From assembly GCA_011037195.1 (NCBI GenBank), contig JAAEAF010002676.1, positions 1 through 64,000 on the forward strand: 64,000 bases of DNA, in the 5' to 3' direction. Position numbers and translations under genes: made by a program. Source of the DNA: Triatoma infestans. Its lineage: Eukaryota; Arthropoda; Insecta; Hemiptera; Reduviidae. The notes below the pieces were generated by a model. The model ran no database searches, had not been told where the DNA came from, and saw nothing but the letters and a program-made list of their open reading frames with translations. This document shows, one piece after another, positions 1 to 64,000 of this stretch (position 1 is the stretch's first letter; every line of letters starts with the position of its first letter).

Positions 1-1870
1 GATAGGCAAGAACTGAAGATAATTCAAGAAAAGAAAAGATAGGTGTCATAGGAACACCGTCACTTTTTGAGGCAAGGGAATATAAATTTGAGTAGTTGGT
101 GCAATATTTAATAAACGTACCGAAACAACGCAAGAAGTACAAAACTGCTTGCAGCTGCCAGCAAGAGTTTCATCAAAAGTAGGAATCTACAAACCGTAAA
201 ACTGAGAACATTACAAAACTCTCATTCGGCCAGTTGTGATTGATATATGACAGCGATATCTCATTTCTCTCTTCCAAGAGGAAAGCAAGGCTGGATCGTT
301 TTGTCAGAAGAATATTTAGAAGAACTTTCGTTTTACTTATTCGTTTCTCAAGTAAATTAAGCACGTAAATAAGTAAAAGAAAATTCATCAGAAGTTCGAT
401 TTAACCGAATACTCCAACAGTTTAATAAGAACGGCAGAAATAGATCGAATTGAAAACTTGCATCTTTTCGGGCTAAATCGAAGTTCTATTTTCTATCAAA
501 AAGAGCATACTCTGAACCGGTCTGTTCCTAGACGTCTGAATGGGAATAAATTAAATTTCTTTTTACAGTATACTCTGTCCAATGTAATGAAATATATTCA
601 TAAGGGAGGGAATGTAATAGTATTGAATAATTTGACATTCTTCTTGAACCGTGCTCCATGTTACCATTGTGTGGATATATTTTACGATTTGTTAGAAATT
701 TCAACTTTAATACCCATAATTAACAAATACATAAATACATAATTTATTATAAGCGGCATATATGCAAACCCTCCACAACTAGCAATGCCACTGTCTCATT
801 TGATGAAGTAGTGTGGTTCAGTTATCAGAAGTTATGGTAGGTGATGTTGAAGAAAATACCTCGCTAATAGATTGTAGTACAGTAATTAAATCCATGTTAA
901 TTATATGGTAGTAATCCATAATTGCAAAACACAATTGGACAAAATTTAAGTGGACCATCTCATAAATATATATCATTGTTTCCAGATAGTTTGAACCTGA
1001 ACACTATAAAACATTGATTCATTAGACACTGAGCAGAAATCCTCTCCAAAAAATAATAAATCTTGGAGATTAAACATAGAGGAAAAAGGCCAAGAGACAG
1101 ACCCAACATACTGGTTTTTCTCTGGGTATTGCAGATAACTCGATTTTACTAGTATCTAACTATAAATTTTCAGATTTTTGTATTAACAATTAATTGTGTA
1201 ATACAATACCAAAGTACTCTGAAATTATAAAACGCTAACATTTACACTATGAGATGAAATGAAACCAAAGAAACGTTGTTCTAGCATATTATCTTATAGG
1301 GGTAAGTATTTAACTGGCCTTCCTTCAGACCAAATCATCGCTCTCTGCTACATCACATTTATCACATTGCCATAATAAAAAGCTCACTGGGATTTTTATT
1401 TTTCTTAATTATGATTGACTCACTGAACATAAACTTGAACAATTATTACTGAGAAAAACAGCTAACTATTATATCACGCAATACCACTTGTAATACACCA
1501 CTTGTTATTTTGTAGTTAACAATTGTAATCTTATTACAAAAAAGAAGTATTCGGCTACTTTTTTGCCTTCTATAATTTATAGAGTGCATCACAGTAATTA
1601 TTTTATGCCCTCAGAGATGTTTCAACGTTTAGTTATAAAATGTGAAGCTGTCAAAGGGCAAACATTCGAAATCTGGAAGCAGTAAAATGATCACATTTGG
1701 CAAAAATATGAAACAGCATGACTTAAAAATTTCACCCTGTTTCCCCATTATACACACAATTTATTCTGATTATTGATTTTGACTTATTTATTTGTTTGAA
1801 AGGAATTTGCTAAAATTTAAGTTCTTTATTTTAAAGGAATACATCTTATACGGGGAAGTAAGGATCACTA
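1..1870. other. AT-rich intergenic sequence, no gene seen
   Basis: No reading frame here has protein-like composition with splice signals, and no repeat shared with the rest of the window was noticed. The last few hundred bases may hold the 3' untranslated end of the minus-strand membrane-protein gene. Minus-strand AATAAA-type signals (TTTATT on the plus strand) lie near 1785-1830, about 50-90 bases beyond its stop codon. Confidence 0.5.
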
Positions 1871-1875
1871 AGATA

Positions 1876-2226
1876 TTAGAACAACGTCTCTTGTGACCAC
1901 GCGCAATGCTGGACAGAATCCTTGCTGAGATCACTCTGAGAACGCTGAAGTGATTCAACAAGGCGATCACATGAGATGCTCATAAAAGAACGATTCTCTA
2001 TAGTGGAAGTTCGAACGTTGCGAAGGGCAGGCATCGCAAGCAATGTATCACTGTCACTTGATGTTTTTTTACACATATCAAGAGTATTTCCTGCCACAAT
2101 TTCGCCCGGGGCTAAAGTGGATGAAGAAACCTTATCACCAGCAGATTCTCCCATTTCTGTAGATGCTTCGAGTCCTGTTGGAGATGAAAAGCGCCTTTGG
2201 TGATGCTGTAGTGCCGGAGCTGGTAC
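1876..2226 (-). CDS. Membrane-protein gene, terminal exon
   Basis: This exon is 351 bases including the stop codon, acceptor TTTGTTTATAG, phase 0. It encodes VPAPALQHHQRRLFSSPTG and then a Ser/Thr-rich tail that ends SKDSVQHCAWSQETLF. There is no in-frame stop over 116 codons and composition matches the previous tail exons. Confidence 0.8.
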   Translation of the reverse strand, partial: VPAPALQHHQRRFSSPTGLEASTEMGESAGDKVSSSTLAPGEIVAGNTLDMCKKTSSDSDTLLAMPALRNVRTSTIENRSFMSISCDRLVESLQRSQSDLSKDSVQHCAWSQETLF

Positions 2227-5200
2227 CTATAAACAAAAAAAATCTATACTAGTATGGTATATATCTCAATAATGTCAAAAGATAGTGTGGTTAACAAAAA
2301 CGGTCGTAAATAGTTAGATTTATTCGATGACTTTTGCTTGATAATTCTCAATGGCCGAATAAAGAATGTCTGAATGGTGAATATACATTTGTTAGCCCCA
2401 ATGGTGCTTCAGTTATACATTATTGTTATCTGGATATAAGTATTATCTCCTCTATTTTAATTTTTATATTGATCACCAAACTTTTTCTAATCCCTGCCTA
2501 TAGTAATGACTTGTAAAGTTTGCAGAATTAATTTCTCATCTAGTAATCTTTCATTAGATAGATTGGCGTGGCGAGGGAATGATACAGAAAAATACAACAG
2601 TCAGCTAAATATGTATGTTAGCTCAATAAAATTGTTAACGGATGATATACACAATAAAATTGATTGATTCATAAAAGTTATAAAGAAAGCAGCTAACTAC
2701 AATTCAAATCGGAAACGTAATATGGTTTTTTATATAAAAATAAATGGTTTGATAAAGATTGTTGTAGTCTGCATAAATTATCACCAAAATATCTTGAAAA
2801 ATTTTGAAAATCAAATAAGTTGATGACAAATAATTATAAGTATCTTGGTGTTATTGTTACTTCTAAGGTAAATTTTGATTAACATTTAAAAGAAAAAGTA
2901 AGTAAAGCCAAACATGGGCTCGGCATGCTGTGGAGGCGTTTTATGGAAAACAATAATTTGAACTTTAGTTCAAAACTACGAGTTTTTAATTCAGTTAGTC
3001 GTTCCATAGTATGTTATGGGGCTAAGGTTTGGAGTGTGTTTATTGCAAGGAAATAGACAAACTTTTTCGTTATTTTATTAAAAAATTGTTCAGATTGGCA
3101 ATGTTTGTCCCGTCGGCTTTCATATATAATTTTTATTTATTTATTTATTTATTTAGTACATAATGCTTTTAGGATTACTCCTTTAGCATGGAGTTTGACA
3201 ATACAGAAATATAATAATTCATATAAGACACAAATTATAACGTATATGTAATAATAATCTCAAAAGGCAATTTCTAAATCAAGAAAAAAGAAAAAAAACT
3301 GACAGTTAACTAAAATATAAATTACCATTTCTTTGTTTATTCTTTAACCAAGAAAATAGGGAATTCAATGGCTTTTCAAAGCTACATAATGAAAAACTTA
3401 GTATTAATAACTGTAAAAATAATAATAATAATAATAATAGGTAGTTACAATAAGGAAATAACACTAATTTACCTATATTATGAATACATAATTTAGACTC
3501 AATCTATAACTAAGAGGTATAAACTTTTCTCGAGGATATAAATCAGAAACAAAAACAATTACCATTCATTCAACAGGAAGCTTCTTATCCTTAAAGATAG
3601 ATTGTTATAGTCAAAAATTGCATTGATTTGATTAACAGATTTGATAGAAGATTTATATAACTGTCTAAATCAGATACATTAGTTGATATAAAGTCGCCTA
3701 GTACACAAGATCGAAAGGTTCAAAAACCTGACAAGAAAAGATAAAATGTAACAGTGAGTCCGAAGCATTAAGTTTACATATGGTGCATATATCAGAACTA
3801 TCAAAAGAATATGTACAACCGTTGAAGTAGATATTTGTCTTATTAAGATTGGCTAATCTAAGTTGCAATACTAAACGAATTTTTTTTAATAGAAACAGAC
3901 CAAGAAAGGTATTGCTCAACACTGCCCAAACTACTTATATGACGGTACAGTGCGTTATATCTACAACGGTCAATCACGTAGGTAATATCCTCACTTATAC
4001 AGGCATTCCTGAATTTTTGGTCCAGATTTTTAATTTGAGCTTTTAAGAGTGCGGGATTCATTGGAGTAAGATCGTCTAACGAACCTATAGAGATCAACAT
4101 TTCTTTAAGCTGGGTAACCCATTTATATCTAATTCTGTTAAACGGACGAAAATCTCTAGCATATAGAGCATCCAAACAGATGCGAGGTAGACGAGTTGCG
4201 GGCATCTCCAGTATTTTAATTGTAATTCTAATCATACTTTTAAATACTTGGACCTTTAATGGGACAAGACCGTGTTCTAAACGGACAAAACTATTTGGCG
4301 TAAATTTACTAATATTATAAATTTGTTTAATAAACTTCAGCTGCACTTTTTCTATTTCTGTAAAATAGTTAAATGCCCATATTTCTCCAGCGTACAATAG
4401 AGTGGACTTGACTAAGGCATTCAGTAATTTGTCTCTTACTTTAGTATCTGAGGTTTGAGATTTTACTAAGAGCTTATGTACACGGGTTATTGCCATATTG
4501 CCTTTGGCACTGAAGTAATGATAAGCTTGAAAAAATTTACCTTTCATATATAATGAAATTAATTATATGCCAATTTTCACAGATATACTCAAATTACATC
4601 TTGATTATATTGTTGAAGTATTTAATATGCCCAGCCATAGACTACCGTTAGTTGTAGCGTCTCAGGTCTTGAATAAGAACATTTTTTGGTATCAGAATAT
4701 AAATAACTTACTAAAAAAGTTTGGCTAAAATGAAATAATAAGTTTAAACAATGTAAATACTTTTTATACATGTTTCCGCTTTATATGTGATAATGTCAGA
4801 ACTGAATTCAAAATTCAATTTAAGGAAAGTGTAAAGAAATATGATCTGTATCCGATTTATAGAGAGCTAAAATTTGTATTAGGTGCAAACCATTATCTTA
4901 AATGTCCCATTTGACCAGATTAAATGGATAATGAAAGCTCATGCTGGAATATTGAATGAAAGCCATCGGCCAGTTTTTCTGATTGATGAACTATAAAATT
5001 GTGAACTATGTGGTGATTGTATTTTAGAAACGTCTTATCGCTATTTGGCTGTTTGTAGTAGGCTTAGTGATCTTGGATTAAAATGGCATGGTAGCAAATG
5101 CGTTTCGGTATCGGCACTTTGGACTTCTTAAATGGTAACTGGCCTTCTTTGGCGACTTTCTGAAATCTTTATATCAGTACAAAATGAACCATGTGTAGCT

Positions 5201-8200
5201 TTCTTCTCTGCTTTTCGTCTGTTTTATTTTATGCTTTTCTTTCCACCATCAACTAAATGCAGTTTTTTTTTTTTTTTATATCACTGAATGTTTTTCTTAA
5301 AAGTAGTTATATTATTTTCTTTGCTATGTTTTCCTCTAATAATAATAGTACAAGACTCCACGGACGGTCTACTGACCATGGTACATGTCTTTATAAATTA
5401 ATTTTATTTTTCATTTTTTATTTACAAGGAAAGTTTTGTTTCCATATTTTTTTTTATATAACATTCAATATAGTTTATAGTCATGTGTATTATGCATTCT
5501 TAATAAAGACAAAAATAAACTCCAATATTTCCTTCCTCTAATGTAGATGAAACAAATGTATCAAACAATAAATAAATAAGTTTAAAGATCGCTGTGATCA
5601 AACTATTACTTATTTTATCGAAATATAATTAAGATGAAAATCACCCTGTGTCTGAAGAGGAAATGTTGATTAGAAGCAAGGTATGACGAAGGCTGGGGAT
5701 TTGGTGGCCTCGGGATCCCCCCTGAAAGCCTGGACGGAATCTTGCTCCCCGCTGTTTGACTAGAACCAGTGCTTATGGCCGGGCTAGACCCTGATTCTGA
5801 ATCTGTCGAGAAACCGTCAACCTATGAAAATATTATCAGCTTGATGTGTTGAACAAAATCTCTTACCTATAATATTTTTTGAAGAAATTATTAAAAATAA
5901 TTATTCAGGTTACCTCGTCCTCTGTATCTACAAGCTCCTCGTCTAGAAATACCGAGTCAGACCCAAGGGACCTCTCTTGATCAGTCGGTTGAGGAGAAGA
6001 TTGCCTCTCAGGAGAAGAATAATGAGGAGAAACAGAGAGATTAAGGAGCTCAGATTTGGGATCATGGGCAGCTAGAGGTGCCATTCCTGAGGAACGGGGC
6101 AGAACTGGACAGGTGAGGTGAGTTAGTGGCAAGCTTGGGGATCGCCAGGCTGTATCTCCCACAATCTCTTCCTCACCTATGCCCCTTCCACCACATAGGG
6201 TAGCCTGTGATGAGCATGGAGAGACCTGGGGCGTTGGCTGAATAACCTGTAACAGAAATTGCCAAGTAATGAAGAAGTTCTAGGTACTTATCAACAGATT
6301 TTGCTAAGGTGACTTGATTTTGCTTTTCTTTTAAAGGTTGAAATATAATATTAAATCTAGATAATTAGGGGTTTATTTTCTTCTTCTTCTTTTTTTTCTT
6401 TTTTTTTCTAATATACTACTTCAAGAGGAAACTTTAGGTCTTGAGAAGTTGCTTGCTGTGGTAAACGTGCACTGCACATATAATCGTGATGAGAAAATCT
6501 AGTTAATGACAAAATGATATAGCGAGCTCCATGACCTTTAAGAAAGATTATAGTTTAAAAATGTGCTATTTAGTTTTTAGTTGTGACATGTTAAAAACGC
6601 TACACACCTGTATATCTATTGGGTAGTAATAATCCCAGGGCTCTTCATCTAGCCTGTCTGAATTGCTTGTATTAATGAATGGTGGGGGTATCGGATGGCC
6701 AATTTCCAAGGCAGATCCGCGCCTCTCAAGATAGGAAGAGTCGCAACTCGAGCATGTCACAGAAGAAAACCTGCCAATGTTTTGACATAAGGCAAAACAA
6801 GGTGCATACAAATATATGCTGCCCTAAAAATCTGTAAGCCCAGAATACTTTTAGACTTCTAAGCAGCATGTTTAAAGATTTGGTGAATGCTCTTAGTAAA
6901 AGTTACTGACATCAAACAATTTTATTAATTATTCTTTATGCAGGACATCATTTGGAAGGTTGTAAAAAGTGCAAAATGTGCTTTGAACATAGTAAATATT
7001 ACGATTTGTTTGTTTTTTTAAGAGGAAGGTAATTCAACCTCATAAGTTGTTCTAAAAAGGTGAAAAGTGAATGGACAGATAAAAGAATTGAGGAACAACT
7101 ATTCGAACCATAAAGTAAGGAAGAAAATTTAATGAAACGTGCAGTTTAAAACTATAAAAAATTTACAATTGCAACAATCGTATTTCAGATGCGTGTGTTT
7201 GCTAAGATAGCAGGAGCCAATTTAGTGATAGTACTCACTGATGTTCCTTATAGTTTCTTACAGTACAAGTCCTTACATTATCGTCAGCAATGTTAGTAAA
7301 ATGAAATTAAAACTGATCATAAATATCCAAAGCAAATAAAGTGTTGATTTGGAAGAAACTGATTTGTTTGATAATACTAATCCCTGAGATAGTTATTTAA
7401 GTCTTGTCTTAGTTAAAAAAAAAAAAATATCGGCGTCAAAATATTTGTCTCAAAAACAAGAAAAAGTAAGGAAGAGAAAATGGCAAGAAGGCACACATAC
7501 ATGCAATTAAATACAAAGAAAACATTATATGTATAAGCAGGATAGGAAATTATGGTTCTGGTAAAATCAGAAAGTTTGGTACCTAAAAATGAAGAAACTA
7601 GGTTTTAAAATAATTTGAAAAATAGAATTGCGATACTATTTTCACTGAGAACAAAGCTTGAAGTTGTGAATAATTTTTAATATAGATATGAAAGTGGGAG
7701 TATGTATGGTGTAAGAAAAAGTGCTTGGTGTAATTCGCATTAAGTGCGCACCGAGAACCAAGAATTTATTTCGTAAAATCCTAAGAAATCCTAGTTGAAA
7801 TGTCCTAGTTTGTATAACCAAACAATTGTTCACCTATTTTGCAATCACTCACAGTCAACTCAAGGTCATGCGCCCACTTCATATTCTGCTTTGCGCTGGG
7901 TAGTACTGAGAGGAAGTGCTTCCGGGAAGTATTTATCACTATGAATTGTTATCAGTTTATATGTACTGAGAGATAGTAGTGAGAGGAAGTGCTTCCGGGA
8001 AGTGTTTATCACTATGAATTGTTATCAGATAATATTTACTGCTATTAGAGAATTATTTGTTAGTTATTTTTATAACGTTGAACAATACTGTTGTGCTCTA
8101 GAAAGTGGCACTATTGGTGCTAGTAGTGAGAATCATCTTCACTGTTATTTAAAATTTTCAGATGGGTAAAATAATCTGAGGTGCGTGATTATGTTATTTC

Positions 8201-11200
8201 TTGTTTTGAATTTGATTGTGTAGTAGGTGTTCGTTCCCGAAAGCGGGTGCTTTCTTATATTACTAAATCTGATTTGGCTCCATATTTTAATGTGTCTATT
8301 AGTGATCTTGCAAACAATTTAATATTTCAGATAGCAAATAATTGCTGGTTGAAATATTAAACCAACGCTGCGAAGTCTCACGGTTGTTGTAGTGTAAAAG
8401 GGTTGGGCTAAAAAATAGTTGTGGTTGGTTCCGCAGAGCTAGAAAGCATCAGAGATGACCTCAAAAAGAAGCAGGCTATCACGGAAAATGTCTCTGATGT
8501 TAAAAAATACTCTCTCATTTTTGTACATGGTTGGCGCTGGAAAAGGAGCGGGCCTAACTCCCCCTTACCCGACCGCAGGTGTATGGATATAGGAGAATGG
8601 AGCTAAGCCTTCCCTCTTTAAGCTATCAGGGGCCATTTGTCCCATTACTGATGGTCTTTTAAGAAACCCGATATTTTCTAATTCATTTCTGCTTTTTGTT
8701 TTTTCTCTGAGAAAGGGGAGTTCTGCTCAAATGGATCCACCATCTCCATTCAAACGATTTACTTCTTTCTGCAAATACATCGGCATCTTGAAAATAGATC
8801 GCATTCCCAGCTTTGGCCGGGTGGTCTCCAACTAAGAATTTCTTATCACCTGCTCAAAGAAAAACTAAACGAAGAAATGAAAAATGAAAATAGTGAGTTT
8901 CCTGATCAAAACAAGAGATATTTATCAGCCATGGGACACAAGACCTCGGACCTTGCATGTAGGGGATTCTTATGCGTCATTAGCCTACACATGGGTGAGG
9001 GTGAATGAGGCGAAAATTAGTTCACTCACTATCCTGCTGTCAACTACATGCCAGTATTAGGGAAACTTAGATCCAACCCCTTTACATTAATTTAACAGCA
9101 GAAACTTACGTGATAATTTAAAACTCAACAAGTAACTGCTCTAATGAAGACCACGGTGCAATGCCTACTTATTATACCAAAACACAAATGTGGTCTCAAC
9201 TGAAAACTTAGAATTTCCTAGTGTTTTGCATGACTATTCCAGCCAGTTGAAGGATCAAGCTCACTGGCATGTATCAAGTGAACCATCGTTCTCGGATCAC
9301 AGGCATCTTTGGTTCGATATATGCACTCCACCGTTGGTCATTAGTAGGCTTCGAAGCCTGAGGGAGACTCGTTGGGAGGGATTCGTTGGGAGTCTCAGCT
9401 AGTCTCTCAGTGACCTTAAGGTGGATGTATGGGTGACAGAAAGTCTGGAACGGGCAGTGGCACGGTTGACCGAGGCGATTTTGGACGCCTACCAGGAAAA
9501 CTGTCCGGAGAGGGAAAGACAGTCTGGTCGAAGACAGGGGGCGAGAGGTGAGAAGGCTGTTCAATAAACCAAAACCAACCAAGACTGGGCATCGTATAGA
9601 AAGGGGTACTGACGCAGTACAACATTGAAATAAGGAAGGCCAAGCGTAAAGCTTGGCGGAGATTCTGTGAGGACGTGGCGGACACCTCGCACTAACTCGG
9701 TAGAGGAGTCGCTGGAATTGCTTATGAGCACACATTTTCCAGGGTCCTCTTATAGAGAGGCTCCTCTCGAGGTTGAGGGGCTGAGAAGGCCTGGTCGGGC
9801 GGATTGGAAAATCGCGAATCACGTCATACAGCCGAATAGGCAAAGATGGGCGATTGGAAGGTTCAAGCTCTATAAAGCACCAGGCGTGGATGGGATTTAC
9901 CCTGTCTTCCTGCAGAAGGCGGTGGAGGTATTGAGACCACACCTATGTAGAATCTTCAGAGGCTGTTTGGCCTGGGGATTCATTCCGAGAGAATGGCAAC
10001 AGGTGAAGGTCGTGTTCCTCCCCAAAGTAGCAGGACAGCAGAGATCAACCGCCAAAGTCGTTTAGGCCAATAAGCCTGTCCTCCTTTCTGCTGAAGGCGT
10101 TGGAGAGGATGATTAACAGGTTTATAGGTTTATACGGGACGCTTGAGGACAAATCCTCTTCATAATCGCCAATATGCCTATCAGGCAGGGAAATCCGTAG
10201 ACTTGGCGCTGGATGACCTAAATAGGCTACTCCAAAAGTCGCCTGACGACAAGGAAATTGCGGTTGTCACTTTTTTGGATATAGAGGGCGCCTTTAATAT
10301 TGTGTCCTCAGAGTCACTTGCTGGTGCACTGATGAGAAGGGGCACGCCCCCCTACGATCGGTCAGTGGATAAGGACTAGTCTATTGGGAAGGACTAATAT
10401 AGTCACCATAGATAATTCATCTCTTGCGGCCAGGGTGAGTAGAGGCTGTCCGCAGGGAGGCGACTTGTCGCCATTGCTGTGGACGTTATTAGCCGATGAC
10501 ATCTTGTCCAAATTAACCGCGGAAAGCTTCCATTGCCTAGGATTTGCGGACGATTTGACAATCGTGGTGAGCTGGCGGTTCGCGGTAACTATCTCAGAGG
10601 GCGCTCAATATTGTAAATCAATGGTGCAGAGCGGAAGGTCTCTCCATCAATCCCCACAAAACCCAAGTAGTTCCATTCACAAGGAAGAGAAATTTACAAG
10701 GCTTACAACAGCCGATACTCGTAGGGGTTGTGATTCCCTTTGCGATAGAGGCCAAATATTTGGGAGTCATGTTTGATCGAAGGCTGACATGGAATTCTCA
10801 TATCAACATTACCACACACAAAGCCAAAATTGCCATGGGTGCAGGAGGCTGTGCGGCAAAAGTTGGGGACTAAGTCCGAAGATGGCCCTGTGGATCTATA
10901 CCTGCGTAGTGAGACCAATGGTAACCCACGTGGTGGCGGTGTGGTGGACAAAGACCTCGCAGTGTGGGGAGGGGTCGGGGCGCTCGGAAGTGTTCAAAGG
11001 CTGGCTTGCCTGAGCACATGTGCCATGATGACTACCCTTACTGCGGCCTTGGAGGTCCTGCTAAACCTTCCACCACTCCACATCTACGTCCAAGGCGCTG
11101 CTAGGGCAGTCGTGGCACAACTACAACAGGGGCAAGCTCCCATTTATCCTAGGCATACTGGGAATTATCAGGATTTATATGAGGAGTTGAAGGCAGACCC

Positions 11201-14200
11201 GATTTTGGGTCTGCTTTCGGATATAATGACTCCTAGATACGTCTCCAAAAACCCGTCGAAGTCTTAATATTAGACAGAGGAGCATGGAAGGGCGGGCCGC
11301 CAATTACAGGCGAATCTATGTGGTACATGGACGGGTCTAAGATGGAGGAAGGAGTGGGAGCCAGCGTGTACGGGGGCCCATCCAAGATGTAATATCTCGA
11401 TGAGTCTGGGAAGACTAGCCACCGTTTTTCAGACAGAGCTAGTCGCGATTATCATCTGCACCGCCGAAATAAGAAGAAGGGGAGTGCATAAAGCCAGAGT
11501 CGTCATTTATTCTGATAGCCAGGCTGCTCTGCGGGCAATTGACTCGTGGGAAATCAGCTCAAGGCTGGTGTGGGATTGCCTAGGTGCACTCAGGGAAATT
11601 AGTAGCCATAATAAGGTCTTCCTGGTTTGGGAATGGCAATGAAGCGGCAGACCGCCTGGCCCAAGAGAGTTCAATCGGAGCACTTATCGGGCCGGAGCCG
11701 TTCTGTGGCGTCTCAAGATGCCTTAGGAGTGCATCCATCAAGACATGGTTGCGAACCGATCAAGGGAATGGTGGGTCAAAACTCCAGGCCAAAGGCAGGC
11801 GAAAACGTTTATTTATAGCCACTCGCCCAAGTTAACTGCGGAATTACTCCAATTAGGCCGGGAGGCCATAAGGATAGCAGTTGGCGTTCTCACTGGCCAT
11901 TGTAGACTTAACAAGCACATGCATCGCATGGGCCTGGCAACGGATAGCCTGTGTAGGTTTTGTCAGGAAGAAGAGGAAACGGCGCTGCACGTGGTATATG
12001 TCAGTGCGAGGGGCTGGTATGGCTAAGGTACCGCCTCTTTGGAAAAGAGAAGCTGGTGCCATCAAGCCTCAGCCGGGGCGCCCTCTCGGACCTATTAAGT
12101 ACTAAGGCAGGCAGGGCTCGAGAGGGTGCTCTGATGGCAGGTGCCCAAATTGACCACCTGGGAGCCCCCCCAACTCCACAGTCAGGTAAAGGACAGGATC
12201 GGAGAAGGGCCTCCAACTAGGGGGGGTGTCACAATAGATCCATGGGGTGCCGCGGTGGCGCAGGCTGAAGAGCCAATCCCCCCTTTAGAATCTAATCTAA
12301 TCTAATCTGAAGGATCAACAAGTTATTTTCCGTTTCCAATGTTTACTATGCATATTTGTTACAGGTTTTACAGAAGCTAGCTAACAACTTGTATAATTAC
12401 AATTTTCAGTGTTAGCAATCCGAATTCATAAGAATTTTATTGCCAATCGATCTTAGTGCAAAATAAATTTATATGTGCGGAAATATTGGTGTTTGCAAGT
12501 GATATAAACAATAAAGAAAATAGAATTTCGACTAGAATTCTTCCAAGAATAAGTGTATCAATTTGTAAGTGCACAATTTAAATGTCCTAACAAAGTCTCA
12601 ACTTTCCAAATGATGGATAAAATAGATAACTATCCATAAAAGATCGCTACCAATCTCAGCAAGGAACAAAATTTTTGAAATTCAATTTAGATGCCATTTC
12701 GGATTAAAATGTCCCTTTTTTTACATATAAAAAAAAATTAACACGCAACGACACTAGATTCATTTCATTCAATAAATTATTACTACTACTTTTTTAATTT
12801 GAATAAACGAATCATTATTATATAAGGAATAAACCTGCGTGAACTTCTGCGAGAGGATGGGACACGCAGCAGGTGTTGCATACCTGGTCGCTTGCCTGGT
12901 ACACCTCTCCATACCTCTGGAATGTCGTCCTCTTCTTCCTAATAGTGAGTAGATATTCAAATTACTAACTGCAATCCAGCCATTGTGTGCTCAGGGTAAG
13001 CAATACAGTACAAGGGTTAAAAGTACTTTTGAAAGCAGGTGTGAACAGAGCACGAACTAAGACACTAATATGTCAGCGTCATTGTTTTTAAATCAATAAA
13101 ATGAATAAAACATATAAATTGCGAGGAAAGGAAAATAAGGTTTCGTAAGGAAACGGGAAGGAATTCTGTCTTGTACAAAAGTCCGCTTGTAAATGAAGGC
13201 TTCCTAGAAAAAAAAAATATTTTCTAAGAAAAGCGTTTTACTATGAATTGACTCATCTAAATAGAAAATACAGGGTGTACTGATGTGATGCCCGTACTTC
13301 AGCAAATGATTATGTATGATAAACGCTGCAAAAAAAATCACATACATCCATAGCTCTATGTAAAGGTGGCAGAATATGCAACTATCAAGGGTCACACATT
13401 CACACAGGAATCGAATTTCCTTAATATTCCGAATCTGGATAAACTAAAGTTCATTTTATTATATGAAAAAAAAAATCAAAATTATATAACATCACTGGTA
13501 AATGATGAAACCATATATCCCCGGATTTATGTAACTAATCAAGCCCACATAAGGACCTCATAATCCCAAGGCCGAATGTCAAGCGAACTGGCATATTCGG
13601 TCAGCCATAAAGGCAAATTCTATAAATCTCTAAATCCAAAAATGAGGCGAAAACTTTGGTTCAGAGATTCTAGTACAAACAAACTATATCGTATTATGTG
13701 TTGATTCAGAATTAATCACGGGATCTGTAAAGAATATTTAAACAAAAACGGTGTTGAGAATTCTCCTATGTATAACTTGTGGGGTGGATGAAAGTTTAGA
13801 GCACATTATAACGGTATGTCTAAAATATGACGTACAAAGAAGAGTATTTTCGGAAGTACGAATATTTTTGAGTATCAGTTGAAAACACCGTTTAGTTATA
13901 ATACGATATTAGAAAAAGTTAATTTAAACATATACAAAATCACTGAAGAGTCTTTGAAGGTGGCCAACATCAAAATATAGAGGGACAGGCAATATTAGCT
14001 AAAACTTTCTAATTTTTTCAATTTTAAATTTTCTCCAATTATGATATAATGTTAGACAAGGATTCTAGAGTAGATTTTCGTTTACCTTGCTTTAAGCAGT
14101 TTTGCGCAACAAAAAAAAACAAAAATTAACAAATAAACAAATTTTGTTTTGTCTGTTATTGTGGACAATATCTTATGGGCAAAAAAAATGAAAAAAGCAT

Positions 14201-16165
14201 AATCGTAGCGACTATAAGTTGAATATAACCTAACTGAGGGCTATTTCTAATGGATTCAGATTGAAATGTCTCAACAATATTTTACCAACTTAAGCTTCCA
14301 AGTACTAGGAAAAACTCTCAAAATTTGAAAACGTTTCAAAAAAAAAAATCATCAAAAACGTAACTACTAAATAGTGACTGATAAGCGAAGGGCGTAAGTA
14401 TTAAGATAGAAATGTTAGAAATTTTAGCTCACATGTTTGTATTAATTTTACATATCTGTTACTTATTATAAAAAATGGTTAGAAAAACCATCCTTGCCGA
14501 TACAGAAATATAGCTTTATTACTTTTCTATTATTCAACTTAGATTATCTAAGTAACTTCAAAAATTTCAGAATACCCGCACTCGGATTTCTGATAAAATT
14601 GGTCATTTCTCTTTCGTTCAATATTTTTATTTCCTAATTTCAATGGGAACAGAGTCCCCCATCTGCACTCCCTGGCTACGCCCATGCACACACCATGGTT
14701 CAAATCAACCAATATTTTGGAATTACATATCCCAAATTTTTTGTTTGTTTTGAAATTTATCGACTTCTCCTCACAAAACGCTCAAAACATCCTACAACGC
14801 AGGTGCAAAAACAAATCTAATTTCAATGGTATTCAAATCGTCGGAACTTAAAATTACAATGGATGTTGTACGGCAATAGCCAGAGGAGTTTTTAAAGGAA
14901 AAGAATTCTTTGTTGCTCTACGTTTCGGTACCATTGGTGCTTTCCTTCAGGAGCTCTGTAAAAATTTATTGGAGCAAATATATTATTGTACAGTACAGTA
15001 GTTACGAAAAATAGCATAGATTTATAACAAAAAAATCTGGTGTGAAACAATCACACAACTTTCTCTTACTCCAGTTCTCAAAATTGTAACTGACAAATTT
15101 TATAGTTTGTGTACCCCATTTTAATTAAATTCGTCGAAAACTGAAAAAACTATCCAGTAAAAGCGCACTTCCGGTTTACTAATTTTCTTGAAACTTGGAA
15201 TTTTGGCAATCTATTTATTTCTAATTAATTAAGTTTGGATGATAGAATTGTATAATCTACTATGATAGCACTTTAGAGAAAAACATAACCCCACCCCTCC
15301 TCCAAAAGTGCCCTTAAATGAATTTTCCCAGAGAAATGTTTTAAATAAAAGTTGTAGATCATTGTATATTTAGTTTATATACGAAGTTTTGAAGAAAATC
15401 GTGGGAGCCATTTTTGAGAAAATCGCGAAAAAATGAAAAAATTCATTTAGTAAAATGGTAATGTAAACGCACTTCCGGTTATTCGATTTTTTTTGAAACT
15501 AGGAATTTCAACAAAATATTCAATTCTAATTAACATTATTCAGATGATAGAATTGTTTAATAAACTGAAATAGCACTTTAGATGAAGACCTAACCCCACC
15601 CTCCCCCATAACTGCCCTTAAATGAATTTTCCCAGAGAAACATTTCAAATAAAAGTTGTAGCTCTTTGCATGTGTAGTTGATATCCCAAGTTTGAAGAAA
15701 ATCGTCGGAGCCATTTTTGAGAAAAACGCAAAAAAGTAAAAAAAAAACTAGTAAAGTGGTACTTCCGGGCTGAGGAATTTTGACAGATGACCCACTGTCA
15801 GATGCCCATGGTGACCTAAAAGGAATATCATGTTTCAACTTTCTACGGATTTTTCGTTTTTGAGCTATGCTGCTCACATACACACACACCCCATTTGCTA
15901 AAAACCACTTTTTTGGACTCATGGAACCTCAAAACGGATATTTCCGGTGAAAACTCGATATCGGAAATTTGACACGATTACAATACTTCCTCTTACTGGG
16001 AGTAAGAGAAAGTAAAAGAAATATTTAAATTATAGAAATATTAACAGAAGAAATTATAAAACAGAAGTGACAGTAAATTAAATAAAATGATATTAACAAT
16101 AAGAGAAAATAAGACAAAGATACCTTTAGGGTAGGAGACGAGTGAACGTTGAGACTGAAATGGAG

Positions 16166-16196
<31 letters not shown>

Positions 16197-19100
16197 CTGT
16201 TAAAAGTTGGGAAGGGATAAGAAAAATGTGAGGCGCGGCAATTTCAAATTCGGAAGAACAAATTACTGGCGAGTATCTTTTTTTAGGGTTAGAAAAATAC
16301 TCTTACGACGTTCACTCGTCTTCTACCCTAAAGGTATCTTTATCTGTCTCATTTTCTCTTATTGTTAATATCATTTGATTTAATTTACTGTCACTTCTGT
16401 TTTATAATTTCTTCTGTTAATATTTCTTTAATTTAAATTTTTTTTTGTTATAAATCTATGCACTTTTTCATAACTACTATACTGTACAATAATGTATATT
16501 CTCCAATAAATTTTTACAGAGCTCCTGAAGAAGGGCACCAATGGTACCTAAAACGTGGAGCAACAAAGACTTCTTTTTCTTTAAAAACTCCTCTGGCCAT
16601 TGCCGTACAAACATCATTGCAAATCTAATCACATTTAAAATAAAATATCAGAAGTTTCATCTGTGTTCATGCTATCTGAGATTGAATCCATCATTAGAGT
16701 TTGCTTCCTTATTCTGATCGGTTTCCAATTGTACTACATCACCAGAATCTGGTAGTTAATCAAGTTGGTGTGGAGTTGTTGACTTCCATGTTTAAAGTTT
16801 TTGTTACACACTAAACTCACCAACAATGAGGGAAAATCCGAAACCCCTCAGAATTAAAGAACAGAATATTATCCAGCATTGCGGACCTAACTTTCATCTT
16901 AAAATTCAAAAATTGTAGGCTCTTTTGTAAGTTTAATTATATTTGTTTTTGCAATCAGTATATAATAAAATGTGATACACTCCAAAGAAATTGAGAATTG
17001 GACCGTAGTTTATATGACCAATTTTGTTTCAGTTGTATAATCAACCCCATAAATAGCGACAATCACAGGAACCTGAGAAACCTGTAAAGAACAAAGTTAC
17101 TTGTCATGTTGAGTTGGTAATTTTCCTATCTCATTTCCACATGAGTTGTAAAAGTTGAATTATTCCCTGGAAATGTTTCCGAGTCCAAATTCGATGTTAA
17201 CGTGCCTCACAGTGAAAGTAACCAATAAATCAATGCTCACTGTGGAAACACTAAAAAAAAAAGTAACACCTACTTTTCTGTCACGCTTTATGACCAAGTG
17301 CCGATCGGCTGATATGCAAAGGGGACCAAACATACTTTACTAATACTCCTATATCTGCTAAAAAAATACCAAGTCTCTGGACCTAGACAGAACCCAGTCC
17401 CCGTAGCAACTAACCTTATGGCCCATGCCTTTAAACACAGCGCCCCCTGCTTCACTCTAAGTACATACTGAGCTTTTTAATGTTTAGAGCAAGACATTGT
17501 TTCAGAAGCCTACTCTGCTTAATCAAATGTTTCAAATTTAGGCATAATAGCAGAAAAAAAGTGAGTATTATTTTCCTAGAGTTCCCACAACTTAATCTTC
17601 TAAATAAACACGCTCTGCTGCACTGTCAATTCAAATCTGAGATTTTATTTCTAATTTAGGGCGCGGCATAGATGGTTATTGGCGCCTGGAGCCTTCTCAG
17701 TGTACTGCTGGCCTCCGGACAGTGTTCTCTCGTTACAGCCAACACAGTGAGCTGTAGAGGCTCCTAGGAATAGAAAATCTAAGGGCAGCAGAGCTGAACT
17801 CAAACCCGGGAGTCCGGTGCGCTAACCACTGAGCTAATCACTTCCCTACCCTATGAGATGTTTACATGATTATTTATTTATAAAGTTAATGATGGCAAAT
17901 AAGATGTTGATGCAGCTACACTATGTACCTGATTGTATATGGCCACAGGAGGACTAGGTGTTAGGGAGTGGTGTCTAGTGTAAACTCCAACAGGCAATGG
18001 AGGATGGTAAGCGAAGGGCGGACCGGGCGCAAGGCTAGCTCCTCTGCCTCTGGTACCAGTTTGCCCGCGCCCACCACCGTACAAACTTAATCTTCTTTCT
18101 GTCTCCTTTCGTTCTTCTTCTTCTACAACGGCTGCGGCTACTGCAGCTAAATCCTCTTCACTAACTGACCGAGATTTACATTTGCTCTTGTATACTACAA
18201 GTAACACCATTAGGCTGAAGAAACCTCCTAGAGTTGCAGCGATTCGTACCTAATTAAATTTAAATTAAGATTAGTAAAACGTAATATTTGAAACTGTTAA
18301 ACCTTGATAAAATATAGTAAGAAAGCAATATTAATTAGTAATTAATCAGTAACACTTACCCCTGTCATAACGTCATAAGTCTTATAGAATTCCAATTTAT
18401 CAGGGGACATACTAGGTAAGAGTTCGTTGTTATTATCTGGCGAACTAGAATTGTTGTGTCTGTTCCTGTCGTGGCCCACGTCCATGGCCCACCAGCTACC
18501 CACTCCCTCCCCCACCTTCTGCAATAAAATCAGAAATTTTTACTGTAATACGGTATAAAACTTACGAGTTTCAGTACAAGCACAGGTTAAATACATCAAA
18601 GTCCTAAATCTAATTGGAAAAACATGTGCGAGAAGTACAGGGATAGAAGATGGGCCTACTCAGTTTATCCAAGTTTTTATTCAGTCGAAGTCTTGAATTT
18701 TTTTCATTTATTTACGCTCCATGTTCTTAGTTAAATATATCTTTAATAAAAAGGCTCCGAGTATAGGACATTAAGATAATATACCAATTGTACAACACTA
18801 AAAATTTGCATGTCATATAACCTCTGTTTGTTTCAAATTTGTTCCTTTGTTCGTAGTTGATACTCCTTCATCTTCCTATTTTGCAAACTGAAATGGTATT
18901 GTTGTGGTTGTGGTTGGTTCCGCAGAGCTGGAAAACATCAGAGATATTTTCCGTGATATCCAGCTTCTTTTGGTGGTCATCGACCGGTTTCGGGCATTCG
19001 CCCATCATCAGGATGTTTTTTGTCAAACAGTGTGATAACATAGACTTGTACACAGCAAATTTAGTTGATACACTGGTTTTTAAAAATTGTCGGTAACTAT

Positions 19101-21409
19101 TTCACAGTAGCCCACAGTGTTCTTTCGCTCTAGTATAAATAAATAAATAAAATAGTAGGGTAATATGTGTGATTAATTAACAAGTAAATCTCCTTCAAAA
19201 AACGTTGTTTAAGTTACACATCCCCAGTTGTTGGATGTTTCATTTTTAAAGGGAACAATATACTCCTTTAAAGACCGAAACATGTGTTTTCCCACTCTGT
19301 ACCAACACCCCTCTTGACCTAGTTAGGTCCTAACAAAAACATTTTTAAAAACCAGTGAATCAACTAAATTTGCCCTGTGCAAGTCTATGTTGTCACACTA
19401 TTAGACAAAAAATATCCTGATAATGGGCGAACGCCCGAAACCGGTCGATGACCAGAAAAAAAAGGAAAACTAATAAAAGAGACAAAATGAATCCATTACT
19501 GGCTATAACCGACTAAATCTGGGCATTGGCAATGTAAAGTAAATGGTCACATTTTTAGGGATCTTTAAAAGAAATCAGTCAAAATTTGCTAATCGTCAAA
19601 ATGTATATTAATCAGCCAAATTTAGTAATCGTCAAAATGTATATCTTCTAATTCTGTTTTACCCCTTCCCCTTATATGCAGCACCTACCAATTTTAATTT
19701 ATTCGATCACAGTATGCTTTTTTGACCCAGAACAAAAAAAGGATGTTAAGCCCAGTGCTCTAAACTTTGGGAAAAGCCACTACTGGACCTTGCAGTGTGT
19801 CATTATTTTTGTGGAAATGTTTAAATATACTACCTTAATCAGGCATCAATGTCCTTGTAGTTTCCATGTCCTGCAACAATAAATAAAAATCATCAACACT
19901 GACTATAGGAAAGTAAAGTAATGCCTATTTTTTCAGGAGGGCTTAACATCTAACTACCAAATTAGGTGTCGTGGACGGAGGCGAAGGTACTTTACTTTAC
20001 CATAAACCTTTTTTTTTTTACGAATATAAAATTTGTAGCTGTTATAAGCGGGACTCGAACTGGGGATCTCTCAGTTTCAAGTCCATGCTCATAACCACTA
20101 CACCAACACCCTCCCCTACTGACTGCAGTACAAACAATAATTATATTAAAGTTTAAATCTTTTTAATTATATCTTGAAAGTAGAAAATCAATAATTGCTG
20201 AAACTCAAATATTACATCATGTGAAATCATATAGAAGGTGGCTTAGGAATAAGTATCTTTTAGTTTTTTTAACTTAGAAGTAAACTCTTCTTCCAAAGTA
20301 CTTCAAAAATTAAAAATTTTGTATTTCTTTAGAAATGCAAGCAACCAACCACACCCATAATTTAAAAAAGTAAAAAAAGTGTGAAAACCAACATCAACCA
20401 CTACAAAATATTAGTATTTTTATCAATAAATTTTCTTCAACTTTGGAATGATTACTAAATGTTACTCGTAAATGTTCACTGCACATAAATATAGTAAATA
20501 CAGTTGGTGGAGACTATAGTAGCTAAAATTTATAGGCAAAAATTAACCTTGAACGTGATTACACTGATGACAGTGCCATCTTAAACCCGCCGATAGAATT
20601 TGTGACGGAGTTTCCGGAATTATATAGTTAGTGGAACTGTAACGCTCCAGAACTCTCCAAAAGATCAATTTTCCGGGAAAAATGTTTCGAAGTGATAGGA
20701 CTATAAATGAGTGATAGGACTATGACTATGAGAAATTTAAAAAAAAAAACTTTCACACCAAGATCGTATAATTGATTCCTCTTACAGCAATCAATCAATT
20801 CAATGCAGTACGTTACAATGTATACATATCTCTTCTAGTGTAAAGACTCCTGATAAGGGCACCAATGTATCGTAAAGTAGTGCAATTAAAGAATATTTTT
20901 AAAAAGACTTGCTATGGTCATTGTTGTTTAGAACTTTCTCCTTATAATTTAAGGCCTGGCGATTTTGAAATCAGTTTAAAAAAATCTAAAAAGTAGCCAT
21001 TAAAATCAAGAGAGAGAGAGAGAGAGAGAGAGCATATTTATGAATTTCAGGATTAGAGTAACAACTCTTCCTATAATTCAAAAACTTTTTCACATTCTAA
21101 TGCTAATTAAGGTCCACTGCATGTATAACAAAACTGTGGCAAGGTCACTATTAAAAGTAAAATATTAACACAAATTTCTAAACTGTAATACTGTTGAAAT
21201 GGAGTTTATAACTGAATAGTAATAAATAACTCAAAAGCAAAATTTTAATACCTACAGGGATGTACTTTAAGAGATGTGAATGGAATTAAAGTACACTCGA
21301 GATGAGTGGTAATCATACCAATGTGGGCGCATCAAATAATTAACAGATTCTCTAGTTGCCGGATCAACGCCAGCATTGTGCGGCGAAGCTGGATAGAGCA
21401 CTTCACTGT
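1876..21409 (-). CDS. Single-pass membrane protein with long Ser/Pro-rich cytoplasmic tail (C-terminal part, 8 exons)
   Basis: Exons in transcript order are 21409-21297 (tentative), 18518-18360, 18249-17929, 12938-12835, 6770-6608, 6246-5914, 5821-5645 and 2226-1876. Every internal boundary has AG/GT borders and the phases match: all junctions are phase 0 except a phase 2 junction joining the 12835 and 6770 ends. The seven firm exons give about 535 residues ending in a TAG. A hydrophobic stretch with core AATLGGFFSLMVLLVV, followed by Lys/Arg, opens exon 18249-17929 and is the only membrane segment seen. The Asn-rich segment before it would be outside the cell and the long tail inside. The tail has Glu/Ala, Gly, Pro and Ser-rich stretches and no catalytic motif that I recognise. 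The 5' exons lie outside the window or were not found. I do not recognise the family; gene structure is sure, function is not. Confidence 0.75.
2820..3120 (+). mobile_element. Non-LTR retrotransposon fragment (RT C-terminal region), plus strand
   Basis: Broken frames read NNYKYLGVIVTSKVNF and then VFNSVSRSIVCYGAKVWSV. This is the usual order of the region after the reverse-transcriptase domain in CR1/Jockey-like elements (YLGV…, then the YGAEVW-type motif). There are internal stops. It appears to continue at 4557-5160 and to be split by a minus-strand fragment of a similar element. Confidence 0.6.
3126..3156. repeat. (TTTA)n microsatellite
   Basis: About seven TTTA units in a row sit next to the break between the two opposed retrotransposon pieces. 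Confidence 0.9.
3418..3440. repeat. (AAT)n microsatellite
   Basis: A run of about seven AAT/ATA units. Confidence 0.9.
3698..4556 (-). mobile_element. Non-LTR retrotransposon C-terminal fragment, minus strand
   Basis: The minus strand holds an open frame of 229 codons (4547-3858) with LLYAGEIWAFNYFTEIEKVQ, the post-RT motif. A frame change near 3860-3900 is followed by a C-x2-C…H…C zinc-knuckle segment (ICTICKLNASDSLLHF). Start and end are ragged. It lies inside the last intron of the membrane-protein gene, in the same orientation. Length and shift mark it as a dead 3' piece, not a host gene. Confidence 0.7.
4557..5160 (+). mobile_element. Non-LTR retrotransposon C-terminal fragment, plus strand, heavily stopped
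   Basis: Frames read PIFTDILKLHLDYIVEVF and further pieces of the thumb/C-terminal domain with many stops. It fits as the continuation of 2820-3120 past the inserted minus-strand piece. Confidence 0.5.
5645..5821 (-). CDS. Membrane-protein gene, low-complexity tail exon
   Basis: This exon is 177 bases (59 codons), phase 0 at both ends, acceptor TTTTCATAG and donor CACAGG|GTGATT. It opens VDGFSTDSESGSSPAIS, then has a Lys/Arg/Pro/Gly-rich segment (SKIPSRLSGGIPRPPNP) reminiscent of SxIP microtubule end-binding motifs. The SKIP tetrapeptide fits the S/T-x-I-P pattern, but an isolated match proves nothing. Confidence 0.8.
5914..6246 (-). CDS. Membrane-protein gene, Ser/Pro-rich tail exon
   Basis: This exon is 333 bases (111 codons), phase 0 at both ends, acceptor TTCTGTTACAG and donor GACGAG|GTAACC. 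It opens VIQPTPQVSPCSSQATLC and ends with an acidic stretch, DEELVDTEDE. Many Ser-Pro and Ser-Ser pairs suggest a disordered, phosphorylated region (inference). Confidence 0.8.
6608..6770 (-). CDS. Membrane-protein gene, cytoplasmic-tail exon with Cys/Ser motif
   Basis: This exon is 163 bases, acceptor CATTGGCAG (phase 2 in) and donor ATACAG|GTGTGT (phase 0 out). It encodes RFSSVTCSSCDSSYLERR, then a proline-rich HPIPPPF segment and an aromatic acidic stretch ending EEPWDYYYPIDIQ. An alternative acceptor (TTTTTAG before 6823) would also keep the frame open, but only without the 12.9 kb exon. The phase match to that exon decides for 6770. Confidence 0.75.
6830..7890. other. Intron sequence, nothing recognised
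   Basis: AT-rich sequence within the intron between 12835 and 6770 of the minus-strand gene. Short frames only, without protein-like composition. Confidence 0.5.
7901..8035. repeat. Tandem duplication of about 75 bp
   Basis: The segment AGTGAGAGGAAGTGCTTCCG with its following bases through TGAATTGTTATCAG occurs at about 7904-7963 and again at 7978-8028, nearly identical. The second copy is the 5' part of the Rep-like frame, so the duplication repeats its first motif. Confidence 0.8.
7981..8370 (+). pseudogene. Decayed HUH-type Rep-like (rolling-circle initiator) remnant
   Basis: Two frames joined by a shift near 8164, with a stop just after it, carry the three short motifs of an HUH replication initiator in order and spacing. 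The first is VFITMN (from about 8002). The second is an HLH motif followed by hydrophobics (CAT CTT CAC at 8134-8142). The third is YITK, a tyrosine at 8256 with a lysine three residues on at 8265. In CRESS-type Rep proteins these are motif I, the metal-binding HxH, and the catalytic YxxK. The helicase part is absent; a mobile-element fragment starts at about 8415. It may be an endogenised virus or plasmid-like Rep or part of a transposon. Short length and decay keep confidence moderate. Confidence 0.45.
8415..8505 (+). repeat. Deleted foldback repeat: two outer arms only (hammerhead-bearing family B)
   Basis: TGGTTGGTTCCGCAGAGCT is the outer arm end found at 18912, 26287 and 58323. It is followed directly by the opposite outer arm (GCAGGCTATCACGGAAAATG), as at 26457 and 59156. 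The central part with the ribozyme is missing here. Confidence 0.65.
8510..12320 (+). mobile_element. Degenerate non-LTR retrotransposon with endonuclease, RT and RNase H remnants
   Basis: Region 8510-9000 looks like element 5' sequence. From about 9260 the end of an AP-endonuclease domain reads EPSFSDHRHLWF (the SDH motif). RT follows in broken frames: YKAPGVDGIYP (9873), VTFLDIEGAFN (10270), RGCPQGGDLSPLLW (10441) and a catalytic box FADD (10540). RNase H is marked by IYSDSQAALRAI (11510). A C-x2-C…H zinc-knuckle segment reads CRFCQEEEETALHV (about 11950). The 3' end is an AATCTAATCTAATCT tail at 12290. Frameshifts and stops are frequent, so it is dead. RNase H plus APE endonuclease suggests the I/LOA/R1 side of LINEs. 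It sits in the intron between exons 12835 and 6770, antisense to the gene. Confidence 0.85.
12330..12830. other. Intron sequence, nothing recognised
   Basis: AT-rich, between the retrotransposon tail and the exon ending at 12835. Confidence 0.5.
12835..12938 (-). CDS. Membrane-protein gene, small basic/acidic exon
   Basis: This exon is 104 bases with acceptor TCACTATTAG and donor CGCAG|GTTTATTCC. It enters in phase 0 and leaves in phase 2, exactly what the upstream exon (phase 0 out) and the downstream exon at 6770 (one base to complete a codon) require. It encodes EEEDDIPEVWRGVPGKRPG followed by an Arg/Ser-rich stretch ending SSRRSSR. It lies between a non-LTR element (8.5-12.3 kb) and unannotated sequence, so it is easily missed. 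Confidence 0.75.
13590..14000 (+). mobile_element. Non-LTR retrotransposon C-terminal fragment
   Basis: A zinc-knuckle-type segment reads CITCGVDESLEHIITVC, the C-x2-C-x7-H-x4-C spacing seen at the C-terminus of CR1/Jockey-like ORF2 proteins. Several stops lie on both sides. Confidence 0.55.
14010..14850. other. Intron sequence, nothing recognised
   Basis: AT-rich, without frames or shared repeats that I could see. Confidence 0.4.
14915..14954 (-). ncRNA. Hammerhead ribozyme motif (family C, left arm)
   Basis: Minus strand: GCTC, then CTGAAGG (one change from CUGANGA), a stem II hairpin GCACC-AAT-GGTAC, GAAA, palindromic stem III ACGT, cleavage base A, then GAGC. GCTC pairs with GAGC to close stem I. 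The right-arm copy has an intact CTGAAGA. Confidence 0.5.
15036..16017 (+). mobile_element. Hairpin-tailed repeat (family A), full copy with readable boundaries
   Basis: It starts TCTGGTGTGAAACAATCACA and ends with the hairpin CTCTTACTGGGAGTAAGAG then AAAGTAAAAG. CTTTCTCTTACT at 15060 is the reverse complement of AGTAAGAGAAAG at the tail, a subterminal inverted repeat. Because it interrupts the left arm of a foldback element whose right arm is uninterrupted, the empty site can be read: AACAAAAAAA joined to AAATTTAAATT. No target-site duplication is evident. No coding capacity. Confidence 0.7.
16166..16188. repeat. Poly-T tract
   Basis: About 23 consecutive T in the loop of the foldback element. 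Confidence 0.9.
16521..16561 (+). ncRNA. Hammerhead ribozyme motif (family C, right arm, decayed)
   Basis: GCTC, CTGAAGA, hairpin GGCACC-AAT-GGTACC, then TAAAA in place of GAAA, ACGT, and GGAGC. Stem I (GCTC/GAGC) and the CUGANGA box are intact. The GAAA change and the G at the cleavage position predict an inactive copy. Confidence 0.45.
16630..17645. other. Intron sequence, nothing recognised
   Basis: No shared repeat or coding segment found. One 62-codon frame near 17155-17343 has no domain or splice context. Confidence 0.4.
17650..17850 (-). mobile_element. tRNA-derived SINE, family 1
   Basis: Minus strand: TTAGCTCAGTGGTTAGCGC is A-box-like and GGGTTTGAGTTC is B-box-like. A shared body follows (CTAGGAGCCTCTACAGCTCA … GAGAGAACACTGTCCGGAGG … CTGAGAAGGCTCC). 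Other copies are at 25.3, 29.3, 49.1 and 60.3 kb. Confidence 0.75.
17929..18249 (-). CDS. Membrane-protein gene, transmembrane exon
   Basis: This exon is 321 bases (107 codons), phase 0 at both ends, with acceptor TTTAATTAG and donor CAATCAG|GTACATAG. It begins VRIAATLGG and runs through a hydrophobic helix to a basic KSKCKSR stop-transfer cluster. An acidic and alanine-rich stretch (EEDLAAVAAAVVEEEE) follows, then Arg/Gly- and Pro/His-rich sequence ending VAIYNQ. Confidence 0.85.
18360..18518 (-). CDS. Membrane-protein gene, extracellular juxtamembrane exon
   Basis: This exon is 159 bases, phase 0 at both ends, with acceptor TTTTATTGCAG and donor GGG|GTAAGTG. It encodes 53 residues: KVGEGVGSWWAMDVGHD, then a run rich in Asn, Ser and Asp with an NNSS sequon-like stretch, then KLEFYKTYDVMTG directly before the membrane segment of the next exon. 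The Asn/Ser richness suits an exposed extracellular linker. Confidence 0.8.
18976..19016 (-). ncRNA. Hammerhead ribozyme motif, complete
   Basis: Minus strand in order: CATC (stem I 5'), CTGATGA (conserved box), stem II GGGC-GAAT-GCCC, GAAA, palindromic ACCGGT (minimal stem III), C (cleavage base, after 18982), GATG (stem I 3'). CATC and GATG pair exactly. All conserved core bases of the type I hammerhead are present. The very short stem III is what is known for hammerheads of Penelope-like elements and retrozymes, which may act as dimers. This is the best copy in the window. Confidence 0.8.
19413..19450 (+). ncRNA. Hammerhead ribozyme motif, one core change
   Basis: TATC, CTGATAA (G to A in the box), GGGCG-AA-CGCCC, GAAA, ACCGGT, C, GATG. 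Stem I closes with one G-U pair. It faces the complete copy at 18976-19016 as the other arm of the same foldback element. Confidence 0.6.
19465..19905. other. Intron sequence, nothing recognised
   Basis: AT-rich, without supported features. Confidence 0.4.
19908..20130 (-). mobile_element. tRNA-derived SINE, family 2
   Basis: Minus strand: TGGTGTAGTGGTTATGAGCA is A-box-like and CCCAGTTCGAGTCCCGC contains a clean B box. An internal T-rich spacer and an end beginning AAGTAAAGTAATGCC (plus-strand view) follow. A second copy is at 40.16-40.34 kb. The related head precedes a body unlike family 1. Confidence 0.75.
20160..21000. other. Intron sequence with a faint family C relic
   Basis: Around 20830-20900, CTCCTGATAAGGGCACCAAT and nearby bases resemble the ribozyme-bearing end of the foldback at 14.9-16.6 kb, strongly decayed. 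The rest is AT-rich and featureless. Confidence 0.35.
21010..21031. repeat. (GA)n microsatellite
   Basis: About eleven GA units. Confidence 0.9.
21297..21409 (-). CDS. Tentative upstream exon of the membrane-protein gene
   Basis: The minus strand reads as a protein-like segment of about 37 codons (…VNYLMRPHWYDYHSSR) ending at a CGA|GTGTAC donor in phase 0. That phase fits the next exon, which opens KVGEGVG. The acceptor is uncertain: the AG before 21409 and the AG before 21405 both keep the frame. The donor is weak, and a better-looking one (G|GTATGATT, about 20 bases earlier) would be out of phase with 18518. Confidence 0.45.
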
Positions 21410-21879
21410 CTTCAACAGAACATGTTCATAATTGAGATGCTATTCGGTTGGCTACACTATTTTCTCCTACATGCTTTGGTTACATAATTAATGTCAGTTT
21501 CAACTACATAATTTTTTTTTATTATTTTTTTATTTTAAAATTTAATACTGCAATAAAACCTACTGAAACTATCAAAAGTCTTGAATCTAATTTCTCACAA
21601 CCAACACAATCTGTCATGATGAATGGCTGCCTGAATCTTCTACGTCTTCAAAACTCGAAAAAAAAATGGTGAGAAACACTCACACGACTTTTTGATACTA
21701 TTAATAATACAATTATACACAAAATTACAAATTTTCTTTAAATATTAGAGATGGTGGGGGGGAAGTACCTGCCCAGACAAGTAGTAGAAGTGTTACACTA
21801 GTCCAGAAGAGAGCCCCAATATCTGGTCTGGAAAAGCATTAAACGTATTTTCTCTTCTTTTTTTTCACGTTTCCTTAAG

Positions 21880-22090
21880 CAGGGGCAGCCATGTCCCACT
21901 TAGACGGACTCTATCTCTCTATTTAGATAGTTTTCCTCTGTCTCAATTTCCACTGCCTCTCAAAGGCTTTGCTGTCTTCAAAATTTATCGCATGGCCAGT
22001 TGTAGACGTAGGTTCTGCGAGGGCAAACTTCTTCGTTTTCTTATGCCTTACATAACGAATATGCTCTTCAAGCTGTTTTGTGATTAATTT
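21880..22090 (-). mobile_element. Penelope-like element remnant, GIY-YIG endonuclease C-terminal part
   Basis: The minus strand has an open stretch of about 50 codons reading EEHIRYVRHKKTKKFALAE followed by TTGHAINFED. In Penelope-like endonucleases the GIY-YIG domain is followed by an R…EH….V segment, then SA(L/V)AEH and TGH.IDF. That order and spacing is what is seen. It ends at a stop and no RT domain was found nearby. A hammerhead-like motif lies about 300 bases away at 22389. It supports the presence of Penelope-like elements in this genome. Confidence 0.65.
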
Positions 22091-22388
22091 TAGTGATTAA
22101 TAGAGACCAGACCCTCATCTAAGCAGAACATGACTGCCCCTGCTCAGGGAAAAGAGAGAAAAAGGAGGGAGGAAAAAACGTTCAATGGAATTTAGGAGCA
22201 GAACAAGGTTAAAACTTTGGCAGGGATGGGAGTGGGATGGGAGACCTAGACCTCGTCACCCGCCAACCAACCATGGACAACGAAGAGAAATTTAAGCCCC
22301 GAACACCACCTACACTTAGATGGCGGAGGAAGGGGCCACACCTCTTTTCTACCAACGTTCATTGCTCCATTAGCTTTCAAGGTGTAAT

Positions 22389-22430
22389 GACCCCGAAAAA
22401 GCTCATTGCAATATGGGCAAAACGTCGGTT
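22389..22430 (+). ncRNA. Hammerhead ribozyme motif (family D), decayed
   Basis: GACC, CCGAAAA (for CTGAAGA), GCTC…GGGC stem II, AAAA for GAAA, ACGT, C, GGTT. Stem I (GACC with GGTT, one G-U) and stem III are intact. The copy at 44263-44304 has the intact boxes. Confidence 0.4.
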
Positions 22431-22489
22431 TCTCAGCACTCAAGTGTTTTTCATGAAAATGGCCGCGGTAACCTAAAAGATCAATAATA

Positions 22490-23120
22490 ATGACAAATTT
22501 CTACAGCGTCTCAACGGGTGCTAATATCAACTGAAAACTGAAAGTACAGTTTTTATTTTTATTCACTAACCTAATGAAAGGGAAATCATCTGTAATTATT
22601 CTTGTCCTTCATATATATATTACTTCATATATATTATTTACTTATGATTATTTTAGAAAAGTTAGATATTTAATTACGTACCTAAACAGTAGTAAAAATG
22701 GCAGGACTGGAGGAAGAACAGGCTGATTTGTGGAGCAGATATGCATTCTGTCCTTTAGCCATCACCAAATCCATATTTATTTAGCTAATGATAAAGCTGG
22801 CAAATGTCACATTTCAATTAGCGAATAGCGGCTTGCTTTAAAGTTAGTACACTACATACTCCACCTGTAACAGAGATACGCATTTCATCAGCTTATTAAA
22901 TAAAAGTGTACATTAGCATCAGTATTTAAGCACTGATAGTATTTCAAACACCAAAAGTGTTAAATATCCCAACAATAAAAGACTTTAATAAATCATCTCT
23001 AAGCGATTCCTTCTCTCCGTTAAAAACTCTAGTGGGCACGAGGTTACAACAACGCCGACTATGACTCAATATTAAGTAAAGCTGTTTCAAGATTAATTTT
23101 TCCCTCATCAATGTAAAAAA
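22490..23120. other. AT-rich sequence, nothing recognised
   Basis: No shared repeat or coding segment seen. Confidence 0.4.
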
Positions 23121-23126
23121 AAAAAA

Positions 23127-23972
23127 ATCTGATGTGAAACACTCACATGACTTTCTCCTACTGCAGTTTACACAGATTTAAGTGACAAATTTCCTTCAAA
23201 CTTATAATTTGATTAAATATTTGCTTGTCTTCAATTTTATATTAACTGGAGAATCTAAACTTAATAAAATGACTTTTTTCGAAGAAACCATAAACACCCC
23301 CTACCCTAAAACCTCTTTAAATGAACTTTTGCAGAAAAAAAGTTATGGGTCTCAGTAATAAGTTTAATGAAATCCATCGATGTTATTATGGATAAAAAAT
23401 CGTAGAAAATTGAAATAACTCCAGTAATAAAAGCATATTCGGTCAACCGATTTTCTTCAAGCTCAGAATTTTGGCAATAGATTTAATGCTAATTAATATT
23501 ATTTAGATGATCGAATTGTATAAATAAATTGAAACAGCACTTTAGAAAAAAACATGACCCCGCCCATTTCCACAAAAAACACTTTAAATATATTTTTCCA
23601 GAAAAATGTTACAAATAAAAGTTGTAGCACTTTGTATGTGCAGTCATTATAACTAAGTTTAAAGAAAAATGTTTAAACCGTTTTCGAGCAAATCTCAGAA
23701 AATTGAAAAAAAAAAACGTTCAAGAAGAAGAATGGTTAACCGTTTTTTTCAAACACGGAATACTGGCAACATATTTAATTCTATTTAATATTATTTAGAT
23801 GATACAATTTATATAATTAATCGAAATAGGAAAACATAATCCTACCCTTCTCCTAAAATTTTCACTACCAAGTTTGAACTTTCTGCGATTTTTCGTTTTT
23901 GAGCTTTGCTGTTTATACAAACACACAAAATATACAATACTCCCTCTAAAAGCAATTAGTGAAAGCCAAAAT
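23127..23972 (+). mobile_element. Hairpin-tailed repeat (family A), copy 2
   Basis: Head TCTGATGTGAAACACTCACA with TTTCTCCTACTGCAG. The body has TCGTTTTTGAGCTTTGCTG. The tail, near 23935-23970, is decayed and runs straight into the head of the next copy. Confidence 0.6.
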
Positions 23973-24655
23973 CTGATGTGAACAACTTTCTCTTACTGCA
24001 CTTAATATAATTATAAAACGGACAAATTTTCATTAACTTACAAAATTTTATTCATTACCCTAACATAAACATAGAGGTAGTAAGTTGATTAGTACCCTTG
24101 GCAGGTAGAAACAGAATGTGTTTACACTGTAATCCAGTAGAGAGGGCAAAAACATGATACAAACTCAAATAATAGTTAAAATGTAATGGCCCAGATTCCA
24201 TAAAACACTCTAAAATGAATTTTTTCCGGAAAAAAGTTTTAATTAAAAGGGATAGGTTTATTATTGTACAGCCAGCATTCCAAGTTTAAAGAAAACTCGT
24301 TGTAGCTATTTTCGACAAAAATTCCCTCCAAAAAAAAACTGAAAAGCTTATTCTATAAAGTCGCACTTCAGTTAACCGATATTCATTAAACTTGGAATTT
24401 TAGCGCAATGCTTCTAACGTACCTCAATATGAGGTTACATTGAACTGAAGTGATACTTTAGAGGAAAGCTTACCGCTACTGTCCCCCCCTCCAGAATTCG
24501 CCCAAAAAATCCATTTTTCTGAAGAAAATGTTTGGTATGTATAAAGAGTATAAGATGTTTAAAGAAAATCACGAAAAACTGAAATAACCATTCACATAAA
24601 GATGCAATCTTCCGGTTGATTGATTTCATTGAAACATTCGCATCAGAAGTGGTAT
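23973..24655 (+). mobile_element. Hairpin-tailed repeat (family A), copy 3, truncated by a LINE fragment
   Basis: The head TCTGATGTGAACAACTTTCT directly follows the tail of copy 2, a head-to-tail junction. The body stops at about 24655, where a minus-strand LINE tail begins. Confidence 0.55.
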
Positions 24656-25200
24656 ATTAGATTAGATTCGAACGGGGAGGGCGAGCATTATTCCACTGCG
24701 ACCTACAATAAGAAGTCTATTATGGAGCCCCTAAAAATATAGCACATCCCTCAGCTTCGTCCTCTTAATCAGCCCTAGCAAAGCTGAGAGCGGCTCCGTC
24801 ATGAAGCTCTCTGGATTGTTTGACCACAGTTGAAGAAACCTTGACCTCCCAGGTCGGCACACTCACAAAGGATCCTCATTCTTGCCGAATCGGCATAACG
24901 CGTTATCCGCAAGTAACAAGTGGTGCATGTGCCTATTCAGCCTACAATGTGCCCTGTTAGTAGATCCACTATTAGCCTTATATCCCTTCGGCTGTGACTC
25001 AGTAGATCCCTGGTAAGTTTAGGCAAATATCTCTTGATAAAGAGTATTGCCAGCATCTGTCTTGGTGTTATCTCCCACCAATGCAGACGCTGTTCTTCTA
25101 TCCAACGCTTGATAGGTTTGTTCTCTTGGACAACCCACAGAAAGGTTCGGGGGGCCTATAAAGATATCCTTCAAAACCCTCCATCAGATGTGGTAACCGA
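24655..25200 (-). mobile_element. Non-LTR retrotransposon 3' fragment, minus strand
   Basis: In minus-strand order the frames read RWIEEQRLHWWEITPRQMLA then DLLTGHIVG, matching the layout of the 11.75-11.95 kb part of the large element (LTGHCRLNKHMHRMG there). The 3' end is AATCTAATCTAATA. It belongs to the same RNase H-bearing superfamily as 8.5-12.3 kb. Confidence 0.6.
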
Positions 25201-25307
25201 AATACAAATTTAAGTTTCCTAGGGATTTTGCGATATTGAGGGTTCACACAATCAGATCATTCGTTAGCAATATTTTTTGCGTTCTTTTTTTTTTTTTTTT
25301 TAATTTA

Positions 25308-25500
25308 AGGCGCGTCAGCATCTATGGTCATTGGCGACCGGAGGCTTCTCAGTGTACTGCTGGCCTCCGGACAGTGTTCTCTCGTTACAGCCAACACAGT
25401 GAGCTGTAGAGGCTCCTAGGAAGAAAAAATCTAAAGGCAGCATAGCTGGACTCGAACCCGGTCCTTTTGCGTGGGAGTCCAGTACGCTAATCACTAACAA
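25308..25500 (-). mobile_element. tRNA-derived SINE, family 1
   Basis: Same body as 17650-17850 (CTTCTCAGTGTACTGCTGGC, GAGCTGTAGAGGCTCCTAGG). A poly-T run precedes it, as expected for a minus-strand copy with an A-rich tail. Confidence 0.75.
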
Positions 25501-25539
25501 TAAGAGAGTGGTCTAATAAGTCCAGTGCGCTATTATTTC

Positions 25540-25620
25540 TAACAATAAGAGAAAGTAAAATTCTGGTGTGAAATAATCACCAGACTCACACGGCTTTCTC
25601 TTACTGCATTGAACGAACAC
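25540..25620 (+). repeat. Family A tail-to-head junction
   Basis: The tail AATAAGAGAAAGTAAAA passes directly to the head TTCTGGTGTGAAATAATCAC and CTTTCTCTTACTGC. The bodies on both sides are missing. Confidence 0.55.
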
Positions 25621-25874
25621 AATAGATACAAAAATATCTTTCGTGCATAAAAACAATGCAGACCTTTGAAGTTAGGTAGTAAATCCTTTTTTTGTTGGTT
25701 TTGTTTATATAATTTATATCACTGTTTACTTTGACCAATCTTTTACTCAATTTATACCCAAACGTCTTTAATTTTCATTTGCAATTATAATTTGCAACTA
25801 AAATATCCTAAAAAACAAACTGTGTTTCGCGGTATGCTTAAAACATGATTAGAAAAAAAGTAACAAACTGCCAA

Positions 25875-26112
25875 GATGGTAGCCGAAGAAATTCGTGCTG
25901 GAAGAAGAAGGAATGCTGCACAGACATACGGCACCGTTTTGGTTTATATGTTTCAAAAGTGGTGACACCCCAGCTTCAGGTCATCACTTGGAATCGATGA
26001 ATAAAGCAGGATCCGAAGCATATGCGACCACTCAAGGTTTATCTATCGTAGTAGGAACTTCAAACGCCACGGTGAGCCCACCCATCTCAGACAATTGGAT
26101 GTCTGCAATTTA
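25875..26112 (+). pseudogene. Possible psq/pogo-type transposase HTH remnant
   Basis: KMVAEEIRAGRRRNAAQTYG has the pattern of the psq helix-turn-helix (…AVRAG…AA..YG.P) at the N-terminus of pogo-like DDE transposases. The frames after it are broken and no DDE domain was found. Weak. Confidence 0.35.
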
Positions 26113-26277
26113 AAAAAGAAGATCAGATCCTAATGAATTGAACAACACTGAAACAGCTGAAACAACACAGTGTTGTTTAGGACAAAACTTCGGTTTATAA
26201 CAAACCACTGATATAATTTACATAAAGAGGAAAATCTAAACTTTAAAAAACGACTTTTTTGAGAAAACTCTCCCATA

Positions 26278-26492
26278 GTTGTTGTGGTGGTTGGTTCCGC
26301 AGGGCTATGATTGATTCCGCAGGATGGTTTGTAACACAGATACACACTAGTATGTCAAATGTATTTGCTCTGTGCAGGTCTATGTTATTACACTGTTTAA
26401 CAAAAAACCTCCTGATAATGGGCGAACGCCCGAAACCGGTCGATGACCACAAAAAGAAGCATGCTATCACGGAAAATGTCTCTGATGAAAAA
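26278..26492 (+). mobile_element. Family B repeat, one arm with hammerhead
   Basis: It begins TGGTTGGTTCCGCAGGGCTA and contains TCTATGTTATTACACTGTTT, as in the other copies. It carries the hammerhead at 26408 and ends ATCACGGAAAATGTCTCTGA. Confidence 0.65.
26408..26445 (+). ncRNA. Hammerhead ribozyme motif, one core change
   Basis: CTGATAA (for CTGATGA), stem II GGGCG-AA-CGCCC, GAAA, ACCGGT, C, GATG. The stem I 5' side (CCTC) pairs only at its two inner bases. Confidence 0.55.
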
Positions 26493-26669
26493 TCTCCCAC
26501 CTCCCCACCCACCCCACCAGAAGACAGCCTAAAAAATGAATTTTCACAGAAAAAAATGTCTAACAGAATAAGGTCTCTGAATATTCAGTGGGCGTAGTTG
26601 AGTGTTTATAATATGAATAGGTACACATTGAAAGCATTTATAGATTTTTCAAATTTAAAAATATTCGGT

Positions 26670-27260
26670 TAACCGGAAATCCAACTTTGTGGAATATATT
26701 TTTGAATTTTTTTCGAAAACGATAATAAAGATTTCCTTTAAACTTGGTATGCTAACTTCACAGATATAAACATATTACTTTTATTTGAAACAATTTTCAA
26801 AAAAAAAAATTAATCGGGAATAGTTGTGCGGAAATAGTGGTGTCAATTTCTTCAAATTTTACATATATTAGGTTTAGTGTTTTTAGAACACTCTACTGGG
26901 CCATAATAATCTTCACTTCTCTACCTGACAAGATTAGAATAGGTTGGTACTTATCCTCCACCACTTCTGTATTCATGTTAGGGCAAATACAGAATAAAAT
27001 TTGAGTTTAAAGAAAATATGTCATTTTTTAATTGTATTAATAATATTTTTAAGGAGTTAAACAAAGTTGTATGAGTTTTCAAGCCAGATTTTTTTACTTA
27101 TGCTGACAGACAGATAGACAGAGAAAAACAAACACACACAAACACCAGTGTCTAAAAATAATTTTTCTAACTCAGGGGACCCCAGAACGTGTGTGCCTGA
27201 TGAAAACTCGATATCGTAAATTTGACACGATTACCACACTTCCTCTTGATAGCAGTAAAA
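26670..27260. repeat. Family A fragments, mixed orientation
   Basis: About 26670-26830 reads as a reversed body (ATTTCCTTTAAACTTGGTAT, AACCGGAAATCC). About 27090-27260 reads as a plus-strand tail (GAAAACTCGATATCG, TTTGACACGATTACCAC). Confidence 0.5.
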
Positions 27261-27595
27261 GAATTGACAACAGTTATAAAAGTTCATTTGAATGAAATGG
27301 AGTTAGAACTGGCCGTAGAACCCCCATATATATTAATATTTACAATTAAGTATTCTTAAAATGAGATATACAATCTGCCGAGGGAAAAGGGAGAAATAAA
27401 AGGTATAAAGTTCATATATATGGCTAACTCTTAATAAACGTGGGGAGGTGGGAAGTGACAGACCGGCACTTGAACACAATCCAGTGGCGCTCTCACACAG
27501 TAAAAGTGAAAACTAAATTACCAGCACCAATCTTATATATAATTTCCAAGCAACACAATTATTATTTACATTGGTTACAAAATAAAATAAAAAAA

Positions 27596-28650
27596 CCTGG
27601 TGTGAAACACTCACACAACTTTCTCTTACTCCAGTTTTCAAAACTGTAATTAACGAACTTTAAAGTTAGTATACCAAATTTAATAAAATTCATCTGTGTT
27701 TTTATGGAGAAAATCACAAAAACTGAAAAAAAAAACTGTTCAGTAAAAACACACTTGCGGTTTACTAATTTTCTTGAAATTCGGAATTTTAGCAATCTAT
27801 TTATTTCTAATTAATTTTTTTGTCTAAATGGTAGAATTGTATAATCAACTAAGATAGCACTTTACAGGCAAAAAACATAATCCTACCCTCTCCCAAAAGC
27901 CCCCTTAAATGACTTTACCAGGAGAAATGTTTCAAATAAAAGTTGTAGCACTTTATATGTGTAGTTCACATAATTAGTTTAAAGAAATCGTAAGAGTTGG
28001 TTTAGAAAAATAGTGGAACATTGAAAAGAATAAATTTTTCAGTAAAAACGCACTTCCGGTCATTTGATTTTCTTGACGAAATTTCTACAATGACTTTCAA
28101 CACGAAATTTCAACAATATATTTCATTCTAATTAATATTATTTAGATGATTGTGTAATAAACTGAAATGGCACCTTAAATGACAACTTAACCCCACCCCC
28201 CACCACCAAAAGTGCCCTTAAATCCATTTTTCCAGAGAAATGTTTCAAATAAAAATTGTAGATCTTTGTATGTGTAGTTAATATACCAAGTTTAAAGAAA
28301 ATCGTTTGGAGCAATTTTCTAGAAAATTTTAAAAAAGTGAAAAACCATTCAGTAAAGTGGTAGTATTTCCGGTTGATAAATTTTTACACTTAACGTATTG
28401 TTGGATCCCATGGTGATACCCAAACGGAATATCAAGTTTTTTAACTTTCTGTGATTTTTCGTTTTTGAGCTATGTTGTTCACACACATACATACATACAT
28501 ACATACATACATACAAACAGACAATTTGCTAAAAACAACTTTTTTGGACTTAGGGGACCTCAAAGCGAATATTTCCGGTGAAAACTCAATACAGAAAATT
28601 TGACACAATTATAATACTTCCTCTTTACTAGAAGTAAGTGAAAGTAAAAA
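27596..28650 (+). mobile_element. Hairpin-tailed repeat (family A), copy 4, near full length
   Basis: Head CCTGGTGTGAAACACTCACA with CTTTCTCTTACTCC. The body contains CACTTCCGGT and TTCGTTTTTGAGCTATGTTG. The tail ATACTTCCTCTTTACTAGAA then AGTGAAAGTAAAAA passes into another head at 28651. A (CATA)n run lies inside at about 28486-28515. Confidence 0.6.
28486..28515. repeat. (ACAT)n microsatellite
   Basis: About seven ACATACAT units inside a family A copy, at a place where other copies carry (CA)n. Confidence 0.85.
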
Positions 28651-29130
28651 CTCTGGTGTGAAACACTTCACACGACTTTCTCTTACTGCTGTTTAATACA
28701 ATTATATACAAAAATACAACTTTTCTTTAATTTCAAATTTCACTTATTGTCCTAAAGATAAACATGAGATGGAGGATCGTACCAAGCTACCACCGAGGCG
28801 TCTTATGATTGCATTATTGAACGCGCCAATAATGAACAAACATATTTGAATATTAACGCCTCTCGGGATTCCTCAGATATACCTAAAAATCCCCCCCCCC
28901 CCCCCACAAATGTTACAAATAGAAGTGAGTTAGTTTATATTTATGCAATTTTACAGGAAGTCATTACAGTCGTTATCACGAAAACTTAAAAAAAATTCAA
29001 TAACTTATTTTGTAATACTGCACTTTCGTTTAATGCTGCTGCTAATGTATATTAATATATAGGTGGCAGAAGTTTATTGAAGTCGTATTTTAGAGTAAAC
29101 CTTAACGCTACAGTTACTCCATATTATTGC
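28651..29130 (+). mobile_element. Hairpin-tailed repeat (family A), copy 5, head part
   Basis: The head TCTGGTGTGAAACACTTCAC directly follows the tail of copy 4. A poly-C run lies at 28892-28904. The body fades by about 29130. Confidence 0.5.
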
Positions 29131-29274
29131 ATTTTGTAATTACTGAGAAAGGAAAAAATTGATAAGAACAATAAATAAGTTTATAATAATAAAATAAGAG
29201 AAAGTAAAAATTAATAATGGACTATTAATGAATAAAATTAGGACAGCCCCCCCCCCATATTATTGCACTGCTAC

Positions 29275-29480
29275 CTGAAAAATCTATTGTGCCCCCCAGA
29301 GCCTTCTCAGTGCACTACCGGCCGCCAAGCAGTGTTCTATAGCTACAGAAAACACTGCCGATCACCGGACCGTGAGTTGTAGAGGCTCCTAGAAAGAGAA
29401 AATCTATGGGCAGCTTGTTGGATTCAAACCCGGACCTCCGAGTTGCTAGTCCAGCGCGCTACCACTGAGTTAATCCCTTT
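29275..29480 (-). mobile_element. tRNA-derived SINE, family 1
   Basis: CCAGAGCCTTCTCAGTGCAC, GTGAGTTGTAGAGGCTCCTA and GGATTCAAACCCGGACC (B-box complement) mark the copy. Confidence 0.7.
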
Positions 29481-29689
29481 GTTCTCCCTTAGCTTAGGCC
29501 AATCAACTAGGGATGAGGACCCTAGTTTGTGTACTGTGCTTTTCCTTGTCTGTAAAGGGTAGAGGGTATGTAGTTTAAGTGTATTGTGTACGGTTCTGAC
29601 AAAGTGCATGGAGTACTGCGCTGTGGTAACCCGTGGGGTCGCTACTCCCCAAGTAATTGCATACAACAGATACCTCCTTACGGGCTGAA

Positions 29690-30000
29690 GTGGCACTTTA
29701 GTGGAAAGCATACGCTACTGTTTCCTATGAACACCCCAAAAAATTAATTTTTCCCAGCAATGTGATAGGTATTTATATGTGACAAAGTTTTAAGAAAATG
29801 TTGGAGACTTTTTCCAGAAAATTGCGAAAAACTGAAAAAAAAAAAAAAAATGATTCCATAAAGTTGCACTTCCGTTGATGGATTTTGCCCGGAAGCTTCC
29901 TGTCAGATGCGGTGGTGGTATATCAATTTTGAATATCCCACGATTTTTTCGTTTTGGAGACATTTTGTTTACACACACACACACACGCACACACACACCA
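29690..30000 (+). repeat. Family A body/tail fragment
   Basis: AAGTTGCACTTCCGTTGATG, ATCCCACGATTTTTTCGTTT and a (CA)n run at 29970-29998 match the second half of the repeat. The end then inverts into a minus-strand copy. Confidence 0.5.
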
Positions 30001-30004
30001 TTCG

Positions 30005-30750
30005 CCTACTATAATCCCTTACAAAGTGCCACTTCAATACAATATATTGTTATACCACCTATATCAAATGAACCAAAAGTGCAACTGTAGAGTAGGTTTT
30101 TGAGTTTTTGGTAGTTTTCTCGAAAACGATTACAACGATTTTCTTTAAACTTTAAATCCTCATTACACAAATAAAAATGTATCATCTCTATATGAAACAT
30201 TAAAATAAACAAAAAAACTGAATTTAGAGGGTTTGGGGGGGGGGGACCTTTCAGCTAGGTTTAAATTTAAACTGCCGTTATAACGTCTTGAAACAGAATG
30301 TCCACAATGTCCACCCTCTGTGTCAAAAAAATTGTTTTATTTAGAAAATAGTCTCTGTGTGCGTGTATGTGAACAGCGTAGCTCAAAAAATGTAAACAAT
30401 AGCAAAAAGTTTAAACTTAACATTCCATTTACGTATCACCATGTGATCCGACAATAAGCTGTCTGGAAATTCTTTCAGTACCACCGTACTGAAAGTTTTT
30501 TTTTTCATTTATTTCGAAAATCGCTCCAACGGTATTCTTTAAAACTTGGTATATCGACCATACATACAAAAATCTACTTTTATTTTAAACATTTCTCCTA
30601 GAAAATATGATTTATCGGCACTTTCAGTGGATGGGTGGGGTTAGGTTTGACTCTAATGTGCTATTTCCGTTCAACAATGTCCTATACAATTCTATAAACT
30701 AATAATTCTGTAACTAAAAAACTATTTAGTTTTTTGTGATTTTTATTTTC
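30005..30750 (-). repeat. Family A fragments, minus orientation
   Basis: Two partial reversed bodies: CTCGAAAACGATTACAACGA at about 30119 and TCGCTCCAACGGTATTCTTT at about 30521. A poly-G run lies at 30234-30245. Confidence 0.45.
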
Positions 30751-31458
30751 TCTTACTCCTAGTAAGGAGGAAGTATTGTAATCATGTCAAATTTTCGATA
30801 TCGAGTTTTCACCGGAAATATCCGTTTTGAGGTCCTCTAAATCAAAAAAAAGTTTATTTTAGGAAATGGTTTGTGTGTGTATACGTGTATGTGTATGTGA
30901 ACTGCATAAGTCAAAAACGAAAAATCGTAGAAATTTCAAACTTGTTATTCCCTTTGGGTATCACCATGGGATCCGATAATACGTTGTGTTCAAAATTTAT
31001 CAACCGGAAATTCTACTTTAAGAATGGTTTTTCACTTTTTTTTACAATTTTCTGGAAAATAACTCAGAAAGATTTTCTTTAAACTTGGTATATTAACTAC
31101 ACAGACAAAGATCTATAATATTTGAAACGTTTCTCCGGAAAAATGCATTTAACGGCACTTTTGGGGGAGGGGTAGGGTTATTTTTTGCCTGTAAAGTGCA
31201 ATCATAGATGATTATACAATTCTACCATCTAGGCAAAATTAATGAGAAAGAAATAGATGCCAAAATTCGAAGTTTAAAGAAAATTAGTAAACCGGAAGTG
31301 TGTAATTATGGGATAGTTTTTTTTAGTTTTTGCGTTTTTCTCCATAAAAACACCGACGAATTCTATTAAATTTGGTATACTAACTATAAAAGTTGTCAAT
31401 CACAATTTTGAAAACTGAAGTAAGAGAAAGTTGTGTGAGTGTTTCACACCAGATTTTT
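30750..31458 (-). mobile_element. Hairpin-tailed repeat (family A), minus-strand copy
   Basis: Plus-strand view: it begins with the tail hairpin CTCTTACTCCTAGTAAGGAG, then ATCGAGTTTTCACCGGAAAT, and ends AGAAAGTTGTGTGAGTGTTT CACACCAGA, the complement of the head. It shows both termini. Confidence 0.6.
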
Positions 31459-31964
31459 TCCATAATAATGTTAAACAGTATAAGAATTTTTAAGTGTGAA
31501 GGAAATTTGCCATATCGCAGTAAGAGAAATTCATGTGAGAGGTTCAAACAATATTTTTTTTTTATCATTGTTGAGAAATGTATCTTTTCATAGAGAAATA
31601 TACTATCTGTATGAAATAAAATTAGAACTTCAATTTTTTGCGCAAATTATACCAAGAGACGCAACATTATGTAATAGTTGAATTTCAGCGATTTTTAGCA
31701 AAATTAGATATTTAGTGGGATGATTTTTTTTTTTTTAAGTTAAAATTAATATGATTAAATTTTGCTGGAATTGAAATAATTTGATTAAAAAAAAAATCAA
31801 ACAAATAGAATGATGTTGAAGCATGCAGAATTGCAAGCCTTCACCTCTATTAATAGCAACACAATTAACATCCACTAACACCAAATTCCCCTCTTGTTTT
31901 CAATTTATTTGTTATGTTTTTTTTCATTAACTTAACTCGATTCGATGAGATTTTTATTAAAATA

Positions 31965-32800
31965 AAAATTCTGATGTGAAATGTGCATCCGAAATATAAA
32001 AGTCATACTTCCGGTTGCGGTTCTTCAAATTCGAAATTTTGGCCACAAATTAAATTCTTATTAATATTATATAGACAACAGATTATACTGAAATGACACT
32101 TTAGTAAAAAAAAAAAAAAAACTAACGTCAACCATCCCCAGAACACCACTAACTGAAATATTTATTCAATAAAATGGTACATCCGGTCTACCGATTTTGA
32201 ACAAAACCTTTTTGTTGCGTCACCCCGATCGAGACTAAATGAAATAGTAAGTTTCAGCTTTCTGAGATTTTCCATTTTTGAGTTATGCTAGGTCACACAC
32301 ACACAGATTGATTTGAAAAAAAATAAAAAATTGGACTCAGGGAGAACCTCAAAACTTATATTTCCGGTGAAAATGCCAATTTCGCGATACTTCCTCTTAC
32401 AGCAGAAAGAGAAAGTAAAAATCCTAGAGTGAACCACTCTGTATAAGAGAACTTTCTTTTACTACAATTTACACTCATAATTTACAAATTCTCTTGAAAC
32501 ATGGATTTTCGGAAATCCAAGTTTCAAATAAAAAGTGATAGTTGAAAATTGTTTCAAATAATAAAGTTTATATCACGTTTCTACAAATTTGGAATCCCAT
32601 CAATGCTTGAAATGTATCTTAATATTATGTAAGTAGGTGGAACCATTGATCAGTGCACATAGTGAATTCTACCAATGCTTCCAATGTATACCTACTAATA
32701 TTATGTACCCAGAAACCGCCCCTCCCAAATCAATTTTCCCTGGAAAATTTTTCAAATAAAAGTGATAGTATTTATGTGTGTAAATAGTAGGAAGTACCTA
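31965..32800 (+). repeat. Family A, two partial copies in tandem
   Basis: Head TTCTGATGTGAAATGTGCAT at 31968. Tail ATACTTCCTCTTACAGCAGA at 32391 followed by AAGAGAAAGTAAAA. The next head is at 32422 (TCCTAGAGTGAACCACTC). Confidence 0.5.
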
Positions 32801-32804
32801 CTGT

Positions 32805-33465
32805 GATCGTACCAGTGAGTTTTTACCGGAATTACATGTATTGGGGTTCCATGGAAAGAAAATGTTTTTAGCCAATGGTCTGTATGTGTGTATGTGTTAC
32901 ACAATATCTCTAAACGAAATGTCACAAGAAACTCAAACTTAGTATTCCGTTTAGGCATTACCATCGCATCAGACACAAAGATTTCGGGCAAAATCCATCA
33001 ACCAGAAGTGTAACTCTACTGAATAGATTTTTCTCAGCTTTTCCTGATTTTCTTGAAAACGCTTCCAACGATTTTCTTCAAACTTCGTATACTATCTACA
33101 CATAAATGCCTATCACTTTTATTTGTGAACCATTTTCTCAGAAAAATGTATTTTTGGTGGTTTCCGGGGGAACTGTAGCATTATCCTTTATTCCAATGTA
33201 CCACATCACTAAAATATATGGTTTTATCACCTACATAATATTAATACCATAACAAACATTGTTAGAATTCCAAATTTGAAGAAAATTGGTTAACCGGAAG
33301 TCTGATTGTACAGAATAGGTTGTTTTTTGGAATTCTTCTCGAAAACGTTTAAAACGATTTTCTTTTAACTTGGAATGCTTACTGCATAGATAGAAATGTA
33401 ACACCACTTTTATTTGAAACATTTTCCTGAAAAATTTGATTTTAGAGGGTTAGAGGGAGGTGTGT
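32805..33465 (-). repeat. Family A partial copies, minus orientation
   Basis: Reversed landmarks are TTTTACCGGAATTACATG, CTTGAAAACGCTTCCAACGA and AATTGGTTAACCGGAAGTC. Confidence 0.45.
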
Positions 33466-33479
33466 CAGTTTAAATTTAA

Positions 33480-34085
33480 ATTGCACAAGCTTTCTTGGTT
33501 TTGAAATAAACAGCTCCATTTAAGGCCGCTCAAGTATACAAGTAAATTCCCCACCAACATTATGGCCAGACCAATAAAACATTGTAACGTTGCAATTTTA
33601 ATATCAGATGGAATGTCGTTGCTTATTTTTATCAGCGAACCGGAGTAAGCGAATTCATTAACCCTTTGAAAGAAGTAGCACCTACTCCGTTTTAATACCG
33701 TGTATTTTGTCTTTTCTTCATTAAGGGTGAGCCCATTAGAAGTATGGGTCCTCCTCCACAGCTTTGAATGATCGCCCAATGATGTGATGTCATCGGCTTA
33801 GGCAAGCAGCTGGGTCGAATTATTGAATATGGTGCCACTAGTTTGGATGTATGAACCTCTTACTACGTTTTCCAGGGCTAAATTAAATAGAAGGCAAGCT
33901 AAAGCATCGCCTTGTCTCACTCCTTTATTTGCTTAATGAAACTCTTCAATTCCCGCCTATACCTGTAGTAATGAACACTGCATACCATCCATCGTAATCT
34001 TCACGAGACGTACCAGTTTTCTTGGGATGCAAAGGGATTTCATTGTTTGATTCAGCTGCTCCCTTTTAATGCTGCCATAGGTAGC
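33480..34085 (-). mobile_element. Non-LTR retrotransposon RT fragment, minus strand
   Basis: The minus strand reads RQGDALACLLFNLALENVVR (RT palm region), then ADDITSLGDHSKLWRR with the catalytic ADD preceded by a stop, then LTLNEEKTKYTVL. Stops and shifts show that it is dead. Confidence 0.65.
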
Positions 34086-34389
34086 ACTCAATTTCGAAAA
34101 TTTGACACAATTAAAATCTTTCCTCTTAAATCAGAAAGAGGCACAAAAAATTTGAATGAAAAATTACATCTCTAATGTAGGTAAATCGGACAACGAATAC
34201 AACGCCAAATCGACCTTAAGGCAGAAAGTGAAGTTAAAAATTAAAAATACTTCCACAGATAATGTCATAATGAAGTCTGAAACTTATTAGATAATAAAAA
34301 GAAGAATAAAACACAACGAGTGGAATAAAAGTACTACTTGTGGAATGGAACATTAGAAACAATAGAAATTAAGAAAGATTTCGTCCTTT

Positions 34390-34670
34390 AAATAACTTTT
34401 GCCATCAACTTGCAACGGGAACATGCTGAAGGTAAGAAATGGTCAGCACTCTGCGACCATCCCCTTCCAGACAATCTCCCTCAAAAAAGTGGCCACAGCT
34501 AATTTTTAGGTTACTGACAGGGCATGACTTCTTTTAGGCACATTTGCACCGACTAGGAGTTGCCAACTCCCAGACACATTCTTCCATAACGTAGAAATGG
34601 ATGCCGACAACCTAATTAACATCTGCTCCAAACTTGACGATGCCCGAAGCAGTTCGGGCAAAAACCAATA
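34390..34670 (+). mobile_element. Non-LTR retrotransposon C-terminal fragment
   Basis: Broken frames read FRLLTGHDFF and AHLHRLGVANS, the LTGH…HLHRIG motif of LINE C-termini. A later frame reads ICSKLDDARSSSG. Confidence 0.55.
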
Positions 34671-34689
34671 TGAGAATAAATTCATTAAA

Positions 34690-36230
34690 TAATTTGAATG
34701 AATTTCAATCCTTTAAATCCTTTTAAATTAAAAAAATGCTTTGCTCTAAATAAAAATAGAATTCTTAAGATTTCATTTAAAACATGCTAAACTATTAAGA
34801 AATAGGCAGCCTTTCTAAATCATATCACCTACACATTACAAGAACAAATTTTTTATTGAAAGGCAATGTCCTATTGCAACGAAATAAAGAAGTAACAATT
34901 TATTATTTTAATTGTAATATCTCTTTCTTACTTTCCATAATCACTATGAGATGGAATATAAATCTCAATTGAATCTTTTCAAAATTAGAAAACCTCACAT
35001 CCAGTTATTTATTTACTGAATTCAATAGAGGTGTAAAATCAAATACGCTTGTAGAAATAATTTCATTTATTCTAGGTCAATGTTTTTGTAATTTCCTAAA
35101 ATGAGTGCTTCTATTATTTTATGAAATATAAACCTGAAATAACCTACATATAGGCAGAAACACAAAAATGAATTCTATAGGCACAAAACAAAAAAGATTT
35201 AAAAGCTAAGTTAGAATCACACTTTTGAATGTGCAAGGAAAGAGAGTTTTTGGAAAACAAGTTTATAATTTCTTAGAATGATCTTTTTTGCAGTTACGCA
35301 GTACAAACTCAAAATGTAAAAGAAGTTAATGTTAAAAGACGTTTTTGAAACATCATAATTTGTATCTGTCAAGTCTAGACAAAGGAGCTAGCAAATTTGG
35401 AAATACATAATTATCATTTTCCAAATGCTGTAGTATATTAAACGAAAGATACTCAACATACATATTATATGCATACATATATTTATAGAATTTTATTTTT
35501 AATTAATTTCTTGCCATAACATATCCATAACAAATCAACAGATATGAGTAAGCGAATTCCATTTTGAAGTTCCTTGTTCCAAAAATCATTTCCACTGGAT
35601 TACTACTCTGGATACAAGAATGTTACATTTCAGTAAATTTCGGAAGTAATTAAATAGCAATTTTTTAGAATATTTCGTTTCACTTTTTCAATTATTTTAC
35701 GTAAACAAATAGTGCAGATATTAAAAGTACTCAATTACCCAATTCCCCAAAGTAAATTTGGATTCTTTATGTTCAGCTATAAATGACAGAGATTATACAA
35801 ATCAGGAAAGAAGGATAAAAGGTTATAGAAAGCTAGTTAATTACCTGTGAATACGATGCTGCTAAATTATGACATAAAGCTGAAAATAAATACGTATTTC
35901 CAAACACCGTACAAAGAACACAACACTGGCCGCAGAAAAAACTAAAGGTCTCTGGAACTCAGCCGATCATATAGCACAACAGCGCATGCTTAACCACAGC
36001 TGCTTCTAAATTGATGTCAGGCGGGTACAACATCGTTTGATTAAATTAAAGTAGATCGATTCTTACTAGTAGCTTATCGATAAATTGAAATAATCTAGAA
36101 AATATCGTTTATGCCCAAATAAAAATACTAAATATAACATATTATGTGCCTAATTTATAAATTGATTTCAAAAAATGGAAGTACAGGTAAAAGATGAATT
36201 ATATTAAATTTCTACATCGTTTCCCACCGA
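34690..36230. other. Intergenic sequence, nothing firm
   Basis: AT-rich. A more GC-rich patch near 35930-36030 contains a minus-strand ATG with a 24-codon frame. It could be a promoter or first exon of a minus-strand gene, but nothing decides this. Confidence 0.35.
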
Positions 36231-36237
36231 AAACTAA

Positions 36238-36800
36238 AAAAAAATCTAATGTGAAACACTCACATAGTTTGTCAAACTGCAATTTACATGATTTTGATTT
36301 ATTATTTTTTTATCCAGGTATCACCTAGGTACATATTTTACATATGGCCTAAGTCAAGGCGATCCAATTTCACCAACGCTCTTTAATTTTGCCATAGAGA
36401 GAACTGCAAAAGCAATTAGGACAAATCCAGGGGTGGGACAATTTATAATAGGCTTACTCACAATTGGCATATGCGAATGAATGGTTTTATCCACAAGAAC
36501 TCTTGCTCAATGGCAGGAAGTGATGAGTTTACATTTAACTTTATAGTGTGTCCAATTCATACCGGTATTTTAACAAAAGTAGTTGGAATTTTAAGACGTT
36601 TCTAGTATTTCTGAATGGTATGGACTGATCCAGTTTAGTGTTACGATAACCATATTTCCTCTCTTAACACAATAAGAGGAAGCAAACAAATCTGGTGTGT
36701 CACCCAGCTTCCACAGAACTTCTCTAACATTTAATTTTTTAGGAAAAGATCTGGTATGAAGCAATCACACGCCTTTTTCTTACTCCACTTAATACAATTT
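36238..36800 (+). repeat. Family A heads and a tail-head junction around an RT fragment
   Basis: Heads occur at 36246 (TCTAATGTGAAACACTCACA), 36692 (ATCTGGTGTGTCACCC) and 36749 (ATCTGGTATGAAGCAATCAC). A tail (AATAAGAGGAAGC) lies at 36671. Confidence 0.5.
36310..36480 (+). mobile_element. Non-LTR retrotransposon RT fragment
   Basis: It reads FTYGLSQGDPISPTLFNFAI, the RT motif G(L/V)xQGDP(I/L)SP, for about 40 codons. It is followed by a broken YADE-like box. Confidence 0.6.
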
Positions 36801-36954
36801 AATTTGTTTTTTAGATTAAAATTACAATGTTTAGAAACCTTTAGATGGGCTGGCAAAAAAAAAAATTTGGTAGAGATTATACATACAAGTAATGTTCTAG
36901 AGAACATTACACATTGTAATGTGTAAAGATTATACAAAATAATAATCCCAAGAA

Positions 36955-37985
36955 TTCTTAGTGAAGGTGGATTTAAAACAAGGAGATCCGGTTTCCTCCA
37001 TACTCTTGAACCTCGTGTTTAAACTAGCTGTCCACAAATTATCCATAAACACTAGAGGCAACATTTACTATAGAAGTGTGCAGCTTTCTGCCTATACAGA
37101 TGATGCCATATTAGTGGCGATCCGCAGTAACTTTGAAAGAAATTTTCGTGGAGTTTGAGGATGAAGCATCCACGTACACCCGTGAAAAAGATCTGGTATG
37201 CCAGATCAACGAGTCCAAAACAAAATACCTGGTGACAACGAGAAGGGAAAGAATATTTAAAGAATTGTATGTCGGACGACACCATTTTGAGGGCGTAAGG
37301 GCTTTCAAATATTTGGGGGCCAGAACTACTTGTAAAAATGAGGTCACCGAAGATATCAATAGCAGGATTTCTGCCAGAAACCGTTGCCTGTGGGCCCTTA
37401 AAAAAATATTCCCAAGTCGAAATCCAATAAGGCGAAAGTTCCATTTATAGGACAGTTCTCAAATCTATCGTTCCTTATGGTGCTGAGATGTGGACTTCAA
37501 CTAAAGCAGAGGAACAAAAGTATAAGATGCTGGAAAAGATAAGAGCTGAGATATATGTATATATACGGACCATTGGGAGAAAACGGAGTGTTCAGATCAA
37601 GGTAAAACGCAGATTGAAAGAACTTTTTAAGGAATTCGACCTCGTATTCCTAATAAAGCTTGGAAAATTACAATGGTTGGGTCGCCTGCACCAGAATGGA
37701 AGAAAGAAGAGACCCGCATAAGGCGGGTCAGATATCCCGCCAGATCCGTTGTCACCAGGTATTCGGGATATCGGGACAGATATCCCGAAGACAGAAAACC
37801 TAGAGGGAGGACAAGGCTGCTACGTTGGATGCAGGATGCGAAAGCCGATCTTAGAAAGATAAACATCAAGCAATGGAGAAGGAAAGCTTCTGTCAGAGAT
37901 GTCTGCAAGGATTTACTGAGAGAGGCCAAGGCCCCCACCCAACATGGGCTGCAACGCCATGGGGAGAAGAAGAAATTATAAATAT
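36955..37985 (+). mobile_element. Non-LTR retrotransposon, RT to C-terminus, RTE-like layout
   Basis: LKQGDPVSSILLNLVFKLAV opens the RT palm. AYTDDAILVA is the catalytic box, with T for A. The thumb follows as KTKYLVTTRRERIF, FKYLGARTT and INSRISARNRCLWALKKIF, then YGAEMWTST (next frame). The end is rich in Arg/Lys with GRTRLLRWMQDA and LLREAKAPTQHGLQRHG. It has at least two frameshifts. The end motif RGR.R.RW…D is typical of RTE-like and related elements; the clade is tentative. Confidence 0.7.
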
Positions 37986-38039
37986 ATGCCTGATAAACAT
38001 ACCATATACACTGAGGCGCTCTGAAAGGCACCCAAATCC

Positions 38040-38900
38040 CCTCTAAAATCAATTTTTTTGGATAAATGTTTCAAATAAAAGTGATATGCTTTTATCTGTG
38101 CAGTAAGCATTGCAAGATTAAAGAAAATACTCCAGTAAAATCAAAAACCCATTTTGTAAAATCGCACTTCCGCTTAACTGATTTTCTTAAAATTTAGAAT
38201 TCTATCAAAATCGTTGAGCCATTTTTGAAAAAATTGCGAAAAACTGAAGAAAAAAAATATTCCGTGAAGTCGCACTTTCGGTTGATAGATTTTGTCCGAA
38301 TTCTTCCTGTGAGATGTCAGATTATATATATATATATATATATATAAAATGACAAATTGTCTTTGAACTTAAACTTTTACTCATTTGTCCTAACATAAAC
38401 ATAGAGGTAGTGGTGGGGAACAAATATCTACCAAGGCAGATAGTGAGTGTTACATTATTATCCACTAGATAGCGCCAGCAACATTGAACAAACCAAATAA
38501 TATTTGCAATGAGGTGTTTGTACGGCAATACAAATAACATTTCATATTTAAACGCCTCAAATTCTGCAGAATTTTGTAAAATCAATTTTTTCAGAAAAAC
38601 ATAAGTGATACGTTTATATCTGTGCAATTAGCATACAAAGTTTAAAGAAAATTGTTATAGTCGTTTTCGAGGAAATGCCAAAAAACTCAAAACTGTTAAC
38701 CGATTTTCTATATTTGGAATTCTAGCAATGTTTCTAATGGGTATCAATATTATTATAGGTTGTAAAACCATACTTTGTAGTAAAGTAGGAAGCTTAAAGT
38801 ATTTTCGAAATTAAGTTTTCACCGGAAATACAATGGTTTGAGATGTGTGAACAAAATATCTGAAAAACGAAAAATCGCAGATAGTTCACAAAAAAATAGA
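38040..38900 (+). repeat. Family A partial copies
   Basis: AATCGCACTTCCGCTTAACT (38160), AAGTCGCACTTTCGGTTGAT (38267), then a (TA)n run and a second body (AGAAAATTGTTATAGTCGTT). It ends with TTCACCGGAAATAC and CTGAAAAACGAAAAATCGC. Confidence 0.45.
38324..38347. repeat. (TA)n microsatellite
   Basis: About eleven TA units. Confidence 0.9.
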
Positions 38901-38959
38901 AAACTTTCGCATTAAGAGGAGAGCGTAAAGAAAAATCTTAATTTTATTTAAACAGCAGA

Positions 38960-39990
38960 AAACCGTGCTGTCCCTTTAAATCCCCTCTCTAAATATCAAC
39001 ATTATTGGATAAATTCAAGCGCATGTGCGTTAAGGTCACCATATCAAAAAGCTATATACCACCTTTTTATTTCCAATGCTCATCATAACATCCATTATCA
39101 ATCTGTGTTTTATACAAGTGCCTTCTTCCATATAAATTAAATTAAATTTATCCACTATAATTAACAATTACGGTGAGTTATTAAAAACAAAACAAAAAAC
39201 AAAAATAAATACCAATGTGCCAGCACCGCTTTATTGTTTAATAATAATTGTTTCAATAATTTTATTACACACTTTGTATTCGCTTGTTCACTCTCAGACA
39301 CTTGTAATGTTTGTCCATCATGTATATTTAACCTATTATCTACAACTTGTACATGCATTTCAATTCTAACTTTTTCTTTTTTTTTTTATACCTCGCCAAA
39401 TACTTTCCAGAACTAAATTTAAATTTAAAATGTATTATACAATCATTTATAAAATTTAAAATGTATTAAGAATAAATAATTGTATTCACTGATAACTTGG
39501 TAATAGAGGTTATATTTATCAATAAATGGATGGCCCAAACAACTTATCTATTATATTACTTAAAAACAACTAGGTATCCATTTAAAATAATAATAATAAC
39601 AACAGCTTATTTATTTATTAAATGTAATATTAGAACAAGTTCCAAAATACAATTTCTTGTCACATTTAAATGGTTTAAAGAAAATCAATAATATTTTACC
39701 ACCAGAGTAAGGCATTGTATGAAACTAGCACTGGGCAGTGACAAGATACTCAACTTTTTTTTTAATGCCCCCCACATTTCACTGTCAAATTTCAATCAGA
39801 TCTATTGGAAACATTTGGACAAATTAACATCATTAGGGACCTACTTGTTATGCACTGAACTACGAAACACTACAGCTCATTCTCCTTGGCAACTTCTAGC
39901 TTCAATTTTTTTTTTTTTTGTTATACACATATCTTGCTATTGTTTAAATGTAGACAAAGCACTAATTCCAAAAATCAAAATACTTCTATA
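38960..39990. other. AT-rich intergenic sequence, nothing recognised
   Basis: Low-complexity AT with short frames that lack domain signal. Confidence 0.4.
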
Positions 39991-40133
39991 CCATTTTATT
40001 GTTACTTTCTCTTACTCCTGTAAGAGGAATGATTGTAATCGTGTCTAATTTTCGATATCTAGTATTTCCCCCGGAAATACAGTTTTTTAGGGGGTTCCCT
40101 GAGTCTGAAAAAAAGATCTGTGTGTTGGTGTGT

Positions 40134-40157
40134 GAGTGTGTGTGTGTGTGTGTGTGT
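40134..40157. repeat. (TG)n microsatellite
   Basis: About eleven TG units at the edge of the inserted SINE. Confidence 0.9.
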
Positions 40158-40159
40158 AA

Positions 40160-40345
40160 AAGTAAAGTAATGCCTATTTTTTCAGGCACGCTTAAGGTCC
40201 AACTACCACATTAGGTGCGGAAGCACCTACTTTACTATTGACATTTTTTAAAGGAATATAAAATTAAGATATACGCAGGACTCTAACTGGGGACCTCCCA
40301 CTTTCAAGTCATGCTCATAACCACTACACCAACAACCGCCCCGTG
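40160..40345 (-). mobile_element. tRNA-derived SINE, family 2
   Basis: AAGTAAAGTAATGCCTATTT and GTCATGCTCATAACCACTAC match 19908-20130. It is inserted inside a (TG)n stretch of a family A copy, so GTGTGTGTG lies on both sides. Confidence 0.75.
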
Positions 40346-40479
40346 TGTGTATGTATACGAACGGGATAGCTCAAAAACGAAAAATCACAGAAAGTTTAAA
40401 CTTGACATTGTTTTGTTATCACCAGGTTTGCCGCGTGGGGAAGAATTCCAGCCCCCCTCCCCCACAAACCCATTGAATA

Positions 40480-40530
40480 AAACCTGGTGTGAAACACACG
40501 ACTTTCTTTTACTGCAATTAACGCGGATAA
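40480..40530 (+). repeat. Family A head
   Basis: AACCTGGTGTGAAACACACG followed by ACTTTCTTTTACTGC. The body is lost. Confidence 0.5.
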
Positions 40531-41049
40531 TAAAATTACCAAATTTTTTGTTAAATTTTGGTTTCTTTTTTTCAAATTTAGTTACCCTTTACAATATAAA
40601 TGTTTTTAAGTGGTGGTGTATACATATTGGTTATTACACATGGTAGGTACTTGAATGTGCCCAGAAACAGCGCCATAGATCAAATCCCATAACTTTGAAA
40701 TCTAACGTCAAGATTACTACCAAAAACCCACAAAAATCAATTTTGGGATAAATGTTTCTTAGTAGAATGCCTGTCCCCCCACTTTTCAGAAAACCATCTC
40801 GAATTTGCCTCTTTTTCTTTTATTATTCCCATGCGGTGCACGCGTGTATATGTAAGTGGAATAGTTCGGAGTCCACTCAGTAACTTCACTATAACTTTTC
40901 TAAGTTCATTATTTATTGTTTTTGATAATCACCAACCTAATGTATGACTTTAAAAATATTATATACCATAGCACCGTACATTGTACTATATGACACTTTA
41001 GAACAAAAATTAACATTGTTACTCCCCTAGAACTTTCTGGGGAGCCTAA

Positions 41050-42115
41050 AGCAGTGATAGACATTTATTTGTGTAAATAGAATGTAATATTTAAAGAAAA
41101 TCGTTAGAGACGTTTCTGGGAAAATCGTGAAAAACTAAAAGAAAAAATCGCATTTCCGGTTTATGGATTTTGAACGAAACGTTTTTGTCAGATGCTAAAA
41201 GTATTATCAGATTTGAGCTTCCTGCGATTTTTCATTTTTGAGAGATTTTGTCCATACACAGTTCCATTCCTAATATTTTTTCCCGTATTCATAAGGCCTC
41301 AGAATATATATATATCCCTTAGAAAAGGAATTTGGAAAAGCTGGCACAATCTCAATACTCTCAGCCCTAAGAAGAATGTAAATAGTGTGCTTAAAAAAAG
41401 TTATTTTCTTAAAAGAAATCTATTACTACTACAGTTTTAATAGAGGTAGTTATGATGTTTTTTGCATGGTCTGCTCTATTGGGGAAGTATCAAGTTTTTG
41501 ATTCGACATAGTATTAGTGTAGTTAAAGCAATTGTCAAAACTAAGTAAACAATCTAATTACTCACACGACTTTCTCTTACTCCTTTTAATACAATTATAT
41601 ATAAAATGAGAAATTTTATTTAAACTCAGTTTTACCTATTTGTCCTAACATACGAGTAAATATAAAAAAATAGGTGGTAAGTACTTCTATAAATATATAG
41701 GGATAAGTACTAACCTACTAATAGTTAAATAGGTGATGGTTTTATAATGGCCCAGTAGAGCGCTCTAAAAACACTGAACCAACTACATACTATAACATTT
41801 GAAATTGATGCCACAAATTCCGCCACAACTATCCAAAATAATTTTGTTTTTTTGAAAATCCATTCATTAAAGTTGCACTTCCGGTTGATGGATTTTGCCC
41901 GAAATCTTCTTGCCTGATGTGGTGGTGGTGGTGACTAAACGGAATATGAAGTTTGATCTTCCTGCGACTTTTCGTTTTTGAGATATTCTCAAATATACAT
42001 TCAGACCATCAGCTAAAAACATTTTTTTTATTCATGGGACCCGGTGACATGTATTTCTGGTGAAAACTCAATTTGACTCGGTCGCAATACTTTTTCTTAC
42101 TGGGAGTAAGAGAAA
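41050..42115 (+). repeat. Family A, two partial copies
   Basis: A body ends near 41340. A head core (CTCACACGACTTTCTCTTAC) is at 41561. Then body AAAGTTGCACTTCCGGTTGA and tail TTTTTCTTACTGGGAGTAAG with AGAAAGTAAAAA at 42105. Confidence 0.5.
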
Positions 42116-42119
42116 GTAA

Positions 42120-42680
42120 AAAATCAAATCATTTCTAAGAACCCTCCCCCCAGGAAATCTTACCGGTCTGACTACGATATCTTTTGTCTCCAACTCTCCC
42201 AAGCATTCCCTGAGACTGTTACGCCTTCCTAAATATGCGGAACCTCGTATTGGTGTAATGAGTGACACTGACATAGGTAGTGGTACACCGTTTCCCAGAC
42301 TCTTTCGTCACAATTCTGACACAATGTTCTAGACATCCTGCCTATTTTGGGCAAGTGACTGGCTACTCAAGAGTGTCCAGTGAATACACTTGCCACCACT
42401 ATCCGGATAGTGGGCCCTCCACTGCTTCTCCAGGTCCCTATTCCACCATTGTTTGACTTCCCTGTTGTAAAATTACTTGATGACGGCTACTGCTGGCTCG
42501 GGACCACAAAATGATCATGAGAATCTCACTTTACCCAACTCGTCCGCCCTCTCATTGCCCTTATGGTCCAGATACCCAGAAGAGCTCGTCTCTGCTCCTC
42601 TGAGGGAGACCATTAAGTCTTACCTACATTCGCCCATTAATTTTGAGCTCCAGCACGACTTATTTAAAGCCTTTAGTGCA
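42120..42680 (-). mobile_element. Non-LTR retrotransposon RNase H and C-terminal fragment, minus strand
   Basis: Minus-strand frames read AALKALNKS (RNase H DSQAALKAL motif) and GYLDHKGNERADELGKV (the G…GNE.AD.LA active-site segment). Trp-rich and C-terminal sequence with stops follows. It is the same element type as 8.5-12.3 kb. Confidence 0.65.
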
Positions 42681-42697
42681 GCTTGACTATAAAAAAA

Positions 42698-42745
42698 AAT
42701 CTGATGTGTCACATTCACACAACATTCTCTTATTCTAAGTAATAC
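42698..42745 (+). repeat. Family A head
   Basis: TCTGATGTGTCACATTCACA and ACATTCTCTTATTC, with no body following. Confidence 0.45.
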
Positions 42746-43228
42746 AATTTCATCAAGAAATTTTCTTTAAAATTGCAACGTTATAATGTGTCCCACAAAT
42801 CACATTTAAATAAACAAATTAATCTCCACGACATGGTGCAAATAATAGAGTATTAAAGACCAAATAATTGGCTGAGCGGCATAACCAGGTTGGCGCGATT
42901 AGGGAAAATATGCAGCGCTGAAACTCATTATGATAAAGATAGGAAATACGAAGGTCACATGACCAAAGGCGTTTAAAACGACAAGGAGGTTATCAGGATG
43001 AGAGGTTGTAGCAGGTTAGGTCTAGGAAGCGCGGGGCCCTACGCAACAGTTCTGTGCACTGTGCAGGGCTCCTTGAAAATTATTATATATTCAAGCTGTT
43101 AATTTTAATTTAAAATAATACTTTTCTTAATTATATAATTATCTATCCTAATGATTAGTGAAATTATTATCAACATAAAATTTAACATTGTTAGTCGATT
43201 TTATATTTTTTGGCTGCATTTTAATAAT

Positions 43229-44116
43229 ATTGCCATGTTGTTAGTTGGATTAAAATAACAGTAATATAAATCAAAACATTTAATATTATCAATTTGAGCA
43301 ATAAAAAAGTGCAACATACAACATCGCCGTTCTCTGCATTTCACCCTCCTCTATACAAACTTTCACTTACCCAAGAAATGGCTGACAGCCAGGTTCTTAA
43401 CTCAAAACTGTAAGTAAAAAAATAAATCTCTAACTGGAAAATATGCATTACACACTCCATTAACTAACTATTAATTAATATATTTTCTGCATTGAACAGA
43501 TAAAAAAATATAACAGCCAGCAAATTGCCACTTTCCACCTTAAATCAAATTTTTAATAAAACACGTGCAACTTTGGTTTAAAAAATAGATCATATTATCT
43601 GTAATCATCTCTCAGTATCAACCACTAACGTTAGTTTTCGAAACATAAAAAAATCAAGAACAAATACAGATAATTAAAAATTTATAAGAAAAATAACAAA
43701 ATTTTTTGGAAAATACATTTAAAAATCAAAATACGACAAAACACCATTTTAGTGTTGCACAGTAATTTTATAATCATCAAGTACCATTTGAGGTGAGCAT
43801 TATTTGTGGATAATAATTTATTTTTCTGTATATTATTTTTTCTGTATAATTTTTGGTTTAAAAAATTTTTGTTATATATTTAAATACGCATACTTAATTA
43901 CAATGTATATAAAAAAGTTTTTTGTTTCATATTGCAGACATTTGTAACATAACATAATGTTTTTCAAATCTTTTTGATAATGGCACGGAATTGTGCCGAA
44001 ACGTCAAAGTAAAAAACATAGCTACGACGAATGTATCTCAAATCAAGGACATAATAAAAAAGGATTCTGGCTGTAAATCTGGTTCTTCTTTATAATCCAA
44101 CTAACAACATAGTAAT
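43229..44116. mobile_element. Non-autonomous element with 18-bp terminal inverted repeats and a hammerhead (family E)
   Basis: ATGTTGTTAGTTGGATTA at 43235 is the exact reverse complement of TAATCCAACTAACAACAT at 44093, giving a unit of about 880 bp. A hammerhead motif lies about 90 bases from the right end. No coding sequence is seen. Confidence 0.5.
43970..44009 (+). ncRNA. Hammerhead ribozyme motif (family E), core partly decayed
   Basis: CTTT, TTGATAA (two changes from CTGATGA), stem II GGCAC-GGAATT-GTGCC, GAAA, ACGT, C, AAAG. Stem I CTTT/AAAG, stem II and stem III all pair fully. Confidence 0.5.
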
Positions 44117-44194
44117 AAAATTTAACATGTATATAGAATTAGGTAAGAAAATTACCGCACCACAATAAAACATCTTAGTTGTTGATCTTTTAGG

Positions 44195-44310
44195 TTTCCA
44201 CGGCCATTTTCATGAAAAACACTTTAGTTTTCAGGTTGAGACCGCGTCAGTGGTTTACTAGAAACCGATGTTTCGCCCAAATTGCAATGAGCTTCTTCAG
44301 GGTCGTTACA
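44195..44310 (-). repeat. Family D repeat copy carrying a hammerhead
   Basis: ATTTTCATGAAAAACACTTT and CAATGAGCTTCTTCAGGGTC are shared, in reverse, with 22375-22490. Confidence 0.6.
44263..44304 (-). ncRNA. Hammerhead ribozyme motif (family D)
   Basis: Minus strand: GACC, CTGAAGA (intact box), stem II GCTC…GGGC with a nine-base loop, GAAA, CAT, C, GGTT. Stem I GACC/GGTT pairs with one G-U. Stem III is reduced to ACAT here; the 22.4 kb copy has ACGT. Confidence 0.55.
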
Positions 44311-44506
44311 CTTTGTACATTTTCGCTTTTCGTAAATAATTTAGGTGAATTTTAGTCGGGGAGGGCTAGGCAGAGTTTGTGTTGGCGGTGTGAAAGATGG
44401 ATGCTTGTGAGAGATGGATACGCTGTCGATATTGTACTGTTGGCGCCGGAACTCAAAGTATTGCAGATGATGATAAATAAAGTACAAAAATATTATTTTA
44501 TCTGGA

Positions 44507-44590
44507 ACCTAGATTAGATTAACAAAGAGGTGGTATGAGTCTGATTCCACTGCGACCTACACTATTATGGATCTTCTAGCACGTTGTACC
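44507..44590 (-). mobile_element. LINE 3' tail fragment
   Basis: AGATTAGATTAAC followed by TGATTCCACTGCGACCTACA. The same pair is at 24658 (ATTAGATTCG … TTCCACTGCGACCTACA), so this is a minus-strand 3' end of the same LINE type. Confidence 0.55.
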
Positions 44591-44599
44591 TCTTTTGGT

Positions 44600-44830
44600 A
44601 TGAATAGTTAATATATAGTTTTTAAAATAATCGATTTTTTTAAGTTCTTCCAAACTGGTGACAGGGTTTAAGTTGTCATAAACTTTACTTTTTTAGGTAT
44701 CCCAAGAGGAGATAATCAGGTCTAGAGAATAGGCGGGCCAGTGAATAGATCCGACAATCCATTTACCCTGGTATGTGCGATCTAGATAAAGCCTTACTAT
44801 CCTCATGCAGTCATAGGCATGTGGACTAAC
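44600..44830 (-). mobile_element. Mariner-like transposase C-terminal fragment
   Basis: Minus-strand frames give RWIVGSIHWPA, then a SLDL segment, and SKVYDNLNPVTSLEELKK. This is the layout W..RSPDL.P.DYFLWG….VY..…LEEL of mariner-type transposases. It is broken by shifts. Confidence 0.5.
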
Positions 44831-44879
44831 ATGTCGACAACTTCAATAAACAAAAGCTATTTATTTGATGAAACAGCAT

Positions 44880-45190
44880 TCGTGAAAAGTTATGCTATAG
44901 TAGAGAAAATAAAGGAATGGAATGTAAATAAATTGAGTTAGGTGTTAAATGGGTGGAAATATTCAGTAGTTTTAAATTAAAGTGCGTCACTTACCCAAAA
45001 CGTCCTCAATATTGTTCATATCTGTTATGTTTACCAAGGAACAAATGCACCAACTGAAAGAGTGTTTTCATTAATGAATAAAATTTGGAACACAGAAAAA
45101 ACACCAATGAAGATGGAAGGCTATGATAAAATTATTATAAATTATATTATGCTGAAATTTAATATGGGCTCTTGAGGAAGAGTTTTATAG
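44880..45190 (+). mobile_element. hAT transposase C-terminal (dimerisation) fragment
   Basis: The frame at about 45030-45170 reads VYQGTNAPTERVFSLMNKIW then TEKTPMKMEG, the hATC pattern (…P…ER.FS.…..R..L). The upstream part is shifted. Dead. Confidence 0.6.
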
Positions 45191-45235
45191 TGACTTGTGC
45201 AATAATTCTACATTGACAAAATAAATTCCACTCCA

Positions 45236-45496
45236 CTCAAAAGAGGAGAAACCGATGCCTGTGAGCTTCACCCAAGAGTCCCTTTCAGGACTCCTAAAGC
45301 TAATAAAACAGACTGGTTTTGAGAGAGTGCTCTGTCTGGTGAGTGAGTGCTTTCAAGGATCACCCAGGAATCTCTCTCCAGACTACAAAGTCTAATTAAA
45401 CAGTAGGACTGGAGGGTGCCACGGTAGATTCAAAGGGGTCACGGTGGCGTAGGCTGGATAACCAACACCCACAGAATCTAATCTAATCTAATTTAT
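45236..45496 (+). mobile_element. LINE 3' end with (AATCT)n tail
   Basis: GGTGGCGTAGGCTGGATAAC and the tail AATCTAATCTAATCTAATTT match the end of the element at 12.25-12.30 kb (GGTGGCGCAGGCTGAAGAGC). Two similar sub-blocks (CCAAGAGTCCCTTTCAGGAC and CCCAGGAATCTCTCTCCAGA) suggest a short tandem duplication. Confidence 0.6.
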
Positions 45497-45689
45497 CTTT
45501 ATATTGAATTGTTTATTGATATAAATATCTATTCTAATTTGATTTAAAATTTCTAATTTTATTCATAGTAAAACTATCTCTTTACTTTAATTATTGCAGT
45601 TATTTCAGTACTACTTCCACATGTGCTCTTTGTTCTGAGTGTTTAACAGCGTTAGCGTATTTTTAAGGTGTCCTGCATGTCCCGCATTG

Positions 45690-45960
45690 GATGTTTAAAA
45701 ATTGGATGACTTAAAAATCCGTCCTCGCATACGCTACTCAGGTCTGGGGTTACAAATACGTTGAGAAGTTAGAAAAAGTGCAAAGATCTTTTATTAAAAA
45801 AGTAATCTTCCCAGAGGCTTACTAATCTAGCTGCTTTATTTAAAATACCTTAGCCAGGAAAGGAAATTCCAATTTCAGAACGCCGAGTAATAATTAAGTT
45901 AAATTAATAGTTAATTATGGATTTTCATTTCGTATATTGCGGAAATTATTCAAAGAAATC
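45690..45960 (+). mobile_element. Non-LTR retrotransposon fragment
   Basis: AYATQVWGYKYVEKLEKVQR, then SFIKKVIFP, is the post-RT motif (Y…VW…E.EK.Q..FLK). Stops follow. Confidence 0.5.
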
Positions 45961-46129
45961 ACGCAAGTGTCCAGACTATGATAAAAAAATTATGAAAACG
46001 GAAATCATTTAGATTTAATGAGTCGAGAAGTGGGCGTCTACCTAAGCTTTCCAAACGAAATAATAAGCAAGTCGTGAAAACTGAAAAATAATCCTACAAT
46101 CCACATCTGTTGAGGTAGTTCAAGATGTT

Positions 46130-46790
46130 GCATCAACTTGTGGAATAAATGGGCACCCAGTTACTATAAGACGATTTTCCTATAGCAACGTTATTTCAGT
46201 AGACTCCCAGAAGGAAATCATTAATAATGGCTACAAAAAAAAAATTGACTTTGCTCAGTTGAAAGACGAAGGTAAATTTAATATGTCTGGCCATGAAGAG
46301 AAAAATAAAATTTGGAGAATAAATAAAAGTTTAAAATAACAAAATATTCACCCTACATTGAAACATGGGCAGTGTTTTAGTTTAGGGGTTGTATGTCAGG
46401 AGTCAGGGAGTAGGTAACCTACTTTTTATTGATTCGACAGTGGACAGATTTGGCTACAGATATTCTTAAGATCATCTGTACAAAAAAATGGGCTTGAGAA
46501 ATAATTGGATATTTCAACAAGGTAATGAACCAAAACATGCGGCTAATCTTTTAAAGTAATTATTATGTGAGGTACCCCAAACAATTATACACCCATCATA
46601 TTCACCCGGTCAAGAACCGGTATAGTGTACCTCTGGGAAAAATTTACCGTCGCCTAGCAAAATATTTAATTAAAAATAAAAAATTATTTGAAATCAGCAC
46701 TTTTCTTAAAGGACTGGACAACATTTCTCCTAAAATTACAAGCCTTTATTTTCTCTCAACAAAAAGTCTAACAAAATCTTAAAATATTTT
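46130..46790 (+). mobile_element. Tc1/mariner transposase, degenerate
   Basis: A split frame reads EEKNKIWRINKSLK, then HPTLKHGQCFSLG (the Tc1 VKHGGGSVMVWG segment), DNDPKHT-like sequence corrupted, and WTTFLLKLQAFIFSQ for the usual C-terminal …W..I….…L. There are many stops. The motif order supports Tc1/mariner. Confidence 0.6.
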
Positions 46791-47054
46791 TTAAAAAATT
46801 GAATTTTTAAATCAATTTAAAACGTATATGAAGGACTTTTGTTTTCAGTATGTGAAGATTAAAACTTCAATTTTGTTTGAAATAATTATTTCTTTCAATA
46901 TCTTTTACTACTATATACAATAATATTCAATTTATAAATATATGTATGTTAATTGAAGTTATATACTTATTCGAAAAATCTACGAATTATTGAAAATATT
47001 CGTAATGTATGCAGGCTTTTGTTTGGCAATGTATATTCATTTAAACTTATAAAC

Positions 47055-47745
47055 CTTTTTACTTAATCCCAGTAAGAGGAAGCAATGCGATCGTGCCAGC
47101 TTTTAGAAATTGATTTTTCATCGGAAATACATGTTTGATGTATCTCCTATCTAGCTGTCAACATATAATATGTGTATGTGTTTTAATAGAAGTCACTAAT
47201 GTTAAATGAAATATCCCAAGTTTAAAGAAAGTCTCTGTAGGCATATGTATACTGATTACATTCGCACACTCTAGTAGCGAATTGATTAAATATCTCTAAA
47301 TTGATAAATTCCTTTAATTATTATAATTTAATATGACCTATATTGAAATGGCACCTTAGAGCATCTACCCTCGCCCAAAACTGCCTTGAATGAATTTTTC
47401 CCGAAAAATTTTTCAAGTAATTTATGATTAGTTGATATATCAAGATTAAAGAAAATCGTTGGAGCCGTTTTCGAGGAAATCGCAAAAAATCTGCACAGTA
47501 AAGTGGTACTAAAGTGACTGATTTTGACCAAAACCTTTTATTGTCACGTCCTTGGTAGAATCTGTACGAAATATTCATTTTAAGCTTTCTTTGATTTTTC
47601 GTTTTTGAATATGATGTTTACACATACTTATTTTTTTTAAAAAAAAAAACACTTTATCGTCCTCTGGAGACCTCAGAACATGTATTTTCAATGAAAACTC
47701 AGTACCTGAACACAATATTTCCTCTTATAGCAAGTTAGAGAAAGT
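47055..47745. repeat. Family A: reversed tail, then plus-strand body and tail
   Basis: 47060-47150 reads as a reversed tail (CCCAGTAAGAGGAAGC, ATTTTTCATCGGAAATAC). 47220-47745 reads forward (AAAATCGTTGGAGCCGTTTT, GATTTTTCGTTTTTGAA, CTCTTATAGCAAGTTAGAGA). Confidence 0.5.
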
Positions 47746-48094
47746 AAAAATTGTAATTATCGTTTATTTCCTACAACCTTATACTGTCAATTGTTGTATT
47801 ACATAAAAATTAATTTGCTTTCCTAATTGTTCTGCAAAAACATGGGAATTCTCTCTAATCTTTCTTGGCAGAAAGTACAATAGAATCAGTACAAATTTAA
47901 TTTAAAATTCTATGATCGAAATTGCGAGACCCTCAGAGCGCTGTCGGTCATAGTCTGCCCTCTCTAGTCGTTTGACCATAAAACAAAACTGGATCTCATT
48001 TTTTTTTTTTCCTTTCACAGACGTTATTTCCGTGAAAGCGTTCATTTTCGTTATTATCTTAATCGTATTATTTGTTCCAGACTGCAGAATCAGT

Positions 48095-48161
48095 ATGTTT
48101 AGTAACTACTTTAAAATAAGGCTACCCACATTCGTGATCTTTTACGCTTTAATCAACAGTG
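48095..48161 (+). CDS. Ly6 gene, coding exon 1 (signal peptide)
   Basis: 22 codons plus one base, donor AACAGTG|GTAAGTGC. Two acceptor-like sites lie upstream, TTTCACAG at 48020 and TTTGTTCCAG at 48080. The ATG may therefore be in a second, partly untranslated exon. The frame is also open upstream, but that part reads as 5' UTR. Confidence 0.75.
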
Positions 48162-51100
48162 GTAAGTGCAGGTATAATATGATTTTTATTCAATTATAAT
48201 TTTAATGTTGTTTAATACATTTGATATAAACATATTTTATTCTAAATTAAGCAATGTTTTGAATAGTTAACTAATTCCACACGTTACAAAAGTAAACACA
48301 TGTTCCATCTAGTGGCCATTTAAATAATCAACAAAACATTGACACTGATTGTAAAAATATATTAATTAATACAAAATTTGTTATTACTTTCGAAATAAAA
48401 ATCTAATATGAAACGAATTAAGCAAATAAACGAATAATTCAACAATATACATTATTTCATACATTTCTCGGTAGAGCTAATTTAGAATTTGCCTATTATT
48501 TGGTATCCCTATTATTATAGTTCACTTTGATTTCGAAAGTTCTTCAATACATTGTCCAACTAAGATGTCATGTAAATGGACCAGAATCCGTGATTTTGCA
48601 TCTAAAAAATTGCTTCATATGATAAATTATTTTTCAATTTTTTTAAACATTCATATTATTAATTATTTAATAACATAGTTTTATATATTAAATTATTTTA
48701 CACAAAAATATCTAATATTAGATAGATAAAATCTTTTTTCAACAACTATTAACATGAAACAAGAACTTTTAAATAATAAATATATATTATTGAATATGTG
48801 GATGGATAACATCTGGTATTTGATCTGTCGTAGAACGTATGTTTCTTTTATTCCTGACCGGTTTCGGATTTTCACTCATCGTCAGAGTAAATTTATCAAG
48901 TTCGTGTAGAAAGTTCACTTCAACGCAATATTCCTGTTACTGAAGCCAACAAGTGTTGAGTGTAACACAAACATTGCGAAAGGAATTGCTACGTGGTTAG
49001 CATCCTGGACTCTCACGCGGAGGTTCCGGGTTCGAGTCCAGCTGTGCTGCCCTTAGATTTTTTCTTTCTAGGAGCCTCTAAACTCACGGTCCGGTGATGG
49101 GCAATGTGTCTGTAGCGAAAGAACACTGTCCGGAGGCCGGTAGTGAACTGAGAAGGCTCCGGACGCCAATGACCATAGATGCTGACGCGCCTTAAAAAAA
49201 AAAAAATAATAATAATCTTTAAAAAAGATAAAAATGATATAATTAAGAAAATTATTATAATATTGTAGTAACAGTTTGAATATATATTCATCTTCAAGGG
49301 GGCCCATGCTGTCCGTTGCTTGGGGCCCTCGTATAAATGTAAAAGTGTTGTACATAGCGATAAATAATTGACAGCCAAGTGATAACACAGTATGAGAGAT
49401 ATTTTTATGTGATATACTAATAGACAAATTTTTGTGATAGGAATTAACTGTTTTTTTTTTGTTTTTTTATTAAAGAATTAGAAGGATTATCTGTCAATGA
49501 CATTTGTATAGGTTGCACAATAGAATGTTTCAAGTGTGTGTCGCTGAACCAACAGAACAAAGCATGTGATGACCCATTCCATAACAACTACACAGCAGAT
49601 ATCTTAGAATCTCCATGCTTAGGTGGACGTAAAGGGAGGAACGGCCTGTTTCCAGCGACTGCATGCATCAAACTGAGCGGTGTATACGGTACGAAATGAA
49701 TACTAACTTATATCGAATAAAAAGTTTTATGTGATCATATAAAGTAATGTAGTAAAGTATAATTAATGGCTATATTGTTTGCAGAAGACACAGGAGATAC
49801 GATAATGATAAGGGGCTGCGCCTTGGACAGTGGTACTCTCACGACAGACACGGAGATCATAAGGATGTCACATTGTGGTGGATTTTATTTCGAAGAAAGG
49901 TTAATTAAGTGAAAGAATTATTCTTTATATACAGTTTATATAATTACTTTCTCGTACTGTTTGTTGGAAGTATTGCGATCGTGTCCAATTTTCGATATCG
50001 AGTTTTCTCCAGAAATGTTTTTCAGAAATGAAAAATGTTTTTCACCAGAAAAGTTTTCACCATGTTTTAATGTCATCTGAGACCAAAAATGTGGCTTTTA
50101 TAAATTTGTCTCTATTTAGTTGGTATCAGGGTGCGCGGTAGTAAGGGTTTTGGTCAACATAGTGTAACGGAAATATTTACTGAATAATTTTTAAGTTTCT
50201 TGCGATTTTCTTGGAAACGTCTCCAACGATTTTCTTTAAACTTGGTATATCATCTACAAATATAAATAGCTACAGCTTTTATTTGTAACATTTTTCCTCT
50301 AAAATGCCATCATAATTTAATATATGATTCCATGACATAATATGATTACATAATATATGATTAAATATGATTATGATTAATAATGATTACATAATATTAA
50401 TAATAATTAAATGTGTTGCCAAAATTATGAGACTGAGGAAAATCGGTTGACTGGAAATGCTACTTTACTGATAAATTCTAACAAGTTTCTTTAAACTTGA
50501 TATACTAGCAATACATGTTTGTTTAGACCTATTACTTTTATTTTTATCTTTTTTCCTAAGAAAAAAAATTGATTTTATAGGGATTCTGGTGGAGTTAGAG
50601 GTCATCTGGTGTGAAATATTTCACATGACTTTATCATAAAATCAATTCACATAATTATAATTGACAAATTTTCTTCATTCTGGAAATTTGTACTGAATGT
50701 TTAATTACTATACCTGCCTGGGTAGGTACTTGTCCTCCCACCACCTCTATATTTATGGTAGAACAAACGAATAAATTTTGATGTTTAATGAAAAGTTATT
50801 TTATATATAACTGTATTAATAGCAGCAAGAGAAAGCCGTGTGTTTCACATCATATTTTCTTCACTGGTGACCTCTACACATGTATTTCCTGTGAAAATTC
50901 AATTTCCAAAATGTAATACGATCTCAATACATCCTCTTACAGCAGTAAGAGAAAGTATATGGTTCTCAATGTGTCTGTAACTTAATGGGAATCCGGACTA
51001 TTTTCGGAATGTTCTATTCACCCCTAGTTAATTATTATATTTATTATTCGTAACTTAATTAACTAAACTAATATGATTACTTTATGGGCAGGTATGTGAG

Positions 51101-51212
51101 AGGATGCTTACAAAGTTGTGACGACGCTGATGCGTGTAATGTGACAACAAGAATAACATTTTTCAAAACATTTCCAATATTCATGTACTTATGTCTATTA
51201 TTGATTGTATAA
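48095..51212 (+). CDS. Ly6/uPAR-type, probably GPI-anchored surface protein (4 coding exons, complete)
   Basis: Coding exons are 48095-48161, 49476-49688, 49785-49899 and 51092-51212. All have GT-AG borders and matching phases (1, 1, 2), giving 171 residues. The chosen ATG opens a hydrophobic signal peptide, RLPTFVIFYALINS. The mature part has the Ly6 cysteine pattern: a cluster ICIGCTIECFKC, CDDPF, PCLGGRKGRNGLFPATACI, GCALD, HCGG, and the closing GCLQSCDDADACN (the family ends in CN). After NVTTR a hydrophobic C-terminal tail, FFKTFPIFMYLCLLLIV, reads as a GPI-attachment signal. Such proteins act at the outer membrane or in septate-junction and channel regulation (quiver and relatives). The subfamily is not determined. 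Introns hold a SINE and family A repeats. Confidence 0.88.
48780..48920 (-). repeat. Hammerhead-bearing repeat (family F) in Ly6 intron 1
   Basis: GGATAACATCTGGTATTTGA and TATTCCTGACCGGTTTCGGA are shared with 63420-63560. It lies in the intron between Ly6 coding exons 1 and 2, antisense. Confidence 0.65.
48849..48890 (-). ncRNA. Hammerhead ribozyme motif (family F)
   Basis: Minus strand: CTGACGA (fits CUGANGA), a weakened stem II (GAGT-GAAA-ATCC), GAAA, ACCGGT, C. The bases flanking the core pair only poorly for stem I. Confidence 0.5.
48975..49200 (+). mobile_element. tRNA-derived SINE, family 1, plus strand
   Basis: GTGGTTAGCATCCTGGACTC and GGTTCCGGGTTCGAGTCC (clean B box), body CTAGGAGCCTCTAAACTCAC and ACACTGTCCGGAGGCCGGTA, then an A-rich tail at 49194. 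This is the best orientation reference for the family. Confidence 0.8.
49476..49688 (+). CDS. Ly6 gene, coding exon 2
   Basis: Acceptor TTTTTATTAAAG preceded by a long T tract; donor TATACG|GTACGA. It contains the first cysteine cluster and the GRKGRNGLFPATACI block. Confidence 0.88.
49785..49899 (+). CDS. Ly6 gene, coding exon 3
   Basis: Acceptor TTGTTTGCAG; donor GAAAG|GTTAAT. It encodes DTGDTIMIRGCALDSG to HCGGFYFEE. Confidence 0.88.
49940..50957. repeat. Family A copies in Ly6 intron 3
   Basis: A minus-strand copy starts at 49943 (TTCGATATCGAGTTTTCTCC, then CAACGATTTTCTTTAAACTT). A plus-strand head is at 50607 (TCTGGTGTGAAATATTTCAC), and a plus-strand tail at 50930 (CATCCTCTTACAGCAGTAAG). 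Confidence 0.55.
51092..51212 (+). CDS. Ly6 gene, terminal coding exon
   Basis: Acceptor TTTATGGGCAG. It encodes YVRGCLQSCDDADACN and the hydrophobic tail, ending in TAA. An AATAAA overlaps the stop and is followed by A-rich sequence. Confidence 0.88.
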
Positions 51213-51229
51213 ATAAATGAAAAAAAAGA

Positions 51230-52000
51230 TCTTTTCATTACCTTCTTTCCACCTCTTCAAACAGGTAATCTCGTGACTCATTATTTTTCGAAACAATTTA
51301 TCTGTGAAATCTTCGGACAAATTAATGCAAATTCAGGCGCACAGTGAGGACCAGTGACACACGTGAACAGAACCATGTAGATAGTTCTACATATTGCAGC
51401 AAGCAGTTACTCATAGTGATCTAGATGCAATGAATTAAGTAAATGTTTGTTCTTTTAAATGTAACTGATGTATTCATCATTGTTTCTACTTCTTAATTTT
51501 CGGGCAGCAACTTTACTAATTTAATCACTGAAATAATTCGGTAACATAATCTGATTTACATACCTAAGGTTGTTAATTGGAGCCAGATAAAAATGAGCAC
51601 CCATAGCTCTTATTATGATTGCAAACTTAGGGCTATTGCAATCATATGATAACTTCGAGTTAGTTGCATAATCTAATAACAATCTGCAATTTCTATGATT
51701 CTAAACTGATACCTGAATAACTATTTACGAGATTATACACAATACTAAAGCAAATGACCACATTGCTGGAGTGTTAACGATCAAGCTGCCAGTAGTATTT
51801 TGTCAAAAAGTCCTGAAGATGGGATGAAACTCCTCTCCCAAAGTATAGGTAAATTGAATATTTATTTTCTAAGACCAAAATTCAAGAACACATCATATAT
51901 ACTGATCAGAAATTGTCAACGTAAATAACAATTAAATAAATAAACAATAATTCTGTGTGAAACACTCATAACAGAATTCAACCTATACTTTGGCAGATAG
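51230..52000. other. Intergenic sequence, nothing firm
   Basis: A decayed CTGAAGA…hairpin segment lies at about 51813-51852. No coding signal. Confidence 0.4.
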
Positions 52001-52002
52001 CA

Positions 52003-52195
52003 ACCTATGGTGGCTCAGTAGGGAAGCGTAGCCAGCGTTAGAGAGAGAGGTACTGGGTTCGATTTTCGCTGTTCCAGGCCTTGGTTTTTTAAATATAGGA
52101 ATTTGTTTTAATATAAAGGTATTGCTAACTGCCACTGTCTATGACATCTGATCGGATGCAAAAGCCTGCCTGAAAATAGTCTATGATGAAGAAAG
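52003..52195 (+). mobile_element. Possible tRNA-derived SINE
   Basis: ATGGTGGCTCAGTAGGGAAG (A-box-like) and TACTGGGTTCGATTTTCG (B-box-like) are followed by a non-tRNA body ending with GACATCTGATCGGATGC. It is not the same body as families 1 and 2. Confidence 0.5.
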
Positions 52196-52199
52196 TTTA

Positions 52200-53055
52200 A
52201 GGACAGTTTTTATAAACGAAAAATTTATTTTTGTTTTCATAAAATACATTTTATGAGTGCGCACTTCACAAATTGATATAAGCACCATTTAAATTAATTT
52301 GCCTAGTCAACTTCAACAATTACATGTACACATATTTACAATAAACAATTTAAATCAATTACAAGGATATGAAATTATTCTTATTATTAAACTTCCATGT
52401 AAATGCATTACTTCATTTGTATATGTACGTATAGGATGCCCCAGTACCATTGGTCACACCTTTTGTGCAGCTGTGCTGAACCGATTTCAACAAATACTGC
52501 ACCATTTTTCTCTCTCGCCTACGTTTCAATGATGTAAATTTTATTTAAAAACTTAAATGAATAAAAAATACAAAATTTGCGGACTAACTCTTGCACAAAG
52601 AACGTAAAATTTCCCTTAATTATTTTGGTTAAGTGATGAAAACTACCCAAAGACGAAAATTTTTCTCATTCTTAGAAGAATTATTCCCAAATTTCAATAT
52701 TAAAGTGAAATTTTGATAAAATTCAATTACAAAGGTATTACATAAATAAAGTTATAACAAGTCGTTAAGTGTTTTTGTATAAATGTTTCGTTACATACTT
52801 AAATATTTGTAGATAAAATGTAAGTTTTTCTCATTTATTTTGTGGTCATACGAGAAGTACATGGTATTTTTCCACAAGAAAATAATGATATACTGTTATA
52901 TGCTAGTAAATAAAGAATCATTTATTTTTTTTCATTAATATTATTATTGAATAAGAGTATAACAGTGGATCGAGGAAAAAACAAGTTTCTAAATGAACAA
53001 GCAAGATAAAAACATAGAACAATTAACAATCAGGAACCTTGGCACAATGCATAAG
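52200..53055. other. Probable 3' untranslated or intergenic sequence
   Basis: AT-rich, downstream of the minus-strand exon at 53060. No coding signal. Confidence 0.35.
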
Positions 53056-53059
53056 GATT

Positions 53060-53324
53060 TCAAATCTTTTGAAAACTTCCTAATTTCACTTTTGGAGGAT
53101 CAATAATTCTAGCTGGATCCATGGTGATGATAAAACCACGAATTTGTGTGGGAGGAGCATTAGCGGGTTTGAATTGGTGGACCATTTCTTGAGGCCTGTA
53201 AGGTGAGCTGACATAATATCCTTTAGTATTTTACCTATATTCAATACTCAACCTCTCACTAAGCAAACATTGCGTCAAAGAATAACAGTATTTTGCGGCA
53301 TTCCTCCGAAGTAATGGGTCGTTT
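53060..53324 (-). CDS. Terminal exon of an unrecognised gene, with an internal in-frame stop
   Basis: The acceptor TGTTCTTTCAG precedes 53324 and the frame is entered with one base. Thirty codons (NDPLLRRNAAKYCYSLTQCL…) run to a TAA at 53233-53231. The same frame then stays open for another 56 codons (GYYVSSPYRPQEMVHQFKPA…, …DPARIIDPPKVKLGSFQKI) to a TGA at 53062. Both halves have ordinary protein composition. Either the TAA is a disabling mutation or sequence error, or it is read through, or the first stop is the true end and the rest is chance. No domain recognised; upstream exons not found. Confidence 0.5.
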
Positions 53325-53329
53325 CTGAA

Positions 53330-55865
53330 AGAACATTAGAAAAAGAATTCAGCTCTATATTGCCTCACGAAGGTGGTCATTCTGAATATTCATCACCTTT
53401 AGAAGTTAAGGCGAATTATATAGAATTTTCACTTTAACAATTATAATTTAATGGCATAAGAAACATTCTTGCTTATGCCATTTATGATAAAATATACATA
53501 TTTAATATACAAATAATTTAATACATACAATATTAGTATGTAAATATATTTTACATATTTTTACCCACACAATAAAAAAAGATTTATGCTTCGGAGATAA
53601 TTTTATGTAATAAAAATGTAATTTTAATTGTGCAAGCTTTTAAACCAATGTTTTTATTTCATTTTATTCATGTAAATTTTATATGTTGTGACATGTATAT
53701 GATTAAGAAGTTGCCTGCAAAGAATGAAAAAAAAAGGTTGAATTGTTTGTTGAAATCTGTTAAGTACAAGCTGAGATAAAGGGAATGAATAATTTATATT
53801 GGGATACCATAGACCTATATATAATATATGGTACGATTTGGTTGGTAGTGTAACAAAAAATCAAATTAAATTCAAAATCAATCAAAGTTGACAGTAAACG
53901 TCATATGAAACAAAATAGGCCCATACTCCTACTCCGTCTGCAAGAAGTATGTAGACATTCCCTTTACACCACTCCAAAAATTAAATTTTCCACAAGATAT
54001 CAATTAAATTTGTAAAAATAATACATGAAATATTCATTATTAAAACCCACAAAACATTTAAAAAAAAAAAATCACAATTTTTTAATTTTTGGAAATAAAA
54101 AAAATTCTATTTGTTAAGCTTTAAAACAATCTATCACATTTTTATTGTTTTATCATTTGGTTTCATTTTTTATAAAATTTAACTCACTTCCTAAAAGGAG
54201 GTCAAATACTTCTCAAGTAGGTTCAAATTCAGGAAATGTTAGTATTCTAGAAAAAACTGATGTAATACTTTAAAAATAATTTTTAAAAATACCTCCGAAA
54301 ATACTGAAAATTGGATAGGGTTGTTGCTTATCTTTGCAAATAAGGTGAATCAAAATTCTATCACAACTACCTGCCAATCCCTTGTAATAAATATTCCCTG
54401 TATAAATAATAAATACTCTGTTCTCAATACCTCTATAATGAAAGAGAGTATATATAAAATATATACATAATAATAGTAATATACAGGAGGATAAAATTCA
54501 AAACTACATACCACTAAATTAGACAAGTAGACAATCTGGTTAGGATACCTAAATTCTGTGGATTTAAAAATTCGCTAAAAATAAATAGTATAAACTATTT
54601 AAAAAAAAATAAATATATGAATAATCAACAAAGTAAGTACAAAATAGATTTTTAGAGATATACAATTAATTCACTTTCTCTTTTTTTTTTGGATAAAATA
54701 TGCAAAATTTGAAAGGTGAATGGAATTGATCACAGTTTACAGTATGCATCATCTTAATAAATGAACAAACCACATCCATGATAATAACTAAATTCTCAAG
54801 TAAATTTCACTTGCTTTTTTAAGTGAATTTAATTATTAATTTCTTCAATTGAATTAATATAAGGAAAATCATAAGTTTTGGATAGGTTATCAAATTCTCT
54901 AAACAATCATTTGCCACATATAAGGCATTCATACTTTCTTTTTGCAAGTTAAATTTAATAAAAATCAATCCGTCGGGTCCATTAAAACGAAAAATAAATA
55001 ACGTATCATTCTTCAATAATGGCAAAAATTTAGATCTTTAAAAATTCTTTCCCTACAATACATAAACGAACATGAAAAATATTTCAAAGCAATAATTGCC
55101 GTTAAATCAAATTTTCCAAATGAACAAAAATAAAATGCAAAGAAAAACGCAATGCAGATTAACTTCAGCCATAATTGGGATCTGCATTTTTCCCCCGTTA
55201 AATTTTAATCAATAATCATTTATTTTAATATTTTAGTGAATTACTTAATGATAAAATTCAATTAACAAATGCATACTTATCCTAAAGCTACTTATGTTAC
55301 ATAACTCTAGTCTTTGTTTTTTCTTTTCTTTTTTTATAGCTGTTTCGAATCAATCATACTTTCTATAATGATGGTGACATTAGTATCTTGTAAATATGAC
55401 TTAAAGTCACAGAAGTCAAATTTTCAATACAAAAACTGTAAATTATAAAACAGTTGGAGAAAAAGAAATAGAGCTAAGAACTCTGGCAGCTTTTGTTTTC
55501 TAAATATTTGTTTGTTTTCTTTTTGTTAGAGGACTTTAACATGGAGTAGAATAGAGAAGCTGGAGTTAAAAATCCAGCTGTTGCTAAGTAATTCATGAAA
55601 CGTTAATTTTTCATTTTTCATTATGTACATTTAGTTGATATATATATATATTTTTTTAATACATATTGTTGAATTGCTAGAAGATTGGATATCACATCAA
55701 ATAGGATAATAAACAAGCACTTCCATTTAATGTTCCACCTACTAAGGAAGATATGAAATTATGCTAATGCATTTTAGTTTAGAAAATCTACTTAGATTTC
55801 AGAAATTCAGACAACTTCTATAATGCGTAGAAATCTAATACTCTAGTATGATTAATTTCTAATTA
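53330..55865. other. Intergenic or intron sequence, nothing firm
   Basis: AT-rich. A minus-strand 68-codon frame at 54819-55025 has a shifted C-x2-C segment but no splice support. Confidence 0.35.
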
Positions 55866-55868
55866 AGC

Positions 55869-56028
55869 TTATCTAAAGGGATCAACAACCAACTGTTTCT
55901 TCATAAAAGCATATTTCACAATCGTATGAATGTTCGGAGAAATCTTACTCACATTCTTTCTGTTTCGCTTACCAATGAAAAATTGTGTAAGTTTAGTAAG
56001 CTGAAAGTGCTTAACTTTTTCAACATAT
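55869..56028 (-). CDS. Terminal exon of an unrecognised gene
   Basis: The acceptor TTTTTAATTTTTAG precedes 56028 and one base completes the incoming codon. The frame then runs for 52 codons, opening YVEKVKHFQLTKLTQFFIGK and closing MKKQLVVDPFR before TAA. Composition is protein-like and basic. Its incoming phase is the same as that of the exon at 53324, so the two could be alternative terminal exons of one minus-strand gene, but no shared upstream exon was found. Confidence 0.4.
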
Positions 56029-56034
56029 CTAAAA

Positions 56035-57940
56035 ATTAAAAATTTTAAAAATCAATTGACTAATCATTTTAATCGGTAGCACTAGAGCCGCATTTACACT
56101 TTTGGAGGTCAGAGGCATCCAAAATTATGAGGACCCAACATTCCTCAACTCCCAATTTACACATGTTCTTTTAATTTGGAATGACACTCAAGAAGGTAGC
56201 CCCCCCTATCGTCAAGATCGCTCCTCCACAAACCACCCGTAATAAAATCAATTTTTCTAGAAAATGTTTCAAATAAAAGAGACAAATTGTCAAAATGATG
56301 ACTTACTTAAAGAAAAAAAAAAATGCGATATCTTCAAAAGAAATGATAATCAAGATTTCAGCCATGTTTTGAATTAAGTAAATCATTCTTCTGATTCAGC
56401 GGATTAACATAACAAACATTCAATGGGTTATGGTTTAGAACAATATTTTAATTTAGGACCGAAGGCCTTAAGACATTTTTCAGTGTTTATACGATGAACT
56501 AAATTTTAGCAACCTGTTTTTTTATGTAATTCTTTCAAGAAAATGAGGATTTTTAGTAGGCCACTAATACTAATGTAAATGTGAATGCAGCCCTAGCGAG
56601 GCGCTCAACAATCAGTACCTTATTAATATTTTTATTTAATTTAATTCTTTTTTTAACTGAAACTATTCACTTGTGAAACAGAAGAACCGGATTAGTTGGC
56701 AGTTTATTATATCTTCATCTGCCAATAATCGTAAAGTAAAGCTCTAAAATTTCTAAGGATGAAGGACAATATAGAGTACATTAAAATGGTTTACTTGTCT
56801 ATCTTCTACAAGAACATCTACAACCATATCTTCCCAAAGAAAACTTGACAATAAGTAAAAGCATTTACTTTTTTCTAAAAGTGTCAGGATAGAAAAGTGA
56901 TCAATAGGCCTTGGATTATAGCGCGAATTTTTGTTACATATTTATTGCTTATGTGAACAAGTTGAGGTGCACATATATAGTGATTAAGTGAAAAATTCAT
57001 AGATTTAAAGCTATTAAAACAAAAACCATAAGTGTACACATAAGGATTACAAAAGTTATACGTGAATCTCAACTAATTACAAATGGCACAGGGAGGAACT
57101 CTAAACTTAAGAGATTTCATTATGTCACATTTCAATTTTAGTAAAATTATTAATTTCCTAATTAAAAATAAATAAAACAGATCCTTATTTTTAAGTTAAA
57201 TACGTAACAGTAAAAGTGTAAATTTTAGTAAATGTATATACACTTCCTAGTAAGATTTTAGTAAAAGTTTCAATTAAAAAAAAAATACAAAATTCAAAAT
57301 AAACGTGTTCATTTACTAGACAATGTATACTTCTACATCATAGTAAGAGCGATTTGAAAGAGACAATCAGGGTTTAAACAAGTAACTTTCCTTTCTGATA
57401 TTAATTCACTTCCATGTTTTTATACAATGTGACCCCACTGTCCACGGGGTTAGGATTGCATGATGCCGTTAATATCGAGGGAAGTAACAAAAGTCTTTCA
57501 AAGTCGCAGTTCCGGATTGCTACTATTTAACTTCACTTACATCTTAACGTTGAAATAACCAAATTTAAGGTTTAATTCTTATATTTTACACTGACATAAA
57601 AGGCACGTTTTCCCCTTTTTAACTTTTACTGCTTTTACTTAGCTAGTAATAATAATACTCCATCAATTCTTGTTCAATTTCCGCAAGTGCGTGACGGAAA
57701 GAAGTGCAATGATAATTAAAAATAATAATAAACTAGTATGTAAATTTCAAACAGAATGAAGTAAATGCTTTATAATATACTATATCCTTGAGTGTACATA
57801 ATAACGCGTAAATATATTTAATAAAGAGGCCGCTAGTCTTGGAATTATTATTCGCCAAAAAAATAAAATAAAACGTGCGGTACACAGAAATATGAAACAA
57901 GATGCAAATTATATATTATAAATTTATAATAAATAAATGC
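56035..57940. other. AT-rich sequence, nothing firm
   Basis: A short family A relic lies at about 56200-56290 (AATCAATTTTTCTAGAAAAT). Otherwise no supported feature. Confidence 0.4.
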
Positions 57941-57944
57941 AAAG

Positions 57945-58150
57945 CATACTCTACTGGCTAGCGTTTTCGCCTTTGTGGCGATAATTCAGGATTCGACTCC
58001 CGTCAGTTCCAACAATGCTGACTAGTACAGTGAGAAAAAGTGGTGAGCTATAGTTAGTATCTAAGGACAAGGTGTGTTGAGCACATCCACCCCATAAAAT
58101 TAACCCTCTGGCATATCATGGCCCTTCAGGGCTGTAGCGGCAAGGGTTTA
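57945..58150 (+). mobile_element. Possible tRNA-derived SINE (third type)
   Basis: CTACTGGCTAGCGTTTTCGC (A-box-like) and GGATTCGACTCCCG (B-box-like) precede a body with GGTGAGCTATAGTTAGTATC and end in a T/A-rich stretch. Only one copy in the window. Confidence 0.45.
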
Positions 58151-58317
58151 TTTATTATACAATGTTACATTTATTTTTATAAGTATAATAATGTAAATAT
58201 ATAGGGCGAAATACCTGATGCCTATATTCATCGAAGACAAATTGGCTCAAAAAAATATATATGAAACAAATATAATAATCAAAAAATTCCTATAATTAAA
58301 CTAGTTATAATAATTGT

Positions 58318-58635
58318 TGTGTGGTTGGTTCCGCAGAGCTGGAAAGCATCAGAGACATTTTCCGTGATAGCCTGCTTCATTTGTGGTCATCGATCGGTTT
58401 CAGGCGTTCGCCCATCATCAGGATGTTTTTGTTGAACAGTGTAATAACACAGACTTGCACAGAGCAAATACAGTTGATACACTGGTCTTTGTTTGACAGA
58501 ACTAGGTTAAGAGGGTGTTGCTACCTGAATGGAGAAACACATGGTCGGTCCTTTAGTGACGTTGTTCCCTTTTTTAAATGGAAACATCAATGAGTGGAGC
58601 TGTATAAGTTAAACTATGTTTTTGAAGGAGATTTT
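58318..58635. mobile_element. Family B repeat, one arm plus middle
   Basis: TGGTTGGTTCCGCAGAGCTG and CAGACTTGCACAGAGCAAAT match 18901-19090. 58500-58635 matches the middle of the 18.9-19.5 kb element in reverse (AGGGTGTTGCTACC, AACACATGGTCGG). Confidence 0.65.
58388..58425 (-). ncRNA. Hammerhead ribozyme motif, nearly complete
   Basis: Minus strand: CATC, CTGATGA, stem II GGGCG-AA-CGCCT (one G-U), GAAA, ACCGAT (one base off the palindrome), C, GATG. Stem I pairs exactly and the core is intact. Confidence 0.65.
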
Positions 58636-58639
58636 TCTT

Positions 58640-59050
58640 TTACAATTATTTTATCCATACCACCTTTTTGTTTCTATTTATTAATTCATAACAGAGCAAA
58701 ATAACGGAGTTTATTAATAACGCATCTTGCTAATATATATATTAATAACGTAATATATTAACAATGTAACGATCGAATAACGTAATACATTAGTGACGCA
58801 TTATTTCTTATTATTTCTATCTATTAATTCATAACAGAGCAAAATAACGCAAAAATGTCAGCTGTGGACCACCGTAGAATAGTTACTGGTAAGAAATGAT
58901 AGAATCCGAGCTGAATGACCGTAAGATGGTACAGACATAATTATGTTGAGCAATTAATTTATATAAGCAATTTTTTTTATAATTATGCATTCCATTCAAC
59001 ATTTCACCTTTCACACACATTCACATACACCATCCATGTACGCACGCACA
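58640..59050. other. AT-rich sequence with a local direct repeat
   Basis: TTCATAACAGAGCAAAATAACG occurs (within 20 bases of context) at about 58685 and again at about 58831. No coding signal. Confidence 0.5.
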
Positions 59051-59072
59051 CTTAAATGTGGGTTCATTTTTT

Positions 59073-59205
59073 TTTCACAGGCCTAAACCTAACGAGTCTA
59101 ACGAGCTCAAATACAGACATATCACTGAAAATGACGACGATGACAACAAAATGGAGCAGGCTATCACGGAAAATGTCTCTGATGATAATTATAATAACTT
59201 CAAAC
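59073..59205 (+). other. Possible exon containing a repeat end
   Basis: A TTTTTTTTCACAG acceptor-like site at 59080 opens a frame reading KPNESNELKYRHITENDDDD, then EQAITENVSDDNYNNFKLM. It includes the family B terminal segment GCAGGCTATCACGGAAAATG. Low support; it could be chance. Confidence 0.2.
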
Positions 59206-59249
59206 TTATGGGTGGGTTGCAAGGAATATGCACAAATTTATTTTAAAAG

Positions 59250-59880
59250 TTGCAAAATTTTTAGTGCACATTTTTACTGAATCAGATGGAAAAGTTTATG
59301 CTTTTCCTACGGAATGTCAGCATTTCATTGCTTGTGAAAACTTACTAAGTTAGTATGAATATACATCAACTAATTAGTTACCATTTACTGAAACATATAT
59401 AAGAATAGTAAAAAAAGCTATTAACTCATTAAAATATTTAAAAATATAATTAGAACTTGACAAACTTTAGTTTAACACTTGAAGGGACTAGTGGTGATAA
59501 ATGAGTATAAGTTTATTCTATTTAGTCAAAGAATTTCACTAAGAACTAATGTTACTTTTCTATATCACTTTCCATAGGCTTCAGTTTCTATTGGCGAAGT
59601 AATAAATAATAACTAGTAACTGGGAATGAATAACTGTTACAAACTACATGCACAAAAGGACTGACTGAATTGAGACAGAATGACTGAACAGGGTTACAGC
59701 AAAATATAATGAAGAATGGGGCATAAGTAGTGAAAGAGAGCATGCATTAACACATACATCCACCATAAAACTTAATACAACATATATATGTAAAGCAAAT
59801 ATGAGGCGCATAATTTCATGTTAATTTATCACAATAAATTTATATTTTAGTCACTGACTTCAAACAAACTTTTTTTTCCT
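59250..59880. other. AT-rich sequence; likely 3' untranslated/flanking sequence of the minus-strand ARM gene
   Basis: It lies just downstream of the stop at 59887. No other signal. Confidence 0.4.
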
Positions 59881-59886
59881 TAAACT

Positions 59887-60016
59887 CTAGGGCTTCATAG
59901 CCTCAACTATTTTTCGCGCTTGTATTCTAATGTCTTCATTTATATGGCTGCTCATCAAAGTAAACGCCTTACTACAGATCTTATCTTGAACGTTCACACC
60001 ATAAATGGCAGCATAC
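59887..60016 (-). CDS. ARM gene, terminal exon
   Basis: 130 bases, acceptor of TTTTTTTTTTAAAG type, one base completes the ATG codon. It encodes YAAIYGVNVQDKICSKAF to EAMKP and TAG. Confidence 0.8.
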
Positions 60017-62820
60017 CTTTAAAAAAAAAAGAAAAATTAAGTTTATTCACGATTTATAAACTGTCATTTTTTTTAAAAGAAAAATTCTATCAATATGCAA
60101 CTCAACCACTAAATTAATATCCAATTATGCTGTACTGTGCATCTTCAGATGACTGAATGTCATATGATATTTTATGCTTACGGTTAATATTATATCACGG
60201 ACAGGATTAGCTCAGAGATAGCGCGCTGGGCGCATGCACGGAGGCTATGGTACGGATCTAGGCAATGATGTCTTTTTATTTTTTGTTCCTAGAAGCATCT
60301 AAACGCTCACTGACCACTGATAGATATCGTTATCTGCAACGGAAAAACACTGCCCGGAATCCGTTAGCACACTGAGCGCGCAGAACCGATTAAGTCTCCA
60401 GCGGGCCCTTGACACAATATATATCGGGCATATTTAAATAATTTTTTTTTCTGGTCTTGGCAACTTAGGCAAACACTAATTTTCCAATACTCTTAAACAA
60501 AATATTTGTTTTTTTATTGAGATTTTTCACAGATTCAGCATTTTCCTACATATTATTTCGAAAATATAAAGTTAATAAGTCGTTCATCTAAAACCTACTC
60601 TGTGGTATCGCGCACGAATTTCAAAACTAGTGAGACAACATAATTTTGACATTTTGATTATATATATAGAGTAATGGTTCTTCTTTCCTTAATTTTTAAT
60701 TTATGTAATTAATAAGAGAATTTAACCTCAATTAAACTATAAGGGTGATTGAATCTTGATTCAGGTGCAAAGTTATTAAAATAATTTATTATTTATTATA
60801 CACACATCAATATATTTTTTAAATAACACTAGTTTAAATATATTTTCTTAAAGGTAAATTCTTTAATAGATAATAACAATCAATGTTTAAAGTAATATTA
60901 TTTAATATTAATGTTAACAATACACACCCTTCTGTTCAGCCACACAAACAAAACTAAAAACTACACTCTTTTATCAGTCTTTTCATCTCACAATCCAGGC
61001 CGCCAGGAGCTACCACTGCCTTCTATATCTTAATTCATCTCAATATACATATATATAAATTTTTACAAGCGCAGGGCCCGATTGAATCCGGCCCGCTCCG
61101 ACTTATGAGCCCTAGGCATTTGTCTTACTTGTCTATGGTTAATCCGGCCTGTCTGGGCGCCAATGACATCAGATGTTAACGCGCAAAAGAAAACTTATTT
61201 ATGGGTAAACCTTAATGGTCTACAGGGTAATATAATTAACACTAGAAATCCTGAGTCTTCGGACTGTGACCGTGTTCGCGTGATGTAAAATACGAGTTGC
61301 TGAAGAGACTATCAAGGAATTGGATGCCACTCATGCAAAAGGCAGTAATCAAAACCTGATTCTCTCAATGCTTTGACATGTCCAGTGCCTTACAATTCCC
61401 GATGAAGAAATACGAATATCGCGCCCAACATATAGTCGAAAAAGATTTACATTTTCGGAATAATTTTAAATGTGACTTTCCATTTTTTCCCATTAGTTCA
61501 TTAAATTTTTTATTTTATTTTTTTAGAATCAATATAAAAGAAAGAAAACGTACCCAAAAATGGTTATATAAGATATTAGCTCCTAACGATAAACTGAAAA
61601 AATTAATTGACGCAAAAAACTTGCTGATAAAACTGCCCATTTTTTGTAGTTGATGCCTGAAATTTAATAAAAACTAATTAAAGATTCTTACATAGTATCT
61701 GGGGATGGTGCTTTATCTTCTAATGGCAAATCCAAAATTGGATCGATGTTTAAATTCCGAACACCCTGAGTTAGATTAGCTAATAATGTCACAATTCTGA
61801 GAAGCAAATCTTCATTTGTAGAGAGGTCTAGCAAGTGTAACAGCTTTCTGGGTGCCTATAAGTGAATGTAATACTTGATTAACACCAGTAAATCATTTAG
61901 GAAATCTAAAAATTCAAAAAAGAAAATCCCAAAGAATTCGAATTTACCTGGGCAGCTAATAGACTAGGGATCATATCATCATTACAAGTTAGATTGATGA
62001 GAACCTTTAAAGCATGAATTTTAACAGGAAAAGATCCTGTATCCACCAATTGGTATAGATGATGTAATATACTGCAACATTCCATATGCCAGTCAGGAAG
62101 TACCGTTATATTCACAAGAGTCGCTAGAGTTTGCAAAATAACTTTTTCTGCTGGTTGATCAAGTAGTATTGAACATAGTACAGGGATTGAGTCCTAAAAA
62201 TTTTTTTTTTCAAGAAAATTGCAACATCAAACATACACATTTGGATTCAATATTAAAGTGATTATAACATTCCATAAACCTTTAATTCTCTTTGGTTATC
62301 CTGGTTTAAAGCTAGATTTCCTAGTGCAGTAATGGCAGCCAGTTGCACAGAAGATTTGTAGTGTGTAAGCAAGCGTTGAACTCTGATTAGACATCCTACT
62401 TCTCTTAGCATCACCTATGTAATAAATATTAAAATCTGATATGAACAAATAAATAGAATTCAAATACTATCGGCAAATCAAAAGAATGTAATTATGAAAA
62501 AACAAAAACAAAATCAAGGAAACATTCCCAAAATATAGCCAGCCAAAAGCCCAAAAATTTGGCTGTACACTTATGAGCATATATTCCATAACATTTGTAA
62601 CAGCTTTGGTTAAATAAAAAAAAAAAATGCTCAAAGCAGAATGCTACTAAAAATTTGGTAACTGAATGCACAGAGACTACACTAAATAAAATAGTTATTA
62701 ACCTGATTTGCGGGAATGGTAGCACCATTACTAATTGTTATCAGAGTCCTTTCCAATAAGGCTGAATCGTTGCTCTGCAATAATATTACTAAGCTTTTGG
62801 CATCATGCCTAGGGATTTCT
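59887..62820 (-). CDS. Armadillo-like protein, ARMC10/ARMCX type (C-terminal five exons)
   Basis: Exons in transcript order are 62820-62703, 62414-62280, 62193-61948, 61855-61692 and 60016-59887. All have AG/GT borders and matching phases (2 in, then 0, 0, 0, 2), giving about 265 residues to the TAG. The sequence is alpha-helical repeat protein. LLERTLITISNGATIPANQ followed by VMLREVGCLIRVQRLL corresponds to the ERALITLGN…..NQ…IRELGG region of vertebrate ARMC10. Then come ITALGNLALNQDNQ, LATLVNITVLPDWH, ALKVLINLTCNDDMIPSLLA and LRIVTLLANLTQGV. The last exon ends IQARKIVEAMKP. Vertebrate relatives are mitochondrial or ER-associated. The N-terminal anchor would be upstream and is not in the window. 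A copy of the 61948 exon end lies in the upstream flank at 63.05 kb. Confidence 0.78.
60195..60420 (+). mobile_element. tRNA-derived SINE, family 1, in ARM gene intron
   Basis: GGATTAGCTCAGAGATAGCG, TTCCTAGAAGCATCTAAACG and AACACTGCCCGGAATCCGTT follow the family order, diverged. It lies in the intron between 61692 and 60016. Confidence 0.65.
60425..61065. other. AT-rich intron sequence, nothing recognised
   Basis: No shared repeat or coding signal. Confidence 0.4.
61070..61190 (+). mobile_element. SINE family 1-like fragment
   Basis: GGCCCGATTGAATCCGGCCC and TGGGCGCCAATGACATCAGA, then GTTAACGCGC, resemble the end of family 1 (GACGCCAATGACCATAGATG, GCTGACGCGC at 49165). The body is deleted. 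Confidence 0.5.
61200..61685. other. Intron sequence of the ARM gene
   Basis: A 91-codon plus-strand frame (61378-61653) is AT-driven, without domain or splice support. Confidence 0.4.
61692..61855 (-). CDS. ARM gene, fourth exon in window
   Basis: 164 bases, phase 0 in and 2 out, acceptor CACTTATAG, donor ACTAT|GTAAGAA. It encodes APRKLLHLLDLSTNEDLLLR to KAPSPDT. Confidence 0.8.
61948..62193 (-). CDS. ARM gene, third exon in window
   Basis: 246 bases, phase 0 at both ends, acceptor AAATTTTTAG, donor GCCCAG|GTAAATTC. It encodes DSIPVLCSILLDQPAEKV to DDMIPSLLAAQ, about two ARM repeats. Confidence 0.82.
62280..62414 (-). CDS. ARM gene, second exon in window
   Basis: 135 bases, phase 0 at both ends, acceptor TATTACATAG, donor TTAAAG|GTTTATG. 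It encodes VMLREVGCLIRVQRLL to ALNQDNQRELK. Confidence 0.8.
62703..62820 (-). CDS. ARM gene, first exon in window
   Basis: Acceptor TTTGTTTTAG, donor AATCAG|GTTAAT. It starts by completing a codon with one base; 39 codons, EIPRHDAKSLVILLQ to GATIPANQ. Confidence 0.78.
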
Positions 62821-63017
62821 CTAAAACAAATTTTTGAAGTCAGGCCCAAAATAGAAGATTAAGCTAAGTACTAAACATAAAGATATATTCTAACAACATT
62901 AACACTTTTTTGGGAACATGTACCCCATCAGAAGTATTTCAACATCTAGATGTTTTAAATTTAGTTTATTCATAAAAATAAACAACTTTTCTAATAAGCA
63001 TAACTTGTATTTACAAA

Positions 63018-63112
63018 AAAAAAAAAGAAAATCTCAAAGGATGCGAATTACCTGGGCAGCTAATAGACTACGGATCACATCATCATTACAATCATTACAA
63101 ATGAGAATTTTT
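63018..63112 (-). pseudogene. Duplicated fragment of the ARM gene: exon end plus splice donor
   Basis: ACCTGGGCAGCTAATAGACT and CATCATCATTACAA, with the A-rich intron side before them, repeat 61918-61998 at about 85-90% identity by eye. The copy keeps the exon end (…SLLAAQ) and its GT donor but no acceptor. It lies about 200 bases upstream of the exon at 62820. Confidence 0.7.
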
Positions 63113-63119
63113 TGTTAAT

Positions 63120-63415
63120 CCTTCTACTCTTTAATAATCCATATTTGATATTTCTGGGCACACGTTTTCTCTTGTGCTGACAGTTGGGGCTGAAGCTGAT
63201 CATCTTGATGTGAGCCCGGACTCCCTCAAACTAATACCAACTACTGGGAATGAAAACTACGTGTTTCATAAATCGTACGTTGGTGATCCCGAGCTAATGT
63301 TTGTTTCGTTCGAAATGGTTGAAGGCGTAACGGATCATTTCTTGAACATGTTGGTTTAGAAAGAGGCCAGATTGAAGTTAAGCGGTTTGTGATGTAACAA
63401 AGAGAATGCCATTTT
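63120..63415. other. Unassigned sequence with a 61-codon frame
   Basis: The plus-strand frame 63174-63359 (GAEADHLDVSPDSLKLIPTT…) looks protein-like but has no recognisable domain. It directly precedes a hammerhead-bearing repeat, so it may be part of that element. Confidence 0.3.
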
Positions 63416-63417
63416 TA

Positions 63418-63640
63418 AATATGTGGATGGGTCCGCAATGCTGGATAACATCTGGTATTTTATCCGTTGTAGCATGCATATTTATTTTATTCCTGACCGG
63501 TTTCGGATTTTCATCCATCGTCAGATTAAATCTAACCATTTCGTGCAGAGCTTTCACTTCTAACGCAAAGTTTTCGTTTCACTCGTCACTTGTGAGCCAT
63601 TTCTCAGACATAGTAACCACAAAAATTATCACCTCCATAG
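63418..63640 (-). repeat. Hammerhead-bearing repeat (family F)
   Basis: GGATAACATCTGGTATTTTA and TATTCCTGACCGGTTTCGGA match 48780-48920, and TTTCACTTCTAACGCAA continues the match to 48910-48940. Confidence 0.65.
63488..63530 (-). ncRNA. Hammerhead ribozyme motif (family F), core complete
   Basis: Minus strand: CTGACGA, stem II GGAT-GAAA-ATCC (perfect), GAAA, ACCGGT, C. The stem I bases next to the core match poorly; ATTT further out could pair with AAAT. Confidence 0.6.
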
Positions 63641-63659
63641 TGATGATTCATTATTAAGT

Positions 63660-64000
63660 TGAACCACTTTTTTGAGGTGAGCGATTGCGTTGAGTGACCG
63701 ATCCTACTGACAGTGGAAATGAGCTGAAAAGTTTAATACAGCAGATTCAAGATTTTCATATAGAAATGACAGGTCCTACTCGAATAAGGTTGTGGGTACT
63801 TAGACCCACCCAGATATCAAAATCTACCTTAATCCTAAAACTTTGCTCACTAAAAAGTTAATGAAAGGTCACCGGATATAATAATAATTACAGACAAGGC
63901 CATGAATAGATAAAATGATTAACATAATTTAAAAAATTAGGTGTTGAAGTATTCTTAACAGTGAATTTGTACAATTCCAATGTTTCAAAAAATGGAATTT
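63660..64000. other. Nothing recognised
   Basis: No coding signal or shared repeat seen up to the window edge. Confidence 0.4.

What the first reader, a model, noticed from the sequence alone, without database searches (positions are those of the whole stretch)
14915..63530. A dense set of minimal hammerhead ribozymes in several unrelated repeat families
At least eleven sites (14915, 16521, 18976, 19413, 22389, 26408, 43970, 44263, 48849, 58388, 63488) show the same order: a 4-base arm, CUGANGA or one or two changes from it, a stem II hairpin, GAAA, a 4-6 base palindrome (ACCGGT or ACGT), a C or A, and a second arm that mostly pairs with the first. Stem II sequences differ wholly between families B-F while the core is kept, which is what selection on an RNA fold predicts. 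Hammerheads with very short stem III are known from Penelope-like elements and retrozymes. Several families in one 64 kb stretch is notable.
Basis: partly seen in the sequence, partly recalled or inferred. Interest (0 to 1): 0.88.

Follow-up and report, generated by a model that had tools for sequence, protein, structure and literature searches.

The report
Ribozyme cuts recorded in retrotransposon insertions
The eleven motifs are hammerhead-ribozyme-like sequences near the ends of short insertions that most likely come from Penelope-like jumping genes, and related copies across the same genome begin unusually often at the exact predicted cut point, so the ribozyme likely cuts in living cells and the cut RNA is likely sometimes copied back into DNA.

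Summary
All eleven motifs are present; two decayed ones were missed. Rfam sees no hammerhead, but stems I and II covary across eight families and the core is ten times commoner genome-wide than its reversed control (77,491 vs 7,794). All eleven carry one extra A or U before stem II. They are not ribozymes in unrelated repeats: they lie near the reverse-transcription-start ends of short insertions with Penelope-like anatomy, namely head-to-head arms, 9-13 bp target duplications in 15 of 25 pairs, one short and one tailed end in 21 of 22 classifiable pairs and, in families B and E, a ribozyme overlapping a start codon. That is known PLE biology. New: arms of family B start at the exact predicted cut more often than at four nearby positions (28 checked ends vs 3, 7, 6, 9); the related E family repeats this with different letters (11 vs 2). 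I read this as a trace of hammerhead-cleaved template RNA. No intact Penelope gene was found; the search for its endonuclease did not complete.

The parts
8418..8500 (.). B1: 83-bp head-to-head insertion; - arm 8420-8455 (tail end), + arm 8454-8499 starting exactly at the predicted hammerhead cut; TSD TAAAAAATA at 8409-8417 and 8501-8509
14822..16619 (.). A1/A2: head-to-head insertion, left arm interrupted by an unrelated ~1-kb repeat at about 15023-16017; TSD CAAATCTAAT at 14812-14821 and 16620-16629
14909..14958 (-). hammerhead A1 with arms (core change A9G)
16517..16565 (+). hammerhead A2 with arms
16812..16887 (+).
18898..19464 (.). B2: head-to-head pair, - arm 18898-19074 (tail end), + arm 19354-19464; no TSD found
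18982..19011 (-). hammerhead B2L, intact core, stem I CATC/GATG, stem II GGGC/GCCC, palindrome ACCGGT; predicted cut between 18982 and 18981
19417..19446 (+). hammerhead B2R (G8A)
20842..20890 (+).
   Evidence: likeness to A by eye
22378..22487 (+). C: single arm with decayed hammerhead (22385-22433)
26276..26486 (.). B3: head-to-head pair, - arm about 26275-26306 (tail end), + arm about 26342-26487 (short end), hammerhead 26412-26441 (+); TSD GAAAA[C/A]TCTCCCA
38506..38530 (-). A3: 25-bp insertion of only the A-family end, TSD CAAATAA[T/C]ATTT at 38494-38505 and 38531-38542
43228..44112 (.). F: short inverted match 43228-43255 (-) and arm to about 44112 (+); possible TSD TAATAA[T/A]ATT, weak (21% of control windows do as well)
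43966..44014 (+). hammerhead F (C3U, G8A), stem II GGCAC/GUGCC
44179..44315 (-). D: single arm of the C/D family with hammerhead 44259-44308
48803..48928 (-). E2: E-family arm with hammerhead 48844-48893
58314..59185 (.). B4: head-to-head pair, - arm with hammerhead 58392-58421, + arm 59138-59184 starting at the predicted cut (one further C before it also matches); TSD TA[G/A]TTATAATAA
63422..63568 (-). E1: E-family arm with hammerhead 63483-63532

Best explanation
The motifs are hammerhead-like sequences near the 3' (reverse-transcription-start) ends of short insertions that are most likely Penelope-like retrotransposons, and the excess of copies that begin at the exact predicted cut likely means that hammerhead-cleaved RNA is sometimes the template. 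Proposed cycle: a tandem element transcript carries the ribozyme across its start codon (frame seen in B and E; coding use inferred). Reverse transcription starts at one of two sites about 45 or 71-87 nt 3' of the cut (the ends are shown; the starting reaction is inferred from the Anolis element PAc). Both target strands are primed, giving two arms joined head to head between 9-13 bp target duplications (arms and duplications shown; priming inferred). Uncut template gives arms running through the ribozyme, which would explain why tens of thousands of dispersed hammerheads litter the genome. When the ribozyme has cut, probably as a dimer through its palindromic stem III (untested), the reverse transcriptase would run off the 5' end of the 3' fragment and leave an arm starting at nucleotide +1, the first after the cut. 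My estimate is about 2% of B copies against 0.2-0.6% at nearby positions.
For: Stem covariation over 8 families; 77,491 core matches vs 7,794 control; 37,433 copies of a B-family 24-mer at <=2 mismatches, control 0. Insertion anatomy: TSD 9-13 bp in 15 of 25 B pairs vs 3.1% of permuted pairs; one short and one tail end in 21 of 22 classifiable pairs of 25, permutation p 7e-5 (ends). PAc in print: RT start 111-118 bp into the ORF, optional 30-40 bp tail, cut 26 bp after the start codon (PMC11167929 main text); here, counted by eye on the intact copy, the AC-rich end lies about 88-111 nt after the ATG and the cut 24 nt after it. Cut footprint in B, counting checked 5' ends by start position (+1 = first nucleotide after the cut): -3, 3 of 10 inspected; +1, 28 of 50; +2, 7 of 20; +4, 6 of 20 (5 distinct); +5, 9 of 20 (hits; classified in 87, 96); Poisson P(>=28 | 6.25)=1.6e-10. 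Replicate in E: +1, 11 of 15 inspected; +2, 2 of 5 inspected. In the window, B1 and B4 right arms start at the cut. L159 and L226 are single arms from the cut with a 12-bp duplication (11/12 and 12/12 alike) 2 and 4 nt upstream of it. Denominator 4,472 exact B anchors.
Against: No Rfam hammerhead hit. PAc inserts without needing the ribozyme, and its authors saw no RNA reads starting or ending at the cut. No intact RT or GIY-YIG gene was found; the PF01541 search did not complete, and the one RT-like fragment (L135) has no Pfam, PDB or protein-database match. The footprint is a minority class; most arms run through the site. Control positions were not inspected in full: 6 of 16 hits (-3), 5 of 25 (+2), 19 of 39 (+4) and 47 of 67 (+5) were left out, at +4 and +5 mainly those whose prefix looked internal to me, so these counts are lower bounds; against 9 alone the excess is p=0.0013. 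Only 4 of 28 cut-end copies score a duplication beside the cut, control 3.4%. Ten of 25 pairs show no clear TSD, and 8 of 29 B loci show one arm only. E has one control position. B and E are related, so the replicate is not fully independent.
Confidence: 0.77

Rival explanations
1. The insertions are Penelope-like, but the pile-up at the cut comes from reverse-transcriptase stops at the folded ribozyme or from joining preferences, not from cleavage.
For: The site lies at the edge of a predicted stem; stem-I complementarity (CATC/GATG) does create inverted junctions there (2 of 50 inspected), and many raw hits are internal changes (20 of 50, plus nine TCCT hits). In 8 of the 11 E ends the base before the cut is T, unexplained.
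Against: A polymerase stopped by stem I should stop 3' of the stem, which in B means ends at +5, not after copying it; +4 and +5 show 6 and 9 ends against 28 at +1. The E family has its excess at its own cut with different letters. Junctions called internal or inverted were removed before counting.
Confidence: 0.17
2. The motif is a coding relic: the core letters are kept because they encode the start of a protein (M-x-E-x-P-K-P-V), and there is no catalysis.
For: B and E share an open frame starting inside the motif, without gaps to the tail (frames; sequence).
Against: A, C/D, G, H and I have no ATG at the start of stem II yet keep core and stems; stem II differs between B and E by compensated changes inside codons; stems covary over 8 families; the pile-up falls on the scissile bond.
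Confidence: 0.08
3. They are retrozymes or another non-autonomous class that merely borrows a Penelope-like machinery.
For: 37,433 matches to a B 24-mer is SINE-like abundance; no copy with an intact gene was seen.
Against: Retrozymes in print are tandem repeats processed to circles; none of the 17 tandem-repeat rows in the window coincides with a site, and insertions are inverted pairs. The ribozyme overlaps an ORF start in B and E, and one E-type insertion carries an RT-like reading frame (L135).
Confidence: 0.1

Closest known systems
PAc, the Poseidon/Penelope-like element of Anolis carolinensis (PMC11167929; main-text section read, passages in 13)
   Same: Hammerhead overlapping the ORF start (cut 26 bp after the start codon there, 24 nt here), AC-rich reverse-transcription start about 110 nt into the ORF, two ends 30-40 nt apart, both strands extended
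   Different: There ribozyme cleavage was dispensable in vitro and no read ended at the cut; here genomic 5' ends are in excess at the cut. Intact gene not found here.
Penelope elements of Adineta vaga such as Pen2a_Av (PMC3846280; passages read)
   Same: Head-to-head inverted pLTRs, 8-10 bp TSDs, a 31-bp tail optionally on one of the inverted pLTRs
   Different: Here one tailed and one untailed end is the rule (21 of 22 classifiable pairs), and no arm examined carries an intact gene
Minimal hammerheads of PLE pseudo-LTRs (Cervera and De la Pena 2014; Lunse et al. 2017: neither held, titles seen in a reference list, content recalled or from reviews)
   Same: Very short or no stem III, association with PLEs, dimer cleavage proposed in print
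   Different: I could not check whether their consensus already includes the extra A/U before stem II
CChMVd viroid hammerhead with an extra core nucleotide (De la Pena and Flores 2001; title only; viroid name and position recalled)
   Same: One extra nucleotide next to helix II (recalled)
   Different: Viroid, not a retrotransposon

Membership tests
Hammerhead ribozyme | Core CUGANGA ... GAAA ... NUH | tested here: met
   Intact in 5 of 11 window sites by eye; 77,491 vs 7,794 genome-wide. All 11 have one extra A/U.
Hammerhead ribozyme | Stems I and II pair and covary | tested here: met
   30/32 and 31/32 pairs in 8 family representatives; representatives chosen by me
Hammerhead ribozyme | Stem III | not testable with these tools
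   Only a loop-less palindrome; pairing between molecules needs an experiment
Hammerhead ribozyme | Match to an Rfam hammerhead model | tested here: not met
   the models are not a definition of the family, but the miss is real
Hammerhead ribozyme | Self-cleavage at the predicted bond | tested here: inconclusive
   Indirect: 5'-end excess at the bond in B and E; no biochemistry
Penelope-like element | Head-to-head pLTR arms | tested here: met
   21 of 29 B loci, and 4 B insertions in the window
Penelope-like element | Short target site duplications | tested here: met
   15 of 25 B pairs; A and A3
Penelope-like element | Optional 30-40 bp tail at one end | tested here: met
   21 of 22 classifiable pairs of 25
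Penelope-like element | Hammerhead near ORF start, AC-rich RT start about 110 nt into ORF | tested here: met
   B and E frames by eye; ends
Penelope-like element | ORF with telomerase-like RT and GIY-YIG endonuclease | tested here: inconclusive
   One RT-like open frame in an E-type insertion (L135), no database match (128, 133, 134); PF01541 search unanswered (52, 56, 59, 97, 122, 124, 127)
Retrozyme | Tandem repeats each with a hammerhead, circular RNA | tested here: not met
   No tandem array at any site in the window (periods up to 500); circular RNA not testable

The most novel reading that the evidence does not exclude
Penelope-like hammerheads do cut in the living animal, and the cut 3' fragment is a working reverse-transcription template: about 2% of the commonest family's copies end at the exact scissile bond, so the ribozyme in effect chops its own element into a minimal mobile tail, and the genome keeps a single-nucleotide record of the cleavage.
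Probability: 0.7. Interest if true: 0.75.

Novelty: new member of a known kind. Interest (0 to 1): 0.56.

Why it matters
[quoted passage not shown] A 5'-end excess at the scissile bond is a sequence-only assay for cleavage inside the animal: it can be run on any genome with PLEs and can compare live and dead ribozyme sub-families. The anatomy also explains why minimal hammerheads are dispersed by the tens of thousands: reverse transcription starts just 3' of the ribozyme, so most truncated copies keep it. In the listings of my paper searches and the passages I opened I saw no report of such an excess; subscription journals are mostly not held.

Tried and rejected
Rfam searches: no hammerhead. 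Chance motif in AT-rich DNA: rejected on covariation and genome counts, although window-only shuffles are weak below a perfect core. Hits in prokaryote genomes and one viral contig: chance. Two other viral-contig patterns found nothing. A covariance model was built on an alignment in which stems were out of register; it was never used. MAFFT alignment A1 also misplaces stems, so covariation was counted by script on hand-cut stems. Single-strand folding was not decisive: z -1.67, -1.56, -3.10, -0.85, 0.31 for five sites, and an intermolecular stem III cannot be modelled so.

Of the 68 exact-cut B hits, 50 were fetched and inspected. The other 18 are nine TCCT hits (taken as internal deletions by their letters, not fetched), two on C21 (one of them L155, seen to start at the cut; not in the 28) and seven at the end of the list. 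Nothing was dropped from the 28 after classification. In the +4 control L190 and L191 are duplicates, and L194 reads by eye as a copy starting at the cut with a 4-base duplication; both were left in the 6. L305 and L306 are duplicates that the script called internal on low-complexity letters; they look genuine to me but were left out of the 11. The 'internal' threshold is met by 2.4% (B) and 5% (E) of random 100-mers of the window.
Full report
WHAT WAS CLAIMED. Eleven minimal hammerhead ribozymes in several unrelated repeat families. I checked the motif, then its surroundings, then its copies in the window's own assembly (G000, 941,445,613 bases, 13,959 contigs, unnamed).

THE MOTIF. All eleven sites are there: a short arm, CUGANGA or a decayed form, stem II, GAAA or a decayed form, a palindrome (ACCGGT, ACGT) or a decayed form, one H or changed nucleotide, second arm. 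The copy at 18982-19011 (-) is intact. Each site also has one A or U between CUGANGA and stem II, as do three further families read from the genome (G in L252, H in L254/L255, I in L256). Rfam models do not see it. Inside the window the strict descriptor exceeds shuffles clearly only for the best copies (perfect core 1 vs 0 in 20 shuffles; <=1 change 2 vs 4 in 20 shuffles; <=2 changes 5, of which 3 real, vs 10 in 20 shuffles). Genome-wide the core pattern has 77,491 matches against 7,794 for the reversed pattern. For one representative of each of eight families, stem I pairs at 30 of 32 positions and stem II at 31 of 32; swapping partners between families reached stem I's value in 0 of 20,000 permutations and stem II's in 0.035%.

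THE CARRIER. Copies of family B share sequence from upstream of the ribozyme to one of two ends, about +41..+50 or +71..+87 after the predicted cut. Of 29 genome loci with a B match, 21 hold a head-to-head pair (an arm on the minus strand, then an arm on the plus strand) and 8 a single arm; 27 of the 29 had been picked by a B 24-mer. Of 25 pairs (21 from genome loci, 4 from the window), 22 could be classified at both ends and 21 of these have one short and one tail end (permutation p 7e-5). Fifteen of 25 are flanked by 9-13 bp duplications, against 3.1% of permuted flank pairs. In the window, B1, B3, B4, A and the 25-bp insertion A3 have such duplications; F is weak and B2 has none; C, D and E were not resolved as pairs. 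This is the published anatomy of Penelope-like elements: inverted pLTRs head to head, 8-10 bp TSDs and a 31-bp tail optionally on one of them (PMC3846280, passages); reverse transcription starting in an AC-rich loop 111-118 bp into the ORF, with an optional 30-40 bp tail between two starts, and a hammerhead cut 26 bp after the start codon (PMC11167929, main text). Here the tail end is AC-rich (CCAACCACAACCACAACA in the intact copy) and the cut lies 24 nt after the ATG (counted by eye). B and E read in one gap-free frame from that ATG (MGERPKPV... and MDENPKPV...), and their stem II sequences (GGGC/GCCC and GGAT/ATCC) differ by compensated changes inside codons. B and E are 71% alike from the ribozyme downstream, so the families are not all unrelated.

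THE GENE. No intact RT or endonuclease gene was found. One E-type insertion (L135, 2273-2716 minus) carries an open frame with ...APKLNGLPKVHKPNISIRPV..., which resembles PLE reverse transcriptases from recall, joined to the E tail. Pfam, PDB and protein searches found nothing for it, and a paper search for a related motif string found nothing. The genome search for GIY-YIG (PF01541) did not complete. Filing under Penelope-like elements therefore rests on insertion anatomy.

THE CUT FOOTPRINT. Positions are numbered with +1 as the first nucleotide after the predicted cut. In the window, two B right arms (B1 at 8454, B4 at 59138) start at the predicted scissile bond (in B4 the C before it also matches). 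To test this genome-wide I counted copies whose four bases before position p all differ from the family while everything from p on matches, then fetched and inspected junctions by script, removing internal changes and inverted junctions made by stem-I complementarity. Raw hits and checked genuine starts: -3, 16 hits, 10 inspected, 3 genuine; +1, the exact cut, 68 hits, 50 inspected, 28 genuine, 20 internal, 2 inverted; +2, 25 hits, 20 inspected, 7 genuine; +4, 39 hits, 20 inspected, 6 genuine, 5 distinct, one of them (L194) perhaps itself a cut-start copy; +5, 67 hits, 20 inspected, 9 genuine. Hits not inspected at the controls carry mostly prefixes typical of internal changes; at +5 I chose the 20 most plausible of 67, so that count is a lower bound. 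Against the mean of the four controls, P(>=28) is 1.6e-10; against the largest control alone it is 0.0013. A stop of the polymerase at stem I would give ends at +5, where 9 were found. The E family, whose letters after the cut are AGGAAC instead of GATGAC, gives 16 hits at its exact cut (15 inspected, 11 genuine) and 8 at +2 (5 inspected, 2 genuine; the three not inspected carry the prefix of L316, which was internal). Two B copies, L159 and L226, consist of the arm from the cut alone with a 12-bp duplication 2 and 4 nt before it; over all 28 only 4 score a duplication beside the cut, 14% against a control of 3.4%. About half of the 28 lie beside a second arm, for which no duplication is expected there. 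Scaling 28 for the four-base filter ((3/4)^4, equal base use assumed) gives about 90 of 4,472 exact B anchors, about 2%.

READING. Most templates are uncut, in line with PAc, where insertion did not need the ribozyme. A minority ends where a hammerhead would cut. I take this as likely cleavage in the animal followed by reverse transcription of the 3' fragment. Steps shown: motif, covariation, arms, ends, duplications, 5'-end excess. Steps inferred: catalysis, dimer through the palindrome, cleaved RNA as template, PLE enzymes as the machinery.

NOVELTY. Minimal PLE hammerheads and head-to-head insertions are known. The 5'-end excess at the scissile bond was not seen in the listings, nor in the passages or sections opened of five papers; the two key PLE-hammerhead papers are not held, so the extra A/U may already be in print.

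The shuffle count at <=2 changes is 10, not 9; positions were renumbered consistently; uninspected control hits, single-arm loci and L194 were added.

Noticed in passing
15023-16017 with relatives near 23115, 27583, 31317-31459 and elsewhere: A dispersed ~1-kb repeat, with degenerate internal repeats, sits inside the left arm of the A insertion; many partial copies in both orientations.
   Followed up: no
17666-17809, 25318-25461, 48993-49215, partial 29290-29355: A repeat with tRNA-like box sequence (GGTTCGAGTCC), probably a tRNA-derived SINE; copies 76-95% alike.
   Followed up: no
9634-11642 (+) and 37115-37450 (+): Open frames that look from recall like non-LTR retrotransposon RT and RNase H pieces.
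   Followed up: no
17878-18249 (-): A 123-aa open frame with a hydrophobic stretch, possibly a host exon.
   Followed up: no
7901-8041: 1.9 tandem copies of a 73-bp unit, 92% matches.
   Followed up: no
G000 loci L160, L166: Head-to-head junctions placed at the stem-I complementarity (CATC/GATG) of the two arms, as if the arms annealed there.
   Followed up: partly
G000:C1:142362, C4:400410, C4:389057: Three further hammerhead families (G, H, I) outside the window, all with the extra A before stem II.
   Followed up: partly
G000 loci L297-L309: In 8 of the 11 E-family cut-start copies the base just before the cut is T and in 3 it is A; whether this reflects target choice or base composition is not known.
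   Followed up: no
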